Shown: one piece after another, positions 1 to 64,000 of the stretch
How positions within the stretch are numbered: the first letter of the stretch is position 1
How the letters are laid out: each line of letters begins with the position of its first letter
Source of the DNA: a virus
Length of the DNA: 64,000 bases
Direction: 5' to 3' (one strand)
Virus record (IMG/VR): IMGVR_UViG_3300020172_006270
Location: 1 to 64,000 of that record
Notes under the pieces: model-generated
What the model was told of the DNA's origin: nothing
The model's input: only the letters and a program-made list of their open reading frames with translations
The model's database searches: none
Position numbers and translations under genes: made by a program

Positions 1-96
1 ACAGAACCGGCTACTACAGAACCGGCTACTACAGAACCGGCTACTACAGAACCGGCTACTACAGAACCGGCTACTACAGAACCGGCTACTACAGAA
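1..96 (+). repeat. In-frame 15-bp tandem repeat (TEPAT)
   Basis: Six exact copies of the 15-base unit acagaaccggctact fill 1-90, and a seventh starts at 91 before diverging. The unit is five codons (Thr-Glu-Pro-Ala-Thr) in the frame of the downstream methyltransferase, so copy-number change would alter linker length without shifting the frame. The array probably continues to the left of the window. Confidence 0.97.
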
Positions 97-879
97 TCAG
101 ATTTTCAACAACTTCAAAAGCTGCTAAACAGTGATGTTTGGCCTGAAGCTGCGCCAGCTTTCTTGATTTGCAAAGAAACCGAAGAGGATAAATTCGAGCG
201 TGCCGAGGGCGTTATTGACGCAGTGAATGCTGATTTTGTCAACAAGAAGATTTTGGATTTTGGTTGTGGAGAAGGGCATGTCGTTAAAAAGCTCGCCGCC
301 CTGGGACACAATGTAGTTGGATTTGACATCAAGAAGCAGGGCGTGCTTGAATGGGATGAATCTAGCGATCCATTTTCTTGTAATGGACAGGGCCAACTGA
401 CAACTGATTGGCAGAAGATATTGGCTCAAGGACCATTTGATATGGTCATTTTGTATGATGTCATGGACCATTGTGTAGACCCGATTGCTGCGTTGCAAAG
501 CGTCAGACAAGTCTGCACATCCAGCACTCATGTTTTTTCTCGATGTCACCCATTCTGTGGCCCACACGGAGGACACCTATATCAGACAATCAACAAAGCA
601 TATGTCCATCTGTTCTTTACAGAAGATGAATTGAAACAAATGGGGGCCGAACCTGACTTTGCTCAAAAGGTGCTTTTCCCATTAGGTACTGTGGATGAAT
701 GGTTAAGGAAAAGCGGATTTGCTGTTGTCACTCATTCAATGGTAAGGGTTAACGTATCGCCATTCTTCAAAGATACAGCACTCGTCAGAAGTCGATTGCC
801 AAGTGCCTATGCTGGCCGTGAATTCCCGGAATGGCAAATGTCACAAGCATTCAATGACTATGTGTTAAAAGCAATATAA
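1..879 (+). CDS. SAM-dependent methyltransferase, 5' partial, with TEPAT-repeat linker
   Basis: The reading frame is open from base 1, so the start lies outside the window; an internal TTG at 163 is not needed as a start. The visible part has six TEPAT pentapeptides, a short linker and then a class I methyltransferase domain: the glycine-rich SAM loop ILDFGCGEGH, an acidic residue closing the next strand (VVGFDI) and DMVILYDVMDH as a motif-II-like strand. The C-terminal part is less typical. The Thr/Pro-rich repeat looks like a flexible tether between domains, so the full protein may carry another enzyme N-terminally. It leads a rightward cassette of sugar-nucleotide and glycosyltransferase genes, so a sugar methyltransferase is the likeliest role; the substrate is unknown. 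Confidence 0.85.
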   Translation, partial: TEPATTEPATTEPATTEPATTEPATTEPATTESDFQQLQKLLNSDVWPEAAPAFLICKETEEDKFERAEGVIDAVNADFVNKKILDFGCGEGHVVKKLAALGHNVVGFDIKKQGVLEWDESSDPFSCNGQGQLTTDWQKILAQGPFDMVILYDVMDHCVDPIAALQSVRQVCTSSTHVFSRCHPFCGPHGGHLYQTINKAYVHLFFTEDELKQMGAEPDFAQKVLFPLGTVDEWLRKSGFAVVTHSMVRVNVSPFFKDTALVRSRLPSAYAGREFPEWQMSQAFNDYVLKAI

Positions 880-891
880 AAGAGACGATAA

Positions 892-1542
892 ATGAAAATA
901 ATCATTCCTGTTAAATCAACATCAACTCGTGTTGAAAACAAAAACTTCAGGCCGTTCTATGGCGACCTTTCGTTGACAGAAATACTGTTGAAAAAACTTT
1001 TGTTTATGGGGTCAAACAACATATTCATAAGCTGTGATGATCCAGAAAAAGAATCACTAGCTCAGAAATACAATTGCAACTTTTCATTAAGAGATAAAAA
1101 GTATTGTGATAACGACACACCTTTGCCAGACGTAATCAGACAGGTGGTAAATCAAATTCCATATGACGAAGAAATAGCATGGTGTCAAGTGACCGATCCT
1201 ATGTTCAACGATCACGTCAAAGCGTTTGCTGAGTGGGAAATGAACAAGAAGAATCACGATAGCCTGTGCGTTGTTTATCCAATCAAAAAATATCTTTTGA
1301 ACACAGATCACATGCCAGTTAATTTTGGGTTTGGAAACTGGCATGTTAAGTCCCAAGACCTCAAAATGTTTTTTGATATGACATTTACTTTCTCAATACT
1401 AAAAAGAGAATCAATCGAAAGATGCGGATACCACATCGGCGCTAAGCCCTATTGGTTTAACGCATCTAACATGCACGTCGATATAGACACAATGGAAGAT
1501 TTTGAGTTGGCAAAATTCATATACGAAAGGAAGACAAAATGA
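892..1542 (+). CDS. CMP-sugar (acylneuraminate-type) cytidylyltransferase-like protein
   Basis: The 216-residue protein opens with IIPVKSTSTRVENKNFRPF, the nucleotide-binding signature of NeuA/KdsB-type enzymes (usual form IPARxGSxRxxxKNxRxF), with Lys and Arg replacing some loop residues. The length fits a single-domain NeuA. These enzymes activate sialic-acid-like nonulosonates with CTP for transfer to glycans. The C-terminal HVDIDTMEDFELA matches the usual ending, where an Asp-x-Asp helps bind metal. The gene follows the methyltransferase by 12 bases and overlaps the next gene through ATGA. Family is confident; the sugar is not known. Confidence 0.8.
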   Translation: MKIIIPVKSTSTRVENKNFRPFYGDLSLTEILLKKLLFMGSNNIFISCDDPEKESLAQKYNCNFSLRDKKYCDNDTPLPDVIRQVVNQIPYDEEIAWCQVTDPMFNDHVKAFAEWEMNKKNHDSLCVVYPIKKYLLNTDHMPVNFGFGNWHVKSQDLKMFFDMTFTFSILKRESIERCGYHIGAKPYWFNASNMHVDIDTMEDFELAKFIYERKTK

Positions 1543-2363
1543 AGCCTTTGTTCAGATGGGTCATAGGAGATGTAAACCCGGAAGGCTTTTGCGTTTTGTC
1601 GCAAGCGATAACAAACGCTTTAAGATTGTACAAAAATGATTTTGATTTCTTGATTTGTTCTAATGCAGTTAATTCTACATGCAAAAAAAAACTACAAGAG
1701 ATTTCTCGAAAATTCGACATCGAGGTATACGATCAATCTTGGATTGATTTGCCCCTCGATGAATCGTTGATATTGAAATCATCTGACCGCATTAGACAAG
1801 GTACGTTTTGGAAACTGTGTCCCACTCGCATGAGATTAGAAAGTCACGAAATAATATGTGACAATGACATTGTTTTTGCAAATCCAATAAATTCGATTTT
1901 GGAGTTCCTAGAAAACAAGAACATTCTAATGATGAAAGAAGACGCTTTTTGCGTAGGCAAATACTTCAAGCTATTCAAAGAAAAAGAAAACTACAACTCT
2001 GGACTTTATGGCTTGCCTCCTGGCTATGACTTTGAAGATGACTTAAAAGCCACTTGGTCTGAATCCAGGTACAGCGAACTTCTATGGAGAGACGAACAAG
2101 GTCTTGTAACAGGAACTCTAAAAAAACACGAACACATCACAATAGAGGCCGATGAAATAGTTCACTTGTTTGATGGCGGCAGATGCTCTGCATATGAATT
2201 TGAATTCATTCAAGAAAATGAAACAAAAGCTCGTGTGATGAGAAATATGAAATTCAACGAATTCAAATTTTCTAGCACAGACAAAGGCTATCATTTTCTA
2301 GGAGTAAACAGAAGCGTTCACAAAAAGTGGATTGAGTATAAGACAAGCAGAATGCTCTTATGA
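1539..2363 (+). CDS. Putative glycosyltransferase, MKPLFRW family, copy 1
   Basis: This 274-residue protein has no family I can name with certainty. It shares an N-terminal MKPLFRW, a central SHEIICDNDIVF (Asp-x-Asp-like, as in GT-A fold enzymes of the GT8 type), GLYGLPPGYDF, DEQGLV and a C-terminal HFLGVN with the leftward gene at 5045-5734, so the two are diverged paralogues. The acidic motif and the position between a cytidylyltransferase and a deacetylase suggest a nucleotide-sugar-dependent transferase. ATGA overlaps occur at both ends, and GGAAG precedes the start. Confidence 0.7.
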   Translation: MKPLFRWVIGDVNPEGFCVLSQAITNALRLYKNDFDFLICSNAVNSTCKKKLQEISRKFDIEVYDQSWIDLPLDESLILKSSDRIRQGTFWKLCPTRMRLESHEIICDNDIVFANPINSILEFLENKNILMMKEDAFCVGKYFKLFKEKENYNSGLYGLPPGYDFEDDLKATWSESRYSELLWRDEQGLVTGTLKKHEHITIEADEIVHLFDGGRCSAYEFEFIQENETKARVMRNMKFNEFKFSSTDKGYHFLGVNRSVHKKWIEYKTSRMLL

Positions 2364-2980
2364 GATATGTAACCTTTACGTTTGATGACGGTCTAATCAA
2401 TACAGCAAGAATAGTGGATAAACTAAATATTCCAGCCACTTTTTACATTGTGCTAGGCTGGGTGTTAAATGAAACGAAGATAAACGATTCATTCAATGTC
2501 GAACTGGATCATGGAACCATTGAAGAGTGGAAAAGCCTAAAATTGGACATAGGGTGCCACACTTATGACCATGAAAAATATTTCGATGAATATTTCAGCC
2601 ACAAGAGATTCTCTCAATTATTCATTGGTCCCAAAAATTTGGCAACGCCATATGGATTGAAATATGATTCAAAACTGTACGACAGTTGCAAGATAGGATT
2701 TTACGGCAAGTGCTACAACACACTGACCAGCGAGGACGTAAAGCAAATACACTCAATAAACCCATGCTATGACCTAGACAAAGAAGCTCTCAAGTCAACA
2801 ATACTAAATTGCCCAGACCAACAATGGATAGTATTGACTTTTCACGGCATCAATGAAGGCTGGATGCCGATCAGCTATGAAGAATTGAAATTCTGGATTG
2901 AGTTTTTTACTCAAAACAACTTCACATTTTTGACGATGACAGAAGGAGTTAAAAGATCATGCAAAAAATACTTGCTGTGA
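2360..2980 (+). CDS. Polysaccharide deacetylase-like protein (NodB fold, CE4)
   Basis: The 206-residue protein begins at once with the NodB motif TFDDG, whose two aspartates act in catalysis and metal binding, and has CHTYDH near residue 75, matching the second metal-binding motif H(S/T)xxH. Family members remove N- or O-acetyl groups from glycans such as chitooligosaccharide, peptidoglycan or capsule. It is short for CE4, and the later motifs are only loosely visible. No signal peptide is present, so it should act in the cytoplasm on glycan precursors. ATGA coupling links it to the gene before. Confidence 0.8.
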   Translation: MRYVTFTFDDGLINTARIVDKLNIPATFYIVLGWVLNETKINDSFNVELDHGTIEEWKSLKLDIGCHTYDHEKYFDEYFSHKRFSQLFIGPKNLATPYGLKYDSKLYDSCKIGFYGKCYNTLTSEDVKQIHSINPCYDLDKEALKSTILNCPDQQWIVLTFHGINEGWMPISYEELKFWIEFFTQNNFTFLTMTEGVKRSCKKYLL

Positions 2981-3774
2981 CGACATATAACCGACTATTG
3001 TTCTTGCAAGAAATGATTCATGGATTTTTTAGACACACAAAAAACATAAATGAATGGACCCTAATCATTGCCGATGATGGATCATCTGATGGCACAAAAG
3101 AGTTCATTGAAAAACTCGATTTTCCCAATGCCATAAAAATCTACAATAATAGGATTGGCATTTCCAACCAAACCAACTCAATCTTTTTAGAGTTGTCGAA
3201 ACTCAAAGAATTCGTCTGCTTCAAAGCAGATGACGATATGATGTTCATCAAAGATGGCTGGGACAGCCTATATTTGGAAGCAATGAATTCGAGTGGATTT
3301 CAACATTTATGCTTCGATCATTATCTGTTTAACCAATTCGGCGAGTTCAAGAAGAATGTGTTCTTGCATCCAATAATAAACAAATCTGTACTGGCTCGGA
3401 CTCCGACCATGTTCGCCAAAGGATGCTTCTATACCATAACCGATTCCATTTTGAAATCAGTTGGCTATATGGACTCAAACATTTTCTTTCATGGTCTTGA
3501 ACACGTTGATTATTCAATGCGATGCGCCCGTGCTGGATTTAATGACCCGAACCATATATTCGATGCCAAAGATTCAGATTTGTTTTTGAGCTATCGCTTC
3601 CCAATACTCGGCAGTGATCGACCTTGCTTGGAAAGAAGCACCTACAAAGCAAATGGCAATGGACAAACAGAAACAGAAATCAAAAAGACAACAATAATGA
3701 CACCCACAAGAATTTTTGTTGATTACAATCAAAACTCAAAAAGAATGAAAGACGCAATCAAAATTATGCTATAA
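2959..3774 (+). CDS. Family 2 glycosyltransferase
   Basis: The 271-residue protein shows a GT2 layout: an N-terminal strand with TTYNR, the nucleotide-binding DDGSSDGT around residue 40, and ADDDMMF near residue 90 as the metal-binding Asp-x-Asp. A conserved aromatic/acidic segment (HGLEHVDYSMRC) follows where GT2 enzymes hold the catalytic base. The start ATG lies 22 bases inside the deacetylase gene. It is the last gene of the rightward group and meets the leftward GT8-like gene with a 6-base overlap of stops. Acceptor unknown. Confidence 0.88.
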   Translation: MQKILAVTTYNRLLFLQEMIHGFFRHTKNINEWTLIIADDGSSDGTKEFIEKLDFPNAIKIYNNRIGISNQTNSIFLELSKLKEFVCFKADDDMMFIKDGWDSLYLEAMNSSGFQHLCFDHYLFNQFGEFKKNVFLHPIINKSVLARTPTMFAKGCFYTITDSILKSVGYMDSNIFFHGLEHVDYSMRCARAGFNDPNHIFDAKDSDLFLSYRFPILGSDRPCLERSTYKANGNGQTETEIKKTTIMTPTRIFVDYNQNSKRMKDAIKIML

Positions 3775-4455
3775 CAAGGGCGATGAAAGGTCACTAATCT
3801 CAGGCAAAAAACCATCTCCCCTTCCATGTATGATTGCCAAATCTTGGTGATAGTGAAATTTCTTAGGTCGCCAATTAAACTCAGGAGGTAAAATTGCGAA
3901 CCTCAAATCACAATCCCATAGAGTTTTTCTAAAGGATGGCTGATCGTGTGGTTGCGGCTGGATTGAAAAGTTGACTTCCCACGACTTAAAAAAATCATGC
4001 GTATCACTTTTCCTGTAAAAGACAAGCCCGCAATTTAAGTCAGGAAAACACAGTGGCACATTGAATGTATCGCTCCATTTGGTGGTTCTGCATGAGTCGT
4101 GAGCGACAACTATGCTAAACTTGTCGAGCATCGAAAACATACAATCAATGTCTACCAAGGTTTTTATATCGCCATCCAAATACAGATTTTTTTCAAACCT
4201 CGTTTCCGACAGAATCTTAATTTTTGATTCAAAATAGACTCTACCCTCGCTCCAACCAGGAGCGGTATAACCATTAGGTATGAGATTTGGAATCTTGACT
4301 ATTTCATCAAATGCCGAAGACGTAAAGTCAACATCTGTGTACAGAACAAAATGAACATCAGTAGAATGCTTCCTGAAGTTCGCCGCAGAAATTGCCGCTT
4401 CGATGCAATACTTTTTGCTATCACAAGCAATGTAGTGAATACACTTTTCAATCAT
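3769..4455 (-). CDS. GT8-like nucleotide-sugar transferase
   Basis: This 228-residue protein starts with a short strand (HYIACDSKKYC), followed by VHFVLYTDVDF, and has NLYLDGDIKT near residue 95, the Asp-x-Asp-type motif of GT-A fold glycosyltransferases acting on UDP-sugars. A later LNCGLVFYRK matches the 'FNaGvml' segment of GT8-like enzymes. It is the last gene of a three-gene leftward run whose members overlap by ATGA, so co-translation is expected. The sugar and acceptor are unknown. Confidence 0.72.
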   Translation of the reverse strand: MIEKCIHYIACDSKKYCIEAAISAANFRKHSTDVHFVLYTDVDFTSSAFDEIVKIPNLIPNGYTAPGWSEGRVYFESKIKILSETRFEKNLYLDGDIKTLVDIDCMFSMLDKFSIVVAHDSCRTTKWSDTFNVPLCFPDLNCGLVFYRKSDTHDFFKSWEVNFSIQPQPHDQPSFRKTLWDCDLRFAILPPEFNWRPKKFHYHQDLAIIHGRGDGFLPEISDLSSPLL

Positions 4456-5048
4456 AATGCAATTATTTCAACCCCTTCGGATAATTTTTTCATTAAGTCT
4501 AATTGTTCATCCAAGAACATGCCATTCCCTTTTGTGGCCTCAAAATCAGAATGATATTGTGTGCCACCATCAATTCCTAAAGTGAAAAGTTGTTTCATTT
4601 TCAATGATTGAGCCACCTGTATAATTAAAACGCCAAAAGCATACTTGAACAATAATTGGTTTTTTTGAAAAAGGTTAGTAGAAAAACCATCTGGCGTAAT
4701 TATGTCATAGGAGAACAGTCTCTTTTCTTTATAGAGCCTGCCCATTTCACGGTCCTCTTGAACCAATGATGTTAAGTCCTTTACTGTTCTGCACTGATAA
4801 TTCATGAAAGCAGAACAAATGACGAACTGAGAATGTTTTGTTTGATCTTGAAACATTTCATAGTCTGTAAAATGACTTATCGGCGTGTTGAAAACAGCCG
4901 CAGCGTGATTGGAGCCTACCACGTTAAAAGCATTCAAGTATTCTGGCTTCCATCGACTCGATGATGGACCTTTGCCTACAGCTAGAAGCTGCTTATCTTT
5001 AAGCAGGGGCAACTCTTCGATGTGTTGAATGTTAACAGTCTTTATCAT
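4452..5048 (-). CDS. DUF115/GT42-like protein, possible sialyltransferase-type enzyme
   Basis: The 198-residue protein has an early LLAVGKGPSSSRW loop like the nucleotide-binding G-x-GPS segment of DUF115 motility-accessory factors and GT42 sialyltransferases, a middle QFVICSAFMNY and a late LFTLGIDGG. These resemblances are by eye and weak. A CMP-sugar cytidylyltransferase in the same cassette makes a CMP-sugar-using transferase attractive, but that is inference. ATGA overlaps join it to both neighbours. Confidence 0.5.
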   Translation of the reverse strand: MIKTVNIQHIEELPLLKDKQLLAVGKGPSSSRWKPEYLNAFNVVGSNHAAAVFNTPISHFTDYEMFQDQTKHSQFVICSAFMNYQCRTVKDLTSLVQEDREMGRLYKEKRLFSYDIITPDGFSTNLFQKNQLLFKYAFGVLIIQVAQSLKMKQLFTLGIDGGTQYHSDFEATKGNGMFLDEQLDLMKKLSEGVEIIAL

Positions 5049-5734
5049 GACGAGGCCGCAAGATATTCATTCCAAAAAAAGCTATCACCTGAATTGAGGC
5101 CCACAAAATGTATGCCCGCCCTACCGAAACACAAATGTTCCGCAGCATCTTTACAAGCAATGTAAATATCAGAAATAGGGATGACCTTTACATTGCATTC
5201 TAACAATATCGAAGCAACTAAACCTTGTTCGTCAAAATGACCTTCCCAATTCCCTAACAACTTAGATTCAATCTTCTGACCAAAATCAAATTTGGGCGGC
5301 AAGCCAAATAATCCTGTGTTTAACTTTTGATTGCTTGCAATAGTGCTATCGTATTTTCCATATCTTCTTTTAAGCCCTTCTGTGCAGAATATCATGTCGT
5401 CAGAGTCAAAAAAACTATCAATTATTGGAAGTTGACCATAGACGATCAAATCATTGTCTATGAAAATTTCATGCGAGTCGCTCCTAATTCTAGGAGGATA
5501 TAACTTCCAAGAAGTCAAAAAAGGATCAACGGATATTGATCTCAAACAATCTCTCTGGTCTATAAAGTTTACGCCCTGCAATCCAATTGAATGAACATTG
5601 TCTCCACTGTGGCATACAAAATAATCGCATGATTCACCGTATCTTTTCTTCATTAAAGATATAGAGTAAATCAGGGATTGCAGTCCTTCCTTAGAAGAGT
5701 TGCGACCTATTGTCCATCTAAATAAAGGCTTCAT
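5045..5734 (-). CDS. Putative glycosyltransferase, MKPLFRW family, copy 2
   Basis: Paralogue of the gene at 1539: both have MKPLFRW, SHEIFIDNDL (Asp-x-Asp-like), a GLFGLPPKFDF segment, DEQGLV and a terminal HFVGLN. I place the start at the ATG at 5734 because it aligns with the paralogue; a TTG at 5746 would add four residues. It is first in a leftward three-gene unit, and the 84-base gap to the divergent gene at 5819 should hold both promoters. Two copies facing opposite ways suggest duplication within the cassette followed by divergence. Confidence 0.7.
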   Translation of the reverse strand: MKPLFRWTIGRNSSKEGLQSLIYSISLMKKRYGESCDYFVCHSGDNVHSIGLQGVNFIDQRDCLRSISVDPFLTSWKLYPPRIRSDSHEIFIDNDLIVYGQLPIIDSFFDSDDMIFCTEGLKRRYGKYDSTIASNQKLNTGLFGLPPKFDFGQKIESKLLGNWEGHFDEQGLVASILLECNVKVIPISDIYIACKDAAEHLCFGRAGIHFVGLNSGDSFFWNEYLAASS

Positions 5735-5818
5735 TGAACAACCCAATAAAAAGAAACCAAAACACTCGTTTATTCTTGATTCAAGTGACTTAAATAAGTA
5801 TCCAGGCGAGGAGAATAA

Positions 5819-6847
5819 TTGGTTGATTCAAAAATAAAAATAACCCATGTTAATGACCGCTACCTCAATAACGGAGGAGCAGAAATTTTCCTGCGAGAGC
5901 TATACCCACACCTGCGAGATGTTACCATCCGGCAGAGCATATGCGTTCGCCCTGATCGTATCGACCAAGATTTTGCCAGTACATTTCCCTTCCCGGTAAT
6001 CGCTGGAGGGAGGCAGGAAATCCAGCAGGCCATAGACGCCGACGATGTGATAATCTGTTGGGGAAATAACCAACTTAACAAACTGGTTGATCGAAAACCA
6101 AAAGTTTGCATTTACAATGCTTGCGCAGATGCACGTCAGCAATTGCTGGGATGCAATGAAATTGTTACCCATGTAATTGCATCAAACAGTCTGATATGCA
6201 AAACCGTTGCATTCGACTTCCCCCACACTCGAATTCTACCAGGGGTTAACCCTGACCGTCTAATCACTACAGAATCCAGGGATGAAACTCGCCGCCTCCT
6301 GAACTATACAAAAAATGATTTTGTAGTAGCAATGATCGCTCGAATTGACTTCGAGAAACAGCAAGACTGGCTAGTGCAGTGCCGCCGACAGCTACCTCCC
6401 CATGTTAAGGCGCTTTTTGTAGGGGATGGCCCTGACCGTGCCAAACTGGAAGAGGTCGCCGATGAAAATTGCCGTTTCGTAGGCCACCAGAAGGCAGTAG
6501 GCAATTGGTTTAATTGTATTGATGCCTACTGCCTACTCTCCTCCACAGAGGGTTGTCCGGCTGCTATGTTCGAGGCCATGTTTGCTAAAGTCCCAATTAT
6601 CGCTACTCCTGTAGGATCGGTGCCAGACCTTATCGAGCATGGAAAAAATGGAATGGTAGTCACCAACCACAAGGAACTCGTGGTTGCCATCAACACCCTT
6701 GCCGATAACCCAGAATACGGCAAGTCACTCGCTAATGAAGCCTATCAAACGGCAATTGCCAATGGCCATATAAAAGAAACAGCATCACAGTGGGAATCTT
6801 TAATCAAAAAACTAAAGAAAAGAGGAACATGGAAGTTGTACAAATAA
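5819..6847 (+). CDS. Family 4 glycosyltransferase
   Basis: This 342-residue protein has a GT-B fold GT4 pattern: N-terminal NNGGAEIFLRELYPHL where the acceptor-side domain starts, VVAMIARIDFEKQQDW opening the donor domain around residue 175, and STEGCPAAMFEAMFAKVPI near residue 245, the conserved E-x7-E donor-binding motif. The start is TTG at 5819, about six bases after GGCGAGGAG, a strong ribosome site. It heads a rightward four-gene operon running to 9348. Confidence 0.9.
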   Translation: MVDSKIKITHVNDRYLNNGGAEIFLRELYPHLRDVTIRQSICVRPDRIDQDFASTFPFPVIAGGRQEIQQAIDADDVIICWGNNQLNKLVDRKPKVCIYNACADARQQLLGCNEIVTHVIASNSLICKTVAFDFPHTRILPGVNPDRLITTESRDETRRLLNYTKNDFVVAMIARIDFEKQQDWLVQCRRQLPPHVKALFVGDGPDRAKLEEVADENCRFVGHQKAVGNWFNCIDAYCLLSSTEGCPAAMFEAMFAKVPIIATPVGSVPDLIEHGKNGMVVTNHKELVVAINTLADNPEYGKSLANEAYQTAIANGHIKETASQWESLIKKLKKRGTWKLYK

Positions 6848-7587
6848 AAAACGAGCGTCATCTAGGCGACACTATGACCATATTGAATTTGTTGCACAGC
6901 AGGGCTATTGTGACAAATGAAAAATTCAAAATTTTTGGGCCTGATTTTATACCCATGTTGTTTGAGATATTTGAATACAAAGGATTAAGTTACGAAGGGC
7001 CTATGATTGAAGACTTAAATATGACCACCCCAATCATCAGCCTATTTCCAAGACTTACAAATGGCGTATTGGCACAAAACTTAGCGACTGTGACATTCTT
7101 GAACGGCGTCATGTTTAGACCCGATTCGCCGCCTGACTACAAACTACAAGAAGTCTGTTTGCCACAGTGCAAGCTGCCCTCTCAGGTAGCAGAAAATATC
7201 GCCTGTTTCCAATTCGACAGTCGCTCAATACATGAAGACAAGATGCCAATGACAAGCGAAGAAAGCATCATGAATATCAAAAAGTTCCAGCCCGAAGGCG
7301 TCAAGGTAGTAGGAATTGGAGGCCACGATACTAAGCCATATTTAGACTATGAATTCCAACTAGGTGACTTAGTTCAGTTGTGCAAGACATTAAAGAAATG
7401 CAATAAATTCATTGGCTCCGATAGCGGCATTTCTCACCTTGCAGGTACAGCACGAATAAGTGGAGACATCATCATCATCCACTCAAGACAACGACACTTC
7501 GATGAACTCAAGGTCTTTTATAATATCATGTACCCTACACTGCGATGCCATCACCGTTACCATAATAGCAAGAAACTTTTCTTATGA
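6829..7587 (+). CDS. GT9-like (heptosyltransferase-type) glycosyltransferase
   Basis: The ATG at 6829 follows AAGAGGAAC and gives 252 residues; the longer frame from 6790 lacks a ribosome site and runs deep into the previous gene. The N-terminal RHLGDTMTILNLLHS is the GDxxxxxP/L loop of GT9, and FIGSDSGISHLAGTA near the C-terminus matches the donor-binding D(T/S)GxxHLA motif. Shorter than typical GT9 (about 330). It overlaps the end of the GT4 gene by 19 bases and the next start by ATGA. Confidence 0.78.
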   Translation: MEVVQIKNERHLGDTMTILNLLHSRAIVTNEKFKIFGPDFIPMLFEIFEYKGLSYEGPMIEDLNMTTPIISLFPRLTNGVLAQNLATVTFLNGVMFRPDSPPDYKLQEVCLPQCKLPSQVAENIACFQFDSRSIHEDKMPMTSEESIMNIKKFQPEGVKVVGIGGHDTKPYLDYEFQLGDLVQLCKTLKKCNKFIGSDSGISHLAGTARISGDIIIIHSRQRHFDELKVFYNIMYPTLRCHHRYHNSKKLFL

Positions 7588-8696
7588 TCCCATACTTAGT
7601 TCAGAGCAACCTATCCTCGGAACAACATAAAAACTGCTGCCAACGATTTGGCTACTCTGCGGAATGGGATCGCTCCGTCCGAGAGAATGTATGGAGACGC
7701 CACCAGGAGGATAAAAACAAAGAAGCATCAGGGTGGAAGATCGGCGATCACCGTCGCCGACTGGTTCACTTCAAAGACAAATATGGACTTCAAGGAAACG
7801 ATTTTTATCTTACCTCCACATACCTGTTCCTGTCACTGAAGTTGCCAAAAAAAGAACTCAGACTGTATCAGGAAAAAATATGTGACACTTGGCGACCGTC
7901 CAACACACTACAACTGAAAATGGTTGAAAGCAAAGTCCATATAGCGGACATACAGCATGGACGAGAAACGCCTCCTGATTATTCCAACCTAGACGTATGG
8001 TTGTATTCTGAACCTGTGTCTGACCGGGTATTAGACAAGCCTTGGAAAATTCTCAAAACGGGAATTAGAGAACGCCGCCCGGCAGGTCGCCCAACGACTA
8101 TAAACAGAGCCGATCTGGAACAATTCTTTCCGGCGCAAATTGAACTAGGCTGTGGGCCATCCATCGAAACTGGCATTCCACCACTGAACTACTTCCACAA
8201 CCTATTCTCACTGCAAAAAAACGGCAAGTTCGTATTCGCTGCGGACGACGATCAATTACTGGATGTTTTCAGCGACCCCGCTGAATGGTATTCCAGGGCG
8301 GTCGTCATGCACCGACAATGTTTACTGGCCGAGCCGTCGCCATTCTACCACAAGCTCAAATGCCTGCATGATGAGGGTCGAATCGTTGGACCGATATTGA
8401 ATAACAATTTTGACGGGCTACCGTTAAGTGTGGGGCTGGAAGAATTTTCACTTCGCCAGTACGACGAGGACGGCCTATATCCATCCATTAAATTCCACCC
8501 TAACGCCAAATCACTCCTGGTAATCGGATCACACGCTGACCGCCGCAATTGCCAAGCTCACGCCCGCAATCATGGACTCACGGTCGTCTATATTGACCCC
8601 GAAGGATATACAATCGGAGACAAATTCGCCCCGTACCCAGTCGAATCACCCCAAGACCAAGACTACATACTCCGCATCCCAGCATCGGAGTTATAA
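7584..8696 (+). CDS. Sirtuin-fold (SIR2-like) protein with unique N-terminal domain
   Basis: The 370-residue protein has about 185 N-terminal residues I cannot place, then a sirtuin-like Rossmann domain: GCGPSIETGIPP (189-200) for the usual GAGxSxxSGIPDFR, a helix DPAEWYSRAV leading to AEPSPFYHKL as in sirtuins (xxAEPNxxHxAL), NNNFDGLP (273-280) for TQNIDGLH, LLVIGSHADRR (311-321) for the VxGTSL loop and VVYIDPEG (334-341) for the final VxIN strand. The zinc-ribbon cysteines, the catalytic His of the ELHG motif and the DFR arginine are missing, so it may bind NAD or a related ligand without deacetylating. ATGA-coupled to the GT9-like gene and two bases before a cysteine-peptidase-like gene. 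Confidence 0.62.
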   Translation: MIPYLVQSNLSSEQHKNCCQRFGYSAEWDRSVRENVWRRHQEDKNKEASGWKIGDHRRRLVHFKDKYGLQGNDFYLTSTYLFLSLKLPKKELRLYQEKICDTWRPSNTLQLKMVESKVHIADIQHGRETPPDYSNLDVWLYSEPVSDRVLDKPWKILKTGIRERRPAGRPTTINRADLEQFFPAQIELGCGPSIETGIPPLNYFHNLFSLQKNGKFVFAADDDQLLDVFSDPAEWYSRAVVMHRQCLLAEPSPFYHKLKCLHDEGRIVGPILNNNFDGLPLSVGLEEFSLRQYDEDGLYPSIKFHPNAKSLLVIGSHADRRNCQAHARNHGLTVVYIDPEGYTIGDKFAPYPVESPQDQDYILRIPASEL

Positions 8697-8697
8697 T

Positions 8698-9348
8698 ATG
8701 TACACACCTTGTTTCATCGGCGAAGACTGTGAGGCATCCTATCGGTGGAAACAATTGGGACAAACCCCAACTGGCCCGTTCCATAAAAAAGGTATTACTT
8801 TAGCTAGGCTTATGCGTCTGTTGCAAGATGACTTCTTGAATATATGCAACAAGAATAACCTACGAATAGTCGATCCCCTTAAAGGGTACAAAAATTCACT
8901 AGGAGGTTGTCTACGGGTTACGGAAGTAATCGACAACCAAATCGGCATGGAACTGTGGCACGACTTTCCTGCTCATCTCCAATTTGATGAACAATACAAC
9001 AGATTCATTGATGGAATGAGTAAAGAAATGGCTGAATTCAAGAATCTTGTCTGCTACGACCTACGACCCATATTATTCATACACAAAAAAACAGACCTTT
9101 TGTCAATTGCCGATAATAGCGATCTGAAGAATCAGTATCGAATATTGCTATCCCAACTGAAGTACCACCGAGCGGGCAGAAGATTTCTATTGGTCGCCCT
9201 GGGTCACAACGACCAGTTCCGAGAGGACTGGAAAATGGAAAACCTTATGACCCTTCAGATTCACACCCCTAAATTGTGGGGACATGACTTGCCAGAAGAA
9301 TCATGGCGCAAAGTCTACTCTCTGTGCAATCAAGCTCGTCTATTGTAG
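8698..9348 (+). CDS. DUF1796-type putative papain-like cysteine peptidase
   Basis: I start at the ATG at 8698, one base after the previous stop, giving 216 residues; a longer frame from 8572 lies inside the sirtuin gene. The opening CFIGEDCEASYRWKQLG matches DUF1796 (usual form LGxxCxxAxxLRxxG), where the Cys is the presumed nucleophile. RPILFIHKKTD and RFLLVALGHNDQ follow the family's later strands. The usual PFDW element is altered to GPFHKK. In bacteria DUF1796 genes often lie in surface-glycan loci, which fits this operon. Activity is unproven for the family. Confidence 0.6.
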   Translation: MYTPCFIGEDCEASYRWKQLGQTPTGPFHKKGITLARLMRLLQDDFLNICNKNNLRIVDPLKGYKNSLGGCLRVTEVIDNQIGMELWHDFPAHLQFDEQYNRFIDGMSKEMAEFKNLVCYDLRPILFIHKKTDLLSIADNSDLKNQYRILLSQLKYHRAGRRFLLVALGHNDQFREDWKMENLMTLQIHTPKLWGHDLPEESWRKVYSLCNQARLL

Positions 9349-9356
9349 CAATAAAA

Positions 9357-9391
9357 AAGGGAACCAATACTATCGAGTAATTGATTCCCTT
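9357..9391 (-). terminator. Hairpin with U-tract on the minus strand
   Basis: AAGGGAA (9357-9363) pairs with TTCCCTT (9385-9391), extended by AAT/ATT after a two-base mismatch. Read leftward, the stem runs into CTTTTTTATTG, a good intrinsic terminator; read rightward the tail is only TTATCC, though it lies nine bases after the stop of the 8698 gene and may act weakly for it. No minus-strand protein gene lies upstream, which suggests a minus-strand RNA. Confidence 0.55.
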
Positions 9392-9570
9392 ATCCTTGGT
9401 CGAGGGATTTCCTCTGTTTGAACTTCGCCCGATCAGTGCCTTAAAGCATCCTGATCCTGCATTGGCTCTGCCCACTCGTGACCTCAGATCAAACTTCCAT
9501 GCAGACAGTCGGAACTGAGTTGGTGTCACGGACTGAAGTTAGGGAGTCAGTCAAGGACTCATTATCTATA
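9392..9570 (-). ncRNA. Candidate small structured RNA
   Basis: No convincing coding sequence lies here. Three hairpins stand in a row: GATCAGTGC/GCA-tc-CTGATC (9431-9456), CTGCAT/ATGCAG (9457-9504) and GACTGA/TCAGTC (9531-9552). The minus-strand reading ends at the terminator at 9357-9391. No known RNA family recognised and there is no tRNA T-loop. It could instead be a structured leader for the gene at 9608. Strand is inferred from the terminator only. Confidence 0.3.
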
Positions 9571-9572
9571 AT
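9567..9572 (+). promoter_or_regulatory. TATAAT -10-like box before the 9608 gene
   Basis: A perfect TATAAT lies 36 bases before the ATG at 9608. The bases 17 upstream (GAGTCA) are a poor -35 match, so this would be a weak or activator-dependent host-type promoter. Confidence 0.35.
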
Positions 9573-9607
9573 GCAGACAGAGAAATTTTAGAACAGGGTC
9601 AAAATAT

Positions 9608-10621
9608 ATGCTCAAGTTGGTGAAAAAGAAGGTGAAGAAGCCGGTATCGCTGCGAGATCACCAGGAAAGACGAAATAAAATACTCATCAAAAGACGCAGC
9701 GGCGGCTACGGCGACATCCTCATGCAAAGAATGCTATTTGAGGACTTTTCAAAGGCTTTTCCAGGCGCAGAAATCACATTTGCCTGCCCTGCAATGTACG
9801 TCGAAATGGCCAAAAATCACCCGTTCGCCAAAGCGATTGATCTTGGCTCCGTAAATGAGGATGAATATGGAGCCATATACGACCTATCAACCGCCTGTCG
9901 AGTTCACGAATCTCGCTTTGGAGAGAGAAATCAAGATCATAGAAGCGATATTTGGGCGGCACATTGCGGCATAGTTTTGAACAACCATAATATGATGCTG
10001 AAGCCAGACCCAATTGTGTTGGAGCAATGCCGAGAAGCATTCAAGCGATACAACAAGGAAGGAAAGCCAGCAGTATTGCTTGCTTCGACTTCCACTCCCG
10101 ATATGATAGGCACAGCCAAGAGCCTGACCTACAATCAAATCAGCGATGTAGTCAAAGCACTAAGAGATCAAGGCTGCTATGTGTTTACTATCCACACCGA
10201 CAAGCAAGTTGTGTACGACAACTTGGGAGTAGACCAAATATTCAGCATCCATCAACAAGCCTGGATTTCTATGGTCGAACTAGCTGATGCCGTCATCTCA
10301 GTAGATACTGCGACATTTCATATCGCAGGTGGGCTTCAAAAACCCTTAATTGGGATATTCGCTTTCACTGACGGCAAACTGTACGGCAAATACTACGATT
10401 TTGTCCTGGTTCAAAAACACAGAGACAATGGCGATTGGGACTGTGGCCCATGCTTCAACATGACGACTTGTCCGAAGTCAAAAGAAATTCAGAAGCCATG
10501 CCTGACAGAGCTATCTTCCTCCGACATTCTTCGGGGGTTCGCTGAGGCCGTAGAGAAGTGGCCGTCCTTAAAAAATAGTCTAAAAAATAAGCGAACCGAT
10601 CTGCTTGGTCATACATCATGA
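9608..10621 (+). CDS. GT9-type glycosyltransferase
   Basis: The 337-residue protein starts with a basic stretch (KLVKKKVKK), then RRSGGYGDILMQRMLFEDF, the GDxL loop of GT9 enzymes, and near residue 235 has VDTATFHIAGGLQKPLIGIF, the family's donor-binding segment with Asp, Thr and His in place. Length matches heptosyltransferases. CGPC and a further Cys near residue 280 may bind a metal or form a disulphide. It stands alone after the structured gap 9349-9607. Its last 167 bases overlap, antisense, the GT9-like gene at 10455. Confidence 0.85.
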   Translation: MLKLVKKKVKKPVSLRDHQERRNKILIKRRSGGYGDILMQRMLFEDFSKAFPGAEITFACPAMYVEMAKNHPFAKAIDLGSVNEDEYGAIYDLSTACRVHESRFGERNQDHRSDIWAAHCGIVLNNHNMMLKPDPIVLEQCREAFKRYNKEGKPAVLLASTSTPDMIGTAKSLTYNQISDVVKALRDQGCYVFTIHTDKQVVYDNLGVDQIFSIHQQAWISMVELADAVISVDTATFHIAGGLQKPLIGIFAFTDGKLYGKYYDFVLVQKHRDNGDWDCGPCFNMTTCPKSKEIQKPCLTELSSSDILRGFAEAVEKWPSLKNSLKNKRTDLLGHTS

Positions 10622-11312
10622 AGACGTTTTTGCTCTTAAACAACGGCTTCAGATACAAATCATGATTGTTGGGAGAATACAGATTGTGAAACAATAAATG
10701 ACTCGGACCTATGCACAAAGACGGCACGTTATGCACCCATGCAGCACACTGCATGGAACTATGGCTACCAACGAAAAAAGCCGCCCTCTCAACCAGCTTG
10801 GTTGCCAAACGTGGACTACCTTTGATGTGCTTCACATTGGATGATTCATATCCAAAGTCTTCTTGCCCCAGAACCACCATATTGACGCCAGACGCATCGG
10901 CGATCCATTGCACCATATTAGCCGTATTGAATGCCGTAACGAGGTTACGAGGGCCGTAGGAGGCAAATGGATGGAAAACACCATAAGGCCCGACCACATT
11001 AACCAAGATGTCTTCTTCGTCTGAATCTAGCCACAAAGGAGGAACCACTTTGGGGTAATCAGAAAGATTGGCGATATAAGAAATATCGTCTTTAAGACGG
11101 TTTTGGGCAAACTTCTTTTCTTGATAGACATGCTGGTGTCTGAAGTACGGTGAATTCTTCACCAAATCAATACCAGCAGGACATTGAGCAGAAACTCTGA
11201 ACTCAATGTCCTGCACTGACATCATAATGTAAGTAAGCCGGTTGCCCGGCTCACCCAGGTACTTGAGAATATAATCCCCAAGACCTCCACCTAAAGTAAA
11301 AGATAATTTCAT
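10455..11312 (-). CDS. GT9-like glycosyltransferase with antisense C-terminal extension
   Basis: The 285-residue protein has TLGGGLGDYILKYLGEPG at the N-terminus, corresponding to the GT9 GDxL loop, and FFVGSHSSMQCAAWVHNVPS near residue 185 in place of the donor motif (SxxxxxAA rather than DTGxxHLA). It is diverged and may have lost or changed donor specificity. The final ~55 residues are read from the strand opposite the end of the 9608 gene, an unusually long convergent overlap. It overlaps the next leftward gene start by four bases. Confidence 0.68.
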   Translation of the reverse strand: MKLSFTLGGGLGDYILKYLGEPGNRLTYIMMSVQDIEFRVSAQCPAGIDLVKNSPYFRHQHVYQEKKFAQNRLKDDISYIANLSDYPKVVPPLWLDSDEEDILVNVVGPYGVFHPFASYGPRNLVTAFNTANMVQWIADASGVNMVVLGQEDFGYESSNVKHIKGSPRLATKLVERAAFFVGSHSSMQCAAWVHNVPSLCIGPSHLLFHNLYSPNNHDLYLKPLFKSKNVFMMYDQADRFAYFLDYFLRTATSLRPQRTPEECRRKIALSGMASEFLLTSDKSSC

Positions 11313-11587
11313 TTGCCCAATTCAGTCAACCAGCCCATAGGGTTTCCTGCAAATTTAGCTGGAATACTACCGGGCAAGGTCACAAGTTTTGTGATAGACG
11401 CCCACGGGATCACGCCAAATTTTCTGCGTCCTTTTGAAAAGACAATGCCGCTGCCAGTCATAGTGACGGCAACCTCCCCTACAACGTCGTTAATATCCTT
11501 GATGTCAACAACTCTAGTTACTGGCTTTGTTAGCTTGGTTGCCACTGTCGTCTCCGTGTAAAAGAACCAATTCGACTCCGGCTTCAC
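11309..11587 (-). CDS. Hypothetical protein, 92 aa or shorter
   Basis: I do not recognise this protein. It is mostly beta-type sequence (VVGEVAVTMTGSGIVF, FGVIPWASITKLVTLP), perhaps a small barrel. The frame opens at a GTG (11587) 74 bases inside the dCMP deaminase gene; another GTG about 14 codons further in would shorten the overlap and is just as plausible. It is ATGA-linked to the GT9-like gene. Confidence 0.55.
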   Translation of the reverse strand: MKPESNWFFYTETTVATKLTKPVTRVVDIKDINDVVGEVAVTMTGSGIVFSKGRRKFGVIPWASITKLVTLPGSIPAKFAGNPMGWLTELGK

Positions 11588-12005
11588 TGAACAACTGCTC
11601 GGTGAGCTTAAAGTCTTCTACCCATCGAGGGTTGTCGCTGTATGGTGCGACAACCCTTCTGATGCCTGCCTGGATAACCATGCTGGCACAAGTTGCACAT
11701 GGCATGAATGGCGTCGTGTAAAGTGTGCAGCCCGTGACAGGCCGTCCAGCAAACAACAACGCATTACGCTCGCCGTGAACAATCATCTTGTATTTGATTT
11801 CACGATTGTTCAATCGCTCATCGGTGTCTTCGACGCCTTGTGGCAAGCCATTATATCCAGTGGATACAATGCGACGACTTTCATCAACAATGACCGCACC
11901 AACCTTGGTGGATGGGTCTTTGCTCCAACAAGAAATGAATTGAGCAAGTTCCAAGAACCTACGATCCCACTTCTCAACTCTACTTTTTTTCATTTTCCCT
12001 GACAT
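11514..12005 (-). CDS. Deoxycytidylate (dCMP) deaminase
   Basis: The 163-residue protein converts dCMP to dUMP, feeding dTMP synthesis, as in T4. Zinc ligands and proton shuttle are present: HGERNA (His77, Glu79) and PCATCA (Cys103, Cys106). The upstream DPSTKVGAVIV and STGYNGLP are the standard dCMP deaminase substrate segments, which distinguishes it from cytidine deaminase. It overlaps the acetyltransferase gene by 16 bases in a leftward run of nucleotide and DNA metabolism genes. Confidence 0.93.
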   Translation of the reverse strand: MSGKMKKSRVEKWDRRFLELAQFISCWSKDPSTKVGAVIVDESRRIVSTGYNGLPQGVEDTDERLNNREIKYKMIVHGERNALLFAGRPVTGCTLYTTPFMPCATCASMVIQAGIRRVVAPYSDNPRWVEDFKLTEQLFSEAGVELVLLHGDDSGNQANKASN

Positions 12006-12499
12006 GATTCATCCAGTTGTTTGCGTTTGTTTAATTTGTAAGGATTGCCGAGACGGTAAACAAAATTATATCCGTCATGCCCAGGCCCGAAAAAATTTCT
12101 CGTTATCGTTTCTGCCCTGAACCCCGTAGCACGGAAAAACAAATGAGCAGGAAGATTGTCATCACTCACTGTGAGACAAACTCTTTTGCAATTTAATTCT
12201 TCAATCGCATCTTCGCCCAACAACATAATGACGCCGATCCTTTTCCGACGCATGTGCGGGGCTACAGCCATGCTAATGATAGACATTTGAGCCTGTTCCG
12301 TATCCAATCGGTAAATGCAGTATCCAATCACTTCCTTGTTGATCTCAGCAAGAAACCCAATGTTGTCTTTTGAGCCAAGCGTATGACGAAAATCTTGAAC
12401 TTCCCAAGGGATTGGAAAACTAGCATTTTCAACCAAAACAACAGCAGGCAAATCACTCGGTTTGATTCTGCGAATTTTGACATCACGAATAATACTCAT
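11990..12499 (-). CDS. GNAT-family N-acetyltransferase (RimI-like)
   Basis: This 169-residue protein has the GNAT core: IRRIKPSDLPAVVLVENASF opens strand 1 and helix 1, the acetyl-CoA loop lies in ISMAVAPHMRRKRIG (the R/Q-x-x-G-x-G/A region, here RRKRIG), and LFFRATGFRAE is the typical end of strand 6. NASFPIPWEVQDF resembles RimI. The C-terminal ~35 residues are extra. Target unknown. It overlaps the glycosylase gene by four bases. Confidence 0.85.
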   Translation of the reverse strand: MSIIRDVKIRRIKPSDLPAVVLVENASFPIPWEVQDFRHTLGSKDNIGFLAEINKEVIGYCIYRLDTEQAQMSIISMAVAPHMRRKRIGVIMLLGEDAIEELNCKRVCLTVSDDNLPAHLFFRATGFRAETITRNFFGPGHDGYNFVYRLGNPYKLNKRKQLDESCQGK

Positions 12500-13098
12500 G
12501 CCGCTTTCCTATTCCGGTAGTCATTCCAAATCATTAAATCAAAGTCTGCCACGGTCATACCGGACTCGGCCACATACTTCAAAAACACCGTTTCTAAATC
12601 ACGATATTTTTTACCAGTGGGAGTAGACTTAGGAACCTCATGTCCCTTATCTCGGAGAAATTTCAGAACGTGAGTATCAAGACCAGCGTATTGCTGATTT
12701 GGGCGGCTGTGAATCAAGAAGCATCGGGCAGTCTTTGGACCAATGCCAGGAACGGACTCAAGGTCTTCCACAGTGCATTTCTTTAGGTCCATTGACTTGC
12801 CGACCAGATGAAGAAATGTTTTGGCCTTGGCGTTATAACAGCCAATTCCATGATTCTTCATTTCGTCGGCAAGATCGCCGACTTGAGAGATGTGTCGAAT
12901 GATGTCAAACGGCAACGGCTTCGGATTGACCTTGGATGCTCTCTCCCGCCAAGTCGAGAGAAGCCTGTCTAAGCATTTCGCTGCGGTCACGCCATTCTTG
13001 CCTGCTGCGCAAACCCAAAACAAAAGCACTTCTTCTGTCTTGGCTTGAGAAAGACGGTAGTTCGTAATCTTGGTAGGATCGACCATGAGAGACTTCAC
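12496..13098 (-). CDS. Endonuclease III-like HhH-GPD DNA glycosylase
   Basis: The 200-residue protein has the helix-hairpin-helix LESVPGIGPKTARCF (about 113-127) with Lys122 at the lyase position of endonuclease III, and GLDTHVLKFL with the catalytic Asp141, so a bifunctional base-excision enzyme is predicted. No C-terminal four-cysteine iron-sulphur motif is seen. It is shorter than E. coli Nth. Its first 194 bases overlap in another frame with the 108-codon gene at 12905; homology seems to begin around residue 22, so the true start may be later than 13098. Confidence 0.8.
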   Translation of the reverse strand: MKSLMVDPTKITNYRLSQAKTEEVLLFWVCAAGKNGVTAAKCLDRLLSTWRERASKVNPKPLPFDIIRHISQVGDLADEMKNHGIGCYNAKAKTFLHLVGKSMDLKKCTVEDLESVPGIGPKTARCFLIHSRPNQQYAGLDTHVLKFLRDKGHEVPKSTPTGKKYRDLETVFLKYVAESGMTVADFDLMIWNDYRNRKAA

Positions 13099-13231
13099 CC
13101 ATTGGATACCTGCGAATCAATTCGCCTATTGCAGCGTATTGATCTTCACCTTCTACATACAAATCAGGACGCAGATCGTGGTAGACACGATAATCATTAG
13201 TCAAAGAACGGTAAAGGGTAATTATTGACAT
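12905..13231 (-). CDS. Hypothetical protein, 108 aa, overlapping the glycosylase gene
   Basis: Not recognised. The start is well supported because its ATG forms TAATG with the stop of the 13231-13725 gene. The first ~45 residues (aromatic-rich, YRSLTNDYRVYHDLRPDLY) are encoded outside the glycosylase gene; the rest shares DNA with it in another frame and is Ser/Arg/Gln-rich. Either two genes truly overlap by 194 bases or the glycosylase starts later than assumed. Confidence 0.55.
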   Translation of the reverse strand: MSIITLYRSLTNDYRVYHDLRPDLYVEGEDQYAAIGELIRRYPMGEVSHGRSYQDYELPSFSSQDRRSAFVLGLRSRQEWRDRSEMLRQASLDLAGESIQGQSEAVAV

Positions 13232-13725
13232 TACTCCTCCTTGTTCAGAGCTTCCTCAAATGTGCAAGTCGCATCTTCGGGTGACACATAGATGTCCCGA
13301 TTGAGCTTGTCTAACTCTTTGCGAAGCGTATGGCCTCGGTTCTGAGCGTTTTCATGGTTCTTATCAAAGGCTTTCAAGTGAGCCTTGATGTGGCCGACAA
13401 CTTCTTTTCGTTCAGCCAGATACTTCCTTGCCGCAACCACATCATCACTGGAATTCGCAAAGGCTTTTGAATAACCTTCTGATTGTCCTTTGTCTTTTGC
13501 TTCCATATATCGCAAACCGAGTAGTCGGTCAGCTTCTATGTCGGCAAGCAAAACTTCTTTTTGGGCGTATTCAAGCTGTTTGCCGAGATAATCAACCCAA
13601 CCATACTCCTGGCTCATGTAGTCGCCCAAAGAGTTCTCGTTGTACTTCATGTTCTTGGGGTCGAGAACAATCTCTCGACCCTGAACAGTTACTTTCACAA
13701 TTTCAATGGGTGCGACTTGTGCCAT
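13231..13725 (-). CDS. UvsY-like recombination mediator candidate
   Basis: The 164-residue, highly charged and mostly helical protein is not certain by motif. Its layout resembles T4 UvsY and cyanophage relatives: a tyrosine/lysine-rich helical N-terminal half (LGKQLEYAQKEVLLADIEAD), then a helix pair with GYSKAFANSSDDVVAARKYL and a final HLKAFDKNHENAQNRGHTL where UvsY relatives have a conserved Ala-Phe/Arg-Lys segment. UvsY loads UvsX recombinase on gp32-coated DNA. The neighbouring repair and replication genes fit, but the call is by eye. Confidence 0.4.
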   Translation of the reverse strand: MAQVAPIEIVKVTVQGREIVLDPKNMKYNENSLGDYMSQEYGWVDYLGKQLEYAQKEVLLADIEADRLLGLRYMEAKDKGQSEGYSKAFANSSDDVVAARKYLAERKEVVGHIKAHLKAFDKNHENAQNRGHTLRKELDKLNRDIYVSPEDATCTFEEALNKEE

Positions 13726-13754
13726 AGTGTTTCGCCTTTAGGAATACTTTACCA

Positions 13755-13955
13755 TTACTCTCGGATGTAATCAACACAGTTGTTTTCTCTGTAGCTGTCT
13801 GCTGGAGCCACCTTCAATGGTCCTCGGTTCGGCCAACGTAAAGTAGCGAGCTTCTGAGCCTCTTCTTGACTGCTTGCTTCAATTTCATCAATTTTAACCT
13901 CAGTGGGATGATTAACATACTCGTTGAGCATCATTTCACAAATGCGATATTTCAT
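13755..13955 (-). CDS. Hypothetical small protein, 66 aa
   Basis: The ATG at 13955 overlaps the stop of the upstream gene as ATGA and is preceded by GAGGAAC at good spacing, so I use it rather than a longer frame starting at 14045 inside that gene. The protein (MKYRICEMMLNEYVNHPTEV...) is acidic and mixed alpha/beta. The central IEASSQEEAQKLATLRWP looks like a small motif for helix formation after a beta strand. No function assigned. Confidence 0.7.
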   Translation of the reverse strand: MKYRICEMMLNEYVNHPTEVKIDEIEASSQEEAQKLATLRWPNRGPLKVAPADSYRENNCVDYIRE

Positions 13956-14545
13956 TTTAAGTTCCTCAAAATAGATTCTGTCTTCGAGACAGACTGATCG
14001 GTTGCAGATTTGACCTGCTTGCGAGCGTAGTCTGCCATAAACCAAGGAACGAATCGTTTAAGCGTTATATTGCTACTCAACTCCACCTTGGTCGTTTGTC
14101 CGTCAGGATATATCACTATTTCCTGCCGCATGTTGGAGACGCCTATCGCCAATGGTTTGGCAAGCTGCGTCTTCACTTCAATTCTATTGGTGGCGAAAAA
14201 AATATCCTCCACCAATTCCACATCCATCTTTCCAGCCTGGGGATTATCTACCCGCACCTTGGCGAGCAGCCTGCCGGAAAACTCCCAATATCGGTCGGCC
14301 TTTAAGGGTCGTTGGATATTGAAATTCCTGTCTATCCATTGCTTTTGTAGCAATTCCGCATTGTTGATCTTCAAGGTTTCCTGTTCAAAATTCCCCTTTC
14401 GGATGGACTTCTGAACTTCCTTAAACGGGACGTTCAAAACAAATTGTGTAGCAGAGGATTCCTGAATAACTGTGTGCGGAAGATGAACAATTATCAAGAC
14501 CGTCATAATGACGATCCCCGCTACGAGAGCGACTTTCTTTACCAT
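13952..14545 (-). CDS. Membrane-anchored hypothetical protein
   Basis: The 197-residue protein begins with MVKK and a hydrophobic segment of about 20 residues (VALVAGIVIMTVLIIVHLP), an uncleaved N-terminal anchor or signal. The remainder is soluble and beta-rich, with alternating strands around FSGRLLAKVRV and RQEIVIYPDGQTTKVEL, and ends in a basic helix. An outer face or periplasmic location is likely. Family unknown. ATGA-coupled to the small gene downstream. Confidence 0.75.
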   Translation of the reverse strand: MVKKVALVAGIVIMTVLIIVHLPHTVIQESSATQFVLNVPFKEVQKSIRKGNFEQETLKINNAELLQKQWIDRNFNIQRPLKADRYWEFSGRLLAKVRVDNPQAGKMDVELVEDIFFATNRIEVKTQLAKPLAIGVSNMRQEIVIYPDGQTTKVELSSNITLKRFVPWFMADYARKQVKSATDQSVSKTESILRNLK

Positions 14546-14590
14546 ATCCTATGTAGTCAACGGGCCGAAACAATTGGAGTTCGGTTGGAG

Positions 14591-16138
14591 TTAAGCCTCA
14601 TAGGTATCTTCAATCGGATCGTCGCCCTTAAAGCCCCGCTTGCTCCTTTGTTTTTTCCCAGGCTGAGGAGCGCCAGTGTCAATGTTATCCATCGTGACCT
14701 CATCAGCCTTCTTTTCCTGGACAAGATTCATTTGCTCTCGATATTTCTCCTTCGAGATAGCAAACATATCGAGCGTTCCCAGCTTATAGTCAAAGCCGAT
14801 TTTGAACGGAAAGCGTGAGCGACCGTTACGGTGCTTGATAACGAAGACTCGACCAACTTCGGCGTCTTTCTCCAACACCTGCTGGTTGATACTCCAGAAG
14901 GCGTCCAGCGGCTTGAACTGGTCGAATGACGTGCCTATATTCGACTCGTCAATATACTGACCGAGTTCCAGCTTGGCGGCTGACGCATTGGGCTGCACAC
15001 AAGTCATTGTGCAGTGTCCACGACTCACGCCAAATCCACGGAGGTCACGAAGAATACGATATGCAGATTCGTACTTCTTGACGTTGGGATCGTCTTTCAT
15101 TTCACCAACATAGTCAACAATGATTAAGTTGGGTTTGAATTTTCGCAACTCAAGTTGAGCAACATATGCACGAATGCCATTAACATCCATTTCGCCACCA
15201 GGGAACTGCTTAACATGCAACAAGTTGGGATCATCATATCCCTTCTTGAATTCTTCCACGGTGCGATAAACTTCGTCTTTGACGCCTCGCAGGTTATTGA
15301 TGTCTAACTTGGCAAACTGCGATGTGAATCGCTGCATGATGCCAAGTTCATCCATTTCCATCGTGAGATAGAGAACCTTGTGGCCCAACAGGACGTTCTG
15401 CACAGCAGAACGGACGAGTGCCAAAGACTTACCCGTGCCGGGCAGTCCAATCCAGGAAGCGATCTGTCCGTTGAATAGACCGCCACCAGTGAGGGCATCA
15501 TCAATAGGAGCAAAACCAGAAGTGAATCGGTCCTTGCCTTCAAAGACCTGATCCATTCGCAGGAACATTTCATCCAAGTTCATGAAGTATTCAACGCCGG
15601 GTTCATAGCTCCGGTCGATGAGCATTGCTTTACGCATTTCCTCATAAACGGTGGCCCAGGTTTTTTCGGATTCTGGGGCTTCTGCCATCAATTCGAGAGA
15701 TTTATTGAAAGCTATTTTTACAGCTTGTACTTTTGCAAAGAACGTAATTTTATCAATTAAATATTCCCGTGTTTCCAAACCGGGAACATAGTAGTCATAC
15801 ACAGAATGCAATTCAGCCAAGTAGTGCAATTGAATACTGGCATCACGATCTTTGAGTTTTTCTCGAAGCTCATTTTCAATGATCCATTTTTCTGGAATTG
15901 CTTTGCGGACAGCAAAGTGTTTCAACAGAATATCGCAGATCAGCACATGAGCTTCGTTGCTGAAATATCCGGCTTCCAACTTGTCTATTGCCTGGATGAG
16001 CATGTATTGATCGGTCAATAACATGCCCATCAGCTTGCGCTGGAACGTGTCGTCCCAGGCAAATTTTACCTTCGCATTGGCCTGTGGATCGGTAATCGCT
16101 TCAAGTTTTGCCTGCTCCTCTGGGGTTAAGTCACGCAT
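14591..16138 (-). CDS. Replicative DNA helicase, DnaB/T4 gp41 type
   Basis: The 515-residue protein has an N-terminal helical domain (about 25-175), then a RecA-type motor: Walker A GLPGTGKS (231-238), the H1a-type glutamate segment LYLTMEMDE (257-265), Walker B LIIVDYVGE (338-346) and a C-terminal IKHRNGR (434-440) corresponding to the arginine-finger region. The last 50 residues are charged and unstructured. It should unwind DNA 5' to 3' at the fork as a hexamer. Spacing and lack of a zinc motif favour a gp41/DnaB role without fused primase; no primase gene was found in this window. Confidence 0.92.
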   Translation of the reverse strand: MRDLTPEEQAKLEAITDPQANAKVKFAWDDTFQRKLMGMLLTDQYMLIQAIDKLEAGYFSNEAHVLICDILLKHFAVRKAIPEKWIIENELREKLKDRDASIQLHYLAELHSVYDYYVPGLETREYLIDKITFFAKVQAVKIAFNKSLELMAEAPESEKTWATVYEEMRKAMLIDRSYEPGVEYFMNLDEMFLRMDQVFEGKDRFTSGFAPIDDALTGGGLFNGQIASWIGLPGTGKSLALVRSAVQNVLLGHKVLYLTMEMDELGIMQRFTSQFAKLDINNLRGVKDEVYRTVEEFKKGYDDPNLLHVKQFPGGEMDVNGIRAYVAQLELRKFKPNLIIVDYVGEMKDDPNVKKYESAYRILRDLRGFGVSRGHCTMTCVQPNASAAKLELGQYIDESNIGTSFDQFKPLDAFWSINQQVLEKDAEVGRVFVIKHRNGRSRFPFKIGFDYKLGTLDMFAISKEKYREQMNLVQEKKADEVTMDNIDTGAPQPGKKQRSKRGFKGDDPIEDTYEA

Positions 16139-16144
16139 TTGTTG

Positions 16145-16654
16145 TCATCCATTCACGAAAGGTTTATTTATACCCAAGGATACCATAACCTCGTGAGCAG
16201 GTACACCCAAAGACGACTTGTGGTCAGAGATAACCCAATCCGTGACGCCCATTTGCAACATCGGAATGACTAACCTTAAATTAGGCATAAGTCTTGGGTC
16301 GTCAAGCACTTCCAGAGGATACCAATCGACTTTTTCTGTTTCGCCTTCTCGTGGCTTGATTACTTTGTCATATACATCCACAGAGAAACAATAAATTAGA
16401 CAATCAACGCCTTTGATCGCCCCGCACAACTTAGGAATCGCCGGACTGCCAATGAGTCCCGACTCTTCAAGAAACTCTCGCATAGCGGCATGAGTAGGCG
16501 TTTCTCCAGGCTCAATTTTGCCGCCAACCAAATTCAAACGACCCTTCTGCCATGCTGGTCTGTCTTTGAGAACCAACAACAATTTTCCATCGGGATGACG
16601 AGCGTGAACGATAACGTAGCTTTTGAGTTCTACTTCGACACTCTTTTTCTTCAC
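16145..16654 (-). CDS. NUDIX hydrolase
   Basis: The 169-residue protein carries a full Nudix box (Gx5Ex7REUxEExGU) at about residues 45-67, beginning GKIEPGE and ending REFLEESGL. Nudix enzymes cleave a nucleoside diphosphate linked to another moiety, for example damaged dNTPs or nucleotide sugars. Nothing visible fixes the substrate. It overlaps the cobalamin adenosyltransferase gene by four bases, and a perfect late-promoter-like TATAAATA sits within its last codons ahead of the helicase gene. Confidence 0.9.
   Translation of the reverse strand: MKKKSVEVELKSYVIVHARHPDGKLLLVLKDRPAWQKGRLNLVGGKIEPGETPTHAAMREFLEESGLIGSPAIPKLCGAIKGVDCLIYCFSVDVYDKVIKPREGETEKVDWYPLEVLDDPRLMPNLRLVIPMLQMGVTDWVISDHKSSLGVPAHEVMVSLGINKPFVNG
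16167..16174 (-). promoter_or_regulatory. T4-type late promoter-like TATAAATA before the helicase gene
   Basis: An exact TATAAATA (T4 late consensus) reads leftward, ending 28 bases before the helicase ATG at 16138. It lies in the last codons of the Nudix gene. A helicase would not be expected to need a late promoter, so this could be chance in AT-rich sequence. Confidence 0.3.
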
Positions 16655-17241
16655 TTACTTGCCTCCGGTTTTGTGCCTTGCCATATAGTTTCTGTCTTCC
16701 CGGCAGAATAGCACAAATAGCGGGCCATGATGAAGAGATAATCGCTGAGGCGATTGATGTACGGCACGATAAATTTGAAGCCCTCAACATTTGGAATCTT
16801 GCTGGTTGGCATTTCTGAAAGGAGTCTTTCAGATTGCCGCATAAAAGTACACAGCTTGCGTTCCACACGACGGCATACCGCTCGTGCGATATGAACCTCA
16901 GAAGGATAATGAGGAAGAATAAAGTTCTTGAGTTCAGGCAAGTCTTTATCGAGTTCCAAAGACTTGACCTCCAACCAACGAACATCCTCAAGAGAAAGAG
17001 GAGAGCGATATTGAATGACGAATACGCCAAGCTCAAAAATATTGCCTTGAATCGTCTTCAGGTCTTCATCGAATTGTGGATACAACTCTCTAGTGCGACC
17101 CAACCAACAATTAAGTTCATCAAGGTCGCCCAGGGTGTCAATGACAAAATCATCTTTTGCACATTGCTTATGGATTCCGGCGTAAGTCCATCCATCATCG
17201 CCATATCCGGTAGTTATTGTAGGTCTTAATTTGGGTTCCAT
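16651..17241 (-). CDS. PduO-type ATP:cob(I)alamin adenosyltransferase
   Basis: This 196-residue protein fits the PduO/MMAB family, which makes adenosylcobalamin from ATP and cob(I)alamin. Visible signatures: TTGYGDDGWTYAG at the N-terminus (usual YTRTGDDGTT.L), an acidic LGDLDELNCWLG (usual GTVDELNxxLG), FILPHYPSEVHIARAVCRRV (usual FILPGG..A..LHxARxxxRRAER) and YINRLSDYLFIMAR (usual LNRLSDxLFxxAR). The PGG is changed to PHY, and KxxK phosphate-binding lysines are only partly kept. Unusual in a phage; may support B12-dependent host enzymes such as class II ribonucleotide reductase. Overlaps the Nudix gene by four bases. Confidence 0.85.
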   Translation of the reverse strand: MEPKLRPTITTGYGDDGWTYAGIHKQCAKDDFVIDTLGDLDELNCWLGRTRELYPQFDEDLKTIQGNIFELGVFVIQYRSPLSLEDVRWLEVKSLELDKDLPELKNFILPHYPSEVHIARAVCRRVERKLCTFMRQSERLLSEMPTSKIPNVEGFKFIVPYINRLSDYLFIMARYLCYSAGKTETIWQGTKPEASK

Positions 17242-17392
17242 CGGGACAACCTTCAGGAGAAAAGAAATAAGGAACGGCGTGTCGCATTACTAAGGCATGT
17301 TTTATAAAAAAACAAACATATCTAAAAATACAATCAAGTTGTATGCCCTCGGCGACAGACTACACCGTTCCCATTTCCATATTAAAAACCGA

Positions 17393-17950
17393 TTATACCG
17401 TACCCAAGTAATCGAATTCGGAAAGGCTTACTTGGCCAGATCGGATTGCTTTCTCTCTAGTTATCTTCTTGCCCATGCTTTTTTGCCCATTCCAGACAAT
17501 AGCCTTGCAATAAGTGGCGAACTTGGCGTCGATCTTCAAGTTCTCTTTCTTATTGGGCCTCTCCTCTTTCGGCACGATTTGCCGAACGATCTTCTGGAGA
17601 AGCTGTTCTTGGAACGTCCCGAACTTCTGGCGGTTTGCACCATGTCGAGTTCGGTTAGCCCACAAGTTCTCTAGCTCTTGTATGATATGCTGCATAAACT
17701 CATCGGTAGCATATTTCTTTGCTACGGCAAGACATTTTTCAATGTATATCTGCCGCTTGTAATAGCTACCGGCCCTGAGCATAGACATCTGGAGTTCTTG
17801 CTTGATGTCTTCGGGATCATCGGTGTAGTTGTTGCGAGAGTTCTTCTTCTTGAGTTCGTGTGCGGCGTGCCAACAAAGACGACCGAAACGCTGCTCAAGT
17901 TCAAGATATTCTTCTTCATTGATGCTGTAATTTGTGCAAATGTCTAACAT
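17393..17950 (-). CDS. Sigma-factor-like protein (gp55-like candidate)
   Basis: The 185-residue protein resembles region 2 of small sigma factors by eye: EQRFGRLCWHAAHEL, an acidic DDPEDIKQELQMSMLRA like the sigma (D/E)DLxQExxxxLxxA helix, and later KFATYCKAIVWNGQKS where sigma-70 proteins have FxTYxxxxIRxxI; SGQVSLSEFDYL follows as in sigma region 3. T4 gp55, the late sigma, has the same length. T4-late-like boxes elsewhere in the window support this, but the call is tentative; the CDS itself is secure. Confidence 0.45.
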   Translation of the reverse strand: MLDICTNYSINEEEYLELEQRFGRLCWHAAHELKKKNSRNNYTDDPEDIKQELQMSMLRAGSYYKRQIYIEKCLAVAKKYATDEFMQHIIQELENLWANRTRHGANRQKFGTFQEQLLQKIVRQIVPKEERPNKKENLKIDAKFATYCKAIVWNGQKSMGKKITREKAIRSGQVSLSEFDYLGTV

Positions 17951-17957
17951 TGGTCCT

Positions 17958-19268
17958 CTAGGTGCGGAGTAACTTCAGATCATCAAGGTTGCGACCAGCA
18001 CGGCAAGTTACTCTGAGCCGTAAACCGGGGCATAAATCTGACTCGCCAGTAAGAACATCTCGGCCAAGTTTTGCTATGGCTTTCCAGTTCTCCTTCGTTG
18101 CATACACAGCGTAACCGTCGTGAACGGTGTAGGCGAGGTCGGTTTTATCTTTGAGTGCGAAATATAGGTGGGATAACTTTTCCAAACACACGACGGATGC
18201 CGGTGATTGAACTGCGAAGTTTCTGACAGAATATTCTTTGCCTTCCTCGAAGCTGGAGCGGCGTTTGCCAAAGATGTCTTTGGCATATCCGAGTTCTTGA
18301 AGCTGCTTCTGATAACCCTCGATGAAGGCCAAAGCAACCGGAAACAAAGCGTCAATGCGTTCTGAAATAATCTCTGCGACATCTAAGGCGACACCGCAGC
18401 GTTGGCTTAATGAATAAGCCGACTGTCCATATATAACCGGCAGAAAGAATTTTTTCGCCATTTCACGATCATTTTTTCCTTCGCATTTCTTGCCGGTAAT
18501 CTTCTCGTAAAGAGCCACATAAATATCCGGCTCCCGACAAAGCTCCTGCAATAACGGGTCTTTGCTCATCCAAGCCAGCATGAAGACTTCCATGCCCTTG
18601 TAGTCAAAGACCATGAACAGATCGCTCTCAGAGCGAGGCTTGAGAGCCTGCCGTGTTTCCGGCTTCATGGCGTGCGGAACATAACCCTGCTGATATTCTC
18701 CAGAACATTTCAGACGGCCATTTTCCTGGCCGTTGATTTCGTAATACGCATAGACCCTATTGCCGATTTGCGTATTGAGAATACCAACAGTTTCGAGATG
18801 AGGAATGACCGTGGTAATGAGCGGTATATGGACCTTGCGATAAACAGTCTCAACCTCTCTCCACATGCCAGTGGTGATGAGGTCTTTCAATCTGTTCATC
18901 GCCTCGATCAGTGTCTTCGGAACATTGAACTTGCGCCCGCAATAAGTTTCGATTATCTTCAAGTCAATAATTGCCCCATCGACGGGATACGTCTTGCCAG
19001 TCTTGGCCAGAATGAAACTTACGAAGTTCTTCCAATTCCAAGCGACAATCTTGTTGCTCTTTCCAAAAATACTCAACCGCAACATCGGCAGGAGTATCGG
19101 CAAAACTTCATCCGTGAGCATGACTTTAATTTGCCCACTCGAACTGAATATTTGCAATTCCGGTACGACTGCCCGATCCGTGAAGTCAAGCACTTCCGGC
19201 TGGCAACAGATAAACACATTTGGCCCTACCGTATCGGCGAGAGCCTTTGCCAGTTGTGAGTGGTCCAT
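17958..19268 (-). CDS. polA: Family A DNA polymerase, exonuclease-reduced, Leu762 type
   Basis: About 436 residues, half the size of bacterial PolA: the polymerase domain plus a short remnant ahead of it, with no clear DEDDy exonuclease. Motif A is VFDYKGMEVFMLAW (catalytic Asp and Glu kept), motif B REMAKKFFLPVIYG with the conserved Arg, Lys, Tyr and Gly but Leu where E. coli has Phe762, and motif C VHDGY with Gly replacing the Glu of HDE. ATG at 19268 is preferred over a TTG nine bases upstream. Proofreading may come from the separate DEDDh exonuclease at 46327. A large structured non-coding stretch lies just upstream. Confidence 0.93.
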   Translation of the reverse strand: MDHSQLAKALADTVGPNVFICCQPEVLDFTDRAVVPELQIFSSSGQIKVMLTDEVLPILLPMLRLSIFGKSNKIVAWNWKNFVSFILAKTGKTYPVDGAIIDLKIIETYCGRKFNVPKTLIEAMNRLKDLITTGMWREVETVYRKVHIPLITTVIPHLETVGILNTQIGNRVYAYYEINGQENGRLKCSGEYQQGYVPHAMKPETRQALKPRSESDLFMVFDYKGMEVFMLAWMSKDPLLQELCREPDIYVALYEKITGKKCEGKNDREMAKKFFLPVIYGQSAYSLSQRCGVALDVAEIISERIDALFPVALAFIEGYQKQLQELGYAKDIFGKRRSSFEEGKEYSVRNFAVQSPASVVCLEKLSHLYFALKDKTDLAYTVHDGYAVYATKENWKAIAKLGRDVLTGESDLCPGLRLRVTCRAGRNLDDLKLLRT

Positions 19269-19277
19269 GTGCCTCAA

Positions 19278-20063
19278 TCATGCGGTTACTGCCAAGGATG
19301 TCGTTGTTGAAGTATAAGACTCAAACCCTTTGATTGCAAGACTGTTCGTTGTCACTTTGATTCTGAGTTGGGTGTACAACAAGCGCTTCTTATAAGTAAT
19401 TTATAAACTAAAAGAGCCTTCTTATTATTGGGATTAACTCTTGTACAAGTAACTGTAAATAGTCACTAATACAATAGCCGAAATTTTCGGCTGTAATCCC
19501 AACAATAAGTTAGCTCAAAGCTCTTTCTGATTTACACCCAACTTCCGTTGGAGCAATTATAGGTTCAGCGGATTATATCGGTTTCTTTGTGATTTATCCC
19601 AACCTCGTTTATCTGAGCGACGAGGCACGCCGTTGGTGGGTGTTGAATCCTAGCTCTTATTCAATCCTCGGAGATTGCTCTCCGACTAGCCGCTACACGT
19701 CGGCCCATTGCCACCTAAGACCTCTTTTGAGGAAGAAACCCTATCCAGTAAATCAGGCCCTCTGACCAATCCGGGGTTCTGGGGCTGTAGCATCAAAGGC
19801 TTTCCAAAATCTGAAGGGATATTTCTAACCCAGCAGCGATGACCTGTATGCCTTCTTGAAGGTTTTCACTCGGCTATTTGGATGCACTTATTTCACCGAG
19901 CGTCAATATCCTAGACATGGAATTCGTTTCGATCAAGCCAGATAGAACGTATTTTTACCGCTTCCGGCCATTCGATCCCAGGTTTTTTCTTTTAGTTTGG
20001 TTGTAGCGCATAAATACGGTAGACCCAGGTACGGGTATTTCTTTTTTACTATGGAAGGATTCC
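19278..20063 (-). ncRNA. Long gene-free structured region, candidate large RNA
   Basis: No coding frame is supported across 786 bases between divergent genes. Nested inverted repeats define a domain: 19366-19376 with 19533-19543 (11 bp, exact), 19411-19417 with 19520-19526 (7 bp), 19422-19436 with 19494-19508 (14 of 15) and hairpin 19476-19492. More hairpins follow at 19603-19625, 19682-19703, 19721-19732, 19851-19862 and 19869-19900. Two imperfect pairs (427/503 in the long stem; the 19448-19467 hairpin) are A-C on the plus strand but G-U on the minus strand, and 19538-19551 has a GGAA tetraloop on the minus strand, so a leftward RNA is favoured. Family not identified; it could be a polA leader, an origin or a stand-alone RNA. 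Confidence 0.45.
20018..20025 (+). promoter_or_regulatory. Late-promoter-like CATAAATA before the amine oxidase gene
   Basis: CATAAATA differs from the T4 late consensus by one base and lies about 40 bases before the ATG at 20064, with a good GGAAGG ribosome site in between. It is followed by an inverted repeat (AAATAC/GTATTT) and a T-run, so a hairpin role is also possible. Confidence 0.3.
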
Positions 20064-21350
20064 ATGAAAATAATTGTAATCGGAGCAGGATTCTCCGGCC
20101 TTGCTTGTGCATACGAGCTAATGACCGCTGGTCATACCGTTCAAGTTCTGGAAGCTCGCAACCGAGTTGGTGGCCGAGTATACAGCAAAGACGATTTCAT
20201 CTCTGGCATGAACGTCGAATTCGGTGGAGAGCTTATCGGCTCGAACCATTATTCCTTAATCGGCTACGCTCTTGAGTTTGGCCTCGAATTCTTGGAAGCC
20301 GAAGATAATGATGCTGAAACACCGATCATACTGAAGCAACAAAAGCTGTCGCAGGTAGAGTACGGAAATATCAAAACAGAAATATCCAAAATGCAAAATG
20401 CGTTGTCGGAAATGGCTGTTGATATTGATGCTAACCAACCTTGGTTGTCTCCACGAGCCGAATATCTGGATCAGATTTCGATGCGAGAATGGATTTACAC
20501 TCAAGATGCTTCGGCAATATCCAAATATCTTTTCGATATTCAGGTATCGAGTGACAATGGCGTAACCTCTGATAAGCAAAGTCTTTTGGGCAACTTAGTT
20601 TTAATTCGAGGCGGTGGCCTCGATAAATTCTGGAGTGATACCGAAAGCTACCGCACCAAGGGCGGCAACCAACAATTCGCTTTGAAGTTTGCTCAAAAAT
20701 TAGGCACTCGATTAACTTTGAATTGCCCGGTAACTCATATCATCACCGAGCCAAATGTTGTTGTTGTAGATGCTCATGGCGTAAATCACGAGGCCGATAT
20801 TGTCGTATTGGCAATTCCACCTTCACTGTGGTCTACCATTTATTTCACGCCGGAATTACCTGAAGATTTCATTCCTCAAATGGGAATGAATATCAAGCAT
20901 CTCTCGGCAGTTGAAAGCAAATATTGGATCAACAAAAACGTGTCGCAAAATGCCAAAGGCGACAGAAAGATTAACGAAACATGGAACGGCACAGAGGGCC
21001 AAGTCCAGGTTGATTATTCTGCCATCGTGATATTCAGTGGTGGCGAATCTGCAAAATCAGTAAATGCTGAGAAGGAATTGCTTGATGAGTTGGAGGAGTT
21101 TTATCCAAATATCAACCAGTCTATTGTTCGCAGTGAACTGGTTAATTGGATAACTGATCGCTGGACAAAGTGCGGATATTCTTTCCCGGCACCTGGAGAG
21201 ATCACAAAGCTCGGCCCAATTTTGAGACAGGGCATTGGGAACCTGCATTTTGCAGGTGAACATACATGCTATAAGTTCATTGGATACATGGAAGGCGCAG
21301 TCACATCTGGTTCGGACTTGGCTGCAAGAATCATCAAAGAATTAAAATAA
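20064..21350 (+). CDS. FAD-dependent amine oxidase
   Basis: This 428-residue protein is a flavin monoamine-oxidase family member: dinucleotide-binding VIGAGFSGLACAYEL at the N-terminus, EARNRVGGRV after the second strand (the motif that follows the FAD ribose contact), GGNQQFALKFAQKLG in the middle and LHFAGEHTCYKFIGYMEGA at the C-terminus, where the flavin sits. Members oxidise amines, polyamines or amino acids with release of hydrogen peroxide. Length is normal and nothing appears lost. ATG follows GGAAGGATTCC. It is unusual for a phage, and its ends touch the leftward gene at 21342 by nine bases. Confidence 0.9.
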   Translation: MKIIVIGAGFSGLACAYELMTAGHTVQVLEARNRVGGRVYSKDDFISGMNVEFGGELIGSNHYSLIGYALEFGLEFLEAEDNDAETPIILKQQKLSQVEYGNIKTEISKMQNALSEMAVDIDANQPWLSPRAEYLDQISMREWIYTQDASAISKYLFDIQVSSDNGVTSDKQSLLGNLVLIRGGGLDKFWSDTESYRTKGGNQQFALKFAQKLGTRLTLNCPVTHIITEPNVVVVDAHGVNHEADIVVLAIPPSLWSTIYFTPELPEDFIPQMGMNIKHLSAVESKYWINKNVSQNAKGDRKINETWNGTEGQVQVDYSAIVIFSGGESAKSVNAEKELLDELEEFYPNINQSIVRSELVNWITDRWTKCGYSFPAPGEITKLGPILRQGIGNLHFAGEHTCYKFIGYMEGAVTSGSDLAARIIKELK

Positions 21351-21623
21351 CGTGCCTTGAATTGGCGGTTTATCTTGAGGTAATTTTTCTTGAGGCGGTG
21401 GCTCTATTTGGGTCGCCGCCTTATTTTTTACCATTTCCTTAATCTTGTTCAAGGCAGTCCAAGGCTTAAAACGTGCCAATTTTTGAAGTTGACGATGGTA
21501 AAGAGCATCGGTCACGAAAACGTACCGGGTGCTGTCAATGTAGACGATTATTGTCCCATCTTTCCACCAACTGCCGAATCTAATGTTTTGCCCTTCGTTC
21601 AAGAGCCATTCTCTGAAGTTCAT
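21342..21623 (-). CDS. Small protein with head-targeting-like leader (FREWL)
   Basis: The ATG at 21623 gives MNFREWLLNEG at the N-terminus, a motif shared with several other genes here; a GTG at 21647 would add eight residues and hide it. The body of this 93-residue protein has two beta strands (GTIIVYIDSTRYVFVTD) and a basic helix, and ends with a Pro/Gln-rich tail (PPPQEKLPQDKPPIQ). TATAAATC lies right before the ATG on this strand. Function unknown. Confidence 0.7.
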   Translation of the reverse strand: MNFREWLLNEGQNIRFGSWWKDGTIIVYIDSTRYVFVTDALYHRQLQKLARFKPWTALNKIKEMVKNKAATQIEPPPQEKLPQDKPPIQGTLF

Positions 21624-21667
21624 GGATTTATATATTGGGCTTGGCACCTATTCAGATACGAGGTAAA

Positions 21668-22435
21668 ATGGCTGAAAACAAAAAAGAACACTTATTCTCG
21701 GAGAGTGATGTGCGACTCGAAGCAATTATCGACTACGAAATGGATGAACTTGAAGGCAAAGCGTATAAATTGTGCTTGCTCTGGCTCGATAGAAGTCGTA
21801 AAGTATTCCCTGAATATCAGCACACGACAATGAAGAAGGGCGACCCTCGAAAGTCGCTGATATTCAAAGTGTGCTACAAGCTGGCTCGTGAGACACAGGG
21901 CGTACTCGAAGAAAAAGACTACCCTTTGTATATCCGGGCGCAGCTTGATGTTCTCCGACACATCAATACCGGCAAGGGCCATCCTCTCATCGACGCAAAT
22001 TGTTTGGTGGGAGATAAAGCCTGGAAGCGGTGGAAATTATGGAAAAGAAAATATGATTCCATCTCTGCGAAGCCGTCCGAAGTATCCCAGCCTGTTGGTC
22101 CCGGCGTTATCAAAGCTCTCGAAGGACTTGAGCGAACCAAAGAGTTCTTCGCCAAAACCTTTGGAGCAAGTCCAAGTCTTGAAAAGTACCGGGAGTCCTA
22201 CATCAACAACAACCTCTTTCGCTGGGTTAATTTCGGCAAAATCAGCCCGTACTATATTGCAATGTCGCCGCACATTGCGGCAGTTATGAAGCCGGAAGAT
22301 TATAAGAGAATGAACTTCGATCCCGATCTGTACAAGCCCTGCATTACAGATGATGTAATTCGTAAGTTCAGGGAAATGTTTCCGCACGAGTTCGATAATT
22401 TTATTTCTGATTTCTCCACTGAGACAATAGGATAA
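21668..22435 (+). CDS. Hypothetical protein, 255 aa
   Basis: ATG at 21668 follows GAGGTAAA, a strong ribosome site; the longer frame from 21635 is unnecessary. The protein is helical and charged throughout, with aromatic-rich segments (KAWKRWKLWKRKYD; NNLFRWVNFGKISPYYIAM). It ends five bases before the next gene. I do not recognise the family; the basic aromatic helices would suit nucleic-acid binding but that is a guess. Confidence 0.75.
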   Translation: MAENKKEHLFSESDVRLEAIIDYEMDELEGKAYKLCLLWLDRSRKVFPEYQHTTMKKGDPRKSLIFKVCYKLARETQGVLEEKDYPLYIRAQLDVLRHINTGKGHPLIDANCLVGDKAWKRWKLWKRKYDSISAKPSEVSQPVGPGVIKALEGLERTKEFFAKTFGASPSLEKYRESYINNNLFRWVNFGKISPYYIAMSPHIAAVMKPEDYKRMNFDPDLYKPCITDDVIRKFREMFPHEFDNFISDFSTETIG

Positions 22436-22439
22436 GCAG

Positions 22440-22712
22440 ATGCTTTCTCCAAAAGAGTTTAGAACACTCATGGCAGAACAGGGACGTGAATACACTGTCG
22501 ATCAAGCGTCTAAAATACTACGCAATTTAATTTCGTTGAATAAAAAACTCAAGAAACAACCTGATTTGAGTTTGATGAGCCAACAAGAAAAGCAAAGATC
22601 GAGAATGGAAGCCGCAGAGCATGGCATGGAGATTTCTCCCGACGAATTTAATCAACTGCATGATCTAATGGTTGATATTCAACAATCAGATTTTGAGGAT
22701 TACAATTCATGA
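22440..22712 (+). CDS. Hypothetical small protein, 90 aa
   Basis: A helical, charged protein opening MLSPKEFRTLMAEQG, with a Lys-rich middle and an acidic end. No family recognised. It sits between the 255-residue unknown and a glycosyltransferase-like gene, and overlaps the latter through ATGA, so the three are probably one transcript. Confidence 0.7.
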   Translation: MLSPKEFRTLMAEQGREYTVDQASKILRNLISLNKKLKKQPDLSLMSQQEKQRSRMEAAEHGMEISPDEFNQLHDLMVDIQQSDFEDYNS

Positions 22713-23425
22713 ACTTAGTCTATCTTCCCCTTAGTAGAACAAACTGTGATTATGCTGATTTATGGTTTGGCAATAGTAAAAACTACGACATACTTGTGAA
22801 CAATTGGGGCGACCCTGGCTTTTTTCGGGATCGAAACCCTGAGTTATACTTTGAAATCAAAGAACATAAATTTCGCACATTGTTGAGTCTCTATGGACGT
22901 AATTTCAAGACGTTAAGCAAATACGACTATGTGATGTGTCCCGATCCTGATCTGAAAATTAAAGTTCAGGACATCAACAAATTGTTTGACATGGCAAAGC
23001 AATATGACTTAGATTTATGTCAACCATCTATCACGGGACACCTTAATCATCCGTGTTTAGCTCCAGTAGATAACAAAAACATTCTCATTAGGCATCTGAA
23101 CTTGATCGAGCCTATGTGTCCAATATTTTCTCGCAAAGCTATGCTCTCTTGCTTGTGGACGTTTTCTTTGTCATACTCTGCATGGGGCCTTGATTTTGTT
23201 TGGCCAGTTATTGTCAGTAATGAAAAGAGGTCTAATGTTGGCGTCATCAATGGTATAAGCATAGAGCATACACGACCATGTGTTTCAAAGGATATTGTGT
23301 TCCCAAATGGCAAAAAGGCATGGGATGAACACCAAGAGACACTTACTGCGTTTGGGCTTACAAACGCCGTTAAAATTTACCACACAACTTCTATGTTTTC
23401 TTCAAAATCAAATTTTATGTTGTGA
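22709..23425 (+). CDS. DUF707-like putative glycosyltransferase
   Basis: The 238-residue protein matches the DUF707 pattern by eye: YDYVMCPDPDLKI (an acidic D-x-D-x-D strand end), LFDMAKQYDLDLCQPSI, the RHLNLIEPMCPIFSRKAM core and SAWGLDFVWP followed by a late VNGISIEHTRP. DUF707 proteins are predicted GT-A fold transferases, common in surface-glycan loci. No signal or membrane segment. Overlaps genes on both sides by four bases or fewer. Confidence 0.72.
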   Translation: MNLVYLPLSRTNCDYADLWFGNSKNYDILVNNWGDPGFFRDRNPELYFEIKEHKFRTLLSLYGRNFKTLSKYDYVMCPDPDLKIKVQDINKLFDMAKQYDLDLCQPSITGHLNHPCLAPVDNKNILIRHLNLIEPMCPIFSRKAMLSCLWTFSLSYSAWGLDFVWPVIVSNEKRSNVGVINGISIEHTRPCVSKDIVFPNGKKAWDEHQETLTAFGLTNAVKIYHTTSMFSSKSNFML

Positions 23426-23427
23426 CC

Positions 23428-24102
23428 ATGAACCAATACAAACAATACCTCGATCAATGTAAGCTCGACGACAAATATCCATTTGAGTTTTTTGGCTCTA
23501 AACCATTTGATTCAATAGATGTTGGTCAAGAATACACATTGAATGAACGGGAAATTAAAGCTACGGAAATCTTAGGACCGAAAAGAACTCAAGCTGCACG
23601 AGCCAGTGGCAAAGTGAATATGATTCAGGCTGCGTCTGGTGGCTCTGATAAAGAGAAGTTCATGGAAATCAATGGACTTCAAGGCGAATTACTTTATGCC
23701 AAGATGTTCGACCTTTATCCAGGTGAGCAATTGGAGATTCGTCCAAGAGATGCCAAAGACGATTTCGGAGATATAGTGCATGATGGCCTCAAGATTGACA
23801 TCAAGGCCACTGAGTACCACACAGGAAGGCTCACGCTTTCTCATTGGAAACAAGCGGAACACATTGATGCACTGTGTCTATTTACTGGAAAGAATGGCAG
23901 GTTTACGTTCCGTGGCTTCTATTGGGCAAAGGAATTAGCCAAAGAAGAAAACTTCCGTTGTTTGCCAGGACGAGATAAGCCACAATACATCATGGAACAA
24001 AGAAACTTGTTGTCGTTCGACGCCCTGAAAAATAGAACACCACAACAGCCCAACATAATTCAGTCGGCGACATCAATTACTGATTTTGACTATCTCCAAT
24101 AA
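23428..24102 (+). CDS. PD-(D/E)XK-like nuclease candidate with leader-type N-terminus
   Basis: I start at the ATG at 23428 (MNQYKQYLDQC), two codons after an in-frame GTG, because the resulting N-terminus resembles the leader motif of other genes here. In the body, NGLQGELLYAKMF supplies a helix glutamate, then DDFGDIVHDGLKIDIKAT fits the D...(D/E)xK active site, with IDIK as the core. That arrangement is typical of PD-(D/E)XK endonucleases, but it also occurs in non-nuclease relatives. Substrate unknown. Confidence 0.55.
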   Translation: MNQYKQYLDQCKLDDKYPFEFFGSKPFDSIDVGQEYTLNEREIKATEILGPKRTQAARASGKVNMIQAASGGSDKEKFMEINGLQGELLYAKMFDLYPGEQLEIRPRDAKDDFGDIVHDGLKIDIKATEYHTGRLTLSHWKQAEHIDALCLFTGKNGRFTFRGFYWAKELAKEENFRCLPGRDKPQYIMEQRNLLSFDALKNRTPQQPNIIQSATSITDFDYLQ

Positions 24103-24111
24103 GGAAAAAGC

Positions 24112-24456
24112 ATGTGGTGTGTAGAAGACGAACGCAAGACTGGCCTCAAGAACGGCCTGCGACAATTAAGTGTAGAAGAGTTGCTGAAAGTGTTCTTGCA
24201 TCCTGAGCCAATGGTTCTGGACACATACAACTACGAAGATGGCAAGTTCTGCCCGTTGGCGGTAGCGTTGGGCCTGACCGATATGGCTGACCCTTCACAT
24301 GAGAAGGTGTATCAAGAATTGACCAGACTAGGCTATAAGGTCAACAACACTCGTGGGATCAAAGGTGACTTCTATACAATGAACCGCCTCGATGATCTGC
24401 TAGAGGCCACCGAGGAGGTTCTGTATGAGAAACTTCAAGACAAGAAAGCCGCTTAG
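24112..24456 (+). CDS. Hypothetical protein, 114 aa
   Basis: Starts MWCVEDERKTGLKNGLRQL after AAGGAA. Mixed alpha/beta with a FCPLAVALGL segment in the middle and a charged C-terminal helix. I know no family for it. It meets the leftward thioredoxin gene with a four-base overlap of stop codons. Confidence 0.75.
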   Translation: MWCVEDERKTGLKNGLRQLSVEELLKVFLHPEPMVLDTYNYEDGKFCPLAVALGLTDMADPSHEKVYQELTRLGYKVNNTRGIKGDFYTMNRLDDLLEATEEVLYEKLQDKKAA

Positions 24457-24998
24457 TATTTATCGTCAAGCAACGATACGTTCTTTGGTCGCAACCAAGT
24501 TAGCATATCATCCTTGCTCTTGAATCCAGAGTCACGGACAATAACAGTCTCAGATGTATCAATGACCATATAGGCAGGGATACCTGAGACTTTGTATTTT
24601 CTGGCCGTCGCACGATCTTTGTCGGTGTCGATGAGGCAAGTGACATATTCCTTGCCCAGCTTGTCCTTCACAGCCGCATCAGAAAGCGTTTCTGATTTCA
24701 TCTTCTTGCACCAACCGCACCACTCCGCACCGAAATACAAAAAGATTGGTCGATTGTGTTTCTTAGCGGCAGCTAACGCTTCTTGGTAGTTGCTGAAATT
24801 AGCCAGCACTTCTGGTGGTGCTACAGGTGGAGGAACCACAGGAGGCGTGACTGGCGGCGTCACAGGTGGAGCGACAGGATCAGTCATCTCAATAGGTGGT
24901 TTTACTGGCACAACATTATGTTTGCCGTATTTAACATACAAGGCACCGGCTCCAACTAAGAGCAGCGCAGCAATCAAGATTTTCTTTGAGTCCATCAT
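24453..24998 (-). CDS. Membrane-anchored thioredoxin-like protein
   Basis: The 181-residue protein has an N-terminal membrane segment (about residues 6-22), a Pro-rich spacer built of TPPV/PPPVAPP units (about 40-63) and a thioredoxin domain with active site CGWC (94-97) in the context EWCGWCKKM, as in DsbD-gamma and single-domain periplasmic thioredoxins. The cis-proline segment GIPAYMVID is present. The anchor should place the domain outside the cytoplasm, with the proline spacer crossing the cell wall or periplasm. Possible roles are disulphide handling for virion or lysis proteins. Confidence 0.88.
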   Translation of the reverse strand: MMDSKKILIAALLLVGAGALYVKYGKHNVVPVKPPIEMTDPVAPPVTPPVTPPVVPPPVAPPEVLANFSNYQEALAAAKKHNRPIFLYFGAEWCGWCKKMKSETLSDAAVKDKLGKEYVTCLIDTDKDRATARKYKVSGIPAYMVIDTSETVIVRDSGFKSKDDMLTWLRPKNVSLLDDKY

Positions 24999-25009
24999 TG
25001 TCCTCTGTT

Positions 25010-25828
25010 TTAATACTGTAAGAAGGTCTGAACTATACTGTCGATGATATTTTCGTGTTTCTGTTGAGGCGAATAATATTCATTGAACTCAGCAGGCTGA
25101 ACTTCCCACGAGTGTTGTCCAGTTGAAGAGTCAATATCGTAACCGAGACATCGGATCAATCCACGCTTTGGCTCCCAAACCATGTCGATGTTGAATTGTT
25201 CCGCACGACCTCCACCACTTCCGGCTTTTTGCCGATTTACTCCCTGTCCACGGAATTCAAATACGAGCTTGTAGTAATTTTCATTTTGCTGTCGCATCCC
25301 AATGGGGAACATGCAATATGACGGATGTTGACGTTTGGTTGCGGCCCATAGTTTCCACGACAACCGCTCTAATTCATCATACTCTTTGGCAGGCCCCGGA
25401 ACCATCTCATTGGAAACTTCCGTAAGCGTATCGTATACGTCGTGAGCAATGGCTGTTTCTTTATTTTCGGCTGCGTTATCGCCAAGTGGTATTACCTTGG
25501 TGCATATCCAAGTAGCCTCGCCGCATAGGTCTTTTGTCATTCTACGGACAACGACACGCATTGATCCTAGCGGCGTCACGCCCACCTGGATTGCCCCAGG
25601 ACCGACTCCCCATTCTACCACATCGTTCCATCGTTGAAGAGGACGATTAGGGCCAAGAGCCGGGAAACTCGCTAGTTCTGTGATGATTTTGCTGCCGTCT
25701 ACCGCTTTGAATAGAGTGTCCCCATCCATTGCCTCAATGCCGCCTTTCGGCTTGCCTCGTTGGTCATTGTCAAAGCCGAAATCGGCCATTTCGGATAACA
25801 TCCATTGCTTGAAAAGTAAACGGTTCAT
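25010..25828 (-). CDS. Unknown protein, 272 aa, with leader-type N-terminus
   Basis: Begins MNRLLFKQWMLSEMADFG, matching the shared leader pattern. The rest is a globular, beta-rich protein with clear strands (GAIQVGVTPLGSMRVVVRRM) and a Gly-rich turn (AGSGGG) near residue 200. No family recognised. TATAAAGT lies directly before the ATG. It is divergent from 25877 across a 48-base gap. Confidence 0.72.
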   Translation of the reverse strand: MNRLLFKQWMLSEMADFGFDNDQRGKPKGGIEAMDGDTLFKAVDGSKIITELASFPALGPNRPLQRWNDVVEWGVGPGAIQVGVTPLGSMRVVVRRMTKDLCGEATWICTKVIPLGDNAAENKETAIAHDVYDTLTEVSNEMVPGPAKEYDELERLSWKLWAATKRQHPSYCMFPIGMRQQNENYYKLVFEFRGQGVNRQKAGSGGGRAEQFNIDMVWEPKRGLIRCLGYDIDSSTGQHSWEVQPAEFNEYYSPQQKHENIIDSIVQTFLQY

Positions 25829-25876
25829 GACTTTATATATAGGAACAGACTCAATTACTGCAAGGGAAGAAATGGT

Positions 25877-26893
25877 ATGGGAGCATTTAGAAGTTGGCTC
25901 AATATGAATGAAATGGCCGTCAAAACGACGAGCAGATTCGGAAAACCGATTCCGAATCTGGATAGTCGTGACGATGCTGGCCTAAAACATATGTCCCGTC
26001 CAGGTTTCCGTGATGTGGATCGAAACCTAATTCATCGGGATTCTCCTGAAGTTGAACGCAAGTTAACCCAGGCCACTGAAAAATACGGTATCCATTGGGT
26101 GATTGGATATTTGGAGCCAAAAGAAGACGCTGAAGAGAATAACCCAGCCCATTGGGATCAATATGCAGCCCAGGCAAAGCAAGACGGCCAGCAAATGCTC
26201 CAGCAGTTCAGTCAGGAATACAATCCGTCACAGTCGGTAGTTCCCATTGAGCCGCCCAACCCAGAAAATACGATTGTCTATATCAAGCCGACATCTCGTG
26301 TTCACAGCTTGACCCCACATGAACAAGTCCATAATATCGGCCACGCCTTGTGGCTGAGGAACCCTGCGCAGATGGCTCGTGCCAAACAAGAGCTTATGCA
26401 GGCGGTTCATGTATTGCAACAGTCGGCACATGAAGCTGACCCGCAGTCGCCGCCACCAACTGAAGCTGAAGTCACCATCATCTTGGCTCGATTGATTGAC
26501 TTGCTCTCCTACCAAAGAACTCTTACCCTAAACCCTGGTGATTTAGGCAGTTCTGTTAAGACCGCATTGACGGCATTCAATTCATTTGACGAAGTTATTT
26601 TCGATTTGATTCCAGCATTCGTAAATGCAGGTGGTCAGATTAACCTCTATCCAAGAGGCCCTGGAAAGATCGCTAAATTCGACCGCACGGGAGCAATCCC
26701 GCCAAATCAGGAGGTCATCCAGCAAAAGGGTGTGCGTCCGTGGGTGTGGGAAAAGATGGCGGCTGACCGAAACGCTTGGGCAGAGGTTTCTAAGATCATC
26801 ACTGGCATCGTAATTGAATGTTTGCAAGCCTCGACTTGGGCCAAGAAAGGCGGTCCCATTTACCCTTACCAAAAGTTGACTACCAAGCCATGA
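25877..26893 (+). CDS. Unknown protein, 338 aa, with leader-type N-terminus and HEQVH motif
   Basis: Starts MGAFRSWLNMNEMAV, the leader pattern, with AAGGGAAG eight bases before. Near residue 155 it has SLTPHEQVHNIGHALW, which fits the zinc-protease HExxH core followed by a glycine and another His, although a third ligand is not certain. The sequence between is Pro/Gln-rich (QSPPPTEAE) and helical. If it is a head-packaged protease this would be notable; a chance HExxH is equally possible. ATGA overlap with the next gene. Confidence 0.6.
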   Translation: MGAFRSWLNMNEMAVKTTSRFGKPIPNLDSRDDAGLKHMSRPGFRDVDRNLIHRDSPEVERKLTQATEKYGIHWVIGYLEPKEDAEENNPAHWDQYAAQAKQDGQQMLQQFSQEYNPSQSVVPIEPPNPENTIVYIKPTSRVHSLTPHEQVHNIGHALWLRNPAQMARAKQELMQAVHVLQQSAHEADPQSPPPTEAEVTIILARLIDLLSYQRTLTLNPGDLGSSVKTALTAFNSFDEVIFDLIPAFVNAGGQINLYPRGPGKIAKFDRTGAIPPNQEVIQQKGVRPWVWEKMAADRNAWAEVSKIITGIVIECLQASTWAKKGGPIYPYQKLTTKP

Positions 26894-27027
26894 AAAACGA
26901 TAACACAGCATCATTACTTATCGGTTTGATCTTAGGGATCATTATCGGCTCTTTTCTCGGATATAAATATTCAGAACAACAACATGAACGTGACAATTCG
27001 TTTAAGATAAAAATAGGTGGTAATTGA
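26890..27027 (+). CDS. Small membrane protein, 45 aa
   Basis: ATG at 26890 overlaps the previous stop (ATGA). The protein is one hydrophobic segment with small-residue spacing (LLIGLILGIIIGSFLG, a glycine zipper) between a polar start MKNDNTA and a charged tail (YSEQQHERDNSFKIKIGG). Single-pass membrane topology is likely. Too short to assign a role. Confidence 0.6.
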   Translation: MKNDNTASLLIGLILGIIIGSFLGYKYSEQQHERDNSFKIKIGGN

Positions 27028-27311
27028 TGTTTAAGGTTTGGCTTACCGAAATGGAAAACAAAGGTTATGACTTCTACAAGAATATCCTTCTTGGTAAACT
27101 GAACCTTGACCGCACCCACGGCTTATCCCAAGGACTTGATGCTTGGGAACCAGAGCAGTTAATCAATGTTCTCAATGGACTTGGCGAGTTCAAAGAGTTG
27201 CGACAAGAAGTTCAAGATCAAGTCGTCGGGCAGATCAGAAGTCGGATGGGAACTCTTGGTGATCTCATCCGTATTATGTCTTCAACACCAACTTTAGGCA
27301 GCAATGGATGA
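27027..27311 (+). CDS. Small protein with leader-type N-terminus, 94 aa
   Basis: Starts at ATG 27027 (MFKVWLTEMENKG) after AGGTGG; an in-frame TTG one codon earlier is not needed. The leader pattern F-x-x-W-L-x-E is clear. The rest is helical with a Glu/Gln-rich middle (FKELRQEVQDQVVGQIRS). Ends in ATGA overlap with the DDAH-like gene. Function unknown. Confidence 0.7.
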   Translation: MFKVWLTEMENKGYDFYKNILLGKLNLDRTHGLSQGLDAWEPEQLINVLNGLGEFKELRQEVQDQVVGQIRSRMGTLGDLIRIMSSTPTLGSNG

Positions 27312-28132
27312 CCACAATACTTGTTTGCGACCCAACGCATTATGGGATTGAATATGAAATCAATCCTTGGATGAGTGTCCAAAATCAAGCGGATCGAGAA
27401 TTAGCAATTCGCCAGTGGCACGGCTTAGTCAAATTGTTGAATGAAATCGGGACTACTGTACTGACCATGCCAGGGCAACCCGGCCTGCCAGATATGGTCT
27501 TCACGGCCAATGCTGGACTGGTATTTCGAGATCAAAGCACAGTCATGCTCTCGAACTTTAAGCATCCTGAGCGACAAGCCGAAAAGAAATATTACCAAGC
27601 ATGGTTTGAGGCAAACGACTTTGAAACATTGGAGCTTGCCTCATATTTTCATTTTGAAGGCGCTGGGGACGCTTTATTCAAAGAGCAAAACAGCAAAGAG
27701 AATTTCGAGAACAAACTCTACTTTGGATATGGGTTTCGCAGCGACTATGAGTCCGTAACGCACTCAGATTGGAGTCCCCTCTGGAAATTCCGCACCCAAT
27801 ACATTAAGCTGGTTGATCCTTATTTTTATCATTTGGATACTTGCTTTTGTCCTCTCAAAGATGATTATGCTTTGATTTGGCCAGGAGCTTTTGACGAAGA
27901 CACTGTATACGCATTAGAAGTTGACCTAGAATTACTTAGAGTACCAGAAGAGGACGCTCGCAAATTTGCCTGTAATGCGGTTGCCGTTGGCAACAAGGTC
28001 ATTATTCCAGCCGGTTGCGAAGCGACTAAGACTCTTCTGACTGGTGCAGGCTTTGAAGTATTCGACACCGATATGAGCGAATTCATCAAAGCGGGTGGTG
28101 CCTGTAAATGTTTAACTTTGAGGTTGGAATGA
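27308..28132 (+). CDS. Amidinotransferase/DDAH-type guanidino-group-modifying enzyme
   Basis: This 274-residue protein fits the dimethylarginine dimethylaminohydrolase-like branch of the ADI/amidinotransferase superfamily: PDMVFTANAGLVF and FHFEGAGDAL carry the substrate carboxylate and guanidinium contacts (Asp, Glu), FYHLDTCF the catalytic His, and GGACKCLTL at the C-terminus the nucleophilic Cys. Such enzymes hydrolyse methylated arginine to citrulline or transfer the amidino group; which applies cannot be told. Length is normal. It is ATGA-coupled on both sides, in an operon with a phosphatase. Confidence 0.82.
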   Translation: MTTILVCDPTHYGIEYEINPWMSVQNQADRELAIRQWHGLVKLLNEIGTTVLTMPGQPGLPDMVFTANAGLVFRDQSTVMLSNFKHPERQAEKKYYQAWFEANDFETLELASYFHFEGAGDALFKEQNSKENFENKLYFGYGFRSDYESVTHSDWSPLWKFRTQYIKLVDPYFYHLDTCFCPLKDDYALIWPGAFDEDTVYALEVDLELLRVPEEDARKFACNAVAVGNKVIIPAGCEATKTLLTGAGFEVFDTDMSEFIKAGGACKCLTLRLE

Positions 28133-28701
28133 AAGAATTGATTTTGATCCGTCATGGCGAAAGCCAATATAACGCTTATCTGACGGATCACTTAGACAGC
28201 GAGCTTACGCCTAAAGGCATCGAACAAGCTCGTATAACAGGCAAGTTTCTCAAAGAGCAATTTGGTGATATTCACAATTTTGTGGGCATCACTTCTCCTT
28301 ATCTGCGATGCCTTCAAACGTCTCGCATTATTCGAGAAGAGACTGGCTTGGAATTTACCGTGAATCCCGGTCCACGGGAGATCATGATGAAATATCAGGC
28401 TGCTGAAGTAAAAAATCAACAAGAGAAATTTCCAGAGTTCATCTGGAATCACAATAATGATCTGTTTTTCAGCCAAGAGTCTGATACACAATTCATCGCT
28501 CGTATAAAAGCATTCCACGATAGTTTGAATCATGAAAAGCTCGTGGTGATTTCACACGGTACGCCAGTCAATACGATTTACGAGTTTGCTCTTGGGTTAA
28601 AAGCCAATGCAGATACAGTAAATTTTGTAAAGAACTGCTCTGTTAGCTATGTTCGCAATGGCGAAGGTATTTGGTTCGGAAAGGTAGTGTACGACGAGTA
28701 A
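28129..28701 (+). CDS. Histidine phosphatase (phosphoglycerate-mutase-like)
   Basis: Start ATG 28129 follows GAGGTTGG and overlaps the previous stop; an earlier in-frame ATG lies inside that gene. The 190-residue protein has the catalytic LIRHGES at residues 5-11, the second arginine in SPYLRCLQTS, a catalytic-type glutamate region (PREIMMKY) and the terminal VVISHGTPVN with the second His. Small-molecule phosphatases such as CobC and GpmB belong to this family, as do phosphoprotein phosphatases. The stop forms TAATG with the next gene. Confidence 0.9.
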   Translation: MKELILIRHGESQYNAYLTDHLDSELTPKGIEQARITGKFLKEQFGDIHNFVGITSPYLRCLQTSRIIREETGLEFTVNPGPREIMMKYQAAEVKNQQEKFPEFIWNHNNDLFFSQESDTQFIARIKAFHDSLNHEKLVVISHGTPVNTIYEFALGLKANADTVNFVKNCSVSYVRNGEGIWFGKVVYDE

Positions 28702-31085
28702 TGATTTTCAATAAGCGACCTCATGGCTTGTGGCATCTTCACAAAATCCCAAAGGTATTGCACCTTTATTGGGGCGGCGAGAATATGTCTTTTTTGAGGC
28801 ATCTTACCGTTGTTTCTTTTCGCCAATACAATCCTGATTGGCAAATCAAAATCCACACGCCGAAAAACATCTACAAAGGGAAGCCTACTTGGGATTCTCC
28901 TGAATACTCTCGTAGCTTCAAGATGTCAGGGAGATACCTGGAGCAACTGAAGAACTACGACGTTGAATTTGTCGAACATGATTTTGAATCATATGGTTTT
29001 CGGAGTGATGTTCCCGAAACCTTTAAGGCAGATTATCTGCGATACCGTCTCCTTTCTACAGAAGGCGGTGTTTGGTCAGACTTCGATATTTTGTATTTCC
29101 GACCTATGATAATGGCTGCATTCAACAATGCAGAGAATGCCGACGCCGACACTGGCCTATACATAGAAAATGGATTGCCACATATCTCTTTTCTATTTAG
29201 CAGTGCCAATAATCCTATGTATGCTAAGTTGGAAGCTCTGGCAAAAGATAAACTGGACCTATCAAGGTATCAGTCTATTGGTGCCGAGTTGTTTGCCCTG
29301 CCTGAGATGCAGGTCGATCAGTTGCCAATCAATTTGTGTAAGATTGACAAAAACTCTATTTACTATTTTGAGTGGCAGCGACTTACTGACATCTTCGTTA
29401 ACGAAGCCGTATATCCAGACGACGCCGTAGGCATTCATTGGTTTGCTGGTACTCCTATCTCTCAAGACTTTGATTCTCAAATTAGCATCGAGAATGTCTT
29501 TCGATTCAACAGTACATTGTGCAAAATTATCGTTAAAGCCTTGAATCTCGGTATTGATTATTCAGCAGATTATTTACCTCAATGGCATTTGACTCGCATC
29601 CCCAAAGTTCTTCATTTGTATTGGGGCGGGCAAAATCTGTCCTACCTCAGATACCTTACAGTTGTGTCTTTTAGACAACAAAATCCTGATTGGAAAATCA
29701 AGATTCATCGACCGTTTTTTCCATATGATGGCGAAATCACTTGGGGAGATTTACCTCATTCCCAAAAGGGATTGGCGACGGCAGGCGAGTATGCTTACAT
29801 TGAAAAATTAGAAGACTCCTATGTGGAGTTTGTTGGCCATGACTTTGAAAAATATGGCTTCCATAACAATATTCCAGAGACATACAAGGCTGATTATCTT
29901 CGCTACTTGTTGCTTTCAACTGAAGGTGGCGTGTGGTCAGACTTCGATATTCTGTACTTCCGGTCCATGAATTCTGTCGCTCTTAACAAGCGAGAGAACG
30001 GGAACGTAGACACCGGCATCTGCATCTTTGAAGATGGTTTGGTCCCTATTGGTTTTTTGTTTAGCTGCCCAGGCAACCCTGTGTATGCTAAATTAGAAAT
30101 TCTGGCGAAGCAAAGATTGAATTTGAAGAAGTATCAATCTATTGGTGCCGATCTATTCTTTCTTCCTGAAATGCGACTCAATAAGTTTCCAATCAATGTC
30201 GGGTTGATTTCTAAAGACACTGTATACGCATTGGATTGGAGTCGCACCAAAGACATTTTCATCAACAACGTGCCTCTTGAACAAGACACTATTGGCATCC
30301 ACTGGTACGCAGGAGATTTGATCGCTCAACAGTTTAATGATCGCATCACGCCGGACAATGTTGCCTATGGCAACAGCACGTTGTCTAATACGATCATGAA
30401 GCATCTTGACATCAAAAGAAAGCCCAAGTCAGTCTCAGTATTGATTCCATCTTTCAAACGAGCCGAACAACTGCGTTGGAATTTATTCTCATTGGCAAAC
30501 CAACAAACTGAGTTCGATTTTGAAGTTATCGTTTTGAACGATGGGTTCAACGACGACGAGACAGAACATATTTGTCGCTTGTACAACAAGCGTTTGCAGC
30601 TTCGATACCTGTTTACAGGGCAAAGAAACAACGGCACCCTAGCTAGGAAGCTCAAGCACCAAGGAGCCAAGGAAGCATTGGCTGTGGGTCTTGACCAAGC
30701 AGTTGGAGAAACCATAGTGATTGCAGGAGCAGAAATGTTTCTGCCTCAACGTGACACTTTGGATAAGTTGATTAAAGCGGCTAAAGCTGATTCAACTGCG
30801 GTAGCGGTGACTCACGTTGTTGACGATCTTGATGGTTCTTTATTGAAAGAACTGAATGACAATTTCGGCACTTTGGGAGACTTCAAAAAAGACAAACAAA
30901 TGGTTGTCTTTAGAGATGTGTCTGATGTTTTTGATAAGCCATATTTGATTGCTTATCAAAAAGACCTCGATAGATCAAAGGCACACATGGTACAAGTCGA
31001 AGCTGAAGCCATCCACTTGTACCACGGGCAGTCCAATGCTAAACGAAGTTATCATGTGATTGAGGCTCTGCAAGCAACTGATTGA
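28701..31085 (+). CDS. Three-domain glycosyltransferase (duplicated GT32-like plus GT2)
   Basis: The 794-residue protein contains a tandem duplication: domains at about 16-285 and 299-570 both start IPKVLHLYWGG, continue VVSFRQxNPDW and hold STEGGVWSDFDILYFR with the Asp-x-Asp of GT32-like capsule enzymes. At about 577 a GT2-like domain starts (SVLIPSFKRAEQLRWNLFS, then LNDGFNDDETE). Two repeat domains about 284 residues apart imply a ~852-base duplication. A single chain could add several sugars in order. TAATG coupling to the phosphatase; the 3' end overlaps the antisense radical SAM gene by 47 bases. Confidence 0.88.
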   Translation: MIFNKRPHGLWHLHKIPKVLHLYWGGENMSFLRHLTVVSFRQYNPDWQIKIHTPKNIYKGKPTWDSPEYSRSFKMSGRYLEQLKNYDVEFVEHDFESYGFRSDVPETFKADYLRYRLLSTEGGVWSDFDILYFRPMIMAAFNNAENADADTGLYIENGLPHISFLFSSANNPMYAKLEALAKDKLDLSRYQSIGAELFALPEMQVDQLPINLCKIDKNSIYYFEWQRLTDIFVNEAVYPDDAVGIHWFAGTPISQDFDSQISIENVFRFNSTLCKIIVKALNLGIDYSADYLPQWHLTRIPKVLHLYWGGQNLSYLRYLTVVSFRQQNPDWKIKIHRPFFPYDGEITWGDLPHSQKGLATAGEYAYIEKLEDSYVEFVGHDFEKYGFHNNIPETYKADYLRYLLLSTEGGVWSDFDILYFRSMNSVALNKRENGNVDTGICIFEDGLVPIGFLFSCPGNPVYAKLEILAKQRLNLKKYQSIGADLFFLPEMRLNKFPINVGLISKDTVYALDWSRTKDIFINNVPLEQDTIGIHWYAGDLIAQQFNDRITPDNVAYGNSTLSNTIMKHLDIKRKPKSVSVLIPSFKRAEQLRWNLFSLANQQTEFDFEVIVLNDGFNDDETEHICRLYNKRLQLRYLFTGQRNNGTLARKLKHQGAKEALAVGLDQAVGETIVIAGAEMFLPQRDTLDKLIKAAKADSTAVAVTHVVDDLDGSLLKELNDNFGTLGDFKKDKQMVVFRDVSDVFDKPYLIAYQKDLDRSKAHMVQVEAEAIHLYHGQSNAKRSYHVIEALQATD

Positions 31086-32133
31086 TCGCCCTGTTCTTGT
31101 CGTTGAACATGCAACGAGTGCAATTTCTGGCGTCGAAGCCACCAAAGAATTCTTGTTTGTGTTGACTATCCCAAAGGTCTTTGAAGCTCATCTCTTTGAT
31201 GCTGCCGATCTGACCTTTTTTGTTGTAGGCATTCACACAGCATGTGTAGACATGCTGATCTCCACCAATGTATGTTGTGAAACTCATATAGCCACATCTT
31301 TGGTAGTCAGGCGTGCCTTGTTCTAGGTCAGCATATCGAGAGTTAAAGTTGTTGAACACTCTGAATTTATCATCGTTCAAATAGGAGATGGTTTCTATCT
31401 GTTCTACTATTTCATCATGTATTCCATCATAGAATCGTTCTTCGTCGTTTTGAAACACAGCAGATAGCCTTACGTTGTCAACGCCCCAGGCTTTGAACTG
31501 CTTCATGGCAATCGCTATTTCTTTGTAGTTTTCTTTTGTAACCACAAAGCCTATACCGACAGTAGCACGCCGATTGGGAATTGATGTAAGATACCGGACG
31601 TTCTTCTCGACAATGCCAAATTCTTGTTTAGGCACATTTCTGATGCCCGAATAAGTCTCAGGTGTTCCAGCATCAACAGAGATTCTGGTCCAGGTGGCTT
31701 TGGCTATGATGTCGGCCCGCTTCTGATTTAATAGAAGACCATTGCTGACAAGAGCTAGATCAATGTTCTTTGAAAGAATCATTTCACATAGTTCATTGAA
31801 GTTAGGGTGGAGCGTCGGTTCACCACCGCCAGTAATCTGAATTGCTCGCACGCCCATTTTTGCGCAGTCTTCTACTACTTCTTGTAGTTTAGGCCACGGG
31901 ATCATTCGTCTGGGGTTGTTGTTTACCTTGCCGTTATCGTCAATAATCTTGAATAGCTCGTTGCTGCTATACCCACTCATGCGGTACGCACAAAAGCTGC
32001 AATCTTGGTTGCAGTAATCAGACACGATCAGTTGAACGTGAACAGGATAGGGCTGCTTGTTTTCACGCAGTTGGACTAATTGGTTCAGGTGCAGGCTCGC
32101 TTTGTTGCTTGCGTATGGTTCCATTGATGGCAT
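31039..32133 (-). CDS. Radical SAM protein with SPASM-like C-terminus
   Basis: The 364-residue protein has the iron-sulphur cysteines CNQDCSFC (41-48, CxxxCxxC), the SAM-contact ITGGGEPTLHP, and C-terminal cysteines (YTCCVNAYNKKG ... NCTRCMF) like a SPASM/twitch domain that binds additional clusters. Radical SAM/SPASM enzymes modify peptides, sugars or aminoglycosides. The start is within the last 71 bases of the GT2 gene; ATGs at 32133 and 32124 are both possible. With a glycosyltransferase on each side, a sugar- or peptide-modifying role is likely; the substrate is unknown. Confidence 0.88.
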   Translation of the reverse strand: MPSMEPYASNKASLHLNQLVQLRENKQPYPVHVQLIVSDYCNQDCSFCAYRMSGYSSNELFKIIDDNGKVNNNPRRMIPWPKLQEVVEDCAKMGVRAIQITGGGEPTLHPNFNELCEMILSKNIDLALVSNGLLLNQKRADIIAKATWTRISVDAGTPETYSGIRNVPKQEFGIVEKNVRYLTSIPNRRATVGIGFVVTKENYKEIAIAMKQFKAWGVDNVRLSAVFQNDEERFYDGIHDEIVEQIETISYLNDDKFRVFNNFNSRYADLEQGTPDYQRCGYMSFTTYIGGDQHVYTCCVNAYNKKGQIGSIKEMSFKDLWDSQHKQEFFGGFDARNCTRCMFNDKNRAINQLLAEPQSHDNFV

Positions 32134-33121
32134 CCTTATATCGCTGTTCGTATTCTGGAACTAATTCTGGGTCTAGCGTCCATTTGTCGCCGACAACTGG
32201 ACACTTTATTTTATCTTTAAGAGAGTCGGGCATTACACCCCAAAGAATTACCACGTCACATTCTTTGAGAATCTCTTCTATTCTTTCGTCGTGTTCGCCG
32301 ATTGTGAAATCATGCCTACGTTCGTAGGTGATGTGGCGATAAGCGAAATCGTCGGTGACTTTGTTCATCATATCGACGAACTTCCAGCCTTCTGAAGTAT
32401 AGGTCTGGGAAATGTATGCAGCTTTATATTTGCAAACTTTCCATCGAGCCATTGCTCGTGCCACGGCTGATTGAGTCCAACCCTCTGGGTTATTGACTCT
32501 GTTGGTCAGGTTTTCAGCATGATTTCGCCATGTTCCCAATGTTTTAGGCACATGAACGAAATCACCTTGCTCGGACAAAAGCAGGTGCATGTAATAGTCT
32601 TCACATATTTCAGCACAATATTCTCCTGCTTTGTCCTTGGCTTCTTTTCTCCAAAGCCAACTTGGTCCCAGAAAACAAAAGTCTTGTAGAGCTTTTTTGT
32701 TGTACTTGGGATTTTTGTGTTCTTTGACGAAGTTAAAAACATCATCAATCTGAAGCCAATCGGCGTAAGCTAATGCTATTTCTGGCCCTGTTTTATCCAG
32801 AGCAGTCACAAGATACTCAATGGCGTCATCCATGACCCAGCTATCCCCACTAAGCCACGTTTGATATTTCCCAACGGCCTCCCTGAATCCTGTGTTTAAT
32901 GCCGTGCCAGTCCCAGAGTTTTTTGGCAATCGTATGCTTCGGAACCGTGGATCAAGTGTTTCAAAATACTTGATGATATTGGGCGTGCGGTCGGTCGAAC
33001 AATCATCTACGATAATGACCTCAAAATCTTCAAAGGTCTGGCATCGTATTGTGTCTAATGATTTTTCGAGGTATTTCTCTTCGTTCCACACTGGAACTAC
33101 GATGCTTACTTTTGGGGTCAT
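32063..33121 (-). CDS. Family 2 glycosyltransferase
   Basis: This 352-residue protein is a standard GT2: SIVVPVWNEEKYLEKSLDTI at the N-terminus, VDDCSTDRTPNI near residue 40, GTGTALNTGFREA before the Asp-x-Asp region (here SGDSWVMDD) and CEDYYMHLLLSEQG as the catalytic-base segment. The C-terminal ~100 residues are unusual (acidic, with a VVILWGVMPDSL strand) and may be a second module. It shares 71 bases with the radical SAM gene downstream, so the two are probably co-expressed. Divergent from the PNKP gene at 33242. Confidence 0.87.
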   Translation of the reverse strand: MTPKVSIVVPVWNEEKYLEKSLDTIRCQTFEDFEVIIVDDCSTDRTPNIIKYFETLDPRFRSIRLPKNSGTGTALNTGFREAVGKYQTWLSGDSWVMDDAIEYLVTALDKTGPEIALAYADWLQIDDVFNFVKEHKNPKYNKKALQDFCFLGPSWLWRKEAKDKAGEYCAEICEDYYMHLLLSEQGDFVHVPKTLGTWRNHAENLTNRVNNPEGWTQSAVARAMARWKVCKYKAAYISQTYTSEGWKFVDMMNKVTDDFAYRHITYERRHDFTIGEHDERIEEILKECDVVILWGVMPDSLKDKIKCPVVGDKWTLDPELVPEYEQRYKDAINGTIRKQQSEPAPEPISPTA

Positions 33122-33179
33122 ATTGCCTTTCCTTGATTCTGTCGCTGTAAAAGAGATACTTCGGGCCGTTTTTCGTTGC

Positions 33180-33208
33180 TTTACACGGGAAGACTTCCGT
33201 GGTACAGT
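33180..33208 (+). promoter_or_regulatory. Sigma-70-type promoter before PNKP
   Basis: TTTACA (33180-33185), a 17-base spacer and TACAGT (33203-33208) stand 34 bases before the PNKP ATG, in the divergent gap 33122-33241. The -35 is identical to that of the better promoter at 34833, which supports it; the -10 matches only four of six. Confidence 0.4.
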
Positions 33209-33241
33209 TTTAGGTCTTTACAACCTCAAAAGGAGCAATTC

Positions 33242-34177
33242 ATGGCAGAAGTCGTTTTGGTCGGTGGAATGCCTGCGGGTGGAAAAACTACAGTCACGAA
33301 ACGCTTTGTGGACCAGGGATACACCCGATTGAACCGGGATACCTTGGGCGGCAAGGTGGATGATCTCATTTCGCCCATGCTGGCTGCTCTCCGTGCGGGC
33401 AAGAATGTCGTCATGGACAACTTGTATGCCACCAAAGCGAGTCGTGCCGAAGTGCTTAAAGCGGCCAAGAATGCTGGCGTTGATGTTCATTTCGTCTTGA
33501 TGGATACTTCCCTCGAAGACGCCCAATTCAACGCTTGTTGCCGCATGATGGAACGCTGTGGCAAAGTCTTGCATCCCGAAGATCACAAAGACCCTAAATA
33601 CAAGAACGATCCGAATCTCTTCCCTGTTGCCGTCCTGTACAAATATCGCAAAGAGTTCGAGAAGCCATCGGTGGACGAGGGATTCGCATCCGTCAAAACC
33701 GAGAAGTTCGTGCGGGTATATCCTGCCGATTGGGTAAATGGTGCCGTTATTTTCGATTTCGACGGTACACTTCGCACCCATGTCGGCGATGAGAAATATC
33801 CTGTCTCCCCCGATCAGGTTCGTGCAATCAAAGAGCGAAGTGCCAAACTCAAGTCGCTCACAACGCCGCTACTTGGAGCCAGCAATCAATCTGGTATTGC
33901 CAAGGGCAAACTTACTGCTGAAGACGCCGAGGCGTGCTTTGCTGAAACCACGAAGCAGTTGGGTGTGGAGTTCGAGGAAATCCTGTATTGTCCTCATAAG
34001 GTTCCTCCGATCACCTGTTATTGTCGGAAGCCCGGTCCTGGCATGGGCGTGGAGTTGATCTTCAAGTACAAGCTGGACCCCAGGAAATGCACCTACGTTG
34101 GTGATATGACGACCGACAAAACCTTTGCCGCTCGCTGTGGGTTCAAATTTGTGGATCACACGGAGTATTTTCGATGA
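33242..34177 (+). CDS. Polynucleotide kinase-phosphatase (T4 PseT type)
   Basis: ATG 33242 follows AAAAGGAG; an upstream in-frame start at 33176 has no ribosome site. The 311-residue protein has an N-terminal P-loop kinase (GGMPAGGKTT, residues 8-17) and a C-terminal HAD phosphatase with VIFDFDGTLR (about 169-178) and VGDMTTDKTFA near the end. That order, kinase then phosphatase, is the T4 arrangement: 5' phosphorylation and 3' dephosphorylation of broken RNA ends. A cluster of cysteines (CPHKVPPITCYCRK) near residue 265 is extra. With the RNA ligase at 34870 it forms an RNA-repair pair. Confidence 0.9.
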   Translation: MAEVVLVGGMPAGGKTTVTKRFVDQGYTRLNRDTLGGKVDDLISPMLAALRAGKNVVMDNLYATKASRAEVLKAAKNAGVDVHFVLMDTSLEDAQFNACCRMMERCGKVLHPEDHKDPKYKNDPNLFPVAVLYKYRKEFEKPSVDEGFASVKTEKFVRVYPADWVNGAVIFDFDGTLRTHVGDEKYPVSPDQVRAIKERSAKLKSLTTPLLGASNQSGIAKGKLTAEDAEACFAETTKQLGVEFEEILYCPHKVPPITCYCRKPGPGMGVELIFKYKLDPRKCTYVGDMTTDKTFAARCGFKFVDHTEYFR

Positions 34178-34542
34178 ACGACAGTGACGAAAGGTTATTG
34201 ATCCATCATGGGTGGACTGTTGAATGCCAGTCTCCATTTGAAATTCGCCATGAAGATGGATCATTTGCAACAGGACAAGCTGCCGATTATGTTCTTTCTT
34301 CTCTCCGAGAAGAATCTGTGGTGATGAAATTTACCGAATTGGCTCTAGGAGCAAGATTCAAATATCTCGTTGGCAAGAAGCTAGACAGAGTGTGGATCAA
34401 AATCAACGATGAAGGCTGTGGACTGGTCGCACAATACGATCCAGAATACATCCAACACCGCAATTGGATGGGCCAGTCAATTTGCAGCTTTGCCGATACG
34501 CCGGAACAGTTGAAAGAACTTGACGTAATTCTCATGGAGTAG
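34174..34542 (+). CDS. Hypothetical protein, 122 aa
   Basis: ATGA-linked to PNKP. The N-terminal third (LLIHHGWTVECQSPFEIRH) and the rest (MKFTELALGARFKYL, WIKINDEGCGLVAQYD, WMGQSICSFAD) look like two small modules; the second resembles a short beta-barrel type found in many bacterial and phage unknowns. No function can be given. Confidence 0.7.
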   Translation: MNDSDERLLIHHGWTVECQSPFEIRHEDGSFATGQAADYVLSSLREESVVMKFTELALGARFKYLVGKKLDRVWIKINDEGCGLVAQYDPEYIQHRNWMGQSICSFADTPEQLKELDVILME

Positions 34543-34544
34543 CC

Positions 34545-34829
34545 ATGTTATTGGAAATACACGATTCTGAAGTAGGTAATTCGCACGTCGCCTCTGTCAA
34601 GAATATTGACTACGACTACATGGCCGAACAATGGGTTCAGGATGCCATCAACGATGAGGTTAATCGTCCTCATTCCAAGTTTCCGCTCAGAGAGTTCATT
34701 CTCAAAGACGATCAAGGCGTTCGAGCAACGTGGCAGGTCCATGAAAACCTGGACGTTGAACTCGTTCACAAGTCGGAAAGATTTACTGGCGAGTGGGTTC
34801 TGAACCATCGGTTTACGCCACGCCGATAG
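34545..34829 (+). CDS. Hypothetical protein, 94 aa
   Basis: Starts two bases after the previous stop. Mixed alpha/beta, acidic, with a REFILKDDQGVRATWQVHEN central hairpin. Not recognised. It ends just before the promoter at 34833. Confidence 0.65.
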   Translation: MLLEIHDSEVGNSHVASVKNIDYDYMAEQWVQDAINDEVNRPHSKFPLREFILKDDQGVRATWQVHENLDVELVHKSERFTGEWVLNHRFTPRR

Positions 34830-34832
34830 CAT

Positions 34833-34861
34833 TTTACAAATATGCTCCGATATGGTATAAT
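34833..34861 (+). promoter_or_regulatory. Consensus-like sigma-70 promoter before the RNA ligase gene
   Basis: TTTACA (34833-34838), exactly 17 bases, then perfect TATAAT (34856-34861) precede the ATG at 34870 by eight bases. The spacing puts transcription start at about the ATG, so the message would have a very short or no leader. This is the best host-type promoter in the window and should give early or middle expression. Confidence 0.7.
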
Positions 34862-34869
34862 CCGTCACT

Positions 34870-35571
34870 ATGAAACCATCATTCAAAGACGTGCTGCCAG
34901 AATATCCGGCGACTCGCCATCTTCCTTGGAAGCCCAATAACAAGGGCGACAAGCTGGCGACTCTTCAGGAAGCCGCCGTAATTTTTGATGGCGAAAGAAC
35001 TTGCGTCCAAGAGAAGATCGACGGTGCCAACTGCGGCATGGCCTATCTGAATGGCCATCCCGTGGTCCGAAATCGGACGAAGATATTGCGTAAGGGTCAG
35101 GAAATGAAGAACCCTTCGCAGGCACAGTTTGCGTCAGCCTGGAACTGGATGCACCAGAACAAGTCGATGTTTGACGTTCTGGACGAGCATGGCCCATATT
35201 CCGTATACGGCGAATGGATGATCCAACAGCACGGCATGGAATACGATGCCTTGCCGGAGTGGTTTATCGCTTTTGATGTGTACGATTGGGAGAAGGATCA
35301 CTATATCGACCCAAAGAAGGCCGATAATATTCTCCGGGCATGTGGTTTTTCTGTTATTCCGACATTGCTTTACGGCAAGCTGGATTCCTACGAGACTTTA
35401 GAGGAACTTGCCAACGGCCCGTCCATCTTTACGCTGGGAGCAAAGCGGGAAGGAATTATCGTGAAAGTCTCTAATGGGGAGTCGATCACGACGAAATTCA
35501 AGATGGTGCGGCAAGGTTTCGAGCAAGGCTGTTTGCTCGGAGACGAAATCAAACGAAACAAGAAGGTGTGA
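34870..35571 (+). CDS. RNA ligase, T4 Rnl2-like
   Basis: The 233-residue protein has the nucleotidyl-lysine motif EKIDG (48-52, Lys49), motif IIIa-like SVYGEWM, motif IV REGIIVKV (about 200) and motif V TKFKMVR (about 215). Those are the ligase-superfamily landmarks and the short length fits the catalytic domain of Rnl2-type enzymes without a large C-terminal module. It seals 3'-OH/5'-phosphate RNA ends, in partnership with the PNKP 0.7 kb upstream, perhaps reversing host tRNA cleavage. Confidence 0.9.
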   Translation: MKPSFKDVLPEYPATRHLPWKPNNKGDKLATLQEAAVIFDGERTCVQEKIDGANCGMAYLNGHPVVRNRTKILRKGQEMKNPSQAQFASAWNWMHQNKSMFDVLDEHGPYSVYGEWMIQQHGMEYDALPEWFIAFDVYDWEKDHYIDPKKADNILRACGFSVIPTLLYGKLDSYETLEELANGPSIFTLGAKREGIIVKVSNGESITTKFKMVRQGFEQGCLLGDEIKRNKKV

Positions 35572-35573
35572 AC

Positions 35574-36383
35574 ATGGCGAATGCTGATCGTCACTGGTTG
35601 GACAATCCTACGGCCCGTGAATATGACGGACCACGAGTTTGGGGTGGCGAAGCCACCTTCACTGTGCAAGGGGCGGCGTTCAAATCGCTGTTCTTACTTG
35701 CAATCCTAGCGTGTACCTTTGCCTACACTTGGCAACTGACCACACAAGGCTATGCAGAAGCATTTACTGCTGATGCCGCAGGCAAAATTCCTGACTCCAT
35801 TAGCATTCCCAGCAACGTGATTGGACTGGCCCTCCTGGGCTGTTTTGGCGGCTTTATAGTCGCTATGGTGATTATCTTCGCCAAGCATACGGCTCCCTAT
35901 TTGAGTCCCGTATACGCTGCCCTAGAGGGTCTAGCGCTGGGTGCTATCTCAGCCGGATTCGAGGCCAAGTATCCTGGTATTGCCTTGCAAGCTACGGGTT
36001 CGACTATTGGCGTTACTTTGGGGATGTTGACCTTGTACTCGCTGGGCATTTTGAGGCCCACCGAGAAGTTCATGGTCGGTCTATTGGCTGCAATGTTCGG
36101 TATTGTGGTGCTATATCTGGTCGATACGATCATGATTGCCTTCGGGAGTTATGTCCCGGTCGTGCATAGTGCCGGACCCTGGGGTATTGCACTTCAGGTG
36201 TTCATTGTCTTAATTGCCGCCCTGAACCTGATTCCTGACTTCGGCTTGATCGCTGAGTCCGCAGAGAATAAGGCTCCTAAGTCATACGAGTGGTATGCAG
36301 GATTCTCTCTTCTCGTGACTCTTGTGTGGCTGTACTTGGAAATTCTCAAGTTGTTGGCAAAACTCCGGTCCAATAATGACTGA
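35574..36383 (+). CDS. Bax inhibitor-1/YccA family membrane protein
   Basis: The ATG at 35574 (MANADRHW) is used; a GTG two codons earlier overlaps the ligase stop. About seven membrane segments are visible over 269 residues. Family marks: YAALEGLALGAISAGFEAKYPGI, LGMLTLYSLGILRPTEKF, LNLIPDFGLIAESAENKAPKSYEWYAGF and the closing VWLYLEILKLLAKL. BI-1 proteins are pH-sensitive calcium channels or, in E. coli YccA, inhibitors of the FtsH protease. A phage copy could limit FtsH attack or host death signalling (inference). Rare in phages as far as I know. Confidence 0.9.
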   Translation: MANADRHWLDNPTAREYDGPRVWGGEATFTVQGAAFKSLFLLAILACTFAYTWQLTTQGYAEAFTADAAGKIPDSISIPSNVIGLALLGCFGGFIVAMVIIFAKHTAPYLSPVYAALEGLALGAISAGFEAKYPGIALQATGSTIGVTLGMLTLYSLGILRPTEKFMVGLLAAMFGIVVLYLVDTIMIAFGSYVPVVHSAGPWGIALQVFIVLIAALNLIPDFGLIAESAENKAPKSYEWYAGFSLLVTLVWLYLEILKLLAKLRSNND

Positions 36384-36391
36384 GGGCAATA

Positions 36392-36625
36392 ATGGCACGG
36401 CCACGCTTTAAGGGCCAGAAGGTCATCACGGACTACTGGCTCCAATATTATTGTGGAAATCTCTGTACGTTGTGCGGAAACAGTGGTATCATTGATACAC
36501 GACGTACAGCAGTTTCCGCTGCCGGTGTGAATTCTGGTCGGCTGAACTGGTGTATTTGCCCAAATGGTCAGTGCATGAGGGCAGGCTACAAAGGTGAACT
36601 GCCACCAGCAGAGGCTCGACAATAA
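36392..36625 (+). CDS. Small cysteine-rich zinc-finger-like protein
   Basis: 77 residues with NLCTLCGNSG and NWCICPNGQC, so a CxxC...CxCx4C arrangement that could bind one zinc. The N-terminus is basic (MARPRFKGQKV). Its TAATG with the P-loop gene indicates co-translation. Likely a small nucleic-acid- or protein-binding factor. Confidence 0.75.
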   Translation: MARPRFKGQKVITDYWLQYYCGNLCTLCGNSGIIDTRRTAVSAAGVNSGRLNWCICPNGQCMRAGYKGELPPAEARQ

Positions 36626-37218
36626 TGAACAGCGCATTCCAGTGGATGTTCAGCCCGGACAACGATAAGGTTTTGATCTTGATGCGTGGGGTTCCCGCAT
36701 CAGGCAAGAGCCATCGTGCGCTTGAATTGGCTGGCGATGATCCTTCTGTGATCCACTCTGCCGACCACTTTTTCGGCGAAACCCCGGAAGAGTACGTCGC
36801 CAACTGGTCCATTGAAAAGCTGGGCATGGCTCACAAGCAGTGCCAGAAGAACATCCGTATGCGAATGCAGCGGCAGCTTCCTTTGGCTATTGTAGACAAT
36901 ACCAATACGATGGTTCGGGAAATCATGCCATACTTCGAGATGGCGGTTCAGTACCAATATCGTGTTCAAATCGAAGAACCGACTTCGCCTTGGTGGGTCA
37001 ACGATATTGCTCCATACCTGGAGAACAAAGAAAAGAACCGTGGTCAACTGGAGAAGATGGCTAAGTTCCTTTGGGAAAAGAACCAGTTGACTCATAAGGT
37101 GCCGTTGGAAAGTATCAAGAAGATGCTGTTCCGGTATCACTACAACGTCACTGTTGAGCAATTGGCAACCATGTATGCTCGGAATGCTGGTATTCCGAAG
37201 GACGAGCCGCATGAGTAA
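36625..37218 (+). CDS. P-loop kinase (AAA_33/N4BP2L1-like)
   Basis: This 197-residue protein has a Walker A LMRGVPASGKSHRALEL near residue 20, then HSADHFFGE where this family has HSTDDYF, and IVDNTNTMVREIMPY, the family's VDNTNT signature. Such proteins resemble polynucleotide and small-molecule kinases; the phage versions are poorly studied. It is part of the PNKP-ligase operon, so an RNA- or nucleotide-phosphorylating role is plausible. Confidence 0.85.
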   Translation: MNSAFQWMFSPDNDKVLILMRGVPASGKSHRALELAGDDPSVIHSADHFFGETPEEYVANWSIEKLGMAHKQCQKNIRMRMQRQLPLAIVDNTNTMVREIMPYFEMAVQYQYRVQIEEPTSPWWVNDIAPYLENKEKNRGQLEKMAKFLWEKNQLTHKVPLESIKKMLFRYHYNVTVEQLATMYARNAGIPKDEPHE

Positions 37219-37429
37219 AATCAAAACCACCAATGTTGATTTGAACAGCTTGGAGCCAACATATTTCAAGCTGGTGTTGACCACTTCGTTCTCGCCTGAA
37301 GAAATTCAGAAGTTGAATGAATTGGGCGGTGAACTCAAATACGATGGTGGATTGACCGCTCTCATTTTGATTCCACCCTTCAGAATTGAAGAATTCGCTC
37401 AGATCGAATCCATTCTTGAAGTTCGATAA
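37211..37429 (+). CDS. Hypothetical small protein, 72 aa
   Basis: ATG at 37211 overlaps the previous stop region (ATGAGTAA). Two beta strands around YFKLVLTTSF and LTALILIPPF flank a helix (SPEEIQKLNELGG). Last gene before the terminator hairpin at 37434. No family recognised. Confidence 0.7.
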   Translation: MSKIKTTNVDLNSLEPTYFKLVLTTSFSPEEIQKLNELGGELKYDGGLTALILIPPFRIEEFAQIESILEVR

Positions 37430-37433
37430 AACT

Positions 37434-37471
37434 AATCCCATGCGGGCTAAATACTCGCATGGGATTATCTT
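37434..37471 (+). terminator. Intrinsic terminator overlapping the next gene's start
   Basis: AATCCCATGCG (37434-37444) pairs exactly with CGCATGGGATT (37456-37466), an 11-bp stem with an 11-base loop, followed by ATCTTTTTCT. It should end the operon from 34870. The start codon at 37459 lies in the 3' arm and the U-run is codons 4-6 of that gene. The loop contains CTAAATA. Confidence 0.82.
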
Positions 37472-38232
37472 TTTCTAAGTGGTTGGTCGTCAGCGAGGTC
37501 TTTAGACTCGATCTAGGCCACGTTTTAACGCTCGCAGAAGCCCTGGAACTCTCTCCAGAGGCCCAGGCACGCATTGATAAGACCAAATCAGGCTATCAGC
37601 CAGGACCGCACTCCAGCGATCACCTTGTCGCTGCAATCCTTGGCTACAAGCCTGCCGCCATCGTTCTCTATGCTCATCATCCCGAAAGCCCCGCTGCGGC
37701 TATCGTCACGGATGCACTCAAAAAGGGCGATTCAGGCCGCATTCAGGCCGAGCTTCTTGCTCATGGAATTAAGGTTAGACCTGATTTTCACATTATCCAT
37801 ATGAATCTTCCTGGATATTCAACTGCAAATATCATGGTGGGCGGCAAAGCAGCAGTTGAAGAGTTATGGAAAGTCTACCAATGTCAGTTTTATTTGGATC
37901 AAATAAGTTCTGACGACCATTCTGCTGTTACTCCTGAAATGATGGCCAAAGTAAACAATGTTATGCGTGGCAGATGCGAAGTTCTCTGCAAGAGGGGTTA
38001 TGGCGGCATGAATTGCCAACCAATTCATAAAAGAATTGGGGAATTACTCGGATACACAGACCAGCAAGTTGATGACTTCCTAAAATCAATGGGAGGGTTT
38101 AAGCACATGCCGGATGTAGAATACCCGTTTGAATTACCACCAGCTTTGGCTGCTGCACCAAAGAAAAAAGGCTTTGAACCTCATGAGTCAAGAAACCACT
38201 TTATTCGATCTAAAGCCCCCTCGTTTATTTGA
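37459..38232 (+). CDS. Unknown protein, 257 aa, with leader-type N-terminus
   Basis: Starts MGLSFSKWLVVSEVFRL, matching the shared leader. Sequence then turns to a helical LTLAEALELSPEAQARID and a domain with SDHLVAAILGYKPAAIVLYAH. A cysteine-containing stretch (GRCEVLCKRGYGGMNC) near 175-190 might be structural. ATG overlaps the 37434 hairpin and has no usual ribosome site; the late-like CTAAATA is just upstream. It overlaps the GT4 gene by 50 bases. Confidence 0.7.
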   Translation: MGLSFSKWLVVSEVFRLDLGHVLTLAEALELSPEAQARIDKTKSGYQPGPHSSDHLVAAILGYKPAAIVLYAHHPESPAAAIVTDALKKGDSGRIQAELLAHGIKVRPDFHIIHMNLPGYSTANIMVGGKAAVEELWKVYQCQFYLDQISSDDHSAVTPEMMAKVNNVMRGRCEVLCKRGYGGMNCQPIHKRIGELLGYTDQQVDDFLKSMGGFKHMPDVEYPFELPPALAAAPKKKGFEPHESRNHFIRSKAPSFI

Positions 38233-39196
38233 CTATTCTGTTAAACCCAAAGTTCTTTATGTGGCCGACGTTCCTAACTGGAGTTTCGACATCAAAGGAC
38301 ATCAATACAGAAAGTATCTTCCTCAGTTTGAAATAGACATCGGTTATGCTCGTCGTGATCTCGCCCCGGAATATGGGTATTGGGAAGACATGATGAGGAA
38401 AAAGAAGTACGATGTTGTCTGGCACCTTCACGGCTACAATGTGCCGAGCTATGACCGCTGGTCCTCTTTTGTCCACGATCAAAATAGACGTGGCACACAA
38501 ATCATTCTTACTCAAAACGAGGTCACTCCATTGGAGTCAATCAAGAATGACTTGCGACGATATGCTGTCTTCAATGCTCTATCTGTCAATAATCCCTGGG
38601 CGCATGAGAACTTCACCAAAGCTGGCTTCAGTAATGTTTACACAACATTTGACGGCGTAGATTTGCATGTCTTTGGTCACGACATTCCAATTCAAAAAAG
38701 AAAGTTCAAGGTGTTCTTTTCATCGAGCATCGTCCGCCTCGATCACAAAGGCTATCCAATTTGGCAACGAGTGAAAGAGTTGCTTTCGCATAGAACTGAC
38801 ATCGAGTTTGTCGAGCTTCTTACTGACTCATTTAACAATAAGCGAACGCCGGAAGAAATGAATGCTTTGTACAATGAATGTCAGGTGTTCGTATGTTTGT
38901 CTATTTCTGAAGGTGGACCATGCACTCTGCACGAGGCCGCAGCTTGTGGGTGCGTCCCCATTATGACAAAGGTTGGTTATTGCGATTACTTCAAAAATCT
39001 ATTCATCATTGATCGCAACGCTGAAGCCTGTGTGGAGAAGATCGTCTTCTTGAAAGACAACCCAAATATTTTGGTCAAGATGTCACGAGGTATCAGCAAG
39101 GAAATATTGCCCTGGCACGATAAGTTCATGTCCCAACATTGGGGAAACTTTGTTCAACAATCTTTGTTGAAAAAGAAGGGCATTAAGTTGCCATGA
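38183..39196 (+). CDS. Family 4-type glycosyltransferase
   Basis: ATG at 38183 (MSQETTLFDLK) is taken; the longer frame from 38129 lies in the previous gene. The 337-residue protein fits a GT-B enzyme: KVLYVADVPNWSFD opens the first Rossmann domain, VFFSSSIVRLDHKGYPIW begins the donor domain and SEGGPCTLHEAAACGCVPI is the E-x7-E donor motif. Conserved GVD near residue 185 follows the pattern. Overlaps the next gene by four bases. Confidence 0.85.
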   Translation: MSQETTLFDLKPPRLFDYSVKPKVLYVADVPNWSFDIKGHQYRKYLPQFEIDIGYARRDLAPEYGYWEDMMRKKKYDVVWHLHGYNVPSYDRWSSFVHDQNRRGTQIILTQNEVTPLESIKNDLRRYAVFNALSVNNPWAHENFTKAGFSNVYTTFDGVDLHVFGHDIPIQKRKFKVFFSSSIVRLDHKGYPIWQRVKELLSHRTDIEFVELLTDSFNNKRTPEEMNALYNECQVFVCLSISEGGPCTLHEAAACGCVPIMTKVGYCDYFKNLFIIDRNAEACVEKIVFLKDNPNILVKMSRGISKEILPWHDKFMSQHWGNFVQQSLLKKKGIKLP

Positions 39197-40098
39197 AAAG
39201 TGCCATTGTAAGTATTGTTCGTAATGAATCTGACATTATTGAGTTGTTTGTTAGGTATCATGCCAGAATATTCGATCATGTATTCATTATCGACCATCTA
39301 AGCAAAGACGGCACATCAGAGATACTTGCATCTTTGGTCAAAGAAGGCTTGCCTCTTACAGTAACGCAATCGACTTCTTTCTATCATGCTCAAGGCGAGG
39401 CAATTACTGTGCTTCTTAAAGAAATCCGACAGAAGCATAAGCCATCCGTTTTAATGGCCATTGATGCCGATGAATTTGTTGTGGGAGACATCCGACAGGC
39501 TGCTCACGATTTGCCTCGAAACTTCCCTTGTACGCTGTCTGCTTTATGGTGGAACTACGCTCCAACCAAAGATTTGAATCTCCATGTGCTAAGAGACATC
39601 TGTTATCGAAATAAACAGATCAACCCAAACCAGCATAAGACTTTAATTCCAGGTCCGATATTGGATATGAATGTTCACATGCGAGAAGGTTGTCATGAGG
39701 TATATTTTGGAGATGTTGTATTGCGAATGGTGATTTCGCCTCATCTTCATTTGGCTCATTTCCCAATTCGCTCGGCAGAACAGTTCATGAAAAAAGCCCT
39801 GGTTGGCTGGACGGCAAAACTAGCTAATCCAGCCAATCGAGGGCTACGACCAGATTGGTCACATTGGAAGATGTTCTTTGATCGTGCTAAGAAAGGGATC
39901 GCTCTCTCACTAACTGAGTTGCAGAATTTGGCACTCGGCTACACGGTTGACCATCTTGCAACTGAGAGTGATCTGGTGCTTGACCCGGTAGCAAGTGACG
40001 GACTTGACATAAAATACCCATGCGACGACAAATACCTGCCATTTGAAGCCCTGGCTGACGCCGCTGAATTGCTGGCCGCTGAACTTGGACGGGCTTAG
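39193..40098 (+). CDS. Family 2-type glycosyltransferase
   Basis: The 301-residue protein starts IVSIVRNESDIIELFVRYH, typical of GT2/GT92-like enzymes (Glyco_tranf_2_4 type), followed by VFIIDHLSKDGTSEIL and MAIDADEFV, the Asp-x-Asp. A His-rich HLHLAHFPIRS in the C-terminal half matches the acceptor-side catalytic region. Its 3' 212 bases are overlapped on the opposite strand by the GT32-like gene. Confidence 0.85.
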   Translation: MKSAIVSIVRNESDIIELFVRYHARIFDHVFIIDHLSKDGTSEILASLVKEGLPLTVTQSTSFYHAQGEAITVLLKEIRQKHKPSVLMAIDADEFVVGDIRQAAHDLPRNFPCTLSALWWNYAPTKDLNLHVLRDICYRNKQINPNQHKTLIPGPILDMNVHMREGCHEVYFGDVVLRMVISPHLHLAHFPIRSAEQFMKKALVGWTAKLANPANRGLRPDWSHWKMFFDRAKKGIALSLTELQNLALGYTVDHLATESDLVLDPVASDGLDIKYPCDDKYLPFEALADAAELLAAELGRA

Positions 40099-40777
40099 GG
40101 TTAAGACCCACAAATCGCTCATAGCCGCCTTCGTATGTCACTCCCCATAGGTGATCGCAATATACTGGCCCCGGTCCAGTATACATCGACCCAGCATAGT
40201 GCTTGGGAATGAAATAATGTGAAGGATGCACCTTAATGGGATACTTGTTTGATTGAACAATATGAGTAAAGTAAGCAGGGCCGACATACCACCATGCTGG
40301 ACTCGCCACCTTATCAATCCCCTCAATACATAGGTTCATCAATTCGCATCGAGGCTGACAAGCCATAAAGCCACAGGCAATCAGACCACCACGTTGCTTC
40401 TCTCCTTCATAGACCGACATGCAATCATACTCGAACAATTTGTTTTCTAATGGCCTAATGCAAATTGTGTCGGCGTCTACGAAAAATCCACCCATGCGGT
40501 GAAGTATTTCGTATCGCATTATGTCGCACTTCCCATTAGGCTCAGACATATAGTCAAGTTTTTCTTGATTGCGAAACTTCCATTCCTTGAGTGTTTTGTC
40601 TGTCCACAATATGTGTTTCCACCCAGGATTCTGTTCTTTCCAGGTGTTAATCAGGTTCATTGGAGGATTTTCGCCAATCCACATTTGGTGAATGATCTTA
40701 GGGATCATCTTGCTTTTCTTCGGTGTATTTTCACCCAGCGGCCACCATAAATGGTCTGGATTGTAATTTGGCATCAT
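39887..40777 (-). CDS. GT32-like glycosyltransferase with antisense tail
   Basis: The first ~230 residues are a GT32/OCH1-like domain: MIPKIIHQMWIGENPPM, then LHRMGGFFVDADTICIRPL with the Asp-x-Asp, as in mannosyltransferases and capsule enzymes. After GYERFVGLNPKPVQ the sequence turns into low-complexity Arg/Gln/Pro text read opposite the end of the GT2 gene, unlikely to be ancestral. So the gene probably lost its own stop when it came to rest against its neighbour. An in-frame ATG 23 codons in (MIPKIIHQ) is an alternative start. Confidence 0.75.
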   Translation of the reverse strand: MMPNYNPDHLWWPLGENTPKKSKMIPKIIHQMWIGENPPMNLINTWKEQNPGWKHILWTDKTLKEWKFRNQEKLDYMSEPNGKCDIMRYEILHRMGGFFVDADTICIRPLENKLFEYDCMSVYEGEKQRGGLIACGFMACQPRCELMNLCIEGIDKVASPAWWYVGPAYFTHIVQSNKYPIKVHPSHYFIPKHYAGSMYTGPGPVYCDHLWGVTYEGGYERFVGLNPKPVQVQRPAIQRRQPGLQMAGICRRMGILCQVRHLLPGQAPDHSQLQDGQPCSRVPNSATQLVRERSLS

Positions 40778-40790
40778 TTTTTCCGAACTC

Positions 40791-40799
40791 CACTATATA
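40791..40799 (+). promoter_or_regulatory. TATA-rich late-promoter-like element before the fibre genes
   Basis: The TATATAAAA run at about 40791-40799 sits some 45 bases before the ATG at 40845, with GGAG close to the start codon. It resembles the T4 late box. It is placed where a virion operon promoter would be expected. Confidence 0.35.
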
Positions 40800-40844
40800 A
40801 AACGACTGCTTGACGCTGCTTTAAGAGAGTGGAGAAACAAAAGA

Positions 40845-42323
40845 ATGCCAATAGTAATAACGAAACCAGTGCTTACAGCAACCTATTTAGTGGTTGATGA
40901 GAATGGCACTGTTATTTCGTCTCACCCTCAAAATATCGAGATCGAGTCAGTAGACGCCGATAGTTTTTTGCAAGCTCTAAGTGATTTGATGCTGGCAAAA
41001 GACGGCCTTGAACTCACCGCTAGTGAAGTTCATATGTTGATACGCACTGGCAATATGATTTCTCTCGGTAACGTCCAAGCTGCCACTCTCGGCGTTCAGA
41101 GCCAATATCAATTCCCCACAGCGGTTGGATCGACCGGGCAGGTTATTGGGTATCAAGGCACGAGCCAGTTGGCATGGGTTAACTCAGGTAGTGGCGCTCA
41201 AGGCTTTCAAGGAAACCAAGGCGCACAGGGCAATCAAGGCGCACAAGGAAATCAAGGCAATCAAGGAAACCAGGGGTTTGCAGGCTCGGTTGGTTCACAA
41301 GGTTTTCAGGGCAATCAAGGCAATCAGGGAAATCAAGGCACACAAGGCAACCAAGGGAACCAGGGATTCCAAGGTTCTGCCGGTACTGTCGGAAATCAAG
41401 GATTTCAAGGTAATCAAGGTAATCAGGGAAACCAAGGAACACTAGGAAACCAAGGCAACCAGGGATTACAAGGTTCTGCTGGTACGGTTGGTTCACAAGG
41501 ATTCCAGGGAAACCAAGGCAATCAGGGTAATCAAGGCACTCAAGGCAACCAAGGAAACCAAGGCAACCAAGGAAACCAAGGAACCGCTGGATCACAGGGT
41601 TTTCAAGGCAACCAAGGCGCACAAGGTAATCAGGGAAATCAGGGCAACCAAGGCACACAAGGTTTCCAAGGCAATCAGGGTAATCAAGGAACTGCTGGCG
41701 CACAAGGATTCCAGGGCAACCAAGGCAATCAGGGAAATCAGGGCAACCAAGGCACGCAAGGTTTCCAAGGCAATCAGGGCAACCAAGGAACTGCTGGCGC
41801 ACAAGGATTCCAGGGAGTTCAAGGCGCACAAGGAAATCAAGGATCACAAGGAAACCAGGGCATTTCTGGCTTAGGGTTTAGTGTTCCTTATACATTCAAC
41901 ACAAGCACAGTGATGTCGGCGGCTTCTGGAGAAGTTCGATTCAATAATGCTACGATTGCATCTATTACCAATATCGACATCTCAAGAACAGATCGCAATG
42001 GTGCTGGTCAGCAAGCTGTGTTGGATCGCATGTCATCTGGCACATTGTTTAGATTCTCTGCCGAAGCTAGTGCTACACAATACAACTTCTTCCAAGCCAA
42101 TAGCGTAACGAAGAATGCTCAAGATTATAACTTTGCTGTTGCATACTTGTCGAACAATGGATCGTTGTTCTCTAACTCAGCAAATATTGGTTTGGGAATT
42201 GCCATGATCGGCTACCAGGGCAATCAGGGCGCTCAAGGCTTCCAGGGCTACCAAGGCTTCCAGGGCGCTCAAGGCGCACAAGGACACCAGGGCAACCAAG
42301 GTAATCAAGGAGGAGGCATATAA
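40845..42323 (+). CDS. Collagen-like Gly-X-Gln fibre protein, copy 1
   Basis: 492 residues: an N-terminal domain (1-116, ending GQVIGYQGTSQLAW, a pattern of phage tail-fibre joints), a Gly-X-Gln stalk of about 230 residues with GNQ, GAQ, GTQ and GFQ triplets, a globular beta domain (about 348-455, starting PYTFNTSTVMSAA) and a second short Gly-X-Gln stalk to the end. The stalk has no proline; Gln holds the Y position in nearly every triplet, interrupted by GFAGSV and GSAGTV. Triple-helix stability would have to come from side-chain bonds. Probably a virion fibre or whisker. SD GGAG at usual distance. Confidence 0.9.
   Translation: MPIVITKPVLTATYLVVDENGTVISSHPQNIEIESVDADSFLQALSDLMLAKDGLELTASEVHMLIRTGNMISLGNVQAATLGVQSQYQFPTAVGSTGQVIGYQGTSQLAWVNSGSGAQGFQGNQGAQGNQGAQGNQGNQGNQGFAGSVGSQGFQGNQGNQGNQGTQGNQGNQGFQGSAGTVGNQGFQGNQGNQGNQGTLGNQGNQGLQGSAGTVGSQGFQGNQGNQGNQGTQGNQGNQGNQGNQGTAGSQGFQGNQGAQGNQGNQGNQGTQGFQGNQGNQGTAGAQGFQGNQGNQGNQGNQGTQGFQGNQGNQGTAGAQGFQGVQGAQGNQGSQGNQGISGLGFSVPYTFNTSTVMSAASGEVRFNNATIASITNIDISRTDRNGAGQQAVLDRMSSGTLFRFSAEASATQYNFFQANSVTKNAQDYNFAVAYLSNNGSLFSNSANIGLGIAMIGYQGNQGAQGFQGYQGFQGAQGAQGHQGNQGNQGGGI
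41190..41867 (+). repeat. 9-base-phased Gly-X-Gln repeat, gene 1
   Basis: DNA of low complexity made of ggc/gga/ggt-aac/aat-caa/cag codons for Gly-Asn-Gln and variants. Near-identical runs of 30-60 bases recur, so recombination could change stalk length in steps of three residues. It also creates false long open frames in the other readings. Confidence 0.9.
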
Positions 42324-42324
42324 A

Positions 42325-43929
42325 TTGATAATCACGATTAAACCACAAATATCGGTTAGACTTCTTAAAGCAGATGGTGATACCATCCTGTCTGCTCATG
42401 ATAAATCTATCGACGTTGATTTGGTTGCCGATGATTTCATCTCTGCATTCAATACTTTGTTTGCCGACAAAGACGATTATCAACTTGTTGAAAGACCTAT
42501 TGTTTCGACCAATTTCTTATTGGTAAACAATAATGATGTTGTTGTGGCAACTCATCCACAAAGAATTGAACTTGGATTGAACATCGAGAGCTTTTTGGAT
42601 GGCATGAATAAGCTGATCGAAATTCGAGATGGCTTAGGCGGCGTGAATGCGTTGCTCACAATGGGCAATATCATTTCACTCGGCAATGTGCAGGCTGTAT
42701 CTCTTGGCATTCAAAGCCAGTATACGTTTCCAACGACAGCCGGAGTGACTGGACAAGTCATTGGCTATCAAGGCACATCTCAATTGGAATGGATCAGTGG
42801 TGCTACTGGTTTGCAAGGCCCTCTTGGTCTTCAGGGTCGGCAAGGAAATCAGGGGAATCAAGGCAACCAAGGCACGCAGGGCTTCCAGGGCGTTGGATCG
42901 CAAGGCTCGCAAGGCTTTCAAGGCAACCAAGGTCGTCAAGGAAACCAGGGCAACCAAGGCAATCAAGGCAACCAAGGATTTCAAGGTGTTGGATCGCAAG
43001 GCTCTCAAGGCGCACAGGGAAACCAAGGTCGTCAAGGAAACCAGGGGAATCAAGGCAACCAAGGTACACAAGGTTTTCAAGGGTCTGGCTCGCAAGGTCT
43101 GCAAGGCGCTCAGGGAAACCAAGGCAACCAAGGTGTACAAGGCAACCAAGGAACGCAAGGCAACCAAGGCCGACAAGGAAATCAGGGAGCCGGTCTGCAA
43201 GGCGCACAGGGAAACCAAGGTCGTCAAGGCAACCAAGGAAATCAAGGCAATAGAGGCTTACAGGGTCCGCAGGGCCGACAAGGAAATCAGGGAGCCGGTC
43301 TGCAAGGTCGGCAAGGCAACCAAGGAACACAAGGAAGACAAGGCAACCAAGGCAATCAAGGCTTTCAAGGTCGCCAAGGCAACCAAGGTTTAGGACTTCA
43401 GGGGCGACAAGGCTTTCAAGGCAACCAGGGGAATCAAGGCTTTCAAGGCAATCAGGGAGTTATCGCTCCTGGGTTTGTGTTGCCGCTCGCATTCAACACA
43501 AGCACCGTAATGTCGGCGGCATCTGGAGAGTTGAGATTCAACAACGCTACTGTTGCATCTGTGACCAATATTGACGTGTCGAGAACCGATAGAAATGGTT
43601 CTGGTCAACAGGGCGTGCTTGATAAATTTGGTAATGGCACTTTGTTTTTCTTTACGTCTGAAGCGGTAGCTTCTCAGTATAGTTTTTTCACTACTACTGG
43701 CGTGACGAAGAATGCAAGTGACTATAACTTCAGCGTTAGCTATATTTCTAATGCTGGTACTTTGTTTGCTAACTCACAAAATGTGAGTATGGGTGTTGCT
43801 CTGCTTGGATTCCAAGGAATCAGCTTGCAGGGCGCTCAAGGCTTCCAAGGACGCCAAGGCTCTCAAGGCTTCCAAGGACACCAAGGCAACCAAGGCGATC
43901 CTGGTGGTCCGGTTATTGAAGACCCTTAA
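42325..43929 (+). CDS. Collagen-like Gly-X-Gln fibre protein, copy 2
   Basis: Tandem paralogue of 40845 with 534 residues. The N-terminal region is longer (about 160 residues, again with GNIISLGNVQAVSLGIQSQY and GQVIGYQGTSQLEW), the stalk has many GRQ triplets besides GNQ, and the same C-terminal beta domain and short tail follow. The start is TTG at 42325, 12-15 bases after AAGGAGGAGG. GRQ makes this stalk basic, so the two products could pair with each other in a mixed fibre. Confidence 0.88.
   Translation: MIITIKPQISVRLLKADGDTILSAHDKSIDVDLVADDFISAFNTLFADKDDYQLVERPIVSTNFLLVNNNDVVVATHPQRIELGLNIESFLDGMNKLIEIRDGLGGVNALLTMGNIISLGNVQAVSLGIQSQYTFPTTAGVTGQVIGYQGTSQLEWISGATGLQGPLGLQGRQGNQGNQGNQGTQGFQGVGSQGSQGFQGNQGRQGNQGNQGNQGNQGFQGVGSQGSQGAQGNQGRQGNQGNQGNQGTQGFQGSGSQGLQGAQGNQGNQGVQGNQGTQGNQGRQGNQGAGLQGAQGNQGRQGNQGNQGNRGLQGPQGRQGNQGAGLQGRQGNQGTQGRQGNQGNQGFQGRQGNQGLGLQGRQGFQGNQGNQGFQGNQGVIAPGFVLPLAFNTSTVMSAASGELRFNNATVASVTNIDVSRTDRNGSGQQGVLDKFGNGTLFFFTSEAVASQYSFFTTTGVTKNASDYNFSVSYISNAGTLFANSQNVSMGVALLGFQGISLQGAQGFQGRQGSQGFQGHQGNQGDPGGPVIEDP
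42810..43464 (+). repeat. Gly-X-Gln repeat, gene 2
   Basis: Same type of codon-level repeat as at 41190 with interspersed cga/cgt-caa (Arg-Gln) codons. Homologous tracts could drive unequal recombination between the two fibre genes. Confidence 0.88.
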
Positions 43930-43930
43930 A

Positions 43931-44143
43931 TCATGGGCTTTTGGTATTAGTTGCATCAACTGGCGTGTCATCGGCCTTGCCGACATCGGCATTTTCCAAT
44001 ACTTTGTTGATGTAGATGATGTAGTCTTCTTGCCCTGCTTTATATCCTTGGTGATAACCAACGACATAGCCGCAAGTGATGTACACGAGTGCCAACAGCA
44101 TAAACAATAATACTGATGGTATTTTCTTAATGAATCTCATCAT
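43931..44143 (-). CDS. Single-pass membrane protein, 70 aa
   Basis: Starts MMRFIKKIPS, then one hydrophobic segment (VLLFMLLALVYITCGYVVG) and a polar tail of 40 residues. Basic start and acidic end suggest the N-terminus inside. ATG overlaps the stop of the upstream gene. It could be a small holin- or spanin-type protein, but no evidence beyond topology. Confidence 0.65.
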   Translation of the reverse strand: MMRFIKKIPSVLLFMLLALVYITCGYVVGYHQGYKAGQEDYIIYINKVLENADVGKADDTPVDATNTKSP

Positions 44144-44445
44144 AGTGATTTCACATAATCTTGGATTTTGAAGTAATCGCCGACGATACGTCTAATGCGT
44201 TCGTCGGCATCTTTGTAAAGGCGATTACGGCGACCCCGTTCTTCATCGCCTTGTTCTTGCACGAACTTCTCGAAGCCGCACAAATAGCACCACACCCAAT
44301 ATCGTTTGTTTCTCAGTTTTTCAATGACATAGCTGTGGTATGCGTCCCAACTGAGATTCCATTTCTTGAATAATTTGGAGTAGCGTTCCTCCATCATCTT
44401 GATTTGGTTCTCGTAAAACTCTGGCTCGTAATCAGGAGTATCCAT
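44140..44445 (-). CDS. Hypothetical protein, 101 aa
   Basis: Charged, aromatic-rich and helical (ERYSKLFKKWNLSWDAYHSY, KRYWVWCYLCGFEKF). Starts in TAATG overlap with the UvsW gene. A CYLC pair could bind metal but there is no second pair. Unknown. Confidence 0.7.
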   Translation of the reverse strand: MDTPDYEPEFYENQIKMMEERYSKLFKKWNLSWDAYHSYVIEKLRNKRYWVWCYLCGFEKFVQEQGDEERGRRNRLYKDADERIRRIVGDYFKIQDYVKSL

Positions 44446-45893
44446 TAGAAATCAATTTCCTTAATTTTGACTTCGTGACCTTCCTCAGTCAGAATTTTAA
44501 TTCTTTTCTTTGAGTGATCCTGGAGATAATCGTTGATTTCAAACAGGAAGTCATAATAGTTCAAATCTTCTTTGTCATCAGCGGTACGAAGACCTCGACC
44601 CATTCTTTGAATAATCAAGTGGTCGGCCTGACCGCCAGCAGCGTTAATCAAATTATGAACAAATACGTTGATGCCGGTATTGAAAATTTGTTGCGTAGCA
44701 ATCGCTATACATTCTTTATCCTTTTGAAGTTGCTTCACAACACTCTTTCGGGTTGCCTGAGTATCTTTTCCCTGAACCCAGATACTTCCCGGCAGCAGGT
44801 TATGTAGGGCATCTCCGTGAGCAATTCGATCCACCAAGATCAAAGTTCTGCCAGTCTGCTTCTTGGCCAATCTAGTTACAATTTTATGGAAGTGATAGCT
44901 TTCAGCAATACCTCTGGTTACGGCATCAATATAGATGTCGTGAGGAATCATTGGTTCTCTGATCGGATAAAACGTACAATTCGAGTTAGAAAGAATGCCT
45001 CTGCCTTGAAGCTCGGCAGTGGTCAATACGCCTGTCGCCGCACTCTTTACCTTGAGGATAGGGCCAAAGAATCCTCGAACGTGGAACTTCTGCACGTTGT
45101 CTTTGCCGCCGAATTTGAATGGTGTGGCACTAACGGCGACTCGCACATCGCAGGCTTTTAGACGACGATATACAGCTTTTGGCAAAGCACTCATCATATC
45201 GTGAATTTCGTCTACGATAAGCACTTTGATCTTAGGCAAAAGTTTTTCAATTTTGGCAACACTTTGAACGCTGGCAACCGTGATAATATTTGGATTGGCC
45301 GCACCGCCCCAAAGAGTGCCTACATTATTGAATCCCCAATTTTTGATTTCATCGTAGTTTTGTTGAGCCAACGTAACCCGGTTTTGCAAAACAAGAGTAG
45401 GTGTCCCAGGCGGGATAGATTTTAGAATGCCCAACATGATGAATGTTTTACCAGCACTCGTCGGAGCATAAATGACTCCACGACGATGCTTGAGGACTTG
45501 ATTGACCAATTCGACTTGGTAATCATGTAATATAACTGGCTTCATTGGGTCGCCGCCCAATGTTGTAGCTGGTAGCCATTGATTCAAAAAGTTTTGGTCG
45601 ATTGAATCAAAAAGGAAAGGAGTCTTTTTTCGGTTATCTTCTACAGTGAAGTCAACTTTGAAATGTCTGAGAACAGCGGTGACTTCAGGAAGTAAACCTG
45701 TGAGAAACTTACCTGTTTCGAGAGCGAAGAATTGGATATAACCGTCCCACTTCCGCATTTTGTATGCACGGTTATGGAAGTAGTTCCGGTCCCTGAATCT
45801 CAGACGATCCCAAATCTCGTGCTTCGTCTGTAGGTCTTCCGACAGGAAATACGAGTAATCGTTCTCTATTCTCAATATGTTCGTGTTGCTCAT
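44445..45893 (-). CDS. uvsW: UvsW-like SF2 DNA helicase
   Basis: 482 residues with an N-terminal ~115-residue module as in T4 UvsW (RNYFHNRAYKMRKWDGYI), then SF2 motifs: LHDYQVE (Q-type), Walker A APTSAGKT (143-150), DEIH (228-231), SATP (255-258) and C-terminal QRMGRGLR. UvsW unwinds recombination and R-loop structures and helps switch replication from origins to recombination. Length fits T4 UvsW (about 500). The start at 45893 has no strong ribosome site. Confidence 0.92.
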   Translation of the reverse strand: MSNTNILRIENDYSYFLSEDLQTKHEIWDRLRFRDRNYFHNRAYKMRKWDGYIQFFALETGKFLTGLLPEVTAVLRHFKVDFTVEDNRKKTPFLFDSIDQNFLNQWLPATTLGGDPMKPVILHDYQVELVNQVLKHRRGVIYAPTSAGKTFIMLGILKSIPPGTPTLVLQNRVTLAQQNYDEIKNWGFNNVGTLWGGAANPNIITVASVQSVAKIEKLLPKIKVLIVDEIHDMMSALPKAVYRRLKACDVRVAVSATPFKFGGKDNVQKFHVRGFFGPILKVKSAATGVLTTAELQGRGILSNSNCTFYPIREPMIPHDIYIDAVTRGIAESYHFHKIVTRLAKKQTGRTLILVDRIAHGDALHNLLPGSIWVQGKDTQATRKSVVKQLQKDKECIAIATQQIFNTGINVFVHNLINAAGGQADHLIIQRMGRGLRTADDKEDLNYYDFLFEINDYLQDHSKKRIKILTEEGHEVKIKEIDF

Positions 45894-46018
45894 TTTTTGT
45901 GTCTATCGCCTGAGTTTGTATCGTCTTCCTGGCACGGGTTATTCTACCAGATTTACTGCCTCTTGTACCACTCCGTTTTGACCCACAACACATGGCATTT
46001 CCTCACTTAAAATAACTT

Positions 46019-46330
46019 ATGTCAAGTATATATGCCCCTGAAATCGTGTTGAACATACAATCACATCAAATTGTTCCACAGCAGCGTAAGCTAAAAGCTG
46101 TATGGTCAGTAGAGGCAGCACAAGATTTACAGTCTTGGAATACACCAGAACAAGAATTGGCTGATTTGATGGCGCAAGAAATTGCGAACGAGATCGACAA
46201 GGAAATCCTTGAAGACCTCGCTCGCAATGCACGGGAAGCCGCTGAAGAGGAATTACGGTTTAAGAACCGGAAAAAGAAAATCCTGCCAAGGTCTATCAAT
46301 GACGATTGGCAGGTTTCAAGGTTTGATTAA
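46019..46330 (+). CDS. Small protein with gp23-type capsid motif
   Basis: 103 residues. Positions about 8-71 match a conserved stretch of T4-type major capsid proteins: PEIVLNIQSHQI, RKLKAVWSVEAAQDLQSW, EQELADLMAQEIANEID and KEILEDL (usual form RKLKAxWTxExAQDL... EIxxEIDREI). A full gp23 has about 500 residues, so this is either a stand-alone fragment of the capsid protein or a new small protein that borrows its helix to join the capsid. The C-terminal ~30 residues are basic. The stop overlaps the next gene by four bases. Confidence 0.7.
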   Translation: MSSIYAPEIVLNIQSHQIVPQQRKLKAVWSVEAAQDLQSWNTPEQELADLMAQEIANEIDKEILEDLARNAREAAEEELRFKNRKKKILPRSINDDWQVSRFD

Positions 46331-46929
46331 GCTGGCAATAGTTTGTGTCGCACGAGTTTGACGACCATCAGGGCGTCCTCAAGTGCAGTATGGGCCACTT
46401 CTCCGGCCATTCCTGCTCGTTCCAGACACGTTGCCGAGTCTGGCAGAGTCTTATCCCCAGGCTGGTAATACAAGATCGCTGGGTCAATAACACGATGCAG
46501 GATCGTAATGTCGCCCCAATGCTTCTTGAGCTTCTTGTTCAAGAATGGCAGATCGAACATGGCGGCATTCTTCCCAGCCACAGTAATCTTGACTCGACCA
46601 CTCTTAGGGTCTTCAGGAACGCCGTTTTGAGTCAAGAAATTCTTGAATGCGAATGGCAAGTCAAGAATGTGCATAAATCGGTCGCCGAATTCGTTCTCTT
46701 CAATACGCTTCTTTTGGGCGTCGGCGATTTTCTTGAATATTTGAGGGTGCATACCCAGGGCATATGGCTCGCCAGTATATGTTGGCTGGGTGAAATGGGT
46801 CTGAAACTTAGGGAGCTTTTCAAGTGGCTGTGGATTAGACAGATCGTCAATCACGGCTGCAAACTGGACAATATCGCAGGTTTTTGGATTGAGTCCCGTG
46901 GTTTCAATGTCAATTGAGCAGTAAAGCAT
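46327..46929 (-). CDS. DEDDh 3'-5' exonuclease (DnaQ-like)
   Basis: The 200-residue protein has SIDIETTGLNP (Asp-x-Glu, residues 6-8), AGKNAAMFDLPFL with the second Asp and HTALEDA with the catalytic His and final Asp, so all four acidic residues and the His of the DEDDh type are present. It could proofread for the PolA gene at 17958, whose own exonuclease is missing, or act in repair or RNA trimming. Confidence 0.9.
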   Translation of the reverse strand: MLYCSIDIETTGLNPKTCDIVQFAAVIDDLSNPQPLEKLPKFQTHFTQPTYTGEPYALGMHPQIFKKIADAQKKRIEENEFGDRFMHILDLPFAFKNFLTQNGVPEDPKSGRVKITVAGKNAAMFDLPFLNKKLKKHWGDITILHRVIDPAILYYQPGDKTLPDSATCLERAGMAGEVAHTALEDALMVVKLVRHKLLPA

Positions 46930-47028
46930 AGTTTATTCCTTGGTTTTGAATGGCTGGCAAAATATCAGAATAGCAGGATCATTTGTTTCGAGCCAGAGAT
47001 ATTTGTAGTTTGCAACCTAAATAAAGGC

Positions 47029-47298
47029 ATGAAAACCTTTACCCAATATCTCCGTGACACCAATAGACTCGATGAGGGTCTAATGGATTTCTTCCGTGGC
47101 AAGAAGCACGTTGAGCCGACACCACCAGCCGATGACCCTGTATCCAAATGGAAGGCCATGCGCCAAAAGTCCACTCTGGGACAGTTTGATAAAACCGGCC
47201 CAGATCAGGACGCTCCAGCAGACGACGGCGAAGCAGATGTTATGGCAGCAATGAGCCGCAAACCAATGCGTTCTCGTAAAATGTCAAACAAGCGTTAA
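47029..47298 (+). CDS. Small protein with T4-CTS-like leader, 89 aa
   Basis: MKTFTQYLRDTNRLDEGLM closely resembles the T4 internal-protein capsid-targeting sequence (MKTYxEFIAE-type). The rest is acidic/Pro-rich (PTPPADDPVS, DQDAPADDGEADV) ending in a basic tail (KPMRSRKMSNKR). Charge and disorder would suit a protein packed with DNA. CTAAATA lies five bases before the ATG. This is the best match of the group to the T4 leader. Confidence 0.7.
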   Translation: MKTFTQYLRDTNRLDEGLMDFFRGKKHVEPTPPADDPVSKWKAMRQKSTLGQFDKTGPDQDAPADDGEADVMAAMSRKPMRSRKMSNKR

Positions 47299-47684
47299 GC
47301 AGACTGCAAGGTTCGTTTACGATATAGCGGTTCGATTAAAACTGGAATTTGATCCGATTTCAAATCGAATGGCGAAACGTAAAACATTCCTTGGGTAAGC
47401 TCGTCGCCTTGTTTCCACAACATGATCTTCACGTTGCAGTAATCTCTGCTCCGATACTCGATATACGGCGAAGCCGCATTACCGATACGCCACTTTTGTG
47501 TATCAGGCACATAGATGTTGTCCTTGTTCATCCTTGATTCTGAAAACTCGATATAAGGAGTTTTTCCGTTGAAAACAACACGCTCGTATCCAGTGGCCAC
47601 TTCCAATCCGATTGAAGTGGAAAATCTAATGTCGTCTGAGCCTTCGACGGGAAGTTTGAGACGATCTGTGTATTTTGTCGGCAT
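47295..47684 (-). CDS. Hypothetical protein, 129 aa
   Basis: Beta-rich: FSTSIGLEVATGYERVVF, TPYIEFSESRM, YCNVKIMLW and GMFYVSPFDL. Could be a small virion or head-completion type protein, but no family was recognised. Convergent with 47029 by four bases. Confidence 0.7.
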   Translation of the reverse strand: MPTKYTDRLKLPVEGSDDIRFSTSIGLEVATGYERVVFNGKTPYIEFSESRMNKDNIYVPDTQKWRIGNAASPYIEYRSRDYCNVKIMLWKQGDELTQGMFYVSPFDLKSDQIPVLIEPLYRKRTLQSA

Positions 47685-47786
47685 GGCGAATTCTCCTAGA
47701 ATTGCAGGTGATATTGAAAGTTAACCGATTTCAGCCAGAGAATCTAGTGAAGTTTCTATTCCTTGCACATATTGAAGCAGTGAGCC

Positions 47787-47793
47787 TAAATAC
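47787..47793 (+). promoter_or_regulatory. Late-promoter-like CTAAATA before the 47809 gene
   Basis: CTAAATA, followed by GGAGAGGT and the ATG at 47809. The same CTAAATA core precedes 47029 and 37459. It could be this phage's late promoter signal; TSS placement would give a short leader containing the ribosome site. Confidence 0.35.
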
Positions 47794-47808
47794 AAGGAGA
47801 GGTAAATA

Positions 47809-48345
47809 ATGGCTGACGACTTCACAATTTTGAACCCAGGAAGTGGCGGCGACACAATGGACGAAACAGGTGTCGTCTATCCGTCTGCGCCTGTGCTTCG
47901 TAAACGTCCCAGAGTAGTCATCACGGGAGAGGGGATTGATGATATTGTTCCCGCTCTTGCCAGTTCGCCAACAGGTTCAGAGTTCGGCATGGTTACTCGG
48001 CCTGTTATGGGCTATTCAGGCGAGGCGATCACTGTTTTCAATCTAACAACTTTGGTTCCCACAAACACTGAAACAACAGTCACCACATACACCGTTCCTG
48101 CTGGTAAAACCTTCAATTTCCTTGGTTTTGTGGCATCAGGCAATGCCAATGCTCTCTTTAAGCTGTATGTGGCAAGTAGCCCTGTTTTGGCAGGCAGAAG
48201 CTCGGTGGCCAACCTCACAGTTCAAATGACTTATGCCATGTCTCCGTTCCAAGTTCTCGAAGGCGACACTATTGTACTGAGGGTCATCCATCAAGCAAAT
48301 ATCGGCTGTGATTTTGAGGGGACCATCCTTGGATTCAATCTATGA
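47809..48345 (+). CDS. Probable virion protein, 178 aa
   Basis: Starts MADDFTILNPGSGGD, a Gly/Ser-rich head typical of structural proteins, then a beta-sandwich-like domain (TETTVTTYTVPAGKTFNFLG, VLEGDTIVLRVIHQ) similar to small receptor-binding or fibre-type domains. ATGA overlap links it to the GT4 gene. The strong ribosome site (GGAGAGGT) argues for high expression. Confidence 0.7.
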   Translation: MADDFTILNPGSGGDTMDETGVVYPSAPVLRKRPRVVITGEGIDDIVPALASSPTGSEFGMVTRPVMGYSGEAITVFNLTTLVPTNTETTVTTYTVPAGKTFNFLGFVASGNANALFKLYVASSPVLAGRSSVANLTVQMTYAMSPFQVLEGDTIVLRVIHQANIGCDFEGTILGFNL

Positions 48346-49400
48346 TTTTTCTTGTTTTACCGTGTAACTGCAATAGTGGCTGGGGCGTCTGCTCGACCAA
48401 TCTCGCTAGGGAACTTTCGCAAAAAACCAAAATCAGATACGTCTCTTGTGAACTTAACAACCCAACTGCAACAAGAAATCCAATTGAATTGGCTTATTTC
48501 AAATCTTGCGAATTCACAAACTTAGATTACCTGAAGTCTCAAACACAACATCCTTTGATCCAAGCCATTCAGCACGACTTGTCAGATTATCTGGGTGACT
48601 TCAACGGCTCACGCAAGATTGCCATCACTTTTGCCGATAGAAAAATCCCTACCGCCCTCGCTCTCAGATCGAAGAAGTTCGACGTGATCGTAGCTGGCTC
48701 AGTGTGGTGTAAAGAACTACTGGAAGAGTATGGTGTAAAGTCCCAAGTTGTTCTTCAGGGTATTGATCCGCTTATATTCAATAAGTCTCGGTCCAAAAAA
48801 CAAATTTTCTTGGATGACTTCATGGTTTTCTCAGGCGGCAAGTTTGAACACCGAAAAGGTCAGGATATTACCCTGAAGGCATATAAAGTCCTCCAGGATC
48901 GTTATCCTGATGTCAAATTGGTTTGTGCCTGGACGAACCCATATACAGATGAATCAGGCGTGAAGGCCCTTCAAGAAAGCGGCGTGGATATGAATCGGGT
49001 CATCATGATTCCGAATATGCCCAACTTCATGATGGCTCAGATATATCAAAATACCGATGTGGGCATGTTTCCCAGCCGATGTGAAGCCGGAACCAATTTG
49101 GTCATGATGGAATATATGGCGTGCGGCAAACCGGCAATTGCCACTATCGGTACAGGCCAGCGAGATTTGATTTCAGATAAAACTGGCATCGCTTTAGAGA
49201 ACAGCGGAATATGCGATCTCGTGGAAAACGGACAAGTTGTCAGCAAATGGGAAGAACCGAATGTTGACTCGGCGATAGACAAACTTGATTGGGCATATAA
49301 CCACCGGGCAAAAATAAAGCCCCTTGGGTTACAAGGGGCCAAATTACTTTCTGAATATACCTGGGAGCGAATGGCCCAGCAACTCTTGAGCTTTATGTGA
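48342..49400 (+). CDS. Family 4 glycosyltransferase coupled to a virion gene
   Basis: 352 residues: N-terminal VLPCNCNSGWGVCSTNLA (a GGxG-like substrate loop), donor-domain start FMVFSGGKFEHRKGQDI (the classic GRxxxxKG position) and CEAGTNLVMMEYMACGKP, the E-x7-E motif. Clearly GT4. Translationally coupled to the 47809 virion protein, so it may glycosylate that product. A terminator for leftward transcription lies inside its 3' end (49311-49340). Confidence 0.9.
   Translation: MIFLVLPCNCNSGWGVCSTNLARELSQKTKIRYVSCELNNPTATRNPIELAYFKSCEFTNLDYLKSQTQHPLIQAIQHDLSDYLGDFNGSRKIAITFADRKIPTALALRSKKFDVIVAGSVWCKELLEEYGVKSQVVLQGIDPLIFNKSRSKKQIFLDDFMVFSGGKFEHRKGQDITLKAYKVLQDRYPDVKLVCAWTNPYTDESGVKALQESGVDMNRVIMIPNMPNFMMAQIYQNTDVGMFPSRCEAGTNLVMMEYMACGKPAIATIGTGQRDLISDKTGIALENSGICDLVENGQVVSKWEEPNVDSAIDKLDWAYNHRAKIKPLGLQGAKLLSEYTWERMAQQLLSFM
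49311..49340 (-). terminator. Leftward intrinsic terminator inside the GT4 gene
   Basis: GCCCCTTG (49319-49326) pairs exactly with CAAGGGGC (49332-49339) over a five-base loop; read leftward the stem is followed by TTTATTTTTG. It lies about 55 bases past the stop of the leftward gene at 49393, so it should end the 51155-49393 operon although embedded in an opposing coding sequence. Confidence 0.75.
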
Positions 49401-49722
49401 ACTTAACGCAGCCGTTTACGATTGTGAATTCATAAGGCGACGTATATTCTTCTGGCTGCAAACAAGTAGGGTCTATCGTCAAAAGAATCTGAAGAATCAT
49501 TGCACCAAAATTGAATGCTTCTGCGGACTGACCAGTTCGTACTGAGTCCATGACATCACAAATTGCTTGCAACTCTTCTTTGCTTCTTGTAATGCCATTT
49601 TTTAACCAAAACTTATCTCGTTGGTCTTTATGGAATTGAAGCAAATATTTGAACATTTCATTTCCTGTGTTCAAAATTCTGTTTGCTTCTTTTTCACTTT
49701 CTAAATCATGTATCTCAAACAT
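49393..49722 (-). CDS. Hypothetical protein, 109 aa
   Basis: Acidic and helical (MFEIHDLESEKEANRILN; FKYLLQFHKDQRDKFW), ending in a short beta stretch. Lies 11 bases after the 49734 structural gene and overlaps the GT4 stop by eight bases. Function unknown; may be a chaperone for the fibre products upstream in the operon. Confidence 0.7.
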   Translation of the reverse strand: MFEIHDLESEKEANRILNTGNEMFKYLLQFHKDQRDKFWLKNGITRSKEELQAICDVMDSVRTGQSAEAFNFGAMILQILLTIDPTCLQPEEYTSPYEFTIVNGCVKFT

Positions 49723-49733
49723 ATTGTCTCCTG

Positions 49734-51155
49734 TTACTCGAAGTATCCATCGACAGTAACCATGCCAGCAATAACCTGCGAGGCCGTCGCCGTTCCTACT
49801 GGTATTCTGAGGATGATATGGAAGAATCGACCAGATGGAACAACCAGTGGGGTCGTGAAGATTTTAGATATTCTCTGAGCGGAAGCACCAATAGCAGCAG
49901 CCACCGGGAAACTTTGCACTCCGAGAGGTATGCGGCATACCGTGGCCGTCGCTAAAGAAACGGCAGTCGAACCCACGCCCGCACCCCAAACCAACAAGTG
50001 TGGAGTAGTGGCAACGGCTGCACCCGTGTTGTATGCTTCGATGTCGATGCCCGTAACGACTAAGTTGCTGTTCGCTGGAACGGTAAAACCAAACAATGCG
50101 AAGTCAGTAGCGGCACCGGCAACAGCAGCGAACTGCCATAGTCCACCCAGGGTCGTATAACCAGCAGCCGTGTTGGACAAGGTTGCCGAAGTAGCAGCAG
50201 CAGAGTTGGCATAGTTAGTCAACTGCGCACCCGTGAATGGGTGAATGGGATTGGACCTAAAGTTGGCAGCATTGACTTGCGCCCAACTTTTGTTCTGCAC
50301 GTTGTCCAGAGCCAAAGCATAAATGTCCGTCAGGATCATCTGAGGGGCGGTCGTAGGTGCGACACCAGAGTTGTAAAGACGTGCCAAGACCTGAATTTGA
50401 GTAGCGCTCAACAATCTTGCAGCAGTCAAAGGCAACTTGATTGATTGCTCAGAAATAATCTGTCCGGTAGAAGTGTTTTGGCAAACAAATACTGCTTCGT
50501 CGTCATCCATGAACACGTCGAATGTGTAGTAGTTTGTCGTGTTGATGGAGCTTCTAATGTCTGAACCTGTAATATCAACGCTGTTGATAGTCACAACAGG
50601 CTGCAATACACCGGAAGATGTCATTTGCCAGTAAGCACCCGTGGTGTTCGCACCGTTAAACGTGGCTGCATCGCCAAATCCAATCTCCATCACCGAGTTG
50701 TTGTAATGGTTAAGTCTGGCTCTGGCCTTAACCTGGAGTGCCGACCTTTGGTTCTTCATGAAAGTCATTGCCGACTTAATCATGTAACCAGTCGTAACCG
50801 TCGTGATTGTACCGGAGTTGAACAAAAGGCCGGTTATCGTGGCCTGCGTTGCAGCCATCGTCGTGTTGGTAATAAGCCAACGCTGAGGGCTGGTCACAGT
50901 CGATTCAAAAGCATCGTGCAACAACAATGTATGACCAGCACTACCCACACTACCGAGTCTGTCCATTCGGATTGGGTGAACGGCTTCATCGTTTAGCCCA
51001 AGGACCATAATGCCTCGTGGCGTAGCTGGTTGGTCGCCGTGGGTGTAGGCCATATTCTGGCCGATACCGTCGTACAGACTCATACGACCAGCTTTGCTTG
51101 TTGGATCGACTGTCAGCATATCGCTGCTGGCACCACTCTTAATTGCTACGCTCAT
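49734..51155 (-). CDS. Probable virion/fibre protein, 473 aa
   Basis: Ala/Thr/Gly-rich, with repeated beta strands and few charged residues; starts MSVAIKSGASSDMLTVDPTSKAGRM, as many tail or baseplate decoration proteins do. A concanavalin-like region seems to run from LLHDAFESTVTSPQRW through about residue 290, and a second beta domain with ATDFALFGFTVPANSNL follows. No signal peptide. Part of a leftward series of structural genes. Confidence 0.75.
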   Translation of the reverse strand: MSVAIKSGASSDMLTVDPTSKAGRMSLYDGIGQNMAYTHGDQPATPRGIMVLGLNDEAVHPIRMDRLGSVGSAGHTLLLHDAFESTVTSPQRWLITNTTMAATQATITGLLFNSGTITTVTTGYMIKSAMTFMKNQRSALQVKARARLNHYNNSVMEIGFGDAATFNGANTTGAYWQMTSSGVLQPVVTINSVDITGSDIRSSINTTNYYTFDVFMDDDEAVFVCQNTSTGQIISEQSIKLPLTAARLLSATQIQVLARLYNSGVAPTTAPQMILTDIYALALDNVQNKSWAQVNAANFRSNPIHPFTGAQLTNYANSAAATSATLSNTAAGYTTLGGLWQFAAVAGAATDFALFGFTVPANSNLVVTGIDIEAYNTGAAVATTPHLLVWGAGVGSTAVSLATATVCRIPLGVQSFPVAAAIGASAQRISKIFTTPLVVPSGRFFHIILRIPVGTATASQVIAGMVTVDGYFE

Positions 51156-51156
51156 A

Positions 51157-51477
51157 TTAAACTCCGATTATGTTGAAATTGTATTTTCCGAATGTAGTGT
51201 CATGGCATCCTGCTCTCAATGTAAAACCCACCCCATCTACAATAAGATCAGGCACGCCGAAGACGCCTTCCAACACATAATCCTCTGGATCATGATCTGC
51301 TGTTGCGGCTCCTGAAGGAGACACAATAAGTTTAGTTGTGGAAGTTACCCACGTCGCAGAGACAATTACTTCAGCGGCCCCAGCTTCGGTTGCGCCAGGA
51401 GCGCCAAAATCAACTTCTACGGATACGTCGTAGACAGTTGTGCCGGTGCCGGTGCTTGCTGGATAATATACTGGCAT
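51157..51477 (-). CDS. Probable small virion protein, 106 aa
   Basis: Beta-rich (DVSVEVDFGAPGATEAGAAEVIV, split here for brevity), acidic, opening MPVYYPASTGTGTTVYDVSV. One base before the next leftward gene. Composition and neighbours indicate a structural or decoration protein; no domain recognised. Confidence 0.68.
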   Translation of the reverse strand: MPVYYPASTGTGTTVYDVSVEVDFGAPGATEAGAAEVIVSATWVTSTTKLIVSPSGAATADHDPEDYVLEGVFGVPDLIVDGVGFTLRAGCHDTTFGKYNFNIIGV

Positions 51478-51480
51478 GGA

Positions 51481-52125
51481 TTAAATCTCCGTCACTCGAA
51501 TAATGTTTGTTCCGGTTGAGGAGATAGCTTCTATTGCTCCTGTATATGCAGGAAGGTGCATTTCGTAAAAACCATTCGTAAATAATTCTATTGTGTGACT
51601 TGTCGCACTCGCAGCAGTTCCCCACTTGATGTAAACTGAATTGGCTCCACTATTGAAAAATGTTGCCAAATGTCTAGCAGAATTTGCTGCCAATAATTGA
51701 ATACTTACGCCGTTTGTGACAGTAACATTGCTCAATGTTGAGGTTGCCGACCCCAGATGGTCAACCGTATAAGTGCCACTTGGAACGGCAGTAACCGTTC
51801 CAGCTACCGTATAAGTTCCTGTTGGAGTTGCCGTGACGGTTCCAGACACAGCTTGTGTGCCAGATGGCACAATGGTCATAGATGTAGATGTGACCGTGTA
51901 TGTGCCACTTGGAACCGCTGTGGTGGTTCCTGCGACCGTATAAGTGCCGCTTGGAACTGCCGTGGTCGTGCCTACGACCGTATGGGTGCCGGACGGCAAA
52001 GTTCGGACGATTAGCCCGCTTTCGGTGCCTGATGGTGCAACGGTTGATATATCGCAAACCAAAAGGTCGTTTGCGTCAACAAGTTGCACAGGCTGTGAGT
52101 TTTGTATTCTTGTTAGGTCTGGCAT
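51481..52125 (-). CDS. Repeat-containing virion protein, 214 aa
   Basis: After MPDLTRIQNSQPVQLVDAND come about six copies of a 14-residue unit built on PSGTYTVAGTTTAV (positions ~45-130), then a C-terminal domain (LLAANSARHLATFFNSG) like a small beta-sandwich. The repeat matches those in the next gene, so both likely form beta-solenoid or extended stalks. Follows the 52157 terminator and a TATATAAG box before its ATG. Confidence 0.78.
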   Translation of the reverse strand: MPDLTRIQNSQPVQLVDANDLLVCDISTVAPSGTESGLIVRTLPSGTHTVVGTTTAVPSGTYTVAGTTTAVPSGTYTVTSTSMTIVPSGTQAVSGTVTATPTGTYTVAGTVTAVPSGTYTVDHLGSATSTLSNVTVTNGVSIQLLAANSARHLATFFNSGANSVYIKWGTAASATSHTIELFTNGFYEMHLPAYTGAIEAISSTGTNIIRVTEI

Positions 52126-52156
52126 ATCAGACTTATATAGAGTTTGCTTTGTTCAA

Positions 52157-52200
52157 AAACAAAAAAAAGGCCCCGCAAACCTTTCGATCTGCGGGGCCTA
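52157..52200 (-). terminator. Strong leftward intrinsic terminator
   Basis: AGGCCCCGCA pairs with TGCGGGGCCT over a 13-base loop, and leftward transcription then meets eight Ts. It lies right after the stop of the 52216 gene and separates it from the 51481 gene, which therefore needs its own promoter. Confidence 0.9.
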
Positions 52201-52215
52201 AGTTGAAACTAGAAA

Positions 52216-53901
52216 TTAGACTCGTTCTTCACCCATTAAGGTGCAATAAACATCTTGAGCAGCACCAGCATTGTTCTGAATTTTGATATTCACAACAGTT
52301 GAAGCTGTAATGGCAGGTGGCTGGGTAAAATTGATTGCTAAAAATGGCATAGAAGCTGAATAGAAACCAACTGCGGCCACAGTCGGGCCAGCACCATAAT
52401 CTACTTGAACTCGACAAGGAGCGCCAGAAGAAGAAGCCATAATCCCCTTGAGATACAGGGTTCTACCGGCAGTGACCGTATAGGACAATGTGGCTGTCGA
52501 AGCATTTGCCAAAGAAGCCTGAGTTTGGTAGTTGACAACGATGCCAGTCTGAGCCAAATGGCTGACGTTTAGCGGAGTCGCATTGTTGATACCCTGGACG
52601 CTCAAAACGCCAGCGTTAGCGGTTCCAGCCGTTCCTGCACCAACAATTTCAGCTTTCAAGTTGGCAGCAGTAGACTGAACAACAGTCATGGATGTTGCGG
52701 TTACTGTGTATGTTCCACTTGGAACAGCCGTCACGGTTCCAGATACAGGCTGTGTGCCAGATGGAACATTTGTTACCGTACCAGCAACCGTATAGGTGCC
52801 AGTTGGAGTAGCATTCACAGTACCAGCAACCGTATAGGTGCCAGTTGGAGTAGCGGTGGTTGTGCCAGAGACGCTGATTGGCGTCATCGAGGCAATACCC
52901 TGAATGGTCAGCACTCCAGCGTCAGCAGTTCCCGCCGTTCCCGCACCAACAACTTGAGCTTTCAAGTTGGCCGCTGTCGGGTTCACGACAGTCATGGATG
53001 TTGCGGTTACTGTATAGGTTCCACTTGGAACAGCCGTTACGGTTCCAGACACAGGTTGTGTGCCGGATGACACGCTCGTTACCGTACCAGCAACCGTATA
53101 GGTGCCAGTTGGAGTAGCATTCACAGTACCGGCGACAGTGTAAGTGCCAGTTGGTGTAGCAGTGGTTGTGCCAGAGACGCTAATTGGCGTCATCGAGGCG
53201 ATACCCTGAATAGTCAGCACTCCAGCGTCAGCCGTTCCAGCAGTACCAGCACCAACAACCTGAGCTTTCAAGTTGGCAGCAGTTGGGTTCACAACGGTCA
53301 TAGACGTTGCTGTTACAGTGTAAGTGCCAGTCGGCGTTGCCGTCACGGTTCCAGACACAGGCTGTGTGCCGGATGGAACATTTGTTACCGTACCAGCAAC
53401 CGTATAGGTTCCGGTCGGAGTTGAGTTAACAGTACCAGCAACCGTATAGGTGCCTGTTGGAGTAGCGGTGGTCGTGCCAGAGACGCTAATTGGCGTCATC
53501 GAGGCAATACCTTGAATAGTCACAACGCCTGCGTCAGCAGTACCAGCCGTTCCTGCACCAACAACTTGAGCTTTCAAGTTGGCCGCTGTTGGGTTCACAA
53601 CAGTCATGGATGCGGCGGTTACTGTGTATGTGCCAGTTGGAGTCGATGTTACTGTTCCAGAAACAGCCTGTGTGCCAGATGGTACATTCGTCACCGTACC
53701 AGCAACCGTATAGGTTCCGGTCGGAGTTGAGTTAACAGTACCAGCAACCGTATAGGTGCCTGTTGGCGAAGATGTAATCGTACCGGAAACAGGCTGCGTT
53801 ACAGCAGAACCGTCGATTCTCAAAGCCGAACCAGCGGTAATACCAGCGGTGTTGGTATTGTCCGTTAGTTTAACCGGCATCTGTGTTTGAATATCAGCCA
53901 T
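52216..53901 (-). CDS. Large repeat virion/fibre protein, 561 aa
   Basis: Built from four ~102-residue units, each with the 14-residue subrepeat PTGTYTVAGTVN(A/S)T several times and then VTATSMTVVNPTAANLKAQV and a Gly/Ala stretch. The C-terminal ~110 residues (YQTQASLANASTATLSYTV ...) form a distinct beta domain that may bind the target. N-terminus MADIQTQMPVKLTDNTN resembles the 51481 product. Long repeats of this kind suit a stalk whose length changes by recombination. Ends just before a strong terminator. Confidence 0.8.
   Translation of the reverse strand: MADIQTQMPVKLTDNTNTAGITAGSALRIDGSAVTQPVSGTITSSPTGTYTVAGTVNSTPTGTYTVAGTVTNVPSGTQAVSGTVTSTPTGTYTVTAASMTVVNPTAANLKAQVVGAGTAGTADAGVVTIQGIASMTPISVSGTTTATPTGTYTVAGTVNSTPTGTYTVAGTVTNVPSGTQPVSGTVTATPTGTYTVTATSMTVVNPTAANLKAQVVGAGTAGTADAGVLTIQGIASMTPISVSGTTTATPTGTYTVAGTVNATPTGTYTVAGTVTSVSSGTQPVSGTVTAVPSGTYTVTATSMTVVNPTAANLKAQVVGAGTAGTADAGVLTIQGIASMTPISVSGTTTATPTGTYTVAGTVNATPTGTYTVAGTVTNVPSGTQPVSGTVTAVPSGTYTVTATSMTVVQSTAANLKAEIVGAGTAGTANAGVLSVQGINNATPLNVSHLAQTGIVVNYQTQASLANASTATLSYTVTAGRTLYLKGIMASSSGAPCRVQVDYGAGPTVAAVGFYSASMPFLAINFTQPPAITASTVVNIKIQNNAGAAQDVYCTLMGEERV
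52562..53780 (-). repeat. Four tandem ~306-bp repeats
   Basis: The sequence GTCAT(G/A)GATG-type landmark recurs at 52685, 52991, 53297 and 53603, exactly 306 bases (102 codons) apart, and 42-base subrepeats lie within each unit. Copies differ at scattered positions, so the array is diverged enough to be old but close enough to recombine. Confidence 0.9.
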
Positions 53902-53922
53902 TTAAGTGTCTCCTTACGAGTA

Positions 53923-54168
53923 TTATGCCTTTGGTGCTAAAGCCGCTTCTTGCTTCTTTTCTTCGGCTTCCAATTGAATCTTGATGTTTTTGTCCTGCTC
54001 GACAATCACCTTTTTCTGTGCTTCTATATCTAGGTTGCATCGCTCAATTTCTTCCTGAAGTTCAAGGATGCGAATATGCCGTGCCTGGATATTGGCCTGT
54101 GCTACAATCTTCTGATGTTCAAGCCTCATAATTGTGAGGTTATTGTTGGTGCTAAATAGATCAGCCAT
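53923..54168 (-). CDS. Coiled-coil protein, 81 aa
   Basis: Starts MADLFSTNNNLTIM, then a continuous heptad-rich helix (RLEHQKIVAQANIQARHIRI, LELQEEIERCNLDI...) to an Ala-rich end. AAAGGAG precedes the ATG, and ATAAATAA lies 25 bases upstream. A trimeric or dimeric coiled coil would suit a fibre connector. Confidence 0.75.
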   Translation of the reverse strand: MADLFSTNNNLTIMRLEHQKIVAQANIQARHIRILELQEEIERCNLDIEAQKKVIVEQDKNIKIQLEAEEKKQEAALAPKA

Positions 54169-54227
54169 AGTGTTTTTGCTCCTTTCACACTTATTTATGT
54201 TCGGATGAACCGTTTTGGAGCTTATAG

Positions 54228-55592
54228 ATGAACTTAGACAAAATATTGATTGGTATGCACGAAGAATCCTGCCGTTTGCACGCAGAGGGAAGAGATTCAG
54301 AGGCTTTATTTACCTGCGAACAACTGGCAGTACAATCTCTCAATACATTGGGGCTTGCTTATTGCGGTTATTTGCCCAATTACGACAAGGCAATAAATTG
54401 CTTTTTCGATGCTCTTAAAATCGAGCCAAGTAACTGGTTGTTGTGGTCAAACATTTGTCACGTTCGCAGTCTCCAAGAGCGTCATAAAGAAGCCCTGTCT
54501 GCCGCCATTCAGTCAATCAAGTTTTCAGACGGAATCGCCTTTGATCCTTACTACAACGCTGGCGTGACTTTAACTGCTCTCGGCAGATGCAAAGAAGCCG
54601 TCGAGATGTACCGAGCCGCCTTGCAGATCAGCCCGGAACACAGCCAAATCAATTACAATCTGGGACTGTGCTTGTTGAGAATTGGCGAATGGAAAGACGG
54701 TTGGGAGAAATACGAATACAGGTTCAAGACCAGTGAATTGACGGGTCGATTCAAAGATAGATTCATTCAAGATCAGTGGGACGGCAGGAAGTTCAAAAAG
54801 AAAAGCCTTGCCGTCTATAGCGAGCAAGGCTTGGGCGACTTCATATTTTTCGCTAGATTTTTACCAATGGTAAAAGCCCTCGGTGGTAAGGTGATATGTG
54901 AAGTACAAGAACCATTGAAGGATGTTATTGGAAAGAATCTCAAAATTGATGAATTGGTTTCCCGTCCCAATAATACTGAGTGGCCCGCACCGCCAGATTC
55001 AGATTACGCCGTTTCGATTTCTAGTCTTCCAAGAATTTTGAAAATCGACTCTTTGGACAAGGTGCCGAATCGTCCGTATATTGCCGCCCCCAATAAACCA
55101 AGGCCACGGGGTTTCTCGAACAAGAAGTTCAACATTGGCTTGTGCTGGGCGGGTAACTCAGATCATCAACGAGATTACACCCGATCAATGTTTTTGAATC
55201 ACTTCAAGCCGCTCGCTGACAATCCAAAAGTTCAACTTTTTGGTTTGGTGAAGGGCGTCCGAAATCAAAGGAAGTGGCCGGAAGGAGTGGTTGATTTGAA
55301 CTATGGCATTGATGATTTTCCAATGGTCAATTTAGAAAATCAAATCAATGGATTTGGCGACTTGGCTCATTACATCAATCATCTGGACTTAGTGCTGACT
55401 GTAGACACAGGATTAGCACACTTGGCAGGAGCGATGGGCAAGCCTGTATGGGTTCTGTTGGGCAAAGAAACAGATTGGCGATGGGGAGACGATGCAACAA
55501 CCTCAGCTTGGTATCCCAGCATGAGGTTGTTTCGTCGCCAAGATACTTGGGAAAATCTTGTTTCCGAAGTGATTACTCAACTGCCGTCATAG
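54228..55592 (+). CDS. TPR-glycosyltransferase (GT9/GT41-like)
   Basis: 454 residues: TPR helices over about 1-190 (YDKAINCFFDALKIEPSNW, CKEAVEMYRAALQISPEHSQ), then a GT-B domain with KSLAVYSEQGLGDFIFFARF (the GDxxxF loop) and VDTGLAHLAGAMGKPVWVLL, the donor motif. TPR plus this domain is the layout of protein O-glycosyltransferases such as those acting on flagellins and adhesins; the TPR part is expected to bind the protein acceptor. Neighbouring fibre genes make virion proteins the natural target (inference). Confidence 0.88.
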   Translation: MNLDKILIGMHEESCRLHAEGRDSEALFTCEQLAVQSLNTLGLAYCGYLPNYDKAINCFFDALKIEPSNWLLWSNICHVRSLQERHKEALSAAIQSIKFSDGIAFDPYYNAGVTLTALGRCKEAVEMYRAALQISPEHSQINYNLGLCLLRIGEWKDGWEKYEYRFKTSELTGRFKDRFIQDQWDGRKFKKKSLAVYSEQGLGDFIFFARFLPMVKALGGKVICEVQEPLKDVIGKNLKIDELVSRPNNTEWPAPPDSDYAVSISSLPRILKIDSLDKVPNRPYIAAPNKPRPRGFSNKKFNIGLCWAGNSDHQRDYTRSMFLNHFKPLADNPKVQLFGLVKGVRNQRKWPEGVVDLNYGIDDFPMVNLENQINGFGDLAHYINHLDLVLTVDTGLAHLAGAMGKPVWVLLGKETDWRWGDDATTSAWYPSMRLFRRQDTWENLVSEVITQLPS

Positions 55593-56379
55593 CGAATTTG
55601 GTTGGATCAATCGGGCAATCCACATCCTTGTGATGGCAGAATAGATTGCCTGATACAATCTGCGTATATTGTCCTTCGTCTACTTTGCTCAAGAAGACAT
55701 TTTCAGGATCGCCGAAGAAGTTGTTCGGGTTATACAATGGACCCAAATGCTTATAGATCACATAGCCCATTGATTTAATCGTTTCAATCAAAGCGGCAGA
55801 TTTTTCTTCTCTGTCATCTTCGATATAGAGAATTGGCTTAAATTTTTCAATAGTTTCCTTGGCTCCTTCTAAAGCCAATTTTTCCATTCCTTCAACATCC
55901 ATTTTAATGAAGTCCAATCGAAGGAACTGTTGTTCGTCGATAGTAATCAACGGAACTGGATAGCTTGGAGCGCCAGAATAGTCTTCACACAGCGAAAGGC
56001 CACCCCAATTAACGGTTCTCTCTTGATCGAGTTCTGGGACGGCGATGAATCCTGGAGATGAGCCAAGGGCTTTTTGGAATGGGTAGACGTTTAGCAAATT
56101 GTTGATAGAGACGTTGCCTGCCAAGGTATTGAAGTTGATCCGTTCTGGCTCGTATGCGAAAACGACGCCCGCAGGCCCGACCAGACGAGAAAATGCTACC
56201 GTGTGACAGCCTATGTTCGCCCCCACATCCAAAACAACACTCCCCGGCTTGATTGCATCCCGGAAAACCTGGACTTCTGACTCCGAGAATTCCCCGTATT
56301 TTTCGAGAGATCGTCCGACCCAAATATCCTTGTTGTTATAGATCATCAGTCCATAACGGCACTTCTTCAATAGATTCAT
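55573..56379 (-). CDS. FkbM-family methyltransferase
   Basis: ATG 56379 follows GGAG; the longer frame to 56583 runs opposite the 56450 gene. The 268-residue protein has SVVLDVGANIGCHTVAFSRL, the SAM-binding motif of FkbM enzymes, FAYEPERINFNTL with the acidic residue contacting SAM, and DFIKMDVEGMEKLALEGA, a strong FkbM signature. These methylate sugars or small molecules in glycan pathways. Its stop overlaps the convergent TPR-glycosyltransferase by 20 bases, so it fits the glycan theme. Confidence 0.9.
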   Translation of the reverse strand: MNLLKKCRYGLMIYNNKDIWVGRSLEKYGEFSESEVQVFRDAIKPGSVVLDVGANIGCHTVAFSRLVGPAGVVFAYEPERINFNTLAGNVSINNLLNVYPFQKALGSSPGFIAVPELDQERTVNWGGLSLCEDYSGAPSYPVPLITIDEQQFLRLDFIKMDVEGMEKLALEGAKETIEKFKPILYIEDDREEKSAALIETIKSMGYVIYKHLGPLYNPNNFFGDPENVFLSKVDEGQYTQIVSGNLFCHHKDVDCPIDPTKFAMTAVE

Positions 56380-56449
56380 TTGTTTCTCCAAATTGTTCTG
56401 GCTGTGTTGGTAAGAGAGTAACGATTTCAATATATACCACGGAGGGAAT

Positions 56450-57037
56450 ATGCCTTTAGTACAGTGGATCATGCAGAATCTTTCGACTCCCAATGCCCAA
56501 GGCGGGGCAGTGGGTGGCGGTACTGCGCTCGTACAGCAAACCTCTTTTGTAATTGCCACAGGTGGCGCAAACGCAAGTGGCACATCCTTCTATGAAAAAA
56601 TATCCAGCATCATAGCCACAGGTGGTGCTGTTGCTGGTGGCGAAGCATATGTCAATGAGCAAGCAGCCAACATCAAAAAGGTTCGCCATCTACCCGGAGA
56701 CACGGTTTACGACAAGTGCAATAAGAGTTGGGTTGTCATTAGTTTTGAGTTTGCATCTTCTGGCGAACAGAAACTTCGTTTGTCCAACAATGTAAAACAA
56801 AAAGTTTTGTTTGAAAGTGAAATATCTAATCAACCAATTTATGTAATGGGCGAGGGGTTTAGAGATTGTTCTCTGGCTAATTTGCCAATATTTGTGGGCC
56901 GGAGGATAGTCAAATTTGGAAGTTTAGACCCCATTGAAGGACAGGCAGCAATAGCCAACTCCAAGATTATTGCACTAAAGGCACAGTCCTTGGCTAATTT
57001 GCCAGTTTACTCAGGAAGAAGGAAGGTTAAAGTATGA
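56450..57037 (+). CDS. Glycine-rich virion-type protein, 195 aa
   Basis: Follows GGAGGGAAT, a very strong site. The N-terminal part has repeated ATGGA-x-A-x-G units (SFVIATGGANASGTSFYEK, SSIIATGGAVAGGEAYVNE), and the C-terminal part repeats SLANLPIFVGRRIVK / SLANLPVYSGRRKVKV. Two short repeats suggest a self-assembling small structural protein. ATGA-linked to the next gene. Confidence 0.7.
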   Translation: MPLVQWIMQNLSTPNAQGGAVGGGTALVQQTSFVIATGGANASGTSFYEKISSIIATGGAVAGGEAYVNEQAANIKKVRHLPGDTVYDKCNKSWVVISFEFASSGEQKLRLSNNVKQKVLFESEISNQPIYVMGEGFRDCSLANLPIFVGRRIVKFGSLDPIEGQAAIANSKIIALKAQSLANLPVYSGRRKVKV

Positions 57038-57366
57038 CTTTATATTACACTGGCAGTGGAGGAGCAACGACGGGCGGCTGCGCTTTAACTTCTCGATATG
57101 TCTACATTGAATACAAATGGGGTGAAAACTCTGTATTGTATATCAAACACAAAGCAGTCAAAGGCATCTTGGAAAGAATAGCAATAAAACGAGTTATACT
57201 TAACAGTGGGCCAAAAACTGGCAATCAAATTGTTCCAATTTATCAAGACACACTCAATAGTCTATGGAACGAAGATGATCTGATTATTGAATCAGAGGCT
57301 AGAGATTTAGCCTTAGCTTATTGGGAAGCTCGTGAGGCTCAGATCGCTGCCGCTCAATGCAAATAA
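57034..57366 (+). CDS. Hypothetical protein, 110 aa
   Basis: Starts MTLYYTGSGGATTGGCAL, sharing a Gly/Thr-rich head with the preceding protein, then beta strands (YVYIEYKWGENSVLYIKHKAV) and an acidic helical end (EARDLALAYWEAREAQIAAA). Probably a partner structural protein. Ends at the terminator at 57367. Confidence 0.7.
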   Translation: MTLYYTGSGGATTGGCALTSRYVYIEYKWGENSVLYIKHKAVKGILERIAIKRVILNSGPKTGNQIVPIYQDTLNSLWNEDDLIIESEARDLALAYWEAREAQIAAAQCK

Positions 57367-57396
57367 AAATAGCCAGGGTTTAATCCCTGGCTATTT
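57367..57396. terminator. Bidirectional intrinsic terminator
   Basis: AAATAGCCAGGG (57367-57378) pairs exactly with CCCTGGCTATTT (57385-57396) over a six-base loop. Rightward the tail is CGTGTTTCG; leftward it is ATTTTTATTTG. It lies between convergent genes ending at 57366 and 57415 and probably serves both. Confidence 0.85.
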
Positions 57397-57414
57397 CGTG
57401 TTTCGCCTTCAGAG

Positions 57415-58284
57415 TTATGCAACTTTGGACTTCAATTCCTTGAAGATTTCCGCAAGCGGCTTAATTTCCGCAGGGCCACTATCTTGGCGGGAACGCTCGT
57501 ATCCTGAGATAGAGTGTTTGATGGCGAGGGATCGGAACTGCTGCTCATTATTTAGGATGAGTAGATACCTCATAATGAGCGAGTCAGTAGGTGGGAAGCT
57601 GCCCTGAAGGACGACGCACAAGCGATCAACCAAGTTCCCTTGGTCGAACACATGGGTTATACCATGTCCCGTGAAGATTTGGTAGACGAGTCCGCTACGT
57701 CCCTTCACTGAGATAAACCCATGCTTGATGAAGTTGATATACTTCTGGTCCCCAATGACCCTTCGCAGCGTTTCCCTTGCCCGCTGCTCTCGAATATCCG
57801 CAGGGATCGGCAATGGTTGCCGCTTCGTATTTTGCCGAATAGCAATATTCGGCGCACATCGCCCCTGGATGATTTGAGAGAACCTATCTTTGAGTCGCTT
57901 CTCTTCGTAAGCCTTCTTCTCTTCAGCCGACATGGGCTTGGCTGCAACACCTTGCCATTCATATTCGACCGAACACTCGTCATCGCCCCACATGCCCCAT
58001 TGGATAGTGCAAGCCGTGGAAGCCGCAGAGCCAACACGCCAGACGTTCCCGGTGGAAGGCCAGCCGCAATTCGTGCTTTCGTCAATGATCTTGTATGACG
58101 TTGACGCATATGCTGCGCCTGCTCTATAAGCCTTCACTTTGATGCGAGGAATAGCTGTCGTAGCGGTGCCGTATTGGACCCATGTGCTACCCAAGGAGGT
58201 AGTAGCAGGTGATTCATACGTCACTTCGCAACTACCAACCGTGTATTTGTCGCTGCCGATTATCATATAGCCTCCTGGAGCCAT
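57415..58284 (-). CDS. Hypothetical two-part protein, 289 aa
   Basis: The N-terminal ~115 residues are beta-rich and Cys/Trp-containing (CTIQWGMWGDDECSVEYEW), the C-terminal part from about 165 is helical, with ARETLRRVIGDQKYINFIKH and VYQIFTGHGITHVFDQGN, a pattern seen in several phage-encoded unknowns. An internal ATG at 58266 preceded by AGGAGG could be the real start. No function inferred. Confidence 0.7.
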   Translation of the reverse strand: MAPGGYMIIGSDKYTVGSCEVTYESPATTSLGSTWVQYGTATTAIPRIKVKAYRAGAAYASTSYKIIDESTNCGWPSTGNVWRVGSAASTACTIQWGMWGDDECSVEYEWQGVAAKPMSAEEKKAYEEKRLKDRFSQIIQGRCAPNIAIRQNTKRQPLPIPADIREQRARETLRRVIGDQKYINFIKHGFISVKGRSGLVYQIFTGHGITHVFDQGNLVDRLCVVLQGSFPPTDSLIMRYLLILNNEQQFRSLAIKHSISGYERSRQDSGPAEIKPLAEIFKELKSKVA

Positions 58285-58286
58285 GT

Positions 58287-58661
58287 TTAACCCCCTGCGA
58301 CCATTGCTACGGGGAGGAAGATGATTTCCTCAGCGTATGGATCGAACTCAGCCATGACTTCAGATGAAGCCCGGCCATTTACGCCCACACAATACGGAAC
58401 GAGTCCTTGAACGACCAGTTCATCGAACATTGCTTTTGCTTCGCTGATTTGAGCGAAGTCACGGCTATCCCACACCACTCGCTTGTCGCCATCCTTCGGC
58501 GTCATGATGCGGAAGCAACCGAATCCTTCGGGAGCCTTCTGAGCCGGATCGTCCATGATTCCCAGGTTGTCGGGAATTCTGAGCTTGGCCGATAAGTTGC
58601 CGGGGGTTTTTCCAACCCTCAACATTGCAACGTCAATCTCACGTTCTGCCGTAGCAGGCAT
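58287..58661 (-). CDS. Hypothetical protein, 124 aa
   Basis: Opens MPATAEREIDVAMLRVG after GGAGACAATC; the preceding TACAAATA is late-promoter-like. Mixed alpha/beta with PDNLGIMDDPAQKAPEGFG and an acidic-hydrophobic C-terminus. Ends two bases from the next leftward gene. Unknown. Confidence 0.7.
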   Translation of the reverse strand: MPATAEREIDVAMLRVGKTPGNLSAKLRIPDNLGIMDDPAQKAPEGFGCFRIMTPKDGDKRVVWDSRDFAQISEAKAMFDELVVQGLVPYCVGVNGRASSEVMAEFDPYAEEIIFLPVAMVAGG

Positions 58662-58672
58662 GATTGTCTCCT

Positions 58673-58954
58673 TTATTTGTAACGAATGACTCGAAATGAG
58701 TGCTTTGGAAAATCCTCTGCACCGCCTTCACCTTCGGTCAACATTAGACCGATATATTCTTTGTGATCTTCTGCCTTTGCGTCACCGAAGGTTCCATCGG
58801 CCACTAAAGTATTGGCGGCATCTTGGATGATCCTGACAGCATCAGGAACTTCCATTTCTTTTCCATCGAGTCCTCTCGCTACGAGAAGCACGATTTCTGG
58901 CAATGCAATGCTCGCACCAGCACGACCAGGATGGGGATCATAGAAAGTCTTCAT
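58673..58954 (-). CDS. Hypothetical protein, 93 aa
   Basis: Starts MKTFYDPHPGRAGASIALPEI; a helical middle (EVPDAVRIIQDAANTLV) and a basic end (HSFRVIRYK). Overlaps the start of the downstream gene's neighbour by four bases. Unknown. Confidence 0.65.
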   Translation of the reverse strand: MKTFYDPHPGRAGASIALPEIVLLVARGLDGKEMEVPDAVRIIQDAANTLVADGTFGDAKAEDHKEYIGLMLTEGEGGAEDFPKHSFRVIRYK

Positions 58955-59328
58955 CCAATGTTACCTCCATACAACTCGAACCAGCGTTCCTTAATCATCG
59001 CATCGGCGATTGGACTGCGTGCATTGAGGTCTTCTTCTTTCTCAATCTTCACGCCATCTCGTCGCCCGCCCCAGCCCGTAGCTGATTTCATCTTGGCCGT
59101 CAGTGGTTCTTTGCTGTAGGCCGACAAAGGTGGGCAGATTTCTTCTTTGGCACCGTTCTCGCTACGGCCATTTTCGTAAATCACACCATCCTTGATGAAG
59201 CGATGGTGTTTATGTTTACATTTAGGGCAGACGATTTCCACGCCGATGGTGAGAGCCATATTCAGTCTTACTCGAAAATAGCCCGAACACTCACCGCAGT
59301 AAAACTCCTGCCATACTTTGTTATCCAT
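58951..59328 (-). CDS. Zinc-ribbon-type hypothetical protein, 125 aa
   Basis: FYCGECSGYF and IVCPKCKHKHHRF form two CxxC knuckles about 20 residues apart, a zinc-ribbon layout, followed by a charged tail. Starts in TAATG overlap with the LysRS stop. Could bind nucleic acid; not assigned. Confidence 0.72.
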   Translation of the reverse strand: MDNKVWQEFYCGECSGYFRVRLNMALTIGVEIVCPKCKHKHHRFIKDGVIYENGRSENGAKEEICPPLSAYSKEPLTAKMKSATGWGGRRDGVKIEKEEDLNARSPIADAMIKERWFELYGGNIG

Positions 59329-60719
59329 TAGTCCCTCGGCCTCAATAGGGGGAATGCAATTACGTCTCGAATGGTAGCCTGATTGGTCAGGATAGCCACA
59401 AGACGGTCGATGCCAAGTCCAAGACCGCCAGCCGGAGGCATACCTGTCTTGATGGCATCTACGAAGTCTTGATCCATAACGTGACCGTCCTTGGCTTGCT
59501 TTTGGAAATTCTCCAATTGAATATCCGGGTCGTTCAACTCGGTATATCCTGGCGCAATTTCCATGCCGCCAATGACCAGTTCAAATGTCTCTGCGTATCC
59601 TTGGTTTCCATCATACTTGCCGAATGGTCGTGCCAATGGCACTGCACTAGCAGGCATGTGCATAACGAAGGTTGGCTGAATCAGCGTTGATTCAATCGTG
59701 TCTTCGTATACCTGGAAGCGATATTCGGGCGAGCCGTCTCCGACCACCAGTTCTTGCAAGGATACTCGCTTGAATGGTGGAGTGAAGTTTAGCAGATGTT
59801 CCTTGTAGGGAATATCCATAAGGCGACCGTGAATCTTTTCCACTTGGTTGACGATAAGAGCCTCAACCAGCTTCATCATCGTCTCGTAGTTGCCAAAGGC
59901 TTGGTAAGCCTCCATAGACGTGAATTCAGGGTTGTGGCGAGGGCTGATGCCTTCATTGCGGAAGTTCTTGCCGATCTCGAAGACCTTGTTCATGCCGCCA
60001 ATGAGCAACTTCTTCAGATATAGCTCAGGGGCAATACGAAGGAACATGCCAATGTCGAGGGCATTGTGGTGCGTCATGAATGGCTTGGCGATAGCACCAC
60101 CAGCCGACGCTTGCAGAATCGGAGTTTCGACTTCATCAAAGCCACGATCATACATCATCGTGCGAATATCACGAATGATATTGGCTCGCTGCCGAAACAC
60201 CTTCATGGTGTCCGGGTTGGTCCACATATCAACGTGGCGAAGACGATACTTGAGTTCCGGGTCATTTAGCCCGTGAACCTTGTCTGGTGGTGGCGTGAGA
60301 GCCTTAGATACAATACGAAACGTATCGGCCCAAATAGTGATCTCGCCACGCTGAGTAGCGGCCAGACGACCCCGGACAGCGACAATATCGCCCAGGTCCA
60401 ATGCTTCGTATTGTGGCCAATCCCATCGTTGAGCTACAGGACCAGCAAACTTAGACTGGTCGATGGCAACTTGGATTTGCCCATCCTCACTTGTGATGGT
60501 GAGGAAGGACAACTTTCCATGACCCCGCTTGAGCGCACACCGACCAACAATAACAAACTCCGGGCCGTCTTCCTTGGTGAAAGAGGCATCAAAGCTGTCA
60601 CGAACAATATCAATGTTCGTTGGTGCTGGATCAATAATGGACATATCGAAAGGCCGGTGTCCCTTGGCCTTTAGATCGTCTAACTTGGCTCGGCGTTCAT
60701 CAACAGGGTTGTTGCTCAT
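59328..60719 (-). CDS. lysS: Lysyl-tRNA synthetase, class II
   Basis: 463 residues with an N-terminal OB-fold anticodon-binding domain (GRCALKRGHGKLSFLTI, GDIVAVRGRLAATQRGE) and the class II core: motif 2 as FEIGKNFRNEGISPRHNPEF and motif 3 as GGLGLGIDRLVAIL. The MEAYQAFGNYETMM region and APELYLKKLLIGGM are typical LysRS. About 40 residues shorter than E. coli LysS, mainly at the N-terminus. A phage-borne LysRS may keep translation going if the host's is limited or tRNA is modified. Confidence 0.95.
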   Translation of the reverse strand: MSNNPVDERRAKLDDLKAKGHRPFDMSIIDPAPTNIDIVRDSFDASFTKEDGPEFVIVGRCALKRGHGKLSFLTITSEDGQIQVAIDQSKFAGPVAQRWDWPQYEALDLGDIVAVRGRLAATQRGEITIWADTFRIVSKALTPPPDKVHGLNDPELKYRLRHVDMWTNPDTMKVFRQRANIIRDIRTMMYDRGFDEVETPILQASAGGAIAKPFMTHHNALDIGMFLRIAPELYLKKLLIGGMNKVFEIGKNFRNEGISPRHNPEFTSMEAYQAFGNYETMMKLVEALIVNQVEKIHGRLMDIPYKEHLLNFTPPFKRVSLQELVVGDGSPEYRFQVYEDTIESTLIQPTFVMHMPASAVPLARPFGKYDGNQGYAETFELVIGGMEIAPGYTELNDPDIQLENFQKQAKDGHVMDQDFVDAIKTGMPPAGGLGLGIDRLVAILTNQATIRDVIAFPLLRPRD

Positions 60720-60721
60720 GA

Positions 60722-61186
60722 TTATCTCTTGCCAGTGACGGCATTCATATCGTTGAAACGAGGCCCGATTTCAATCGGAGCCAGTTCAATGGCGACCTCG
60801 AATAGACCGCCATGAACGTAAGGGCGTAAATACGCCACGCACTTGTTTTCTGCATCGACAAAGGTGAACGGATTCAGGGAACGCAGGTGTCGCATGATGA
60901 CGAACCATTCGGCGACAGGCACAGCAGCCTTGAGTGGCTGTGGTGCATCCACATGCAAATGGACTTGTCCATTATTCATGTGTTGTCGAATGGCCTGGGT
61001 CTGCATAGGAACACCAGTTCCCTGCAAATTAAGCGGTGGTGGCGGCACTACGTTCGTCGGTGGTTGAACATAGTCCGGCGCAAGGATGGTTCCTGGCGAG
61101 CCGCCCATGCTAGGACTTGCAGCCCCGGCATCTTTTTTCTTTTTGCCCTTATCGGACTCAAGAACGGATTCGTTGATCCCGCCCAT
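60722..61186 (-). CDS. Hypothetical protein, 154 aa, with Pro-rich linker
   Basis: ATG at 61186 follows AGGAG; a frame to 61213 would add nine residues. After a Lys/Ala-rich start it has a proline-rich linker (VPPPPLNLQGTGV), then a globular domain (AEWFVIMRHLRSLNPFTFVD...). No family recognised. Confidence 0.7.
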   Translation of the reverse strand: MGGINESVLESDKGKKKKDAGAASPSMGGSPGTILAPDYVQPPTNVVPPPPLNLQGTGVPMQTQAIRQHMNNGQVHLHVDAPQPLKAAVPVAEWFVIMRHLRSLNPFTFVDAENKCVAYLRPYVHGGLFEVAIELAPIEIGPRFNDMNAVTGKR

Positions 61187-61215
61187 TTTCTTTCTCCTGT
61201 TAAAAGGCCACATTG

Positions 61216-61590
61216 TTATTCCTGATATTCAGGCCACTCTATTTCGCCTTCGGTAGCAGCACGAAGTTTATCCATGTCCATATATCCGTCGAAACAAAGG
61301 GGTTCGCCCTCGGAATATGCTCGGATGTTTTTGAATGTTTCAGCCATCTGAGCGATACGTTCCTCGCTCACTCCGGCTTTTCGCATTTTGTCAATTTCTT
61401 CTTCGTCATTTTGATCTACACCAATTTGCTTAGTGAAGACAATATCACGCTCGCCGTTCTCGTGGGTTATTTCGACTCTAAGTCGTCCCCAACGATAACG
61501 TGCGTATATTTCTTCACCCTGTTCGGTCTTGCCTTCAACTTGGAAAGGGCAGGCACCGCCAGCATGTAGGATTTCTTTCACCACAATCAT
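61216..61590 (-). CDS. Hypothetical protein, 124 aa
   Basis: Two-strand hairpin-rich start (GACPFQVEGKTEQGEEIYAR, YRWGRLRVEITHENG) and an acidic helical second half. Follows the next leftward gene after a 51-base gap. Unknown. Confidence 0.7.
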   Translation of the reverse strand: MIVVKEILHAGGACPFQVEGKTEQGEEIYARYRWGRLRVEITHENGERDIVFTKQIGVDQNDEEEIDKMRKAGVSEERIAQMAETFKNIRAYSEGEPLCFDGYMDMDKLRAATEGEIEWPEYQE

Positions 61591-61641
61591 GACAAGCCGC
61601 CTTTCTTGAGGTTCGTATTGTACAGCAAATAAAAAGAAGCG

Positions 61642-62559
61642 TCAAGACTCGTCGTCACGGATGATCTCTTTGTCATCCAGTGGGATGCTGTCAGGATCAC
61701 AGCCGAAAAAGCGTGCCACGTCCGGGTGCATCAGAACCTTCATTTTTGGTTCGTCTTCCTCGGATGCGTTGTCTGGCGTTTCTTCTTTCATATCGGTGAA
61801 GACTTGCTCGATAGGGATCATTGGCACTTGGCCGCTTTTAATCTGATCCATCGTTTCGTTCATCTGTTCGATGAAATTGGCGTTGTCCTCTGGACCGCCC
61901 ATGAAGGAAATATCCCAATAGATGGCGTCGAGGACTTCCAACAAGGTATATTCACGAGTGGCCGTCAACAGCTTCTCTGGACGTTTCTTGGGGTTGTTGG
62001 TATCGAATGGTTCGTAAACGTCAAAGGTCTTATTGAGTCTGACGGGCAGATCGGCCAACTTCCACATAGGGCTGTAGGATACAGAATAGTTGATATTTCC
62101 ATCTGGTCGTGCGGCACTCTTCATGTCCTCTTTTGCAGGACCGATGCCGTGGAAGCCAACTGAAGTATCGAAGTCAACAGTGATGGTACGCTCACGCATA
62201 CCGCCAGGGTGTTTCTTCTTCTCGGTCAACTTGTGAACTTCTGGATGATGATAGAGTTCCAGATATTCAAGAGGATCGGTATCGTCAGGATCGAATCGTT
62301 GTGGCTCTTGAGCCTGTGCGTGAAACTCATCCAGTTGACGGCACCATGAATATTGGGAAATCACCAACTTCAATAGTTTGTATTTGTCCACCGCCTCGAA
62401 GATTTGTTTCAGGGTGGTCCCTTCAGCAATCTCGCAGCGGGAGCGAAGATGGGTAATGATGCTCAGTTTTTTGGGACGCTTGCGAAGAAACATACGCTTC
62501 TTGCCGTTCCACTTGTGAAGCACGAGTCCATTGGGAGTGAACTCAATATGCTCTGACAT
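61642..62559 (-). CDS. Hypothetical protein, 305 aa
   Basis: Starts MSEHIEFTPNGLVLHKWNG with basic residues following (KKRMFLRKRPKK); then mostly helical, acidic in its last third, with a late KMKVLMHPDVARFFGCDPDSI. Only two bases from the next leftward gene. I do not recognise it; it is not one of the T4 core proteins I can check by eye. Confidence 0.7.
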   Translation of the reverse strand: MSEHIEFTPNGLVLHKWNGKKRMFLRKRPKKLSIITHLRSRCEIAEGTTLKQIFEAVDKYKLLKLVISQYSWCRQLDEFHAQAQEPQRFDPDDTDPLEYLELYHHPEVHKLTEKKKHPGGMRERTITVDFDTSVGFHGIGPAKEDMKSAARPDGNINYSVSYSPMWKLADLPVRLNKTFDVYEPFDTNNPKKRPEKLLTATREYTLLEVLDAIYWDISFMGGPEDNANFIEQMNETMDQIKSGQVPMIPIEQVFTDMKEETPDNASEEDEPKMKVLMHPDVARFFGCDPDSIPLDDKEIIRDDES

Positions 62560-62561
62560 GA

Positions 62562-62843
62562 TTAGTCTCTTTCTATGAGTCGGGAACGGGTGCTGACAAC
62601 GCCAGCTTTGTATTCTTCGGAAACCAACTCTGCGACGTTGATGTATCCTTCGCTTTCTAAGAAAGCGTTCAAGCCCCTAACGATTGAGTCGGGGCTTGAA
62701 TTTTTGGACGTAGCACTAAAGGTGCGTAGGTCCGCTCGGAAATCGTCGTCATGCTTGAACCGATGAATCCAATACTGTGCAGTTCCATCTACTTCCAACA
62801 AGTATATTCGGAAGGGTAAACTTTGAATAATGTCGTGCCTCAT
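62562..62843 (-). CDS. Hypothetical protein, 93 aa
   Basis: Opens MRHDIIQSLPFRIYLLEVDG; mixed alpha/beta, with a DSIVRGLNAFLESEGYINVAE segment. The gene carries two adjacent exact palindromes (62651-62667 and 62668-62705), the second followed by TTTTT on the opposite strand. Unknown. Confidence 0.68.
   Translation of the reverse strand: MRHDIIQSLPFRIYLLEVDGTAQYWIHRFKHDDDFRADLRTFSATSKNSSPDSIVRGLNAFLESEGYINVAELVSEEYKAGVVSTRSRLIERD
62651..62705 (+). terminator. Two adjacent hairpins inside a minus-strand gene
   Basis: CGCTTTCT/AGAAAGCG (62651-62667) is followed by TTCAAGCCCC (62668-62677) pairing exactly with GGGGCTTGAA (62691-62700), then TTTTT. On the plus strand this has the form of an intrinsic terminator, although no plus-strand gene lies here; it could limit antisense reading into the leftward operon. 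Confidence 0.5.
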
Positions 62844-62871
62844 ACAACATTATGTACTGTTTGCCCACGGC

Positions 62872-64000
62872 TTACTCGTTTGTCATCATGCCCATCTTGG
62901 GGAGGAATACTTCCAAAGGCAAGGTTTCCTGATCGCCCGAAGTTGATCTCATTTGCTTGAGAGTCACAGTCCTTGCGGTCTTTTCTTTTTCTCCCAAGAT
63001 GACCATATACGGTACTTTTTTCTCATACCCGATGGCAATCTTTTGTTGTAGCGTCCGATTCGAGTGATCGCATTCACACCGAATCCCTTGAGCGAGCAAG
63101 GCTTCTTTGACTTCGTTGGCGTAATCAGCAACCTTGTCGCTGATTGGTGCAATAGTAACACCGACCGGAGCCAACCACATTGGTAAATTCCCATCAGTGT
63201 GTTCTAACAGCACACCGATGAAACGCTCGAAGCTGCCATATATCGCTCGGTGAATAACAATCGGAGTTTGTTCTTTGTCTTCCTTGTCGGTGTAAGTGCA
63301 ACCGAATCGCTGCGGCAATTGGAAGTCTAACTGGATAGTAGCAGTTTGCCATTCACGACCCAGGGAGTCAGTTACAATGAAGTCGATTTTCGGTCCATAA
63401 AAAGCACCGTCTTTATGAGCCACGTCAAACTTCAAATTATTTTCACACAAGGCGTCTTCAAGGCTTGCTTCAGCATTATCCCAAGTCAATATATCGCCCA
63501 TGAAGTTATCGGGACGAGTGCTGAGTACGGATCGGAACTTCATTCCGAACCAGCCGTATACTCTGCCGATCATAATGAGAATTCGCTTGATCTCGCTTTG
63601 CAGGTTGTCCGGCGAAACGAAAATATGGGCATCATCTTGGCAGAACGCACGACAACGAGTAAGTCCACCCAAGGCACCGGAAACCTCGTTTCGATGCAAT
63701 GGGCCATACTCGGCGAACCGCACGGGCAAATCTCGATAGCTCCACTGCTTTGAGCGGAATATCTCCATATGCCCAGGGCAGTTCATTGGCTTCAAACAAC
63801 AATCTTCATGTTCTTCGTCTTGCTTCTCGCCAGTTGGCTTATCGCTGACGAAGAACATATTTTTCGCATAGTGGTCCAGATGCCCGCTGGTTGCATAAAG
63901 TTCGGACTTCCAGACGAGTGGGGTCCGAACTTCTTGGCAACCATTGGCTTCATTGAGTTGGCGAATGCGATTCAGCAATGATTGATAAAGGACAACTCCC
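62872..64000 (-). CDS. thrS: Threonyl-tRNA synthetase, 5' partial
   Basis: The frame is open to the right edge, so the N-terminus is outside; a TTG at 63978 is only an internal codon. The visible class II core includes QEVRTPLVWKSELYATSGH, LKPMNCPGHMEIF with the zinc-ligand Cys, RFAEYGPLHRNEVSGALGGL (motif 2), DDAHIF, and TPIVIHRAIYGSFERFIGVL (motif 3), then the anticodon-binding domain from about VTIAPISDKVADYANEVKEA to the end. A separate editing or TGS region cannot be assessed. Second aminoacyl-tRNA synthetase in this leftward block. Confidence 0.95.
   Translation of the reverse strand, partial: GVVLYQSLLNRIRQLNEANGCQEVRTPLVWKSELYATSGHLDHYAKNMFFVSDKPTGEKQDEEHEDCCLKPMNCPGHMEIFRSKQWSYRDLPVRFAEYGPLHRNEVSGALGGLTRCRAFCQDDAHIFVSPDNLQSEIKRILIMIGRVYGWFGMKFRSVLSTRPDNFMGDILTWDNAEASLEDALCENNLKFDVAHKDGAFYGPKIDFIVTDSLGREWQTATIQLDFQLPQRFGCTYTDKEDKEQTPIVIHRAIYGSFERFIGVLLEHTDGNLPMWLAPVGVTIAPISDKVADYANEVKEALLAQGIRCECDHSNRTLQQKIAIGYEKKVPYMVILGEKEKTARTVTLKQMRSTSGDQETLPLEVFLPKMGMMTNE

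Follow-up and report, generated by a model that had tools for sequence, protein, structure and literature searches.

A sirtuin-like gene lies within a glycosyltransferase operon

The window, the 64,000-nucleotide stretch of phage DNA analyzed here, encodes a sirtuin-like protein, and both the ORF list and full-length homologues (E = 1e-50 to 1e-67) identify its ORF, which begins with ATG, as a real gene (Table 1). The sequence ATGA at 7584-7587 joins its start codon to the end of the gene before it, and the ATG of the next ORF follows immediately downstream, at 8698. The initial annotation had placed the gene in a glycan operon, and this description holds: GT4, GT9-like, DUF1796-like and GT9 genes flank it, with tight overlaps. 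A cytidylyltransferase, a polysaccharide deacetylase and a GT2 gene also lie upstream, within 7 kb. This phage is rich in glycosyltransferases, so these neighbors are weak evidence. No viral relative was found for the upstream gene (6790-7587), and promoter and terminator scans did no better than shuffles.

Table 1. Genes, domains and motifs at the sirtuin-like locus
Feature	Position	Strand	Basis
GT4 glycosyltransferase, in the same operon and overlapping the GT9-like gene	5819..6847	+	domain search
GT9 (heptosyltransferase)-like gene, weak match; overlaps the start at 7584 by 4 bases	6829..7587	+	domain search
Gene for a divergent sirtuin-superfamily protein, 370 aa	7584..8696	+	ORF, full-length homologues, family HMM
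Family-specific N-terminal half (residues 1-150), with the conserved pattern WRRxQ...SGW...RRRxVH	7584..8033	+	alignment; no known relative
C-terminal half, residues 183-370, sirtuin-like domain	8130..8693	+	hhalign, sirtuin-only HMM, PDB profile matches
GCGPSIETGIPPL, residues 189-201; sirtuin counterpart GAGxSxxSGIPxFR, FR lost	8148..8186	+	alignments
N275-F-D277 (in NNFDGL, 274-279); sirtuin counterpart N-I-D; N and D family-invariant	8406..8414	+	alignment
R291, invariant Arg at the sirtuin catalytic-His site (within one residue)	8454..8456	+	residue count
GSHADRR, 315-321 (in VIGSHADRR, 313-321); invariant GxHADRR replaces the sirtuin GTSLxVxP loop	8526..8546	+	alignment
IDPEG, 337-341 (in VYIDPEG, 335-341); invariant DxE ends the last recognizable Rossmann strand	8592..8606	+	alignment
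DUF1796-like gene ("putative papain-like cysteine peptidase"), downstream	8698..9348	+	domain search
GT9 glycosyltransferase	9608..10621	+	domain search

The C-terminal half is homologous to sirtuins

The query protein alone matched no model in Pfam, NCBIfam or PHROGs. Its best matches in the PDB had E-values of 0.2-0.9, and the second of them was a sirtuin. We therefore rely on profiles of the family for its sirtuin link, as the query also falls below the cut-off of the list obtained with an HMM built from sirtuins only. Comparing 13 family members with 10 sirtuins by hhalign gave a probability of 96.3% (E = 1.8e-9), whereas the controls gave 0.8% (family versus UDP-glucose dehydrogenases) and 0.05% (N-terminal half versus sirtuins). 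When the sirtuin-only HMM was run over 2,628 ORFs, sirtuins ranked at the top, followed by the remote members L017 and L016 and then by other family members; the best unrelated ORF had an E-value of 4.8.

Searches of the PDB gave the same picture. Sirtuins were the only matches of a 12-member profile up to an E-value of 5. With a 15-member profile, to which L016 and L060 had been added, the best E-value was 2.2e-4 and sirtuins made up the first 14 of 16 matches, continuing without interruption until N-terminal noise. Sir2-Af2 was matched by L016 at 1.5e-5 and by L017 at 3.2e-6. The cut-off of the Pfam SIR2 model (PF02146) is not reached, the best member having an E-value of 0.005 and 17.2 versus 24 bits, and the query not matching at all. 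L017 (also L025) is a 333-amino-acid remote sirtuin relative that lacks the canonical His position, carries an IGLRADDR loop and has, besides, a weak Pfam match to the TPP-enzyme middle domain. These data indicate, at the level of sequence, that residues ~183-370 are homologous to sirtuins, and from this homology we predict a sirtuin-type fold for them. The N-terminal half has no convincing relative in the PDB; its one weak match, to GH16 (E = 0.12), was taken as noise.

The catalytic His and zinc ribbon are lost and other polar residues are invariant

A sirtuin order of motifs had been read in residues 189-341, and every one of these motifs is present there. The family shares with sirtuins (PF02146; Sir2-Af2, 1ma3; T. 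maritima Sir2, 1yc5) a Rossmann-type core, the GxGxS...GIP loop, an A/EP(S/T) stretch with NxD, a VxG loop and a late strand with an acidic or Asn end. It differs in having Arg for the catalytic His, no zinc ribbon, no FR after GIPP, HADRR for GTSLxVxP and an extra N-terminal half of ~150 amino acids.

The initial annotation had also described the domain as shortened and as missing the catalytic His, the zinc ribbon and the DFR motif, and our counts bear this out. Counting the N of NxD as 1, the His of sirtuins lies at 17-20 in 10/10 cases, and position 17 is Arg in 13/13 aligned family members. The stretch between NxD and the Rossmann loop that follows is 38-40 residues long in the family, with 0-1 Cys, and 84-98 in sirtuins, with 3-5 Cys; a four-Cys zinc ribbon is absent from all 13 aligned members. 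Where sirtuins have GIPxFR the family has GIPPL, with an invariant His (H205) after it. N275 and D277 belong to the nicotinamide-pocket NxD. In the family alignment, 17 of the 29 invariant columns are polar or charged (C/H/D/N/E/R/Y), and their conservation across divergent members points to a working site. L016 keeps the Arg at position 17 and the DRR, and the His of HADRR is absent from it. At the other end, the query stops about 10-45 residues short of most homologues.

The family is mostly cellular

By tblastn, full-length relatives were found on eight Streptomyces/Kitasatospora plasmids (32-36% identity across 99% of the query), together with three partial copies. A relative at 51% is encoded on one uncultured bacterial contig (L002). 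Our survey of cellular genomes covered one phylum, that of the L002 contig, in which 8 of 379 genomes (~2%) carry relatives; L016 and L017 are the remote members among these eight. The phylum, presumably Patescibacteria, is one of small uncultured bacteria, and most of its listed genomes are 0.5-2 Mb in size.

Among viruses, one other phage contig (L018) carries a member, 40% identical to the query. Alignment and DNA-pattern scans of viral sequences returned nothing beyond L018 and two plasmid-like contigs of actinobacterial type, a viral scan with the single query sequence found nothing, and neither the query nor L011 had a homologue in the phage collection. In two further IMG/VR matches, L009 and L010, the gene is of the actinobacterial type. 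Most members are cellular rather than viral. The family tree is weakly resolved, also as to whether the phage copies of the window and L018 have a common origin. The family as a whole has no model in Pfam, NCBIfam, PHROGs or PADLOC, and our literature search returned no description of it or of the five-gene cassette described below. Judged by its profile, it is a previously unnamed branch of the sirtuin (SIR2) superfamily.

Relatives recur in sugar-nucleotide gene cassettes

We examined the genes around the relatives. At 10/12 actinobacterial loci, a gene resembling UDP-glucose dehydrogenase lies near the family gene, and the usual cassette adds a class III aminotransferase, a GNAT and an RmlD-like gene (Pfam check). 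The two loci lacking the dehydrogenase are L005, where only RmlD lies beside the family gene, and L063, a degraded locus in which an aminotransferase fragment and transposases adjoin it. The five-gene cassette recurs on different Streptomyces plasmids (L003, L004 and L059-L062), with decayed copies on L063-L065. This Streptomyces cassette is possibly an undescribed biosynthetic pathway, and its recurrence on plasmids makes that pathway concrete and testable.

The gene directly upstream in phage L018 encodes a shortened dehydrogenase that has the catalytic-Cys motif GGACLPKD, and it ends exactly at the start of the family gene; downstream are a GT2 gene and then genes that read as a sulfotransferase and a methyltransferase. 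The gene of L016 overlaps one whose sequence reads as an NAD-dependent epimerase. In the small-genome bacteria (L019-L023), the family gene stands alone, without glycan neighbors. Neither a UDP-glucose dehydrogenase nor a canonical SIR2 was found in the window's phage record, which may be incomplete. Actinobacteria and L018 therefore give a strong link to sugars, the window gives a circumstantial one, and the other members give none. No defense gene recurs beside the family gene.

Viral sirtuins are rare and occur mostly in caudoviruses, where Macro-linked, HerA-linked and RNA-repair groups have been described (PMC9503650). The RNA-repair clade comprises sirtuins of jumbo and V5-like phages, with 2H, cREC, Nudix and PIN genes as neighbors (PMC9503650). 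The protein in the window resembles these in being phage-encoded and of the sirtuin superfamily. Its gene adjoins glycosyltransferases, whereas theirs, as described, adjoin 2H/cREC/Nudix/PIN or Macro genes; the query had no PHROG match. The viral sirtuin contexts in that report include no glycosyltransferase operon or sugar-nucleotide cassette (PMC9503650).

A possible role in the metabolism of a modified sugar

Known sirtuin domains are deacylases, ADP-ribosyltransferases or NADases and act through a conserved His. We propose that this divergent family comprises active enzymes, or partners of enzymes, that use NAD or a related nucleotide for a modified sugar, and we give this reading a probability of about one half. 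The retained phosphate loop (GxGxSxExGIP), NxD and D/E closing the strand at the ribose end suggest that the sirtuin dinucleotide-binding core is kept, so that the protein may bind NAD, a prediction made from motifs. Around this core, the catalytic His has been exchanged for the invariant Arg, the zinc ribbon lost and the HADRR loop gained, and the protein bears an N-terminal domain of its own. The invariant polar residues, like the cellular and biosynthetic contexts of the gene, argue for an enzyme rather than a decoy, and the gene neighbors point to a sugar-nucleotide role. The protein would help to make or transfer a modified sugar, probably of the hexuronic-acid type, and in the window's phage the protein may serve the surrounding glycosyltransferase operon. 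A sugar-nucleotide or NAD-linked enzyme was one option raised in the initial annotation, and it fits the neighbors (UDP-glucose dehydrogenase, RmlD, aminotransferase) and the polar invariants.

With the His gone, standard sirtuin chemistry is unlikely. One option is that NAD stays bound and serves as a redox cofactor, for which deoxyhypusine synthase, with an NAD-binding domain of the same general fold class, offers a precedent. Another would be glycosyl or ADP-ribosyl transfer with a different general base. More tentatively, the sirtuin-superfamily domain might itself be a phage- and plasmid-borne nucleotide-sugar enzyme of a hexuronate pathway, working through an Arg/HADRR site without the catalytic His. 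If true, this would be chemistry so far undescribed for the sirtuin fold. The loss of the His in every member, with many polar invariants kept, suggests a chemistry or a function that is new to this fold.

The family could instead consist of NAD-consuming conflict enzymes, either NADases or ADP-ribosyltransferases, akin to the SIR2 domains of ThsA and DSR2. The sirtuin core of ThsA, DSR2, AVAST5 and SIR2-HerA lacks the zinc ribbon of deacylases, as does this family, and such zinc-less domains of defense proteins are known NADases. Retention of the nicotinamide-pocket N and D and the carriage of members on plasmids and phages are in keeping with this. The defense proteins, however, keep the catalytic His, which ThsA and DSR2 mutants show to be needed and which is replaced by Arg throughout the aligned family. 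PADLOC models did not match the query, L018, L003, L011 or L013, the partner genes of defense SIR2 NADases are missing, no Macro-domain partner was found in the window's phage record or that of L018 (both may be incomplete), and the neighbors are biosynthetic. We consider a conflict enzyme unlikely.

We regard with similar doubt the idea that the protein has a sirtuin fold but no catalytic activity and serves to sense a nucleotide, or as a regulatory or scaffold subunit, for example of the partner dehydrogenase or glycosyltransferase. Loss of the His, the stand-alone gene of small-genome bacteria and the frequent adjacency of UDP-glucose dehydrogenase would all suit such a subunit, but the 17 invariant polar residues, HADRR and R291 included, suggest more than a binding remnant.

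Some other Rossmann-type domain, with sirtuin-like motifs by chance and no sirtuin kinship, would account for the empty Pfam scan of the single sequence and for the weak match of L017 to the related TPP-enzyme middle domain; the hhalign result with its negative controls, the run of sirtuins among the PDB matches and the recovery of many members by the sirtuin-only HMM, with no false positives, make this highly improbable. The suggestion in the initial annotation that the phage protein is an inhibitor or decoy against host SIR2 defense was rejected as the least probable of all: beyond its being phage-borne and sirtuin-related it finds no support, since members are mostly cellular, plasmid copies sit inside a biosynthetic cassette, neither a PADLOC match nor a recurring defense gene was found, and a decoy would have no need of so many polar or charged invariants and leaves the conserved N-terminal domain and pocket unexplained. 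Being sirtuin-like and phage-borne does not by itself imply defense or counter-defense.

Other observations in these phages

An ordinary sirtuin, with the His and Cys pairs, is encoded at 1504-2235 of L056, from a 595-kb uncultured phage (LR756511.1). It lies ~5 kb from a UvsW-like helicase, which is the closest found to that of the window (54%). Distantly related methyltransferases (25%, E = 2e-17) are encoded at 163-879 of the window and at 14427-15242 of L018, in each case 6-7 kb from the family gene. At 54228-55592 of the window, a GT9 glycosyltransferase domain is fused to TPR repeats. Two adjacent genes, at 40845-42323 and 42325-43929, contain long collagen-like GxQGxQ repeats (GNQGNQGFQG) and probably encode phage tail or fibre proteins. 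There are no tRNA genes in the 64,000 nucleotides, and the genes at 59328-60719 and 62872-63978 read as lysyl- and threonyl-tRNA synthetases, which are unusual in a phage.

Follow-up and report, generated by a model that had tools for sequence, protein, structure and literature searches.

We propose that a large structured non-coding RNA of the minus strand fills a fixed slot before the gene of a family-A DNA polymerase, probably the replicative one, in a lineage of large phages. The RNA lies in the window, by which we mean the whole 64,000-nucleotide stretch that was analysed (positions 1 to 64,000 of the IMG/VR virus record IMGVR_UViG_3300020172_006270, of 223,268 bases). Its structure, conservation, strand, slot, linkage to the polymerase and flanking promoter-like boxes are supported by the evidence below. 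The RNA would be transcribed alone or together with the polymerase and would serve the polymerase that it precedes; a role connected with the polymerase is likely. Made from its own promoter, the folded RNA may bind the polymerase or another replication protein, and this binding would tune when the polymerase is made or used, in the manner of the T4 gp43 operator and on a far larger scaffold. Regulation of polymerase synthesis or activity is the specific mechanism that we put forward, tentatively, from the analysis as a whole. For the complete account as the best explanation we see an even chance. The features of the slot and its surroundings are as follows, in window coordinates.

17393..17950, minus strand: gene of a conserved 185-aa protein, part of the syntenic block, directly behind the polymerase gene
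17958..19277, minus strand: compact family-A DNA polymerase (Pfam PF00476, PDB sequences, AlphaFold, Foldseek)
19311..19339, minus strand: promoter-like site of the polymerase gene, TTGCAA-17-TATACT, behind the RNA (scan)
19343..19904, minus strand: proposed structured non-coding RNA of about 560 nt (fold z-score, conservation against the relatives L015 and L018, compensatory changes, no ORF, no Rfam match); ends approximate, the 5' end being placed by the promoter-like boxes
19908..19936, minus strand: promoter-like boxes before the RNA, TTGATC-17-TAGGAT (alignment and scan)
21635..22435, plus strand: divergent 266-aa gene at the other border of the slot, present in nearly all lineages examined

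The gap of 786 nt between the polymerase ORF (17958-19277, minus strand) and the plus-strand ORF starting at 20064 had been predicted to be non-coding. This was confirmed, as the ORF listing contains no ORF longer than 58 aa lying wholly within 19278-20063, and the sole 58-aa ORF of the gap (19589-19765, plus strand) is frameshifted in the relative L018 by two 1-nt indels. A conserved protein frame, which the original prediction named as evidence against an RNA, was looked for and none was found; a protein-coding reading of the region was rejected on the L018 indels and the absence of ORFs. The gap also remains the only long gene-free stretch, since other apparent gaps of similar size in a rough gene call are occupied by overlapping ORFs. 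The minus strand of the region folds with an MFE of -226.3 kcal/mol (z -3.5; 0 of 20 shuffles as low) and the plus strand with -218.5 kcal/mol (z -2.5; 1 of 20 shuffles as low). The gap is rich in inverted repeats (19366-19381/19528-19543, 19414-19436/19494-19516, 19476-19483/19485-19492 and more). The predicted nested repeats are therefore present in the window; however, the outermost arm (19366-19381/19528-19543) is lost in L018, where its bases form a local GGAA hairpin instead. The predicted GGAA tetraloop on the minus strand held up, its hairpin (19550-19539) being kept in L018 with an altered stem. The region is best read as a structured RNA of about 560 nt, running from about 19904 down to 19343 on the minus strand, and that it is a structured RNA is very probable. 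The parts of this RNA, all on the minus strand, are listed below from 5' to 3'.

19867..19902: 5' hairpin CGCUCGG/CCGAGUG; in L018 one pair is changed on both sides and one G-U pair has become G-C
19881..19885: proposed pseudoknot loop strand GCAUC (GUGUC in L018), from pairing comparison
19790..19794: proposed pseudoknot partner strand GAUGC (GACAC in L018), from pairing comparison
19558..19763: nearly invariant core (alignment of three distinct sequences, windowed identity)
19740-19733 with 19587-19580: core-closing helix, GGUUUCUU with AAGAAACC (inverted repeat)
19537..19552: GGAA-capped hairpin, read by hand
19414..19516: long 3' arm GAGCUAACUUAUUGUUGGGAUUA/UAAUCCCAAUAAUAAGAAGGCUC, enclosing two hairpins (inverted repeats)

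The same region occurs in five IMG/VR contigs, which give three distinct sequences; no window-type RNA beyond these five turned up when viral contigs were pattern-scanned twice more and GenBank phages were searched by BLAST. Compared with L018, the core is 97% identical in the 100-nt block 19700-19601, and the polymerase gene ranges from 80 to 97% per 100-nt block. Changes outside the core are often compensatory in the three-sequence alignment. There are three two-sided changes across the 5' hairpin and the pseudoknot, with more in the consensus helices; in the RNAalifold consensus, two-sided changes are seen in 5 of 165 pairs and several pairs are broken in one sequence. Most helices of this lineage are invariant, among them most of the long 3' arm, which consequently says little on covariation. 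In the GGAA hairpin of L018 the loop is kept and three near-loop pairs are changed on both sides and still pair, as read by hand. The loop of the 5' hairpin (GCAUC) can pair with GAUGC about 90 nt downstream, with two two-sided changes in L018. In an unbiased scan, this loop pseudoknot was the sole helix of at least 5 pairs with at least 2 two-sided changes; 0.16 such helices were expected and the control frequency was 0.155 (15.5%), which is not significant alone, so that the covariation is suggestive and not proof. Two other pairings were rejected: the RNAalifold pairing GGCAU/AUGCU breaks in L018, where the loop pseudoknot fits better, and the pairing 19323-19334/19792-19803 is lost in relatives. 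Covariation in homologues, as the original prediction called for, is thus seen as compensatory changes in close relatives, but with just three distinct sequences these are only suggestive.

Decisive covariation comes from a different RNA in the same slot. Polymerase relatives at 36-58% identity also have several hundred gene-free nucleotides before the polymerase, and these slots hold another large RNA, which we call type A, or type B in four contigs. A DNA-pattern search for type A, made without use of the polymerase, matched 37 contigs, and in all 37 the same family-A polymerase follows the RNA core at a distance of 363-482 nt, in the same orientation. In helices P1-P4 (14 sequences) 96.7% of cells are paired vs 79.7% when shuffled, 11 of 21 pairs carry two-sided changes, one position shows all four Watson-Crick types, and no slid version of the pairing comes near. 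Helices P5-P6 are 95.8% paired, with two-sided changes in 10 of 14 pairs. A long-range pseudoknot joins an internal loop (UGCCGAC or a variant) to a 3' motif (GUCGGCA or a variant). Of its 84 pairs 79 form, a number that none of 5000 swaps reached. Read from these alignments, the type-A structure is decisively supported by covariation. Type-A helices contain 24 G-U against 7 A-C combinations, a bias that speaks for this strand. Types A and B match each other by nhmmer and by the P5-P6 covariance model (R2), neither has a match in Rfam, and the P1-P4 model (R1) finds one strong copy per record wherever it finds any. The predicted large structured minus-strand RNA is therefore backed in its own lineage by conservation, compensatory changes and promoter placement, and in the same-slot RNAs of relatives by decisive covariation and the bias of G-U over A-C.

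Two of the distant loci deserve separate mention. In L064 (RXKI01000130.1) a type-A RNA and polymerase share a contig of 13 kb that was binned with a Neisseriaceae genome; the binning may hint at a host, or the contig may be a mis-binned phage contig. In the most distant relative (L034:1844-3004; LR756511.1, a 595-kb phage), a 386-aa open frame fills the slot and no RNA is recognisable there. The frame has a C-terminal TIHDSI motif and a weak match to phage RNA polymerases (PHROG 414, E 0.12), and its product is possibly a diverged polymerase-like protein.

The window RNA shares with types A and B its position directly upstream of the same polymerase family, its strand, a similar size and promoter-like boxes; however, nhmmer and two covariance models find no similarity, and we rejected it as a recognisable type A/B homologue. 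With filters off, the best score of R1 in the window is 9.6 bits, on the wrong strand, compared to 69-91 bits for type-A members (the type-B loci also lack the P1-P4 domain). The best score of R2 in the window, again with filters off, is 8.5 bits, compared to 26.6-27.4 bits, in the right place, for the B loci. Both window scores are at chance level. In full-length nhmmer searches every window-type sequence has E >2; types A and B do match each other. These searches support the conclusion that the RNAs of the slot fall into two or more types between which no sequence similarity can be detected. In the polymerase tree, the window and two relatives nest inside the clade that carries type A (support 100/99). 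On the simplest reading, the window RNA would have replaced type A or diverged from it past recognition. Replacement seems likelier than divergence, because type A can still be recognised beside polymerases that are much further apart and because the window-type RNA itself changes slowly. It is conceivable, if on the doubtful side, that the slot needs a large folded RNA and not a given one, so that unrelated RNAs were swapped as obligatory partner, primer or regulator. If true, this would be an undescribed kind of pairing between an RNA and a polymerase, here a compact replicative one of family A.

The order 266-aa gene (divergent), RNA, polymerase and 185-aa gene is widely shared. The distance from the 266-aa gene to the RNA varies from 82 to 1659 nt, with different genes inserted before the RNA in different lineages (an amine oxidase, a 295-aa gene or a 248-aa gene). 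The distance from the first hairpin of the RNA to the polymerase is always 475-659 nt, with no gene between them in the loci compared. With insertions before the RNA and none behind it, RNA and polymerase thus travel as one unit. The flavin amine-oxidase gene of the window (20064-21350, plus strand) separates the RNA from the 266-aa gene in some, not all, close relatives; in L016 a window-type RNA directly adjoins the 266-aa gene, which marks the amine-oxidase gene as a later neighbour. The 185-aa protein is 58-80% identical in distant relatives, which makes it better conserved than the polymerase. It matches no family and might be a regulator. A cobalamin adenosyltransferase gene (16651-17241, minus strand; PF01923) lies within the phage replication gene cluster, and two adjacent collagen-like tail fibre genes occupy 40845-43929 (plus strand). 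In the record (G000), 13 tRNA genes, mostly Leu and Ser, are clustered at about 75-85 kb (L109, L110).

The polymerase probably starts at the ATG at 19268. Its AlphaFold model (pLDDT 87) has a Klenow-like fold over its length, and in Foldseek it aligns with Klenow-type polymerases at a TM of about 0.73 by query length. It is the sole polymerase of family A, B or PolIII-alpha type found in the record and is therefore probably replicative. In motif C, HDG replaces the usual HDE and is invariant in 22 of 22 relatives. The N-terminal part resembles a shrunken exonuclease domain.

The RNA could instead be an unusually long 5' leader of the polymerase mRNA, working as an attenuator, riboswitch or translational operator and never as a separate RNA. 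It always lies upstream on the same strand with no gene in between, and a sequence scan recognised no terminator at its 3' end, as a leader would have it. However, a leader of about 560 nt with pseudoknots would be large. Promoter-like sites lie on both sides of the RNA. The boxes TTGATC and TAGGAT before the RNA are invariant and their 17-nt spacer differs between the window and L018 (site 19936-19908; p 0.10 in the window alone). The site between RNA and polymerase (19339-19311) is strong, with p 0.005 in both the window and L018, and weakens a simple leader model in this lineage. Over 17 loci, sigma-70-like sites are in excess both upstream of the RNA (Fisher 1.3e-7) and in the stretch from RNA to polymerase (Fisher 6e-5), values that are too optimistic because the loci are related and not independent. 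We consider a pure leader somewhat unlikely.

An unlikely reading is that of a trans-acting replication partner. The RNA might, for instance, be a folded primer transcript that the family-A polymerase would extend at an origin, as with ColE1 RNA II, or else a subunit that the polymerase cannot do without. The size of the RNA, its own promoter-like boxes, its strict adjacency to a Klenow-like polymerase and the divergent gene layout at the slot would all suit such a role. On the other hand, a Toprim primase candidate is encoded by the phage itself, at 213.9 kb of the record, and an origin, which the original prediction offered as an alternative, found no support in GC skew: several minima occur genome-wide, the local one at 20.0 kb follows gene orientation, and so does the third-position skew, which carries no replication signal. 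Regulation of the polymerase is preferred to a primer or origin because this origin evidence failed and because the RNA never leaves the polymerase gene.

The original prediction also found the size and layout of the RNA to fit the class of GOLLD and ROOL, and an RNA-only structural or storage complex of that kind, standing near the polymerase for the timing of its expression, would agree with the similar size, pseudoknots, elaborate helices and phage-borne nature of the RNA and with the lack of a known protein partner. Membership of this class was not supported. For the region, Rfam 15 has no hit at the gathering threshold, and relaxing the limit to E=10 brings up nothing of relevance; the best chance match is RAGATH-22, at 18.5 bits vs a cut-off of 120.3, and self-splicing introns, OLE, HEARO and other Rfam families were rejected for want of a covariance-model match. 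GOLLD and ROOL often lie near tRNA islands (PMC12286853), whereas the window contains no tRNA and the tRNA cluster is about 55 kb away. A homo-oligomeric cage characterises ROOL (GOLLD and ROOL structures in PMC12286853). The strict tie to one gene is also unlike GOLLD and ROOL (PMC12286853), and we regard such a complex as quite unlikely. That the structure works as single-stranded DNA, for example as a loading site for helicase or primase with the RNA incidental, is highly improbable: compensatory changes alone do not separate RNA from single-stranded DNA and replication genes are nearby, but the G-U bias on this strand and the promoter-like boxes at the 5' boundary fit a transcript.

Searches of the open-access literature yielded no description of a structured RNA upstream of such a polymerase. 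GOLLD and ROOL are large structured phage RNAs of unknown function with few clues. Here dozens of contigs keep a comparable RNA locked to one gene whose activity is known, that of a DNA polymerase; most of these contigs show decisive covariation, and in the window lineage one RNA has apparently been swapped for another. This gives a large phage RNA a concrete, testable partner and would add at least two candidate families to RNA databases. It might bring to light a step in large-phage replication that involves RNA, and the window RNA may be a piece still lacking from the picture of DNA copying in these viruses.

Among known systems, GOLLD, a structured RNA of phages, resembles the window RNA in its very large size and complex helices, and ROOL does so in its similar size, pseudoknots and phage-borne nature, with function unknown in each case. 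However, the window RNA has no covariance-model match to either; compared to GOLLD it lies away from tRNAs and is tied to a polymerase gene, and compared to ROOL it occupies a fixed slot before one gene, with tRNAs about 55 kb off. ColE1 RNA II is a folded pre-primer RNA of about 550 nt with a sigma-70-type promoter and a link to a family-A polymerase. The window RNA is like it in size, in its promoter-like boxes and in the polymerase family, but lacks origin evidence and a plasmid context, the sequences having been compared through Rfam only. In T4, gp43 binds a structured operator within its own mRNA, and there too a structured RNA stands directly before a phage DNA polymerase gene. That operator is a short hairpin and its polymerase belongs to another family, whereas the window RNA is about 560 nt long and is followed by a promoter-like site before the gene.

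What the first reader, a model, noticed from the sequence alone, without database searches (positions are those of the whole stretch)
21342..47298. A shared N-terminal leader on at least seven unrelated proteins resembles the T4 capsid-targeting sequence
Proteins starting at 21623(-) MNFREWLLNE, 25828(-) LLFKQWMLSEM, 25877(+) MGAFRSWLNMNE, 27027(+) MFKVWLTEMEN, 37459(+) LSFSKWLVVSE, 47029(+) MKTFTQYLRD and 23428(+) MNQYKQYLDQC share aromatic-x-x-W/Y-L/M followed by an acidic residue within the first ~15 residues; the bodies are unrelated. T4 internal proteins carry such a leader, cut off by the prohead protease. If true, it marks a set of head-packaged, possibly injected proteins, including a nuclease-like protein and one with HEQVH.
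Basis: partly seen in the sequence, partly recalled or inferred. Interest (0 to 1): 0.85.

Follow-up and report, generated by a model that had tools for sequence, protein, structure and literature searches.

The report
Head-packaging leader on many phage proteins
A huge T4-related phage puts the same short N-terminal tag, which in T4 loads proteins into the phage head and is then cut off, onto dozens of otherwise unrelated proteins including several enzymes, suggesting it carries a large set of ready-made proteins to inject into its host.

Summary
Five of the seven (21623-, 25828-, 25877+, 37459+, 47029+) are well supported; 27027+ is probable; 23428+ is not supported. The window lies in a 223 kb record of a T4-related phage with gp21 (prohead protease), gp23 and a gp55-like late sigma factor; its best gp23 relative is a 595 kb uncultured phage. 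In five genomes of this clade the leader reads M-(K/L)-(T/S)-F-(K/R)-(E/Q)-(W/F)-L-x-x-x-E, matching the T4 IPIII capsid-targeting sequence at the residues that matter for targeting and cutting. Independently of the peptide, a T4-type late-promoter core (TAWATA) lies 3-9 nt before the ATG: 37-59% of such ATGs carry the leader, against about 2% of others. Orthologs keep the putative cut-site Glu. The leader sits on complete domains: Acb1-like 2H phosphoesterase, NADAR, C39 peptidase, NUDIX, HAD, UvrD helicase, PD-(D/E)XK-like nuclease. Most likely these are head-packaged, gp21-trimmed, injected proteins, a large expansion of the T-even internal-protein principle. Packaging, cutting and injection are inferred; no virion data exist here.

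The parts
21342..21623 (-). Leader-bearing gene, 93 aa; leader MNFREWLLNE| = 21623..21594. Ortholog in G001 carries MPLQSFTTWLTE|NQKQRIQF
21629..21636 (-). Late-promoter-like core (TATATA within AATATATAAATCC), a few nt before the ATG
25010..25828 (-). Leader-bearing gene, 272 aa; leader MNRLLFKQWMLSE| = 25828..25790; orthologs with leader in LR756511, G002, G003
25834..25841 (.). TATATATA palindrome, late-promoter-like; serves 25828(-) directly and probably 25877(+)
25877..26893 (+). Leader-bearing gene, 338 aa, HEQVH motif; leader MGAFRSWLNMNE| = 25877-25912. Two close strains have about 1 kb deleted, keeping promoter and leader but losing the body
27027..27311 (+). Probable leader-bearing gene, 94 aa; MFKVWLTE| = 27027-27050; no canonical element upstream
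37459..38232 (+). Leader-bearing gene, 257 aa; leader MGLSFSKWLVVSE| = 37459-37497; leader residues conserved in L392 and L390
37448..37453 (+). Late-promoter core TAAATA, 5 nt before ATG 37459
37422..37478 (+). Inverted repeat (23-nt arms, 83%) with the late promoter in the loop and the start codon in the 3' arm; would bury the ATG in read-through mRNA
47029..47298 (+). Leader-bearing gene, 89 aa; MKTFTQYLRDTNRLDE| = 47029-47076, closest to the T4 leader in wording
47018..47023 (+). Late-promoter core TAAATA, 5 nt before ATG 47029
23428..24102 (+).

Best explanation
The shared N-terminus is a T4-type capsid-targeting sequence. Late in infection a gp55-directed late promoter that ends 4-5 nt before the ATG makes (nearly) leaderless mRNA for each cargo gene. 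The leader, probably a short amphipathic helix with two aromatics three apart, binds the prohead core, so the cargo is built into the prohead. gp21 then cuts after the Glu of a hydrophobic-x-E site, freeing the mature protein in the head, and it is ejected with the DNA into the next host. In this clade the tag has been put on dozens of unrelated bodies, many of them enzymes, some plausibly counter-defence. Shown here: the shared leader, its conservation at peptide level, the promoter coupling, and the presence of gp21, gp23 and a gp55-like sigma factor. Inferred: packaging, cutting, injection, leaderless mRNA and the effector role.
For: Strict motif in 18 of 268 genes vs 3.0 in shuffles. In ATG frames with TAWATA 3-9 nt upstream the leader occurs in 13/22, 37/82, 13/27, 8/21 and 19/51 (five genomes), against about 2% elsewhere; other aromatic spacings and permuted hexamers not overlapping the promoter are not comparably enriched. 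Exact promoter+leader pattern 37 hits, scrambled promoter 2, reversed 0. 119 leaders give the consensus MKTFKEWLxxxE; hydrophobic-x-E in the 9 residues from the second aromatic in 87/119, against 7-18 in later windows. Synonymous codons vary freely, so the peptide is what is conserved. gp21 present; gp23 putative cut site conserved; gp55-like sigma in all five genomes. Orthologs keep leader and Glu while the W-to-E distance varies: WLVLQE|SNLQDLY, WMHLDE|SSLNDLY, WLNE|SSLNDLY. Complete domains begin just after the leader: NADAR 19-164 of 165, C39 from 23, NUDIX from 14. AF2 model of the nuclease: leader helix 3-15, low-confidence linker to 67, folded body. T4 Ip1-3 share only such a leader and are injected anti-restriction proteins (PMC12373910).
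Against: No virion proteomics. Some leaders lack a clear Glu (genome 150748, several in LR756511), so a few may be packaged but not cut, or be chance matches. About half of relaxed matches are background. Not every leader gene has the abutting promoter, and not every such promoter gene has a leader. The five genomes are related, so counts are not fully independent. The leader helix has low confidence in the AF2 model.
Confidence: 0.85

Rival explanations
1. The common start is selected for translation of leaderless late mRNA: the first codons, not the peptide, matter, and the proteins stay in the cell.
For: Strong coupling to a late promoter 4-5 nt before the ATG.
Against: All synonymous codons are used at F, L, E, K and R. 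The Acb1-like orthologs keep FKQFLVNE although no promoter abuts them. T4 IP genes carry the same peptide behind ordinary Shine-Dalgarno leaders. The cut-site Glu has no role in such a model.
Confidence: 0.05
2. The leader is a targeting tag for another assembly (tail, baseplate, membrane or phage nucleus), or a protein-interaction tag without cutting.
For: Aromatic amphipathic helices are common docking signals, and some leaders lack a clear cut site.
Against: Position-by-position match with T4 IPIII, including the Glu, and the presence of gp21 and a gp23 with hydrophobic-N-E.
Confidence: 0.08
3. Descent or chance: the leaders are remnants of a few duplicated genes, or aromatic-rich N-termini by chance.
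For: The relaxed pattern has a 2% background, and some families are orthologs across genomes.
Against: 18 vs 3.0 in shuffles, promoter association p<1e-18 in each of two genomes, and unrelated domains behind the same leader.
Confidence: 0.02

Closest known systems
T4 internal proteins IPI, IPII, IPIII with their capsid-targeting sequence, processed by gp21
   Same: Leader MKTYQEFIAE / MKTFKEF matches the clade consensus MKTFKEWLxxxE; unrelated bodies behind one leader; gp21 and gp23 present; late promoter
   Different: T4 encodes three Ips and related phages at least 10 in all (PMC12373910). Here about 26 candidates in 223 kb and at least 40 in 595 kb, many of them enzymes; W often replaces F at position 7; distance to the Glu is variable; late promoter abuts the ATG, while T4 ip genes have SD leaders
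T4 Alt (ADP-ribosyltransferase)
   Same: A head-packaged, injected enzyme of a T4-type phage
   Different: The Alt N-terminus (MELITELFDEDTT) does not show this leader
phiKZ / SPN3US ejection proteins and their prohead protease
   Same: Large phage, many ejected head proteins with propeptides cut after Glu (PMC9026906)
   Different: Different phage lineage; this clade has T4-type gp21 and gp23 and a short common leader
P1 DarB N-terminal packaging signal
   Same: N-terminal signal sends an antirestriction protein, and a reporter fused to it, into the head (PMC9024508)
   Different: No shared consensus among P1 Dar proteins was found there; a different signal
T4 gene e / soc hairpins
   Same: Late promoter inside a hairpin that hides the start in read-through mRNA (PMC3014915); seen here at 37459 and two other leader genes
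   Different: T4 examples are not leader-tagged cargo genes

Membership tests
T4-type capsid-targeting sequence (CTS) proteins | Two aromatics three apart near the N-terminus (T4 Y4, F7) | tested here: met
   spacing 3 only
T4-type capsid-targeting sequence (CTS) proteins | Hydrophobic-x-Glu processing site right after (T4 I8, E10) | tested here: met
   87 of 119 leaders; Glu kept in orthologs with varying spacing; a minority lack it
T4-type capsid-targeting sequence (CTS) proteins | Cognate gp21-type prohead protease and cleavable gp23 in the same phage | tested here: met
   Presence only: Peptidase_S77 E=4.8e-27; gp23 with conserved putative cut site. Cutting itself not tested
T4-type capsid-targeting sequence (CTS) proteins | Unrelated bodies behind a common leader | tested here: met
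T4-type capsid-targeting sequence (CTS) proteins | Late expression | tested here: inconclusive
   Late-promoter core at 3-9 nt and a gp55-like sigma; no transcript data
T4-type capsid-targeting sequence (CTS) proteins | Present in the head, trimmed, ejected | not testable with these tools
   Needs virion proteomics or fusions
Orthologs of T4 IPI/II/III themselves | Sequence similarity of the mature body | tested here: inconclusive
   IPIII search found nothing in G000 (no positive control)
Acb1 anti-CBASS family (cargo at genome 209286) | 2H phosphoesterase domain over Pfam cut-off | tested here: met
   Acb1 34.9 bits (cut-off 27), 2_5_RNA_ligase2 38.8 bits (cut-off 27); activity untested

The most novel reading that the evidence does not exclude
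Huge T4-type phages carry an arsenal of tens of different pre-made proteins in the head, with enzymes such as an Acb1-like cyclic-nucleotide hydrolase, NADAR, NUDIX, a cysteine protease, a UvrD helicase and a nuclease. They recruit new cargo by portable cassettes of an abutting late promoter plus leader that give leaderless late mRNAs, some kept silent in read-through transcripts by a hairpin.
Probability: 0.6. Interest if true: 0.82.

Novelty: new variant of a known kind. Interest (0 to 1): 0.74.

Why it matters
The leader gives a sequence test for which phage proteins are packaged and injected, a set normally known only from virion proteomics of cultured phages. It assigns a role (delivered at entry) to many nameless genes of uncultured huge phages, and predicts that counter-defence enzymes such as an Acb1-like protein act before any phage gene is expressed. 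It could also supply new tags for protein delivery by phages.

Tried and rejected
A single-sequence search with T4 gp55 found nothing; the profile did. AF2 of 25877 alone failed (pLDDT 35), so HEQVH remains an unassigned zincin-like motif. Foldseek of the 178031 model gave only weak matches, best 2ost E=3.5e-3, though nearly all the top ones are PD-(D/E)XK nucleases and Holliday-junction resolvases. The idea that L380 shows the leader on another body was rejected: it is a deletion allele. 23428 was rejected as a leader protein.
Full report
What the window is. The window is the first 64 kb of a 223,268-base virus record. The record encodes T4-type gp21 (Peptidase_S77, E=4.8e-27, 187847-188263 minus), gp23 (E=2.3e-88) and a gp55-like late sigma factor (phrog_234, E=1.5e-9). 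The nearest gp23 among phage records is that of LR756511.1, a 595,163-base uncultured phage (79.8% identity; next best 43%). Many IMG/VR contigs, up to 533 kb, carry gp23 at 83-99% identity. The record is therefore probably a fragment of a huge phage.

Checking the observation. With the T4-style cut site (hydrophobic-x-E) added, 18 of 268 genes match, against 3.0 in shuffles (maximum 9 in 500) and 5 of 1076 internal Met codons. The gene set comes from a simple caller of my own, which missed some short genes such as 21623.

An independent mark. Looking at DNA upstream, leader genes share TAAATA or TATATA, usually 4-5 nt before the ATG. This is the core of the T4 late promoter, TATAAATA at -13 to -6 (PMC1524935). 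A 5-nt spacer would put +1 on the A of the ATG, so the mRNA would be leaderless; this is inference. In five genomes (G000; LR756511; parts of G001, G002 and G003), ATG frames with TAWATA at 3-9 nt carry F-x-x-[FWY] in 59, 45, 48, 37 (G002) and 38% (G003), against 1.7-2.7% of other ATG frames. Aromatic spacings of 1, 2, 4 and 5 are not enriched, apart from a modest rise for spacing 4 in LR756511 that partly reflects FxxWF-type leaders. Permuted hexamers that do not overlap the promoter are not enriched either. The exact joint pattern gave 37 hits in 14 records, against 2 for a scrambled promoter and 0 reversed. A looser joint pattern stands out in the clade genomes (10, 33, 9, 10 and 8 hits with few control hits). 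In T4, Syn33, LR756508, a Microcystis phage, XacN1 and a Flavobacterium phage it is near the control, although XacN1 has one convincing case (ATG AAG ACT TCA TTC CGC CAA TTC behind TAAATA).

The leader. 119 leader proteins with the promoter, deduplicated by N-terminus, give M-(K/L/N)-(T/S/N/D)-F-(K/R)-(E/Q)-(W/F)-(L/V)-(E)-x-x-E. A hydrophobic-x-E site lies in the nine residues from the second aromatic in 87 of 119, and in 18, 15, 10, 10 and 7 in the next windows. These are the positions known from T4 IPIII: residues 4 and 7 for targeting, 8 and 10 for processing (PMC9026906). T4 IPII and IPIII read MKTYQEFIAE|A and IPI MKTFKEF. gp23 of the clade has ENQRL[MVIF]NE just before its conserved core, the counterpart of T4's cut site, and leaders often use N-E as well (WLLNE, FLLNE, YINE, WLSLNE). 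The codons vary freely. Some of the 119 are orthologs across genomes, so counts are not independent events.

Orthologs. 171523 reads WLVLQE|SNLQDLY in the own genome, WMHLDE|SSLNDLY in G001 and WLNE|SSLNDLY in LR756511; a G002 protein has the leader on an extra N-terminal part in front of the same body. 25828 reads WMLSE|MADFGFD and WFNE|YADFGLD. 95741 reads FLLNE|SQAYLGQ, FLLLE|QRAYLGQ and FLITE|QKEYLAD. So the Glu is kept while the distance changes. The nuclease 178031 has a G001 relative that lacks this leader and linker, as expected of an added tag.

Cargo. Over or near Pfam cut-offs: Acb1-like 2H phosphoesterase (209286); GNAT, weak (184429); NADAR, Peptidase_C39 and HAD_SAK in LR756511; NUDIX, NIF/HAD phosphatase and ParB_N; Radical SAM, UvrD helicase and DUF3293. 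HExxH-like motifs stand in 25877 (HEQVH) and 136292 (HEAEH). The 178031 model folds with a leader helix (low confidence), a low-confidence linker and a body nearest to PD-(D/E)XK nucleases, weakly. Several of these would fit counter-defence at entry; T4 Ip1-3 inhibit GmrSD enzymes (PMC12373910; also PMC9391042). For most cargo the role is open.

Regulation. At 37459, at 136292 and in G002 (243754) the late promoter lies in the loop of a 12-17 bp hairpin whose 3' arm holds the ATG; shuffles give none. T4 genes e and soc use such structures to keep read-through mRNA silent (PMC3014915). Divergent leader genes 25828 and 25877 share TATATATA. Two close strains lost the body of 25877 but kept promoter and leader, which fits dispensable cargo.

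Verdict. The best reading is a T4-type capsid-targeting leader, greatly expanded. It works like the T-even system and meets the defining features that sequence can settle; late expression is only indicated, and packaging, cutting and ejection are not tested. New here are the scale, the enzyme cargo and the abutting late promoter. In the papers I could search I found no report of this for huge phages, but subscription literature is not covered.

Noticed in passing
window 46019-46330 (+) and L005:5667-5978 (-): Two short ORFs are fragments of gp23 (middle part and C-terminal part) and both end in the same tail SI[NT]D[DP]W[EQ]VS[RQ]FD; a third ORF (genome 179885 minus) begins MTRKITDPWEVSKDS. 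Function unknown.
   Followed up: partly
window 37422-37478: Inverted repeat enclosing the late promoter of 37459; the same layout at genome 136292 (-) and G002 243754 (-). In L390 the palindrome is perfect and the ATG is out of frame with the leader, possibly a mutation or an assembly effect.
   Followed up: partly
L380, L381 around 1501: Strain variants with about 1 kb deleted inside the gene matching window 25877, leaving a 39-aa ORF with the leader.
   Followed up: yes
LR756511 269324(-)/269344(+) and 473532(-)/473554(+): Divergent pairs of leader genes sharing one short TATATA palindrome as a probable bidirectional late promoter.
   Followed up: no
Syn33 (GU071108) 146376 (+), 99408 (+); T4 19130 (-), gene 61.1: CTS-like starts in cultured phages: MKKFSAFLTEAEKS on a cytidyltransferase, MKSYNEFISESVNIS, and T4 61.1 MKTFKEFIKEDM.
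   Followed up: no
window 40845-43929: Two tandem genes with long collagen-like QGNQGNQG repeats and similar ends, probably fibres.
   Followed up: no
window 1-64000: Many glycosyltransferase-like and radical-SAM-like genes (by eye) around the leader genes, suggesting surface-sugar synthesis.
   Followed up: no
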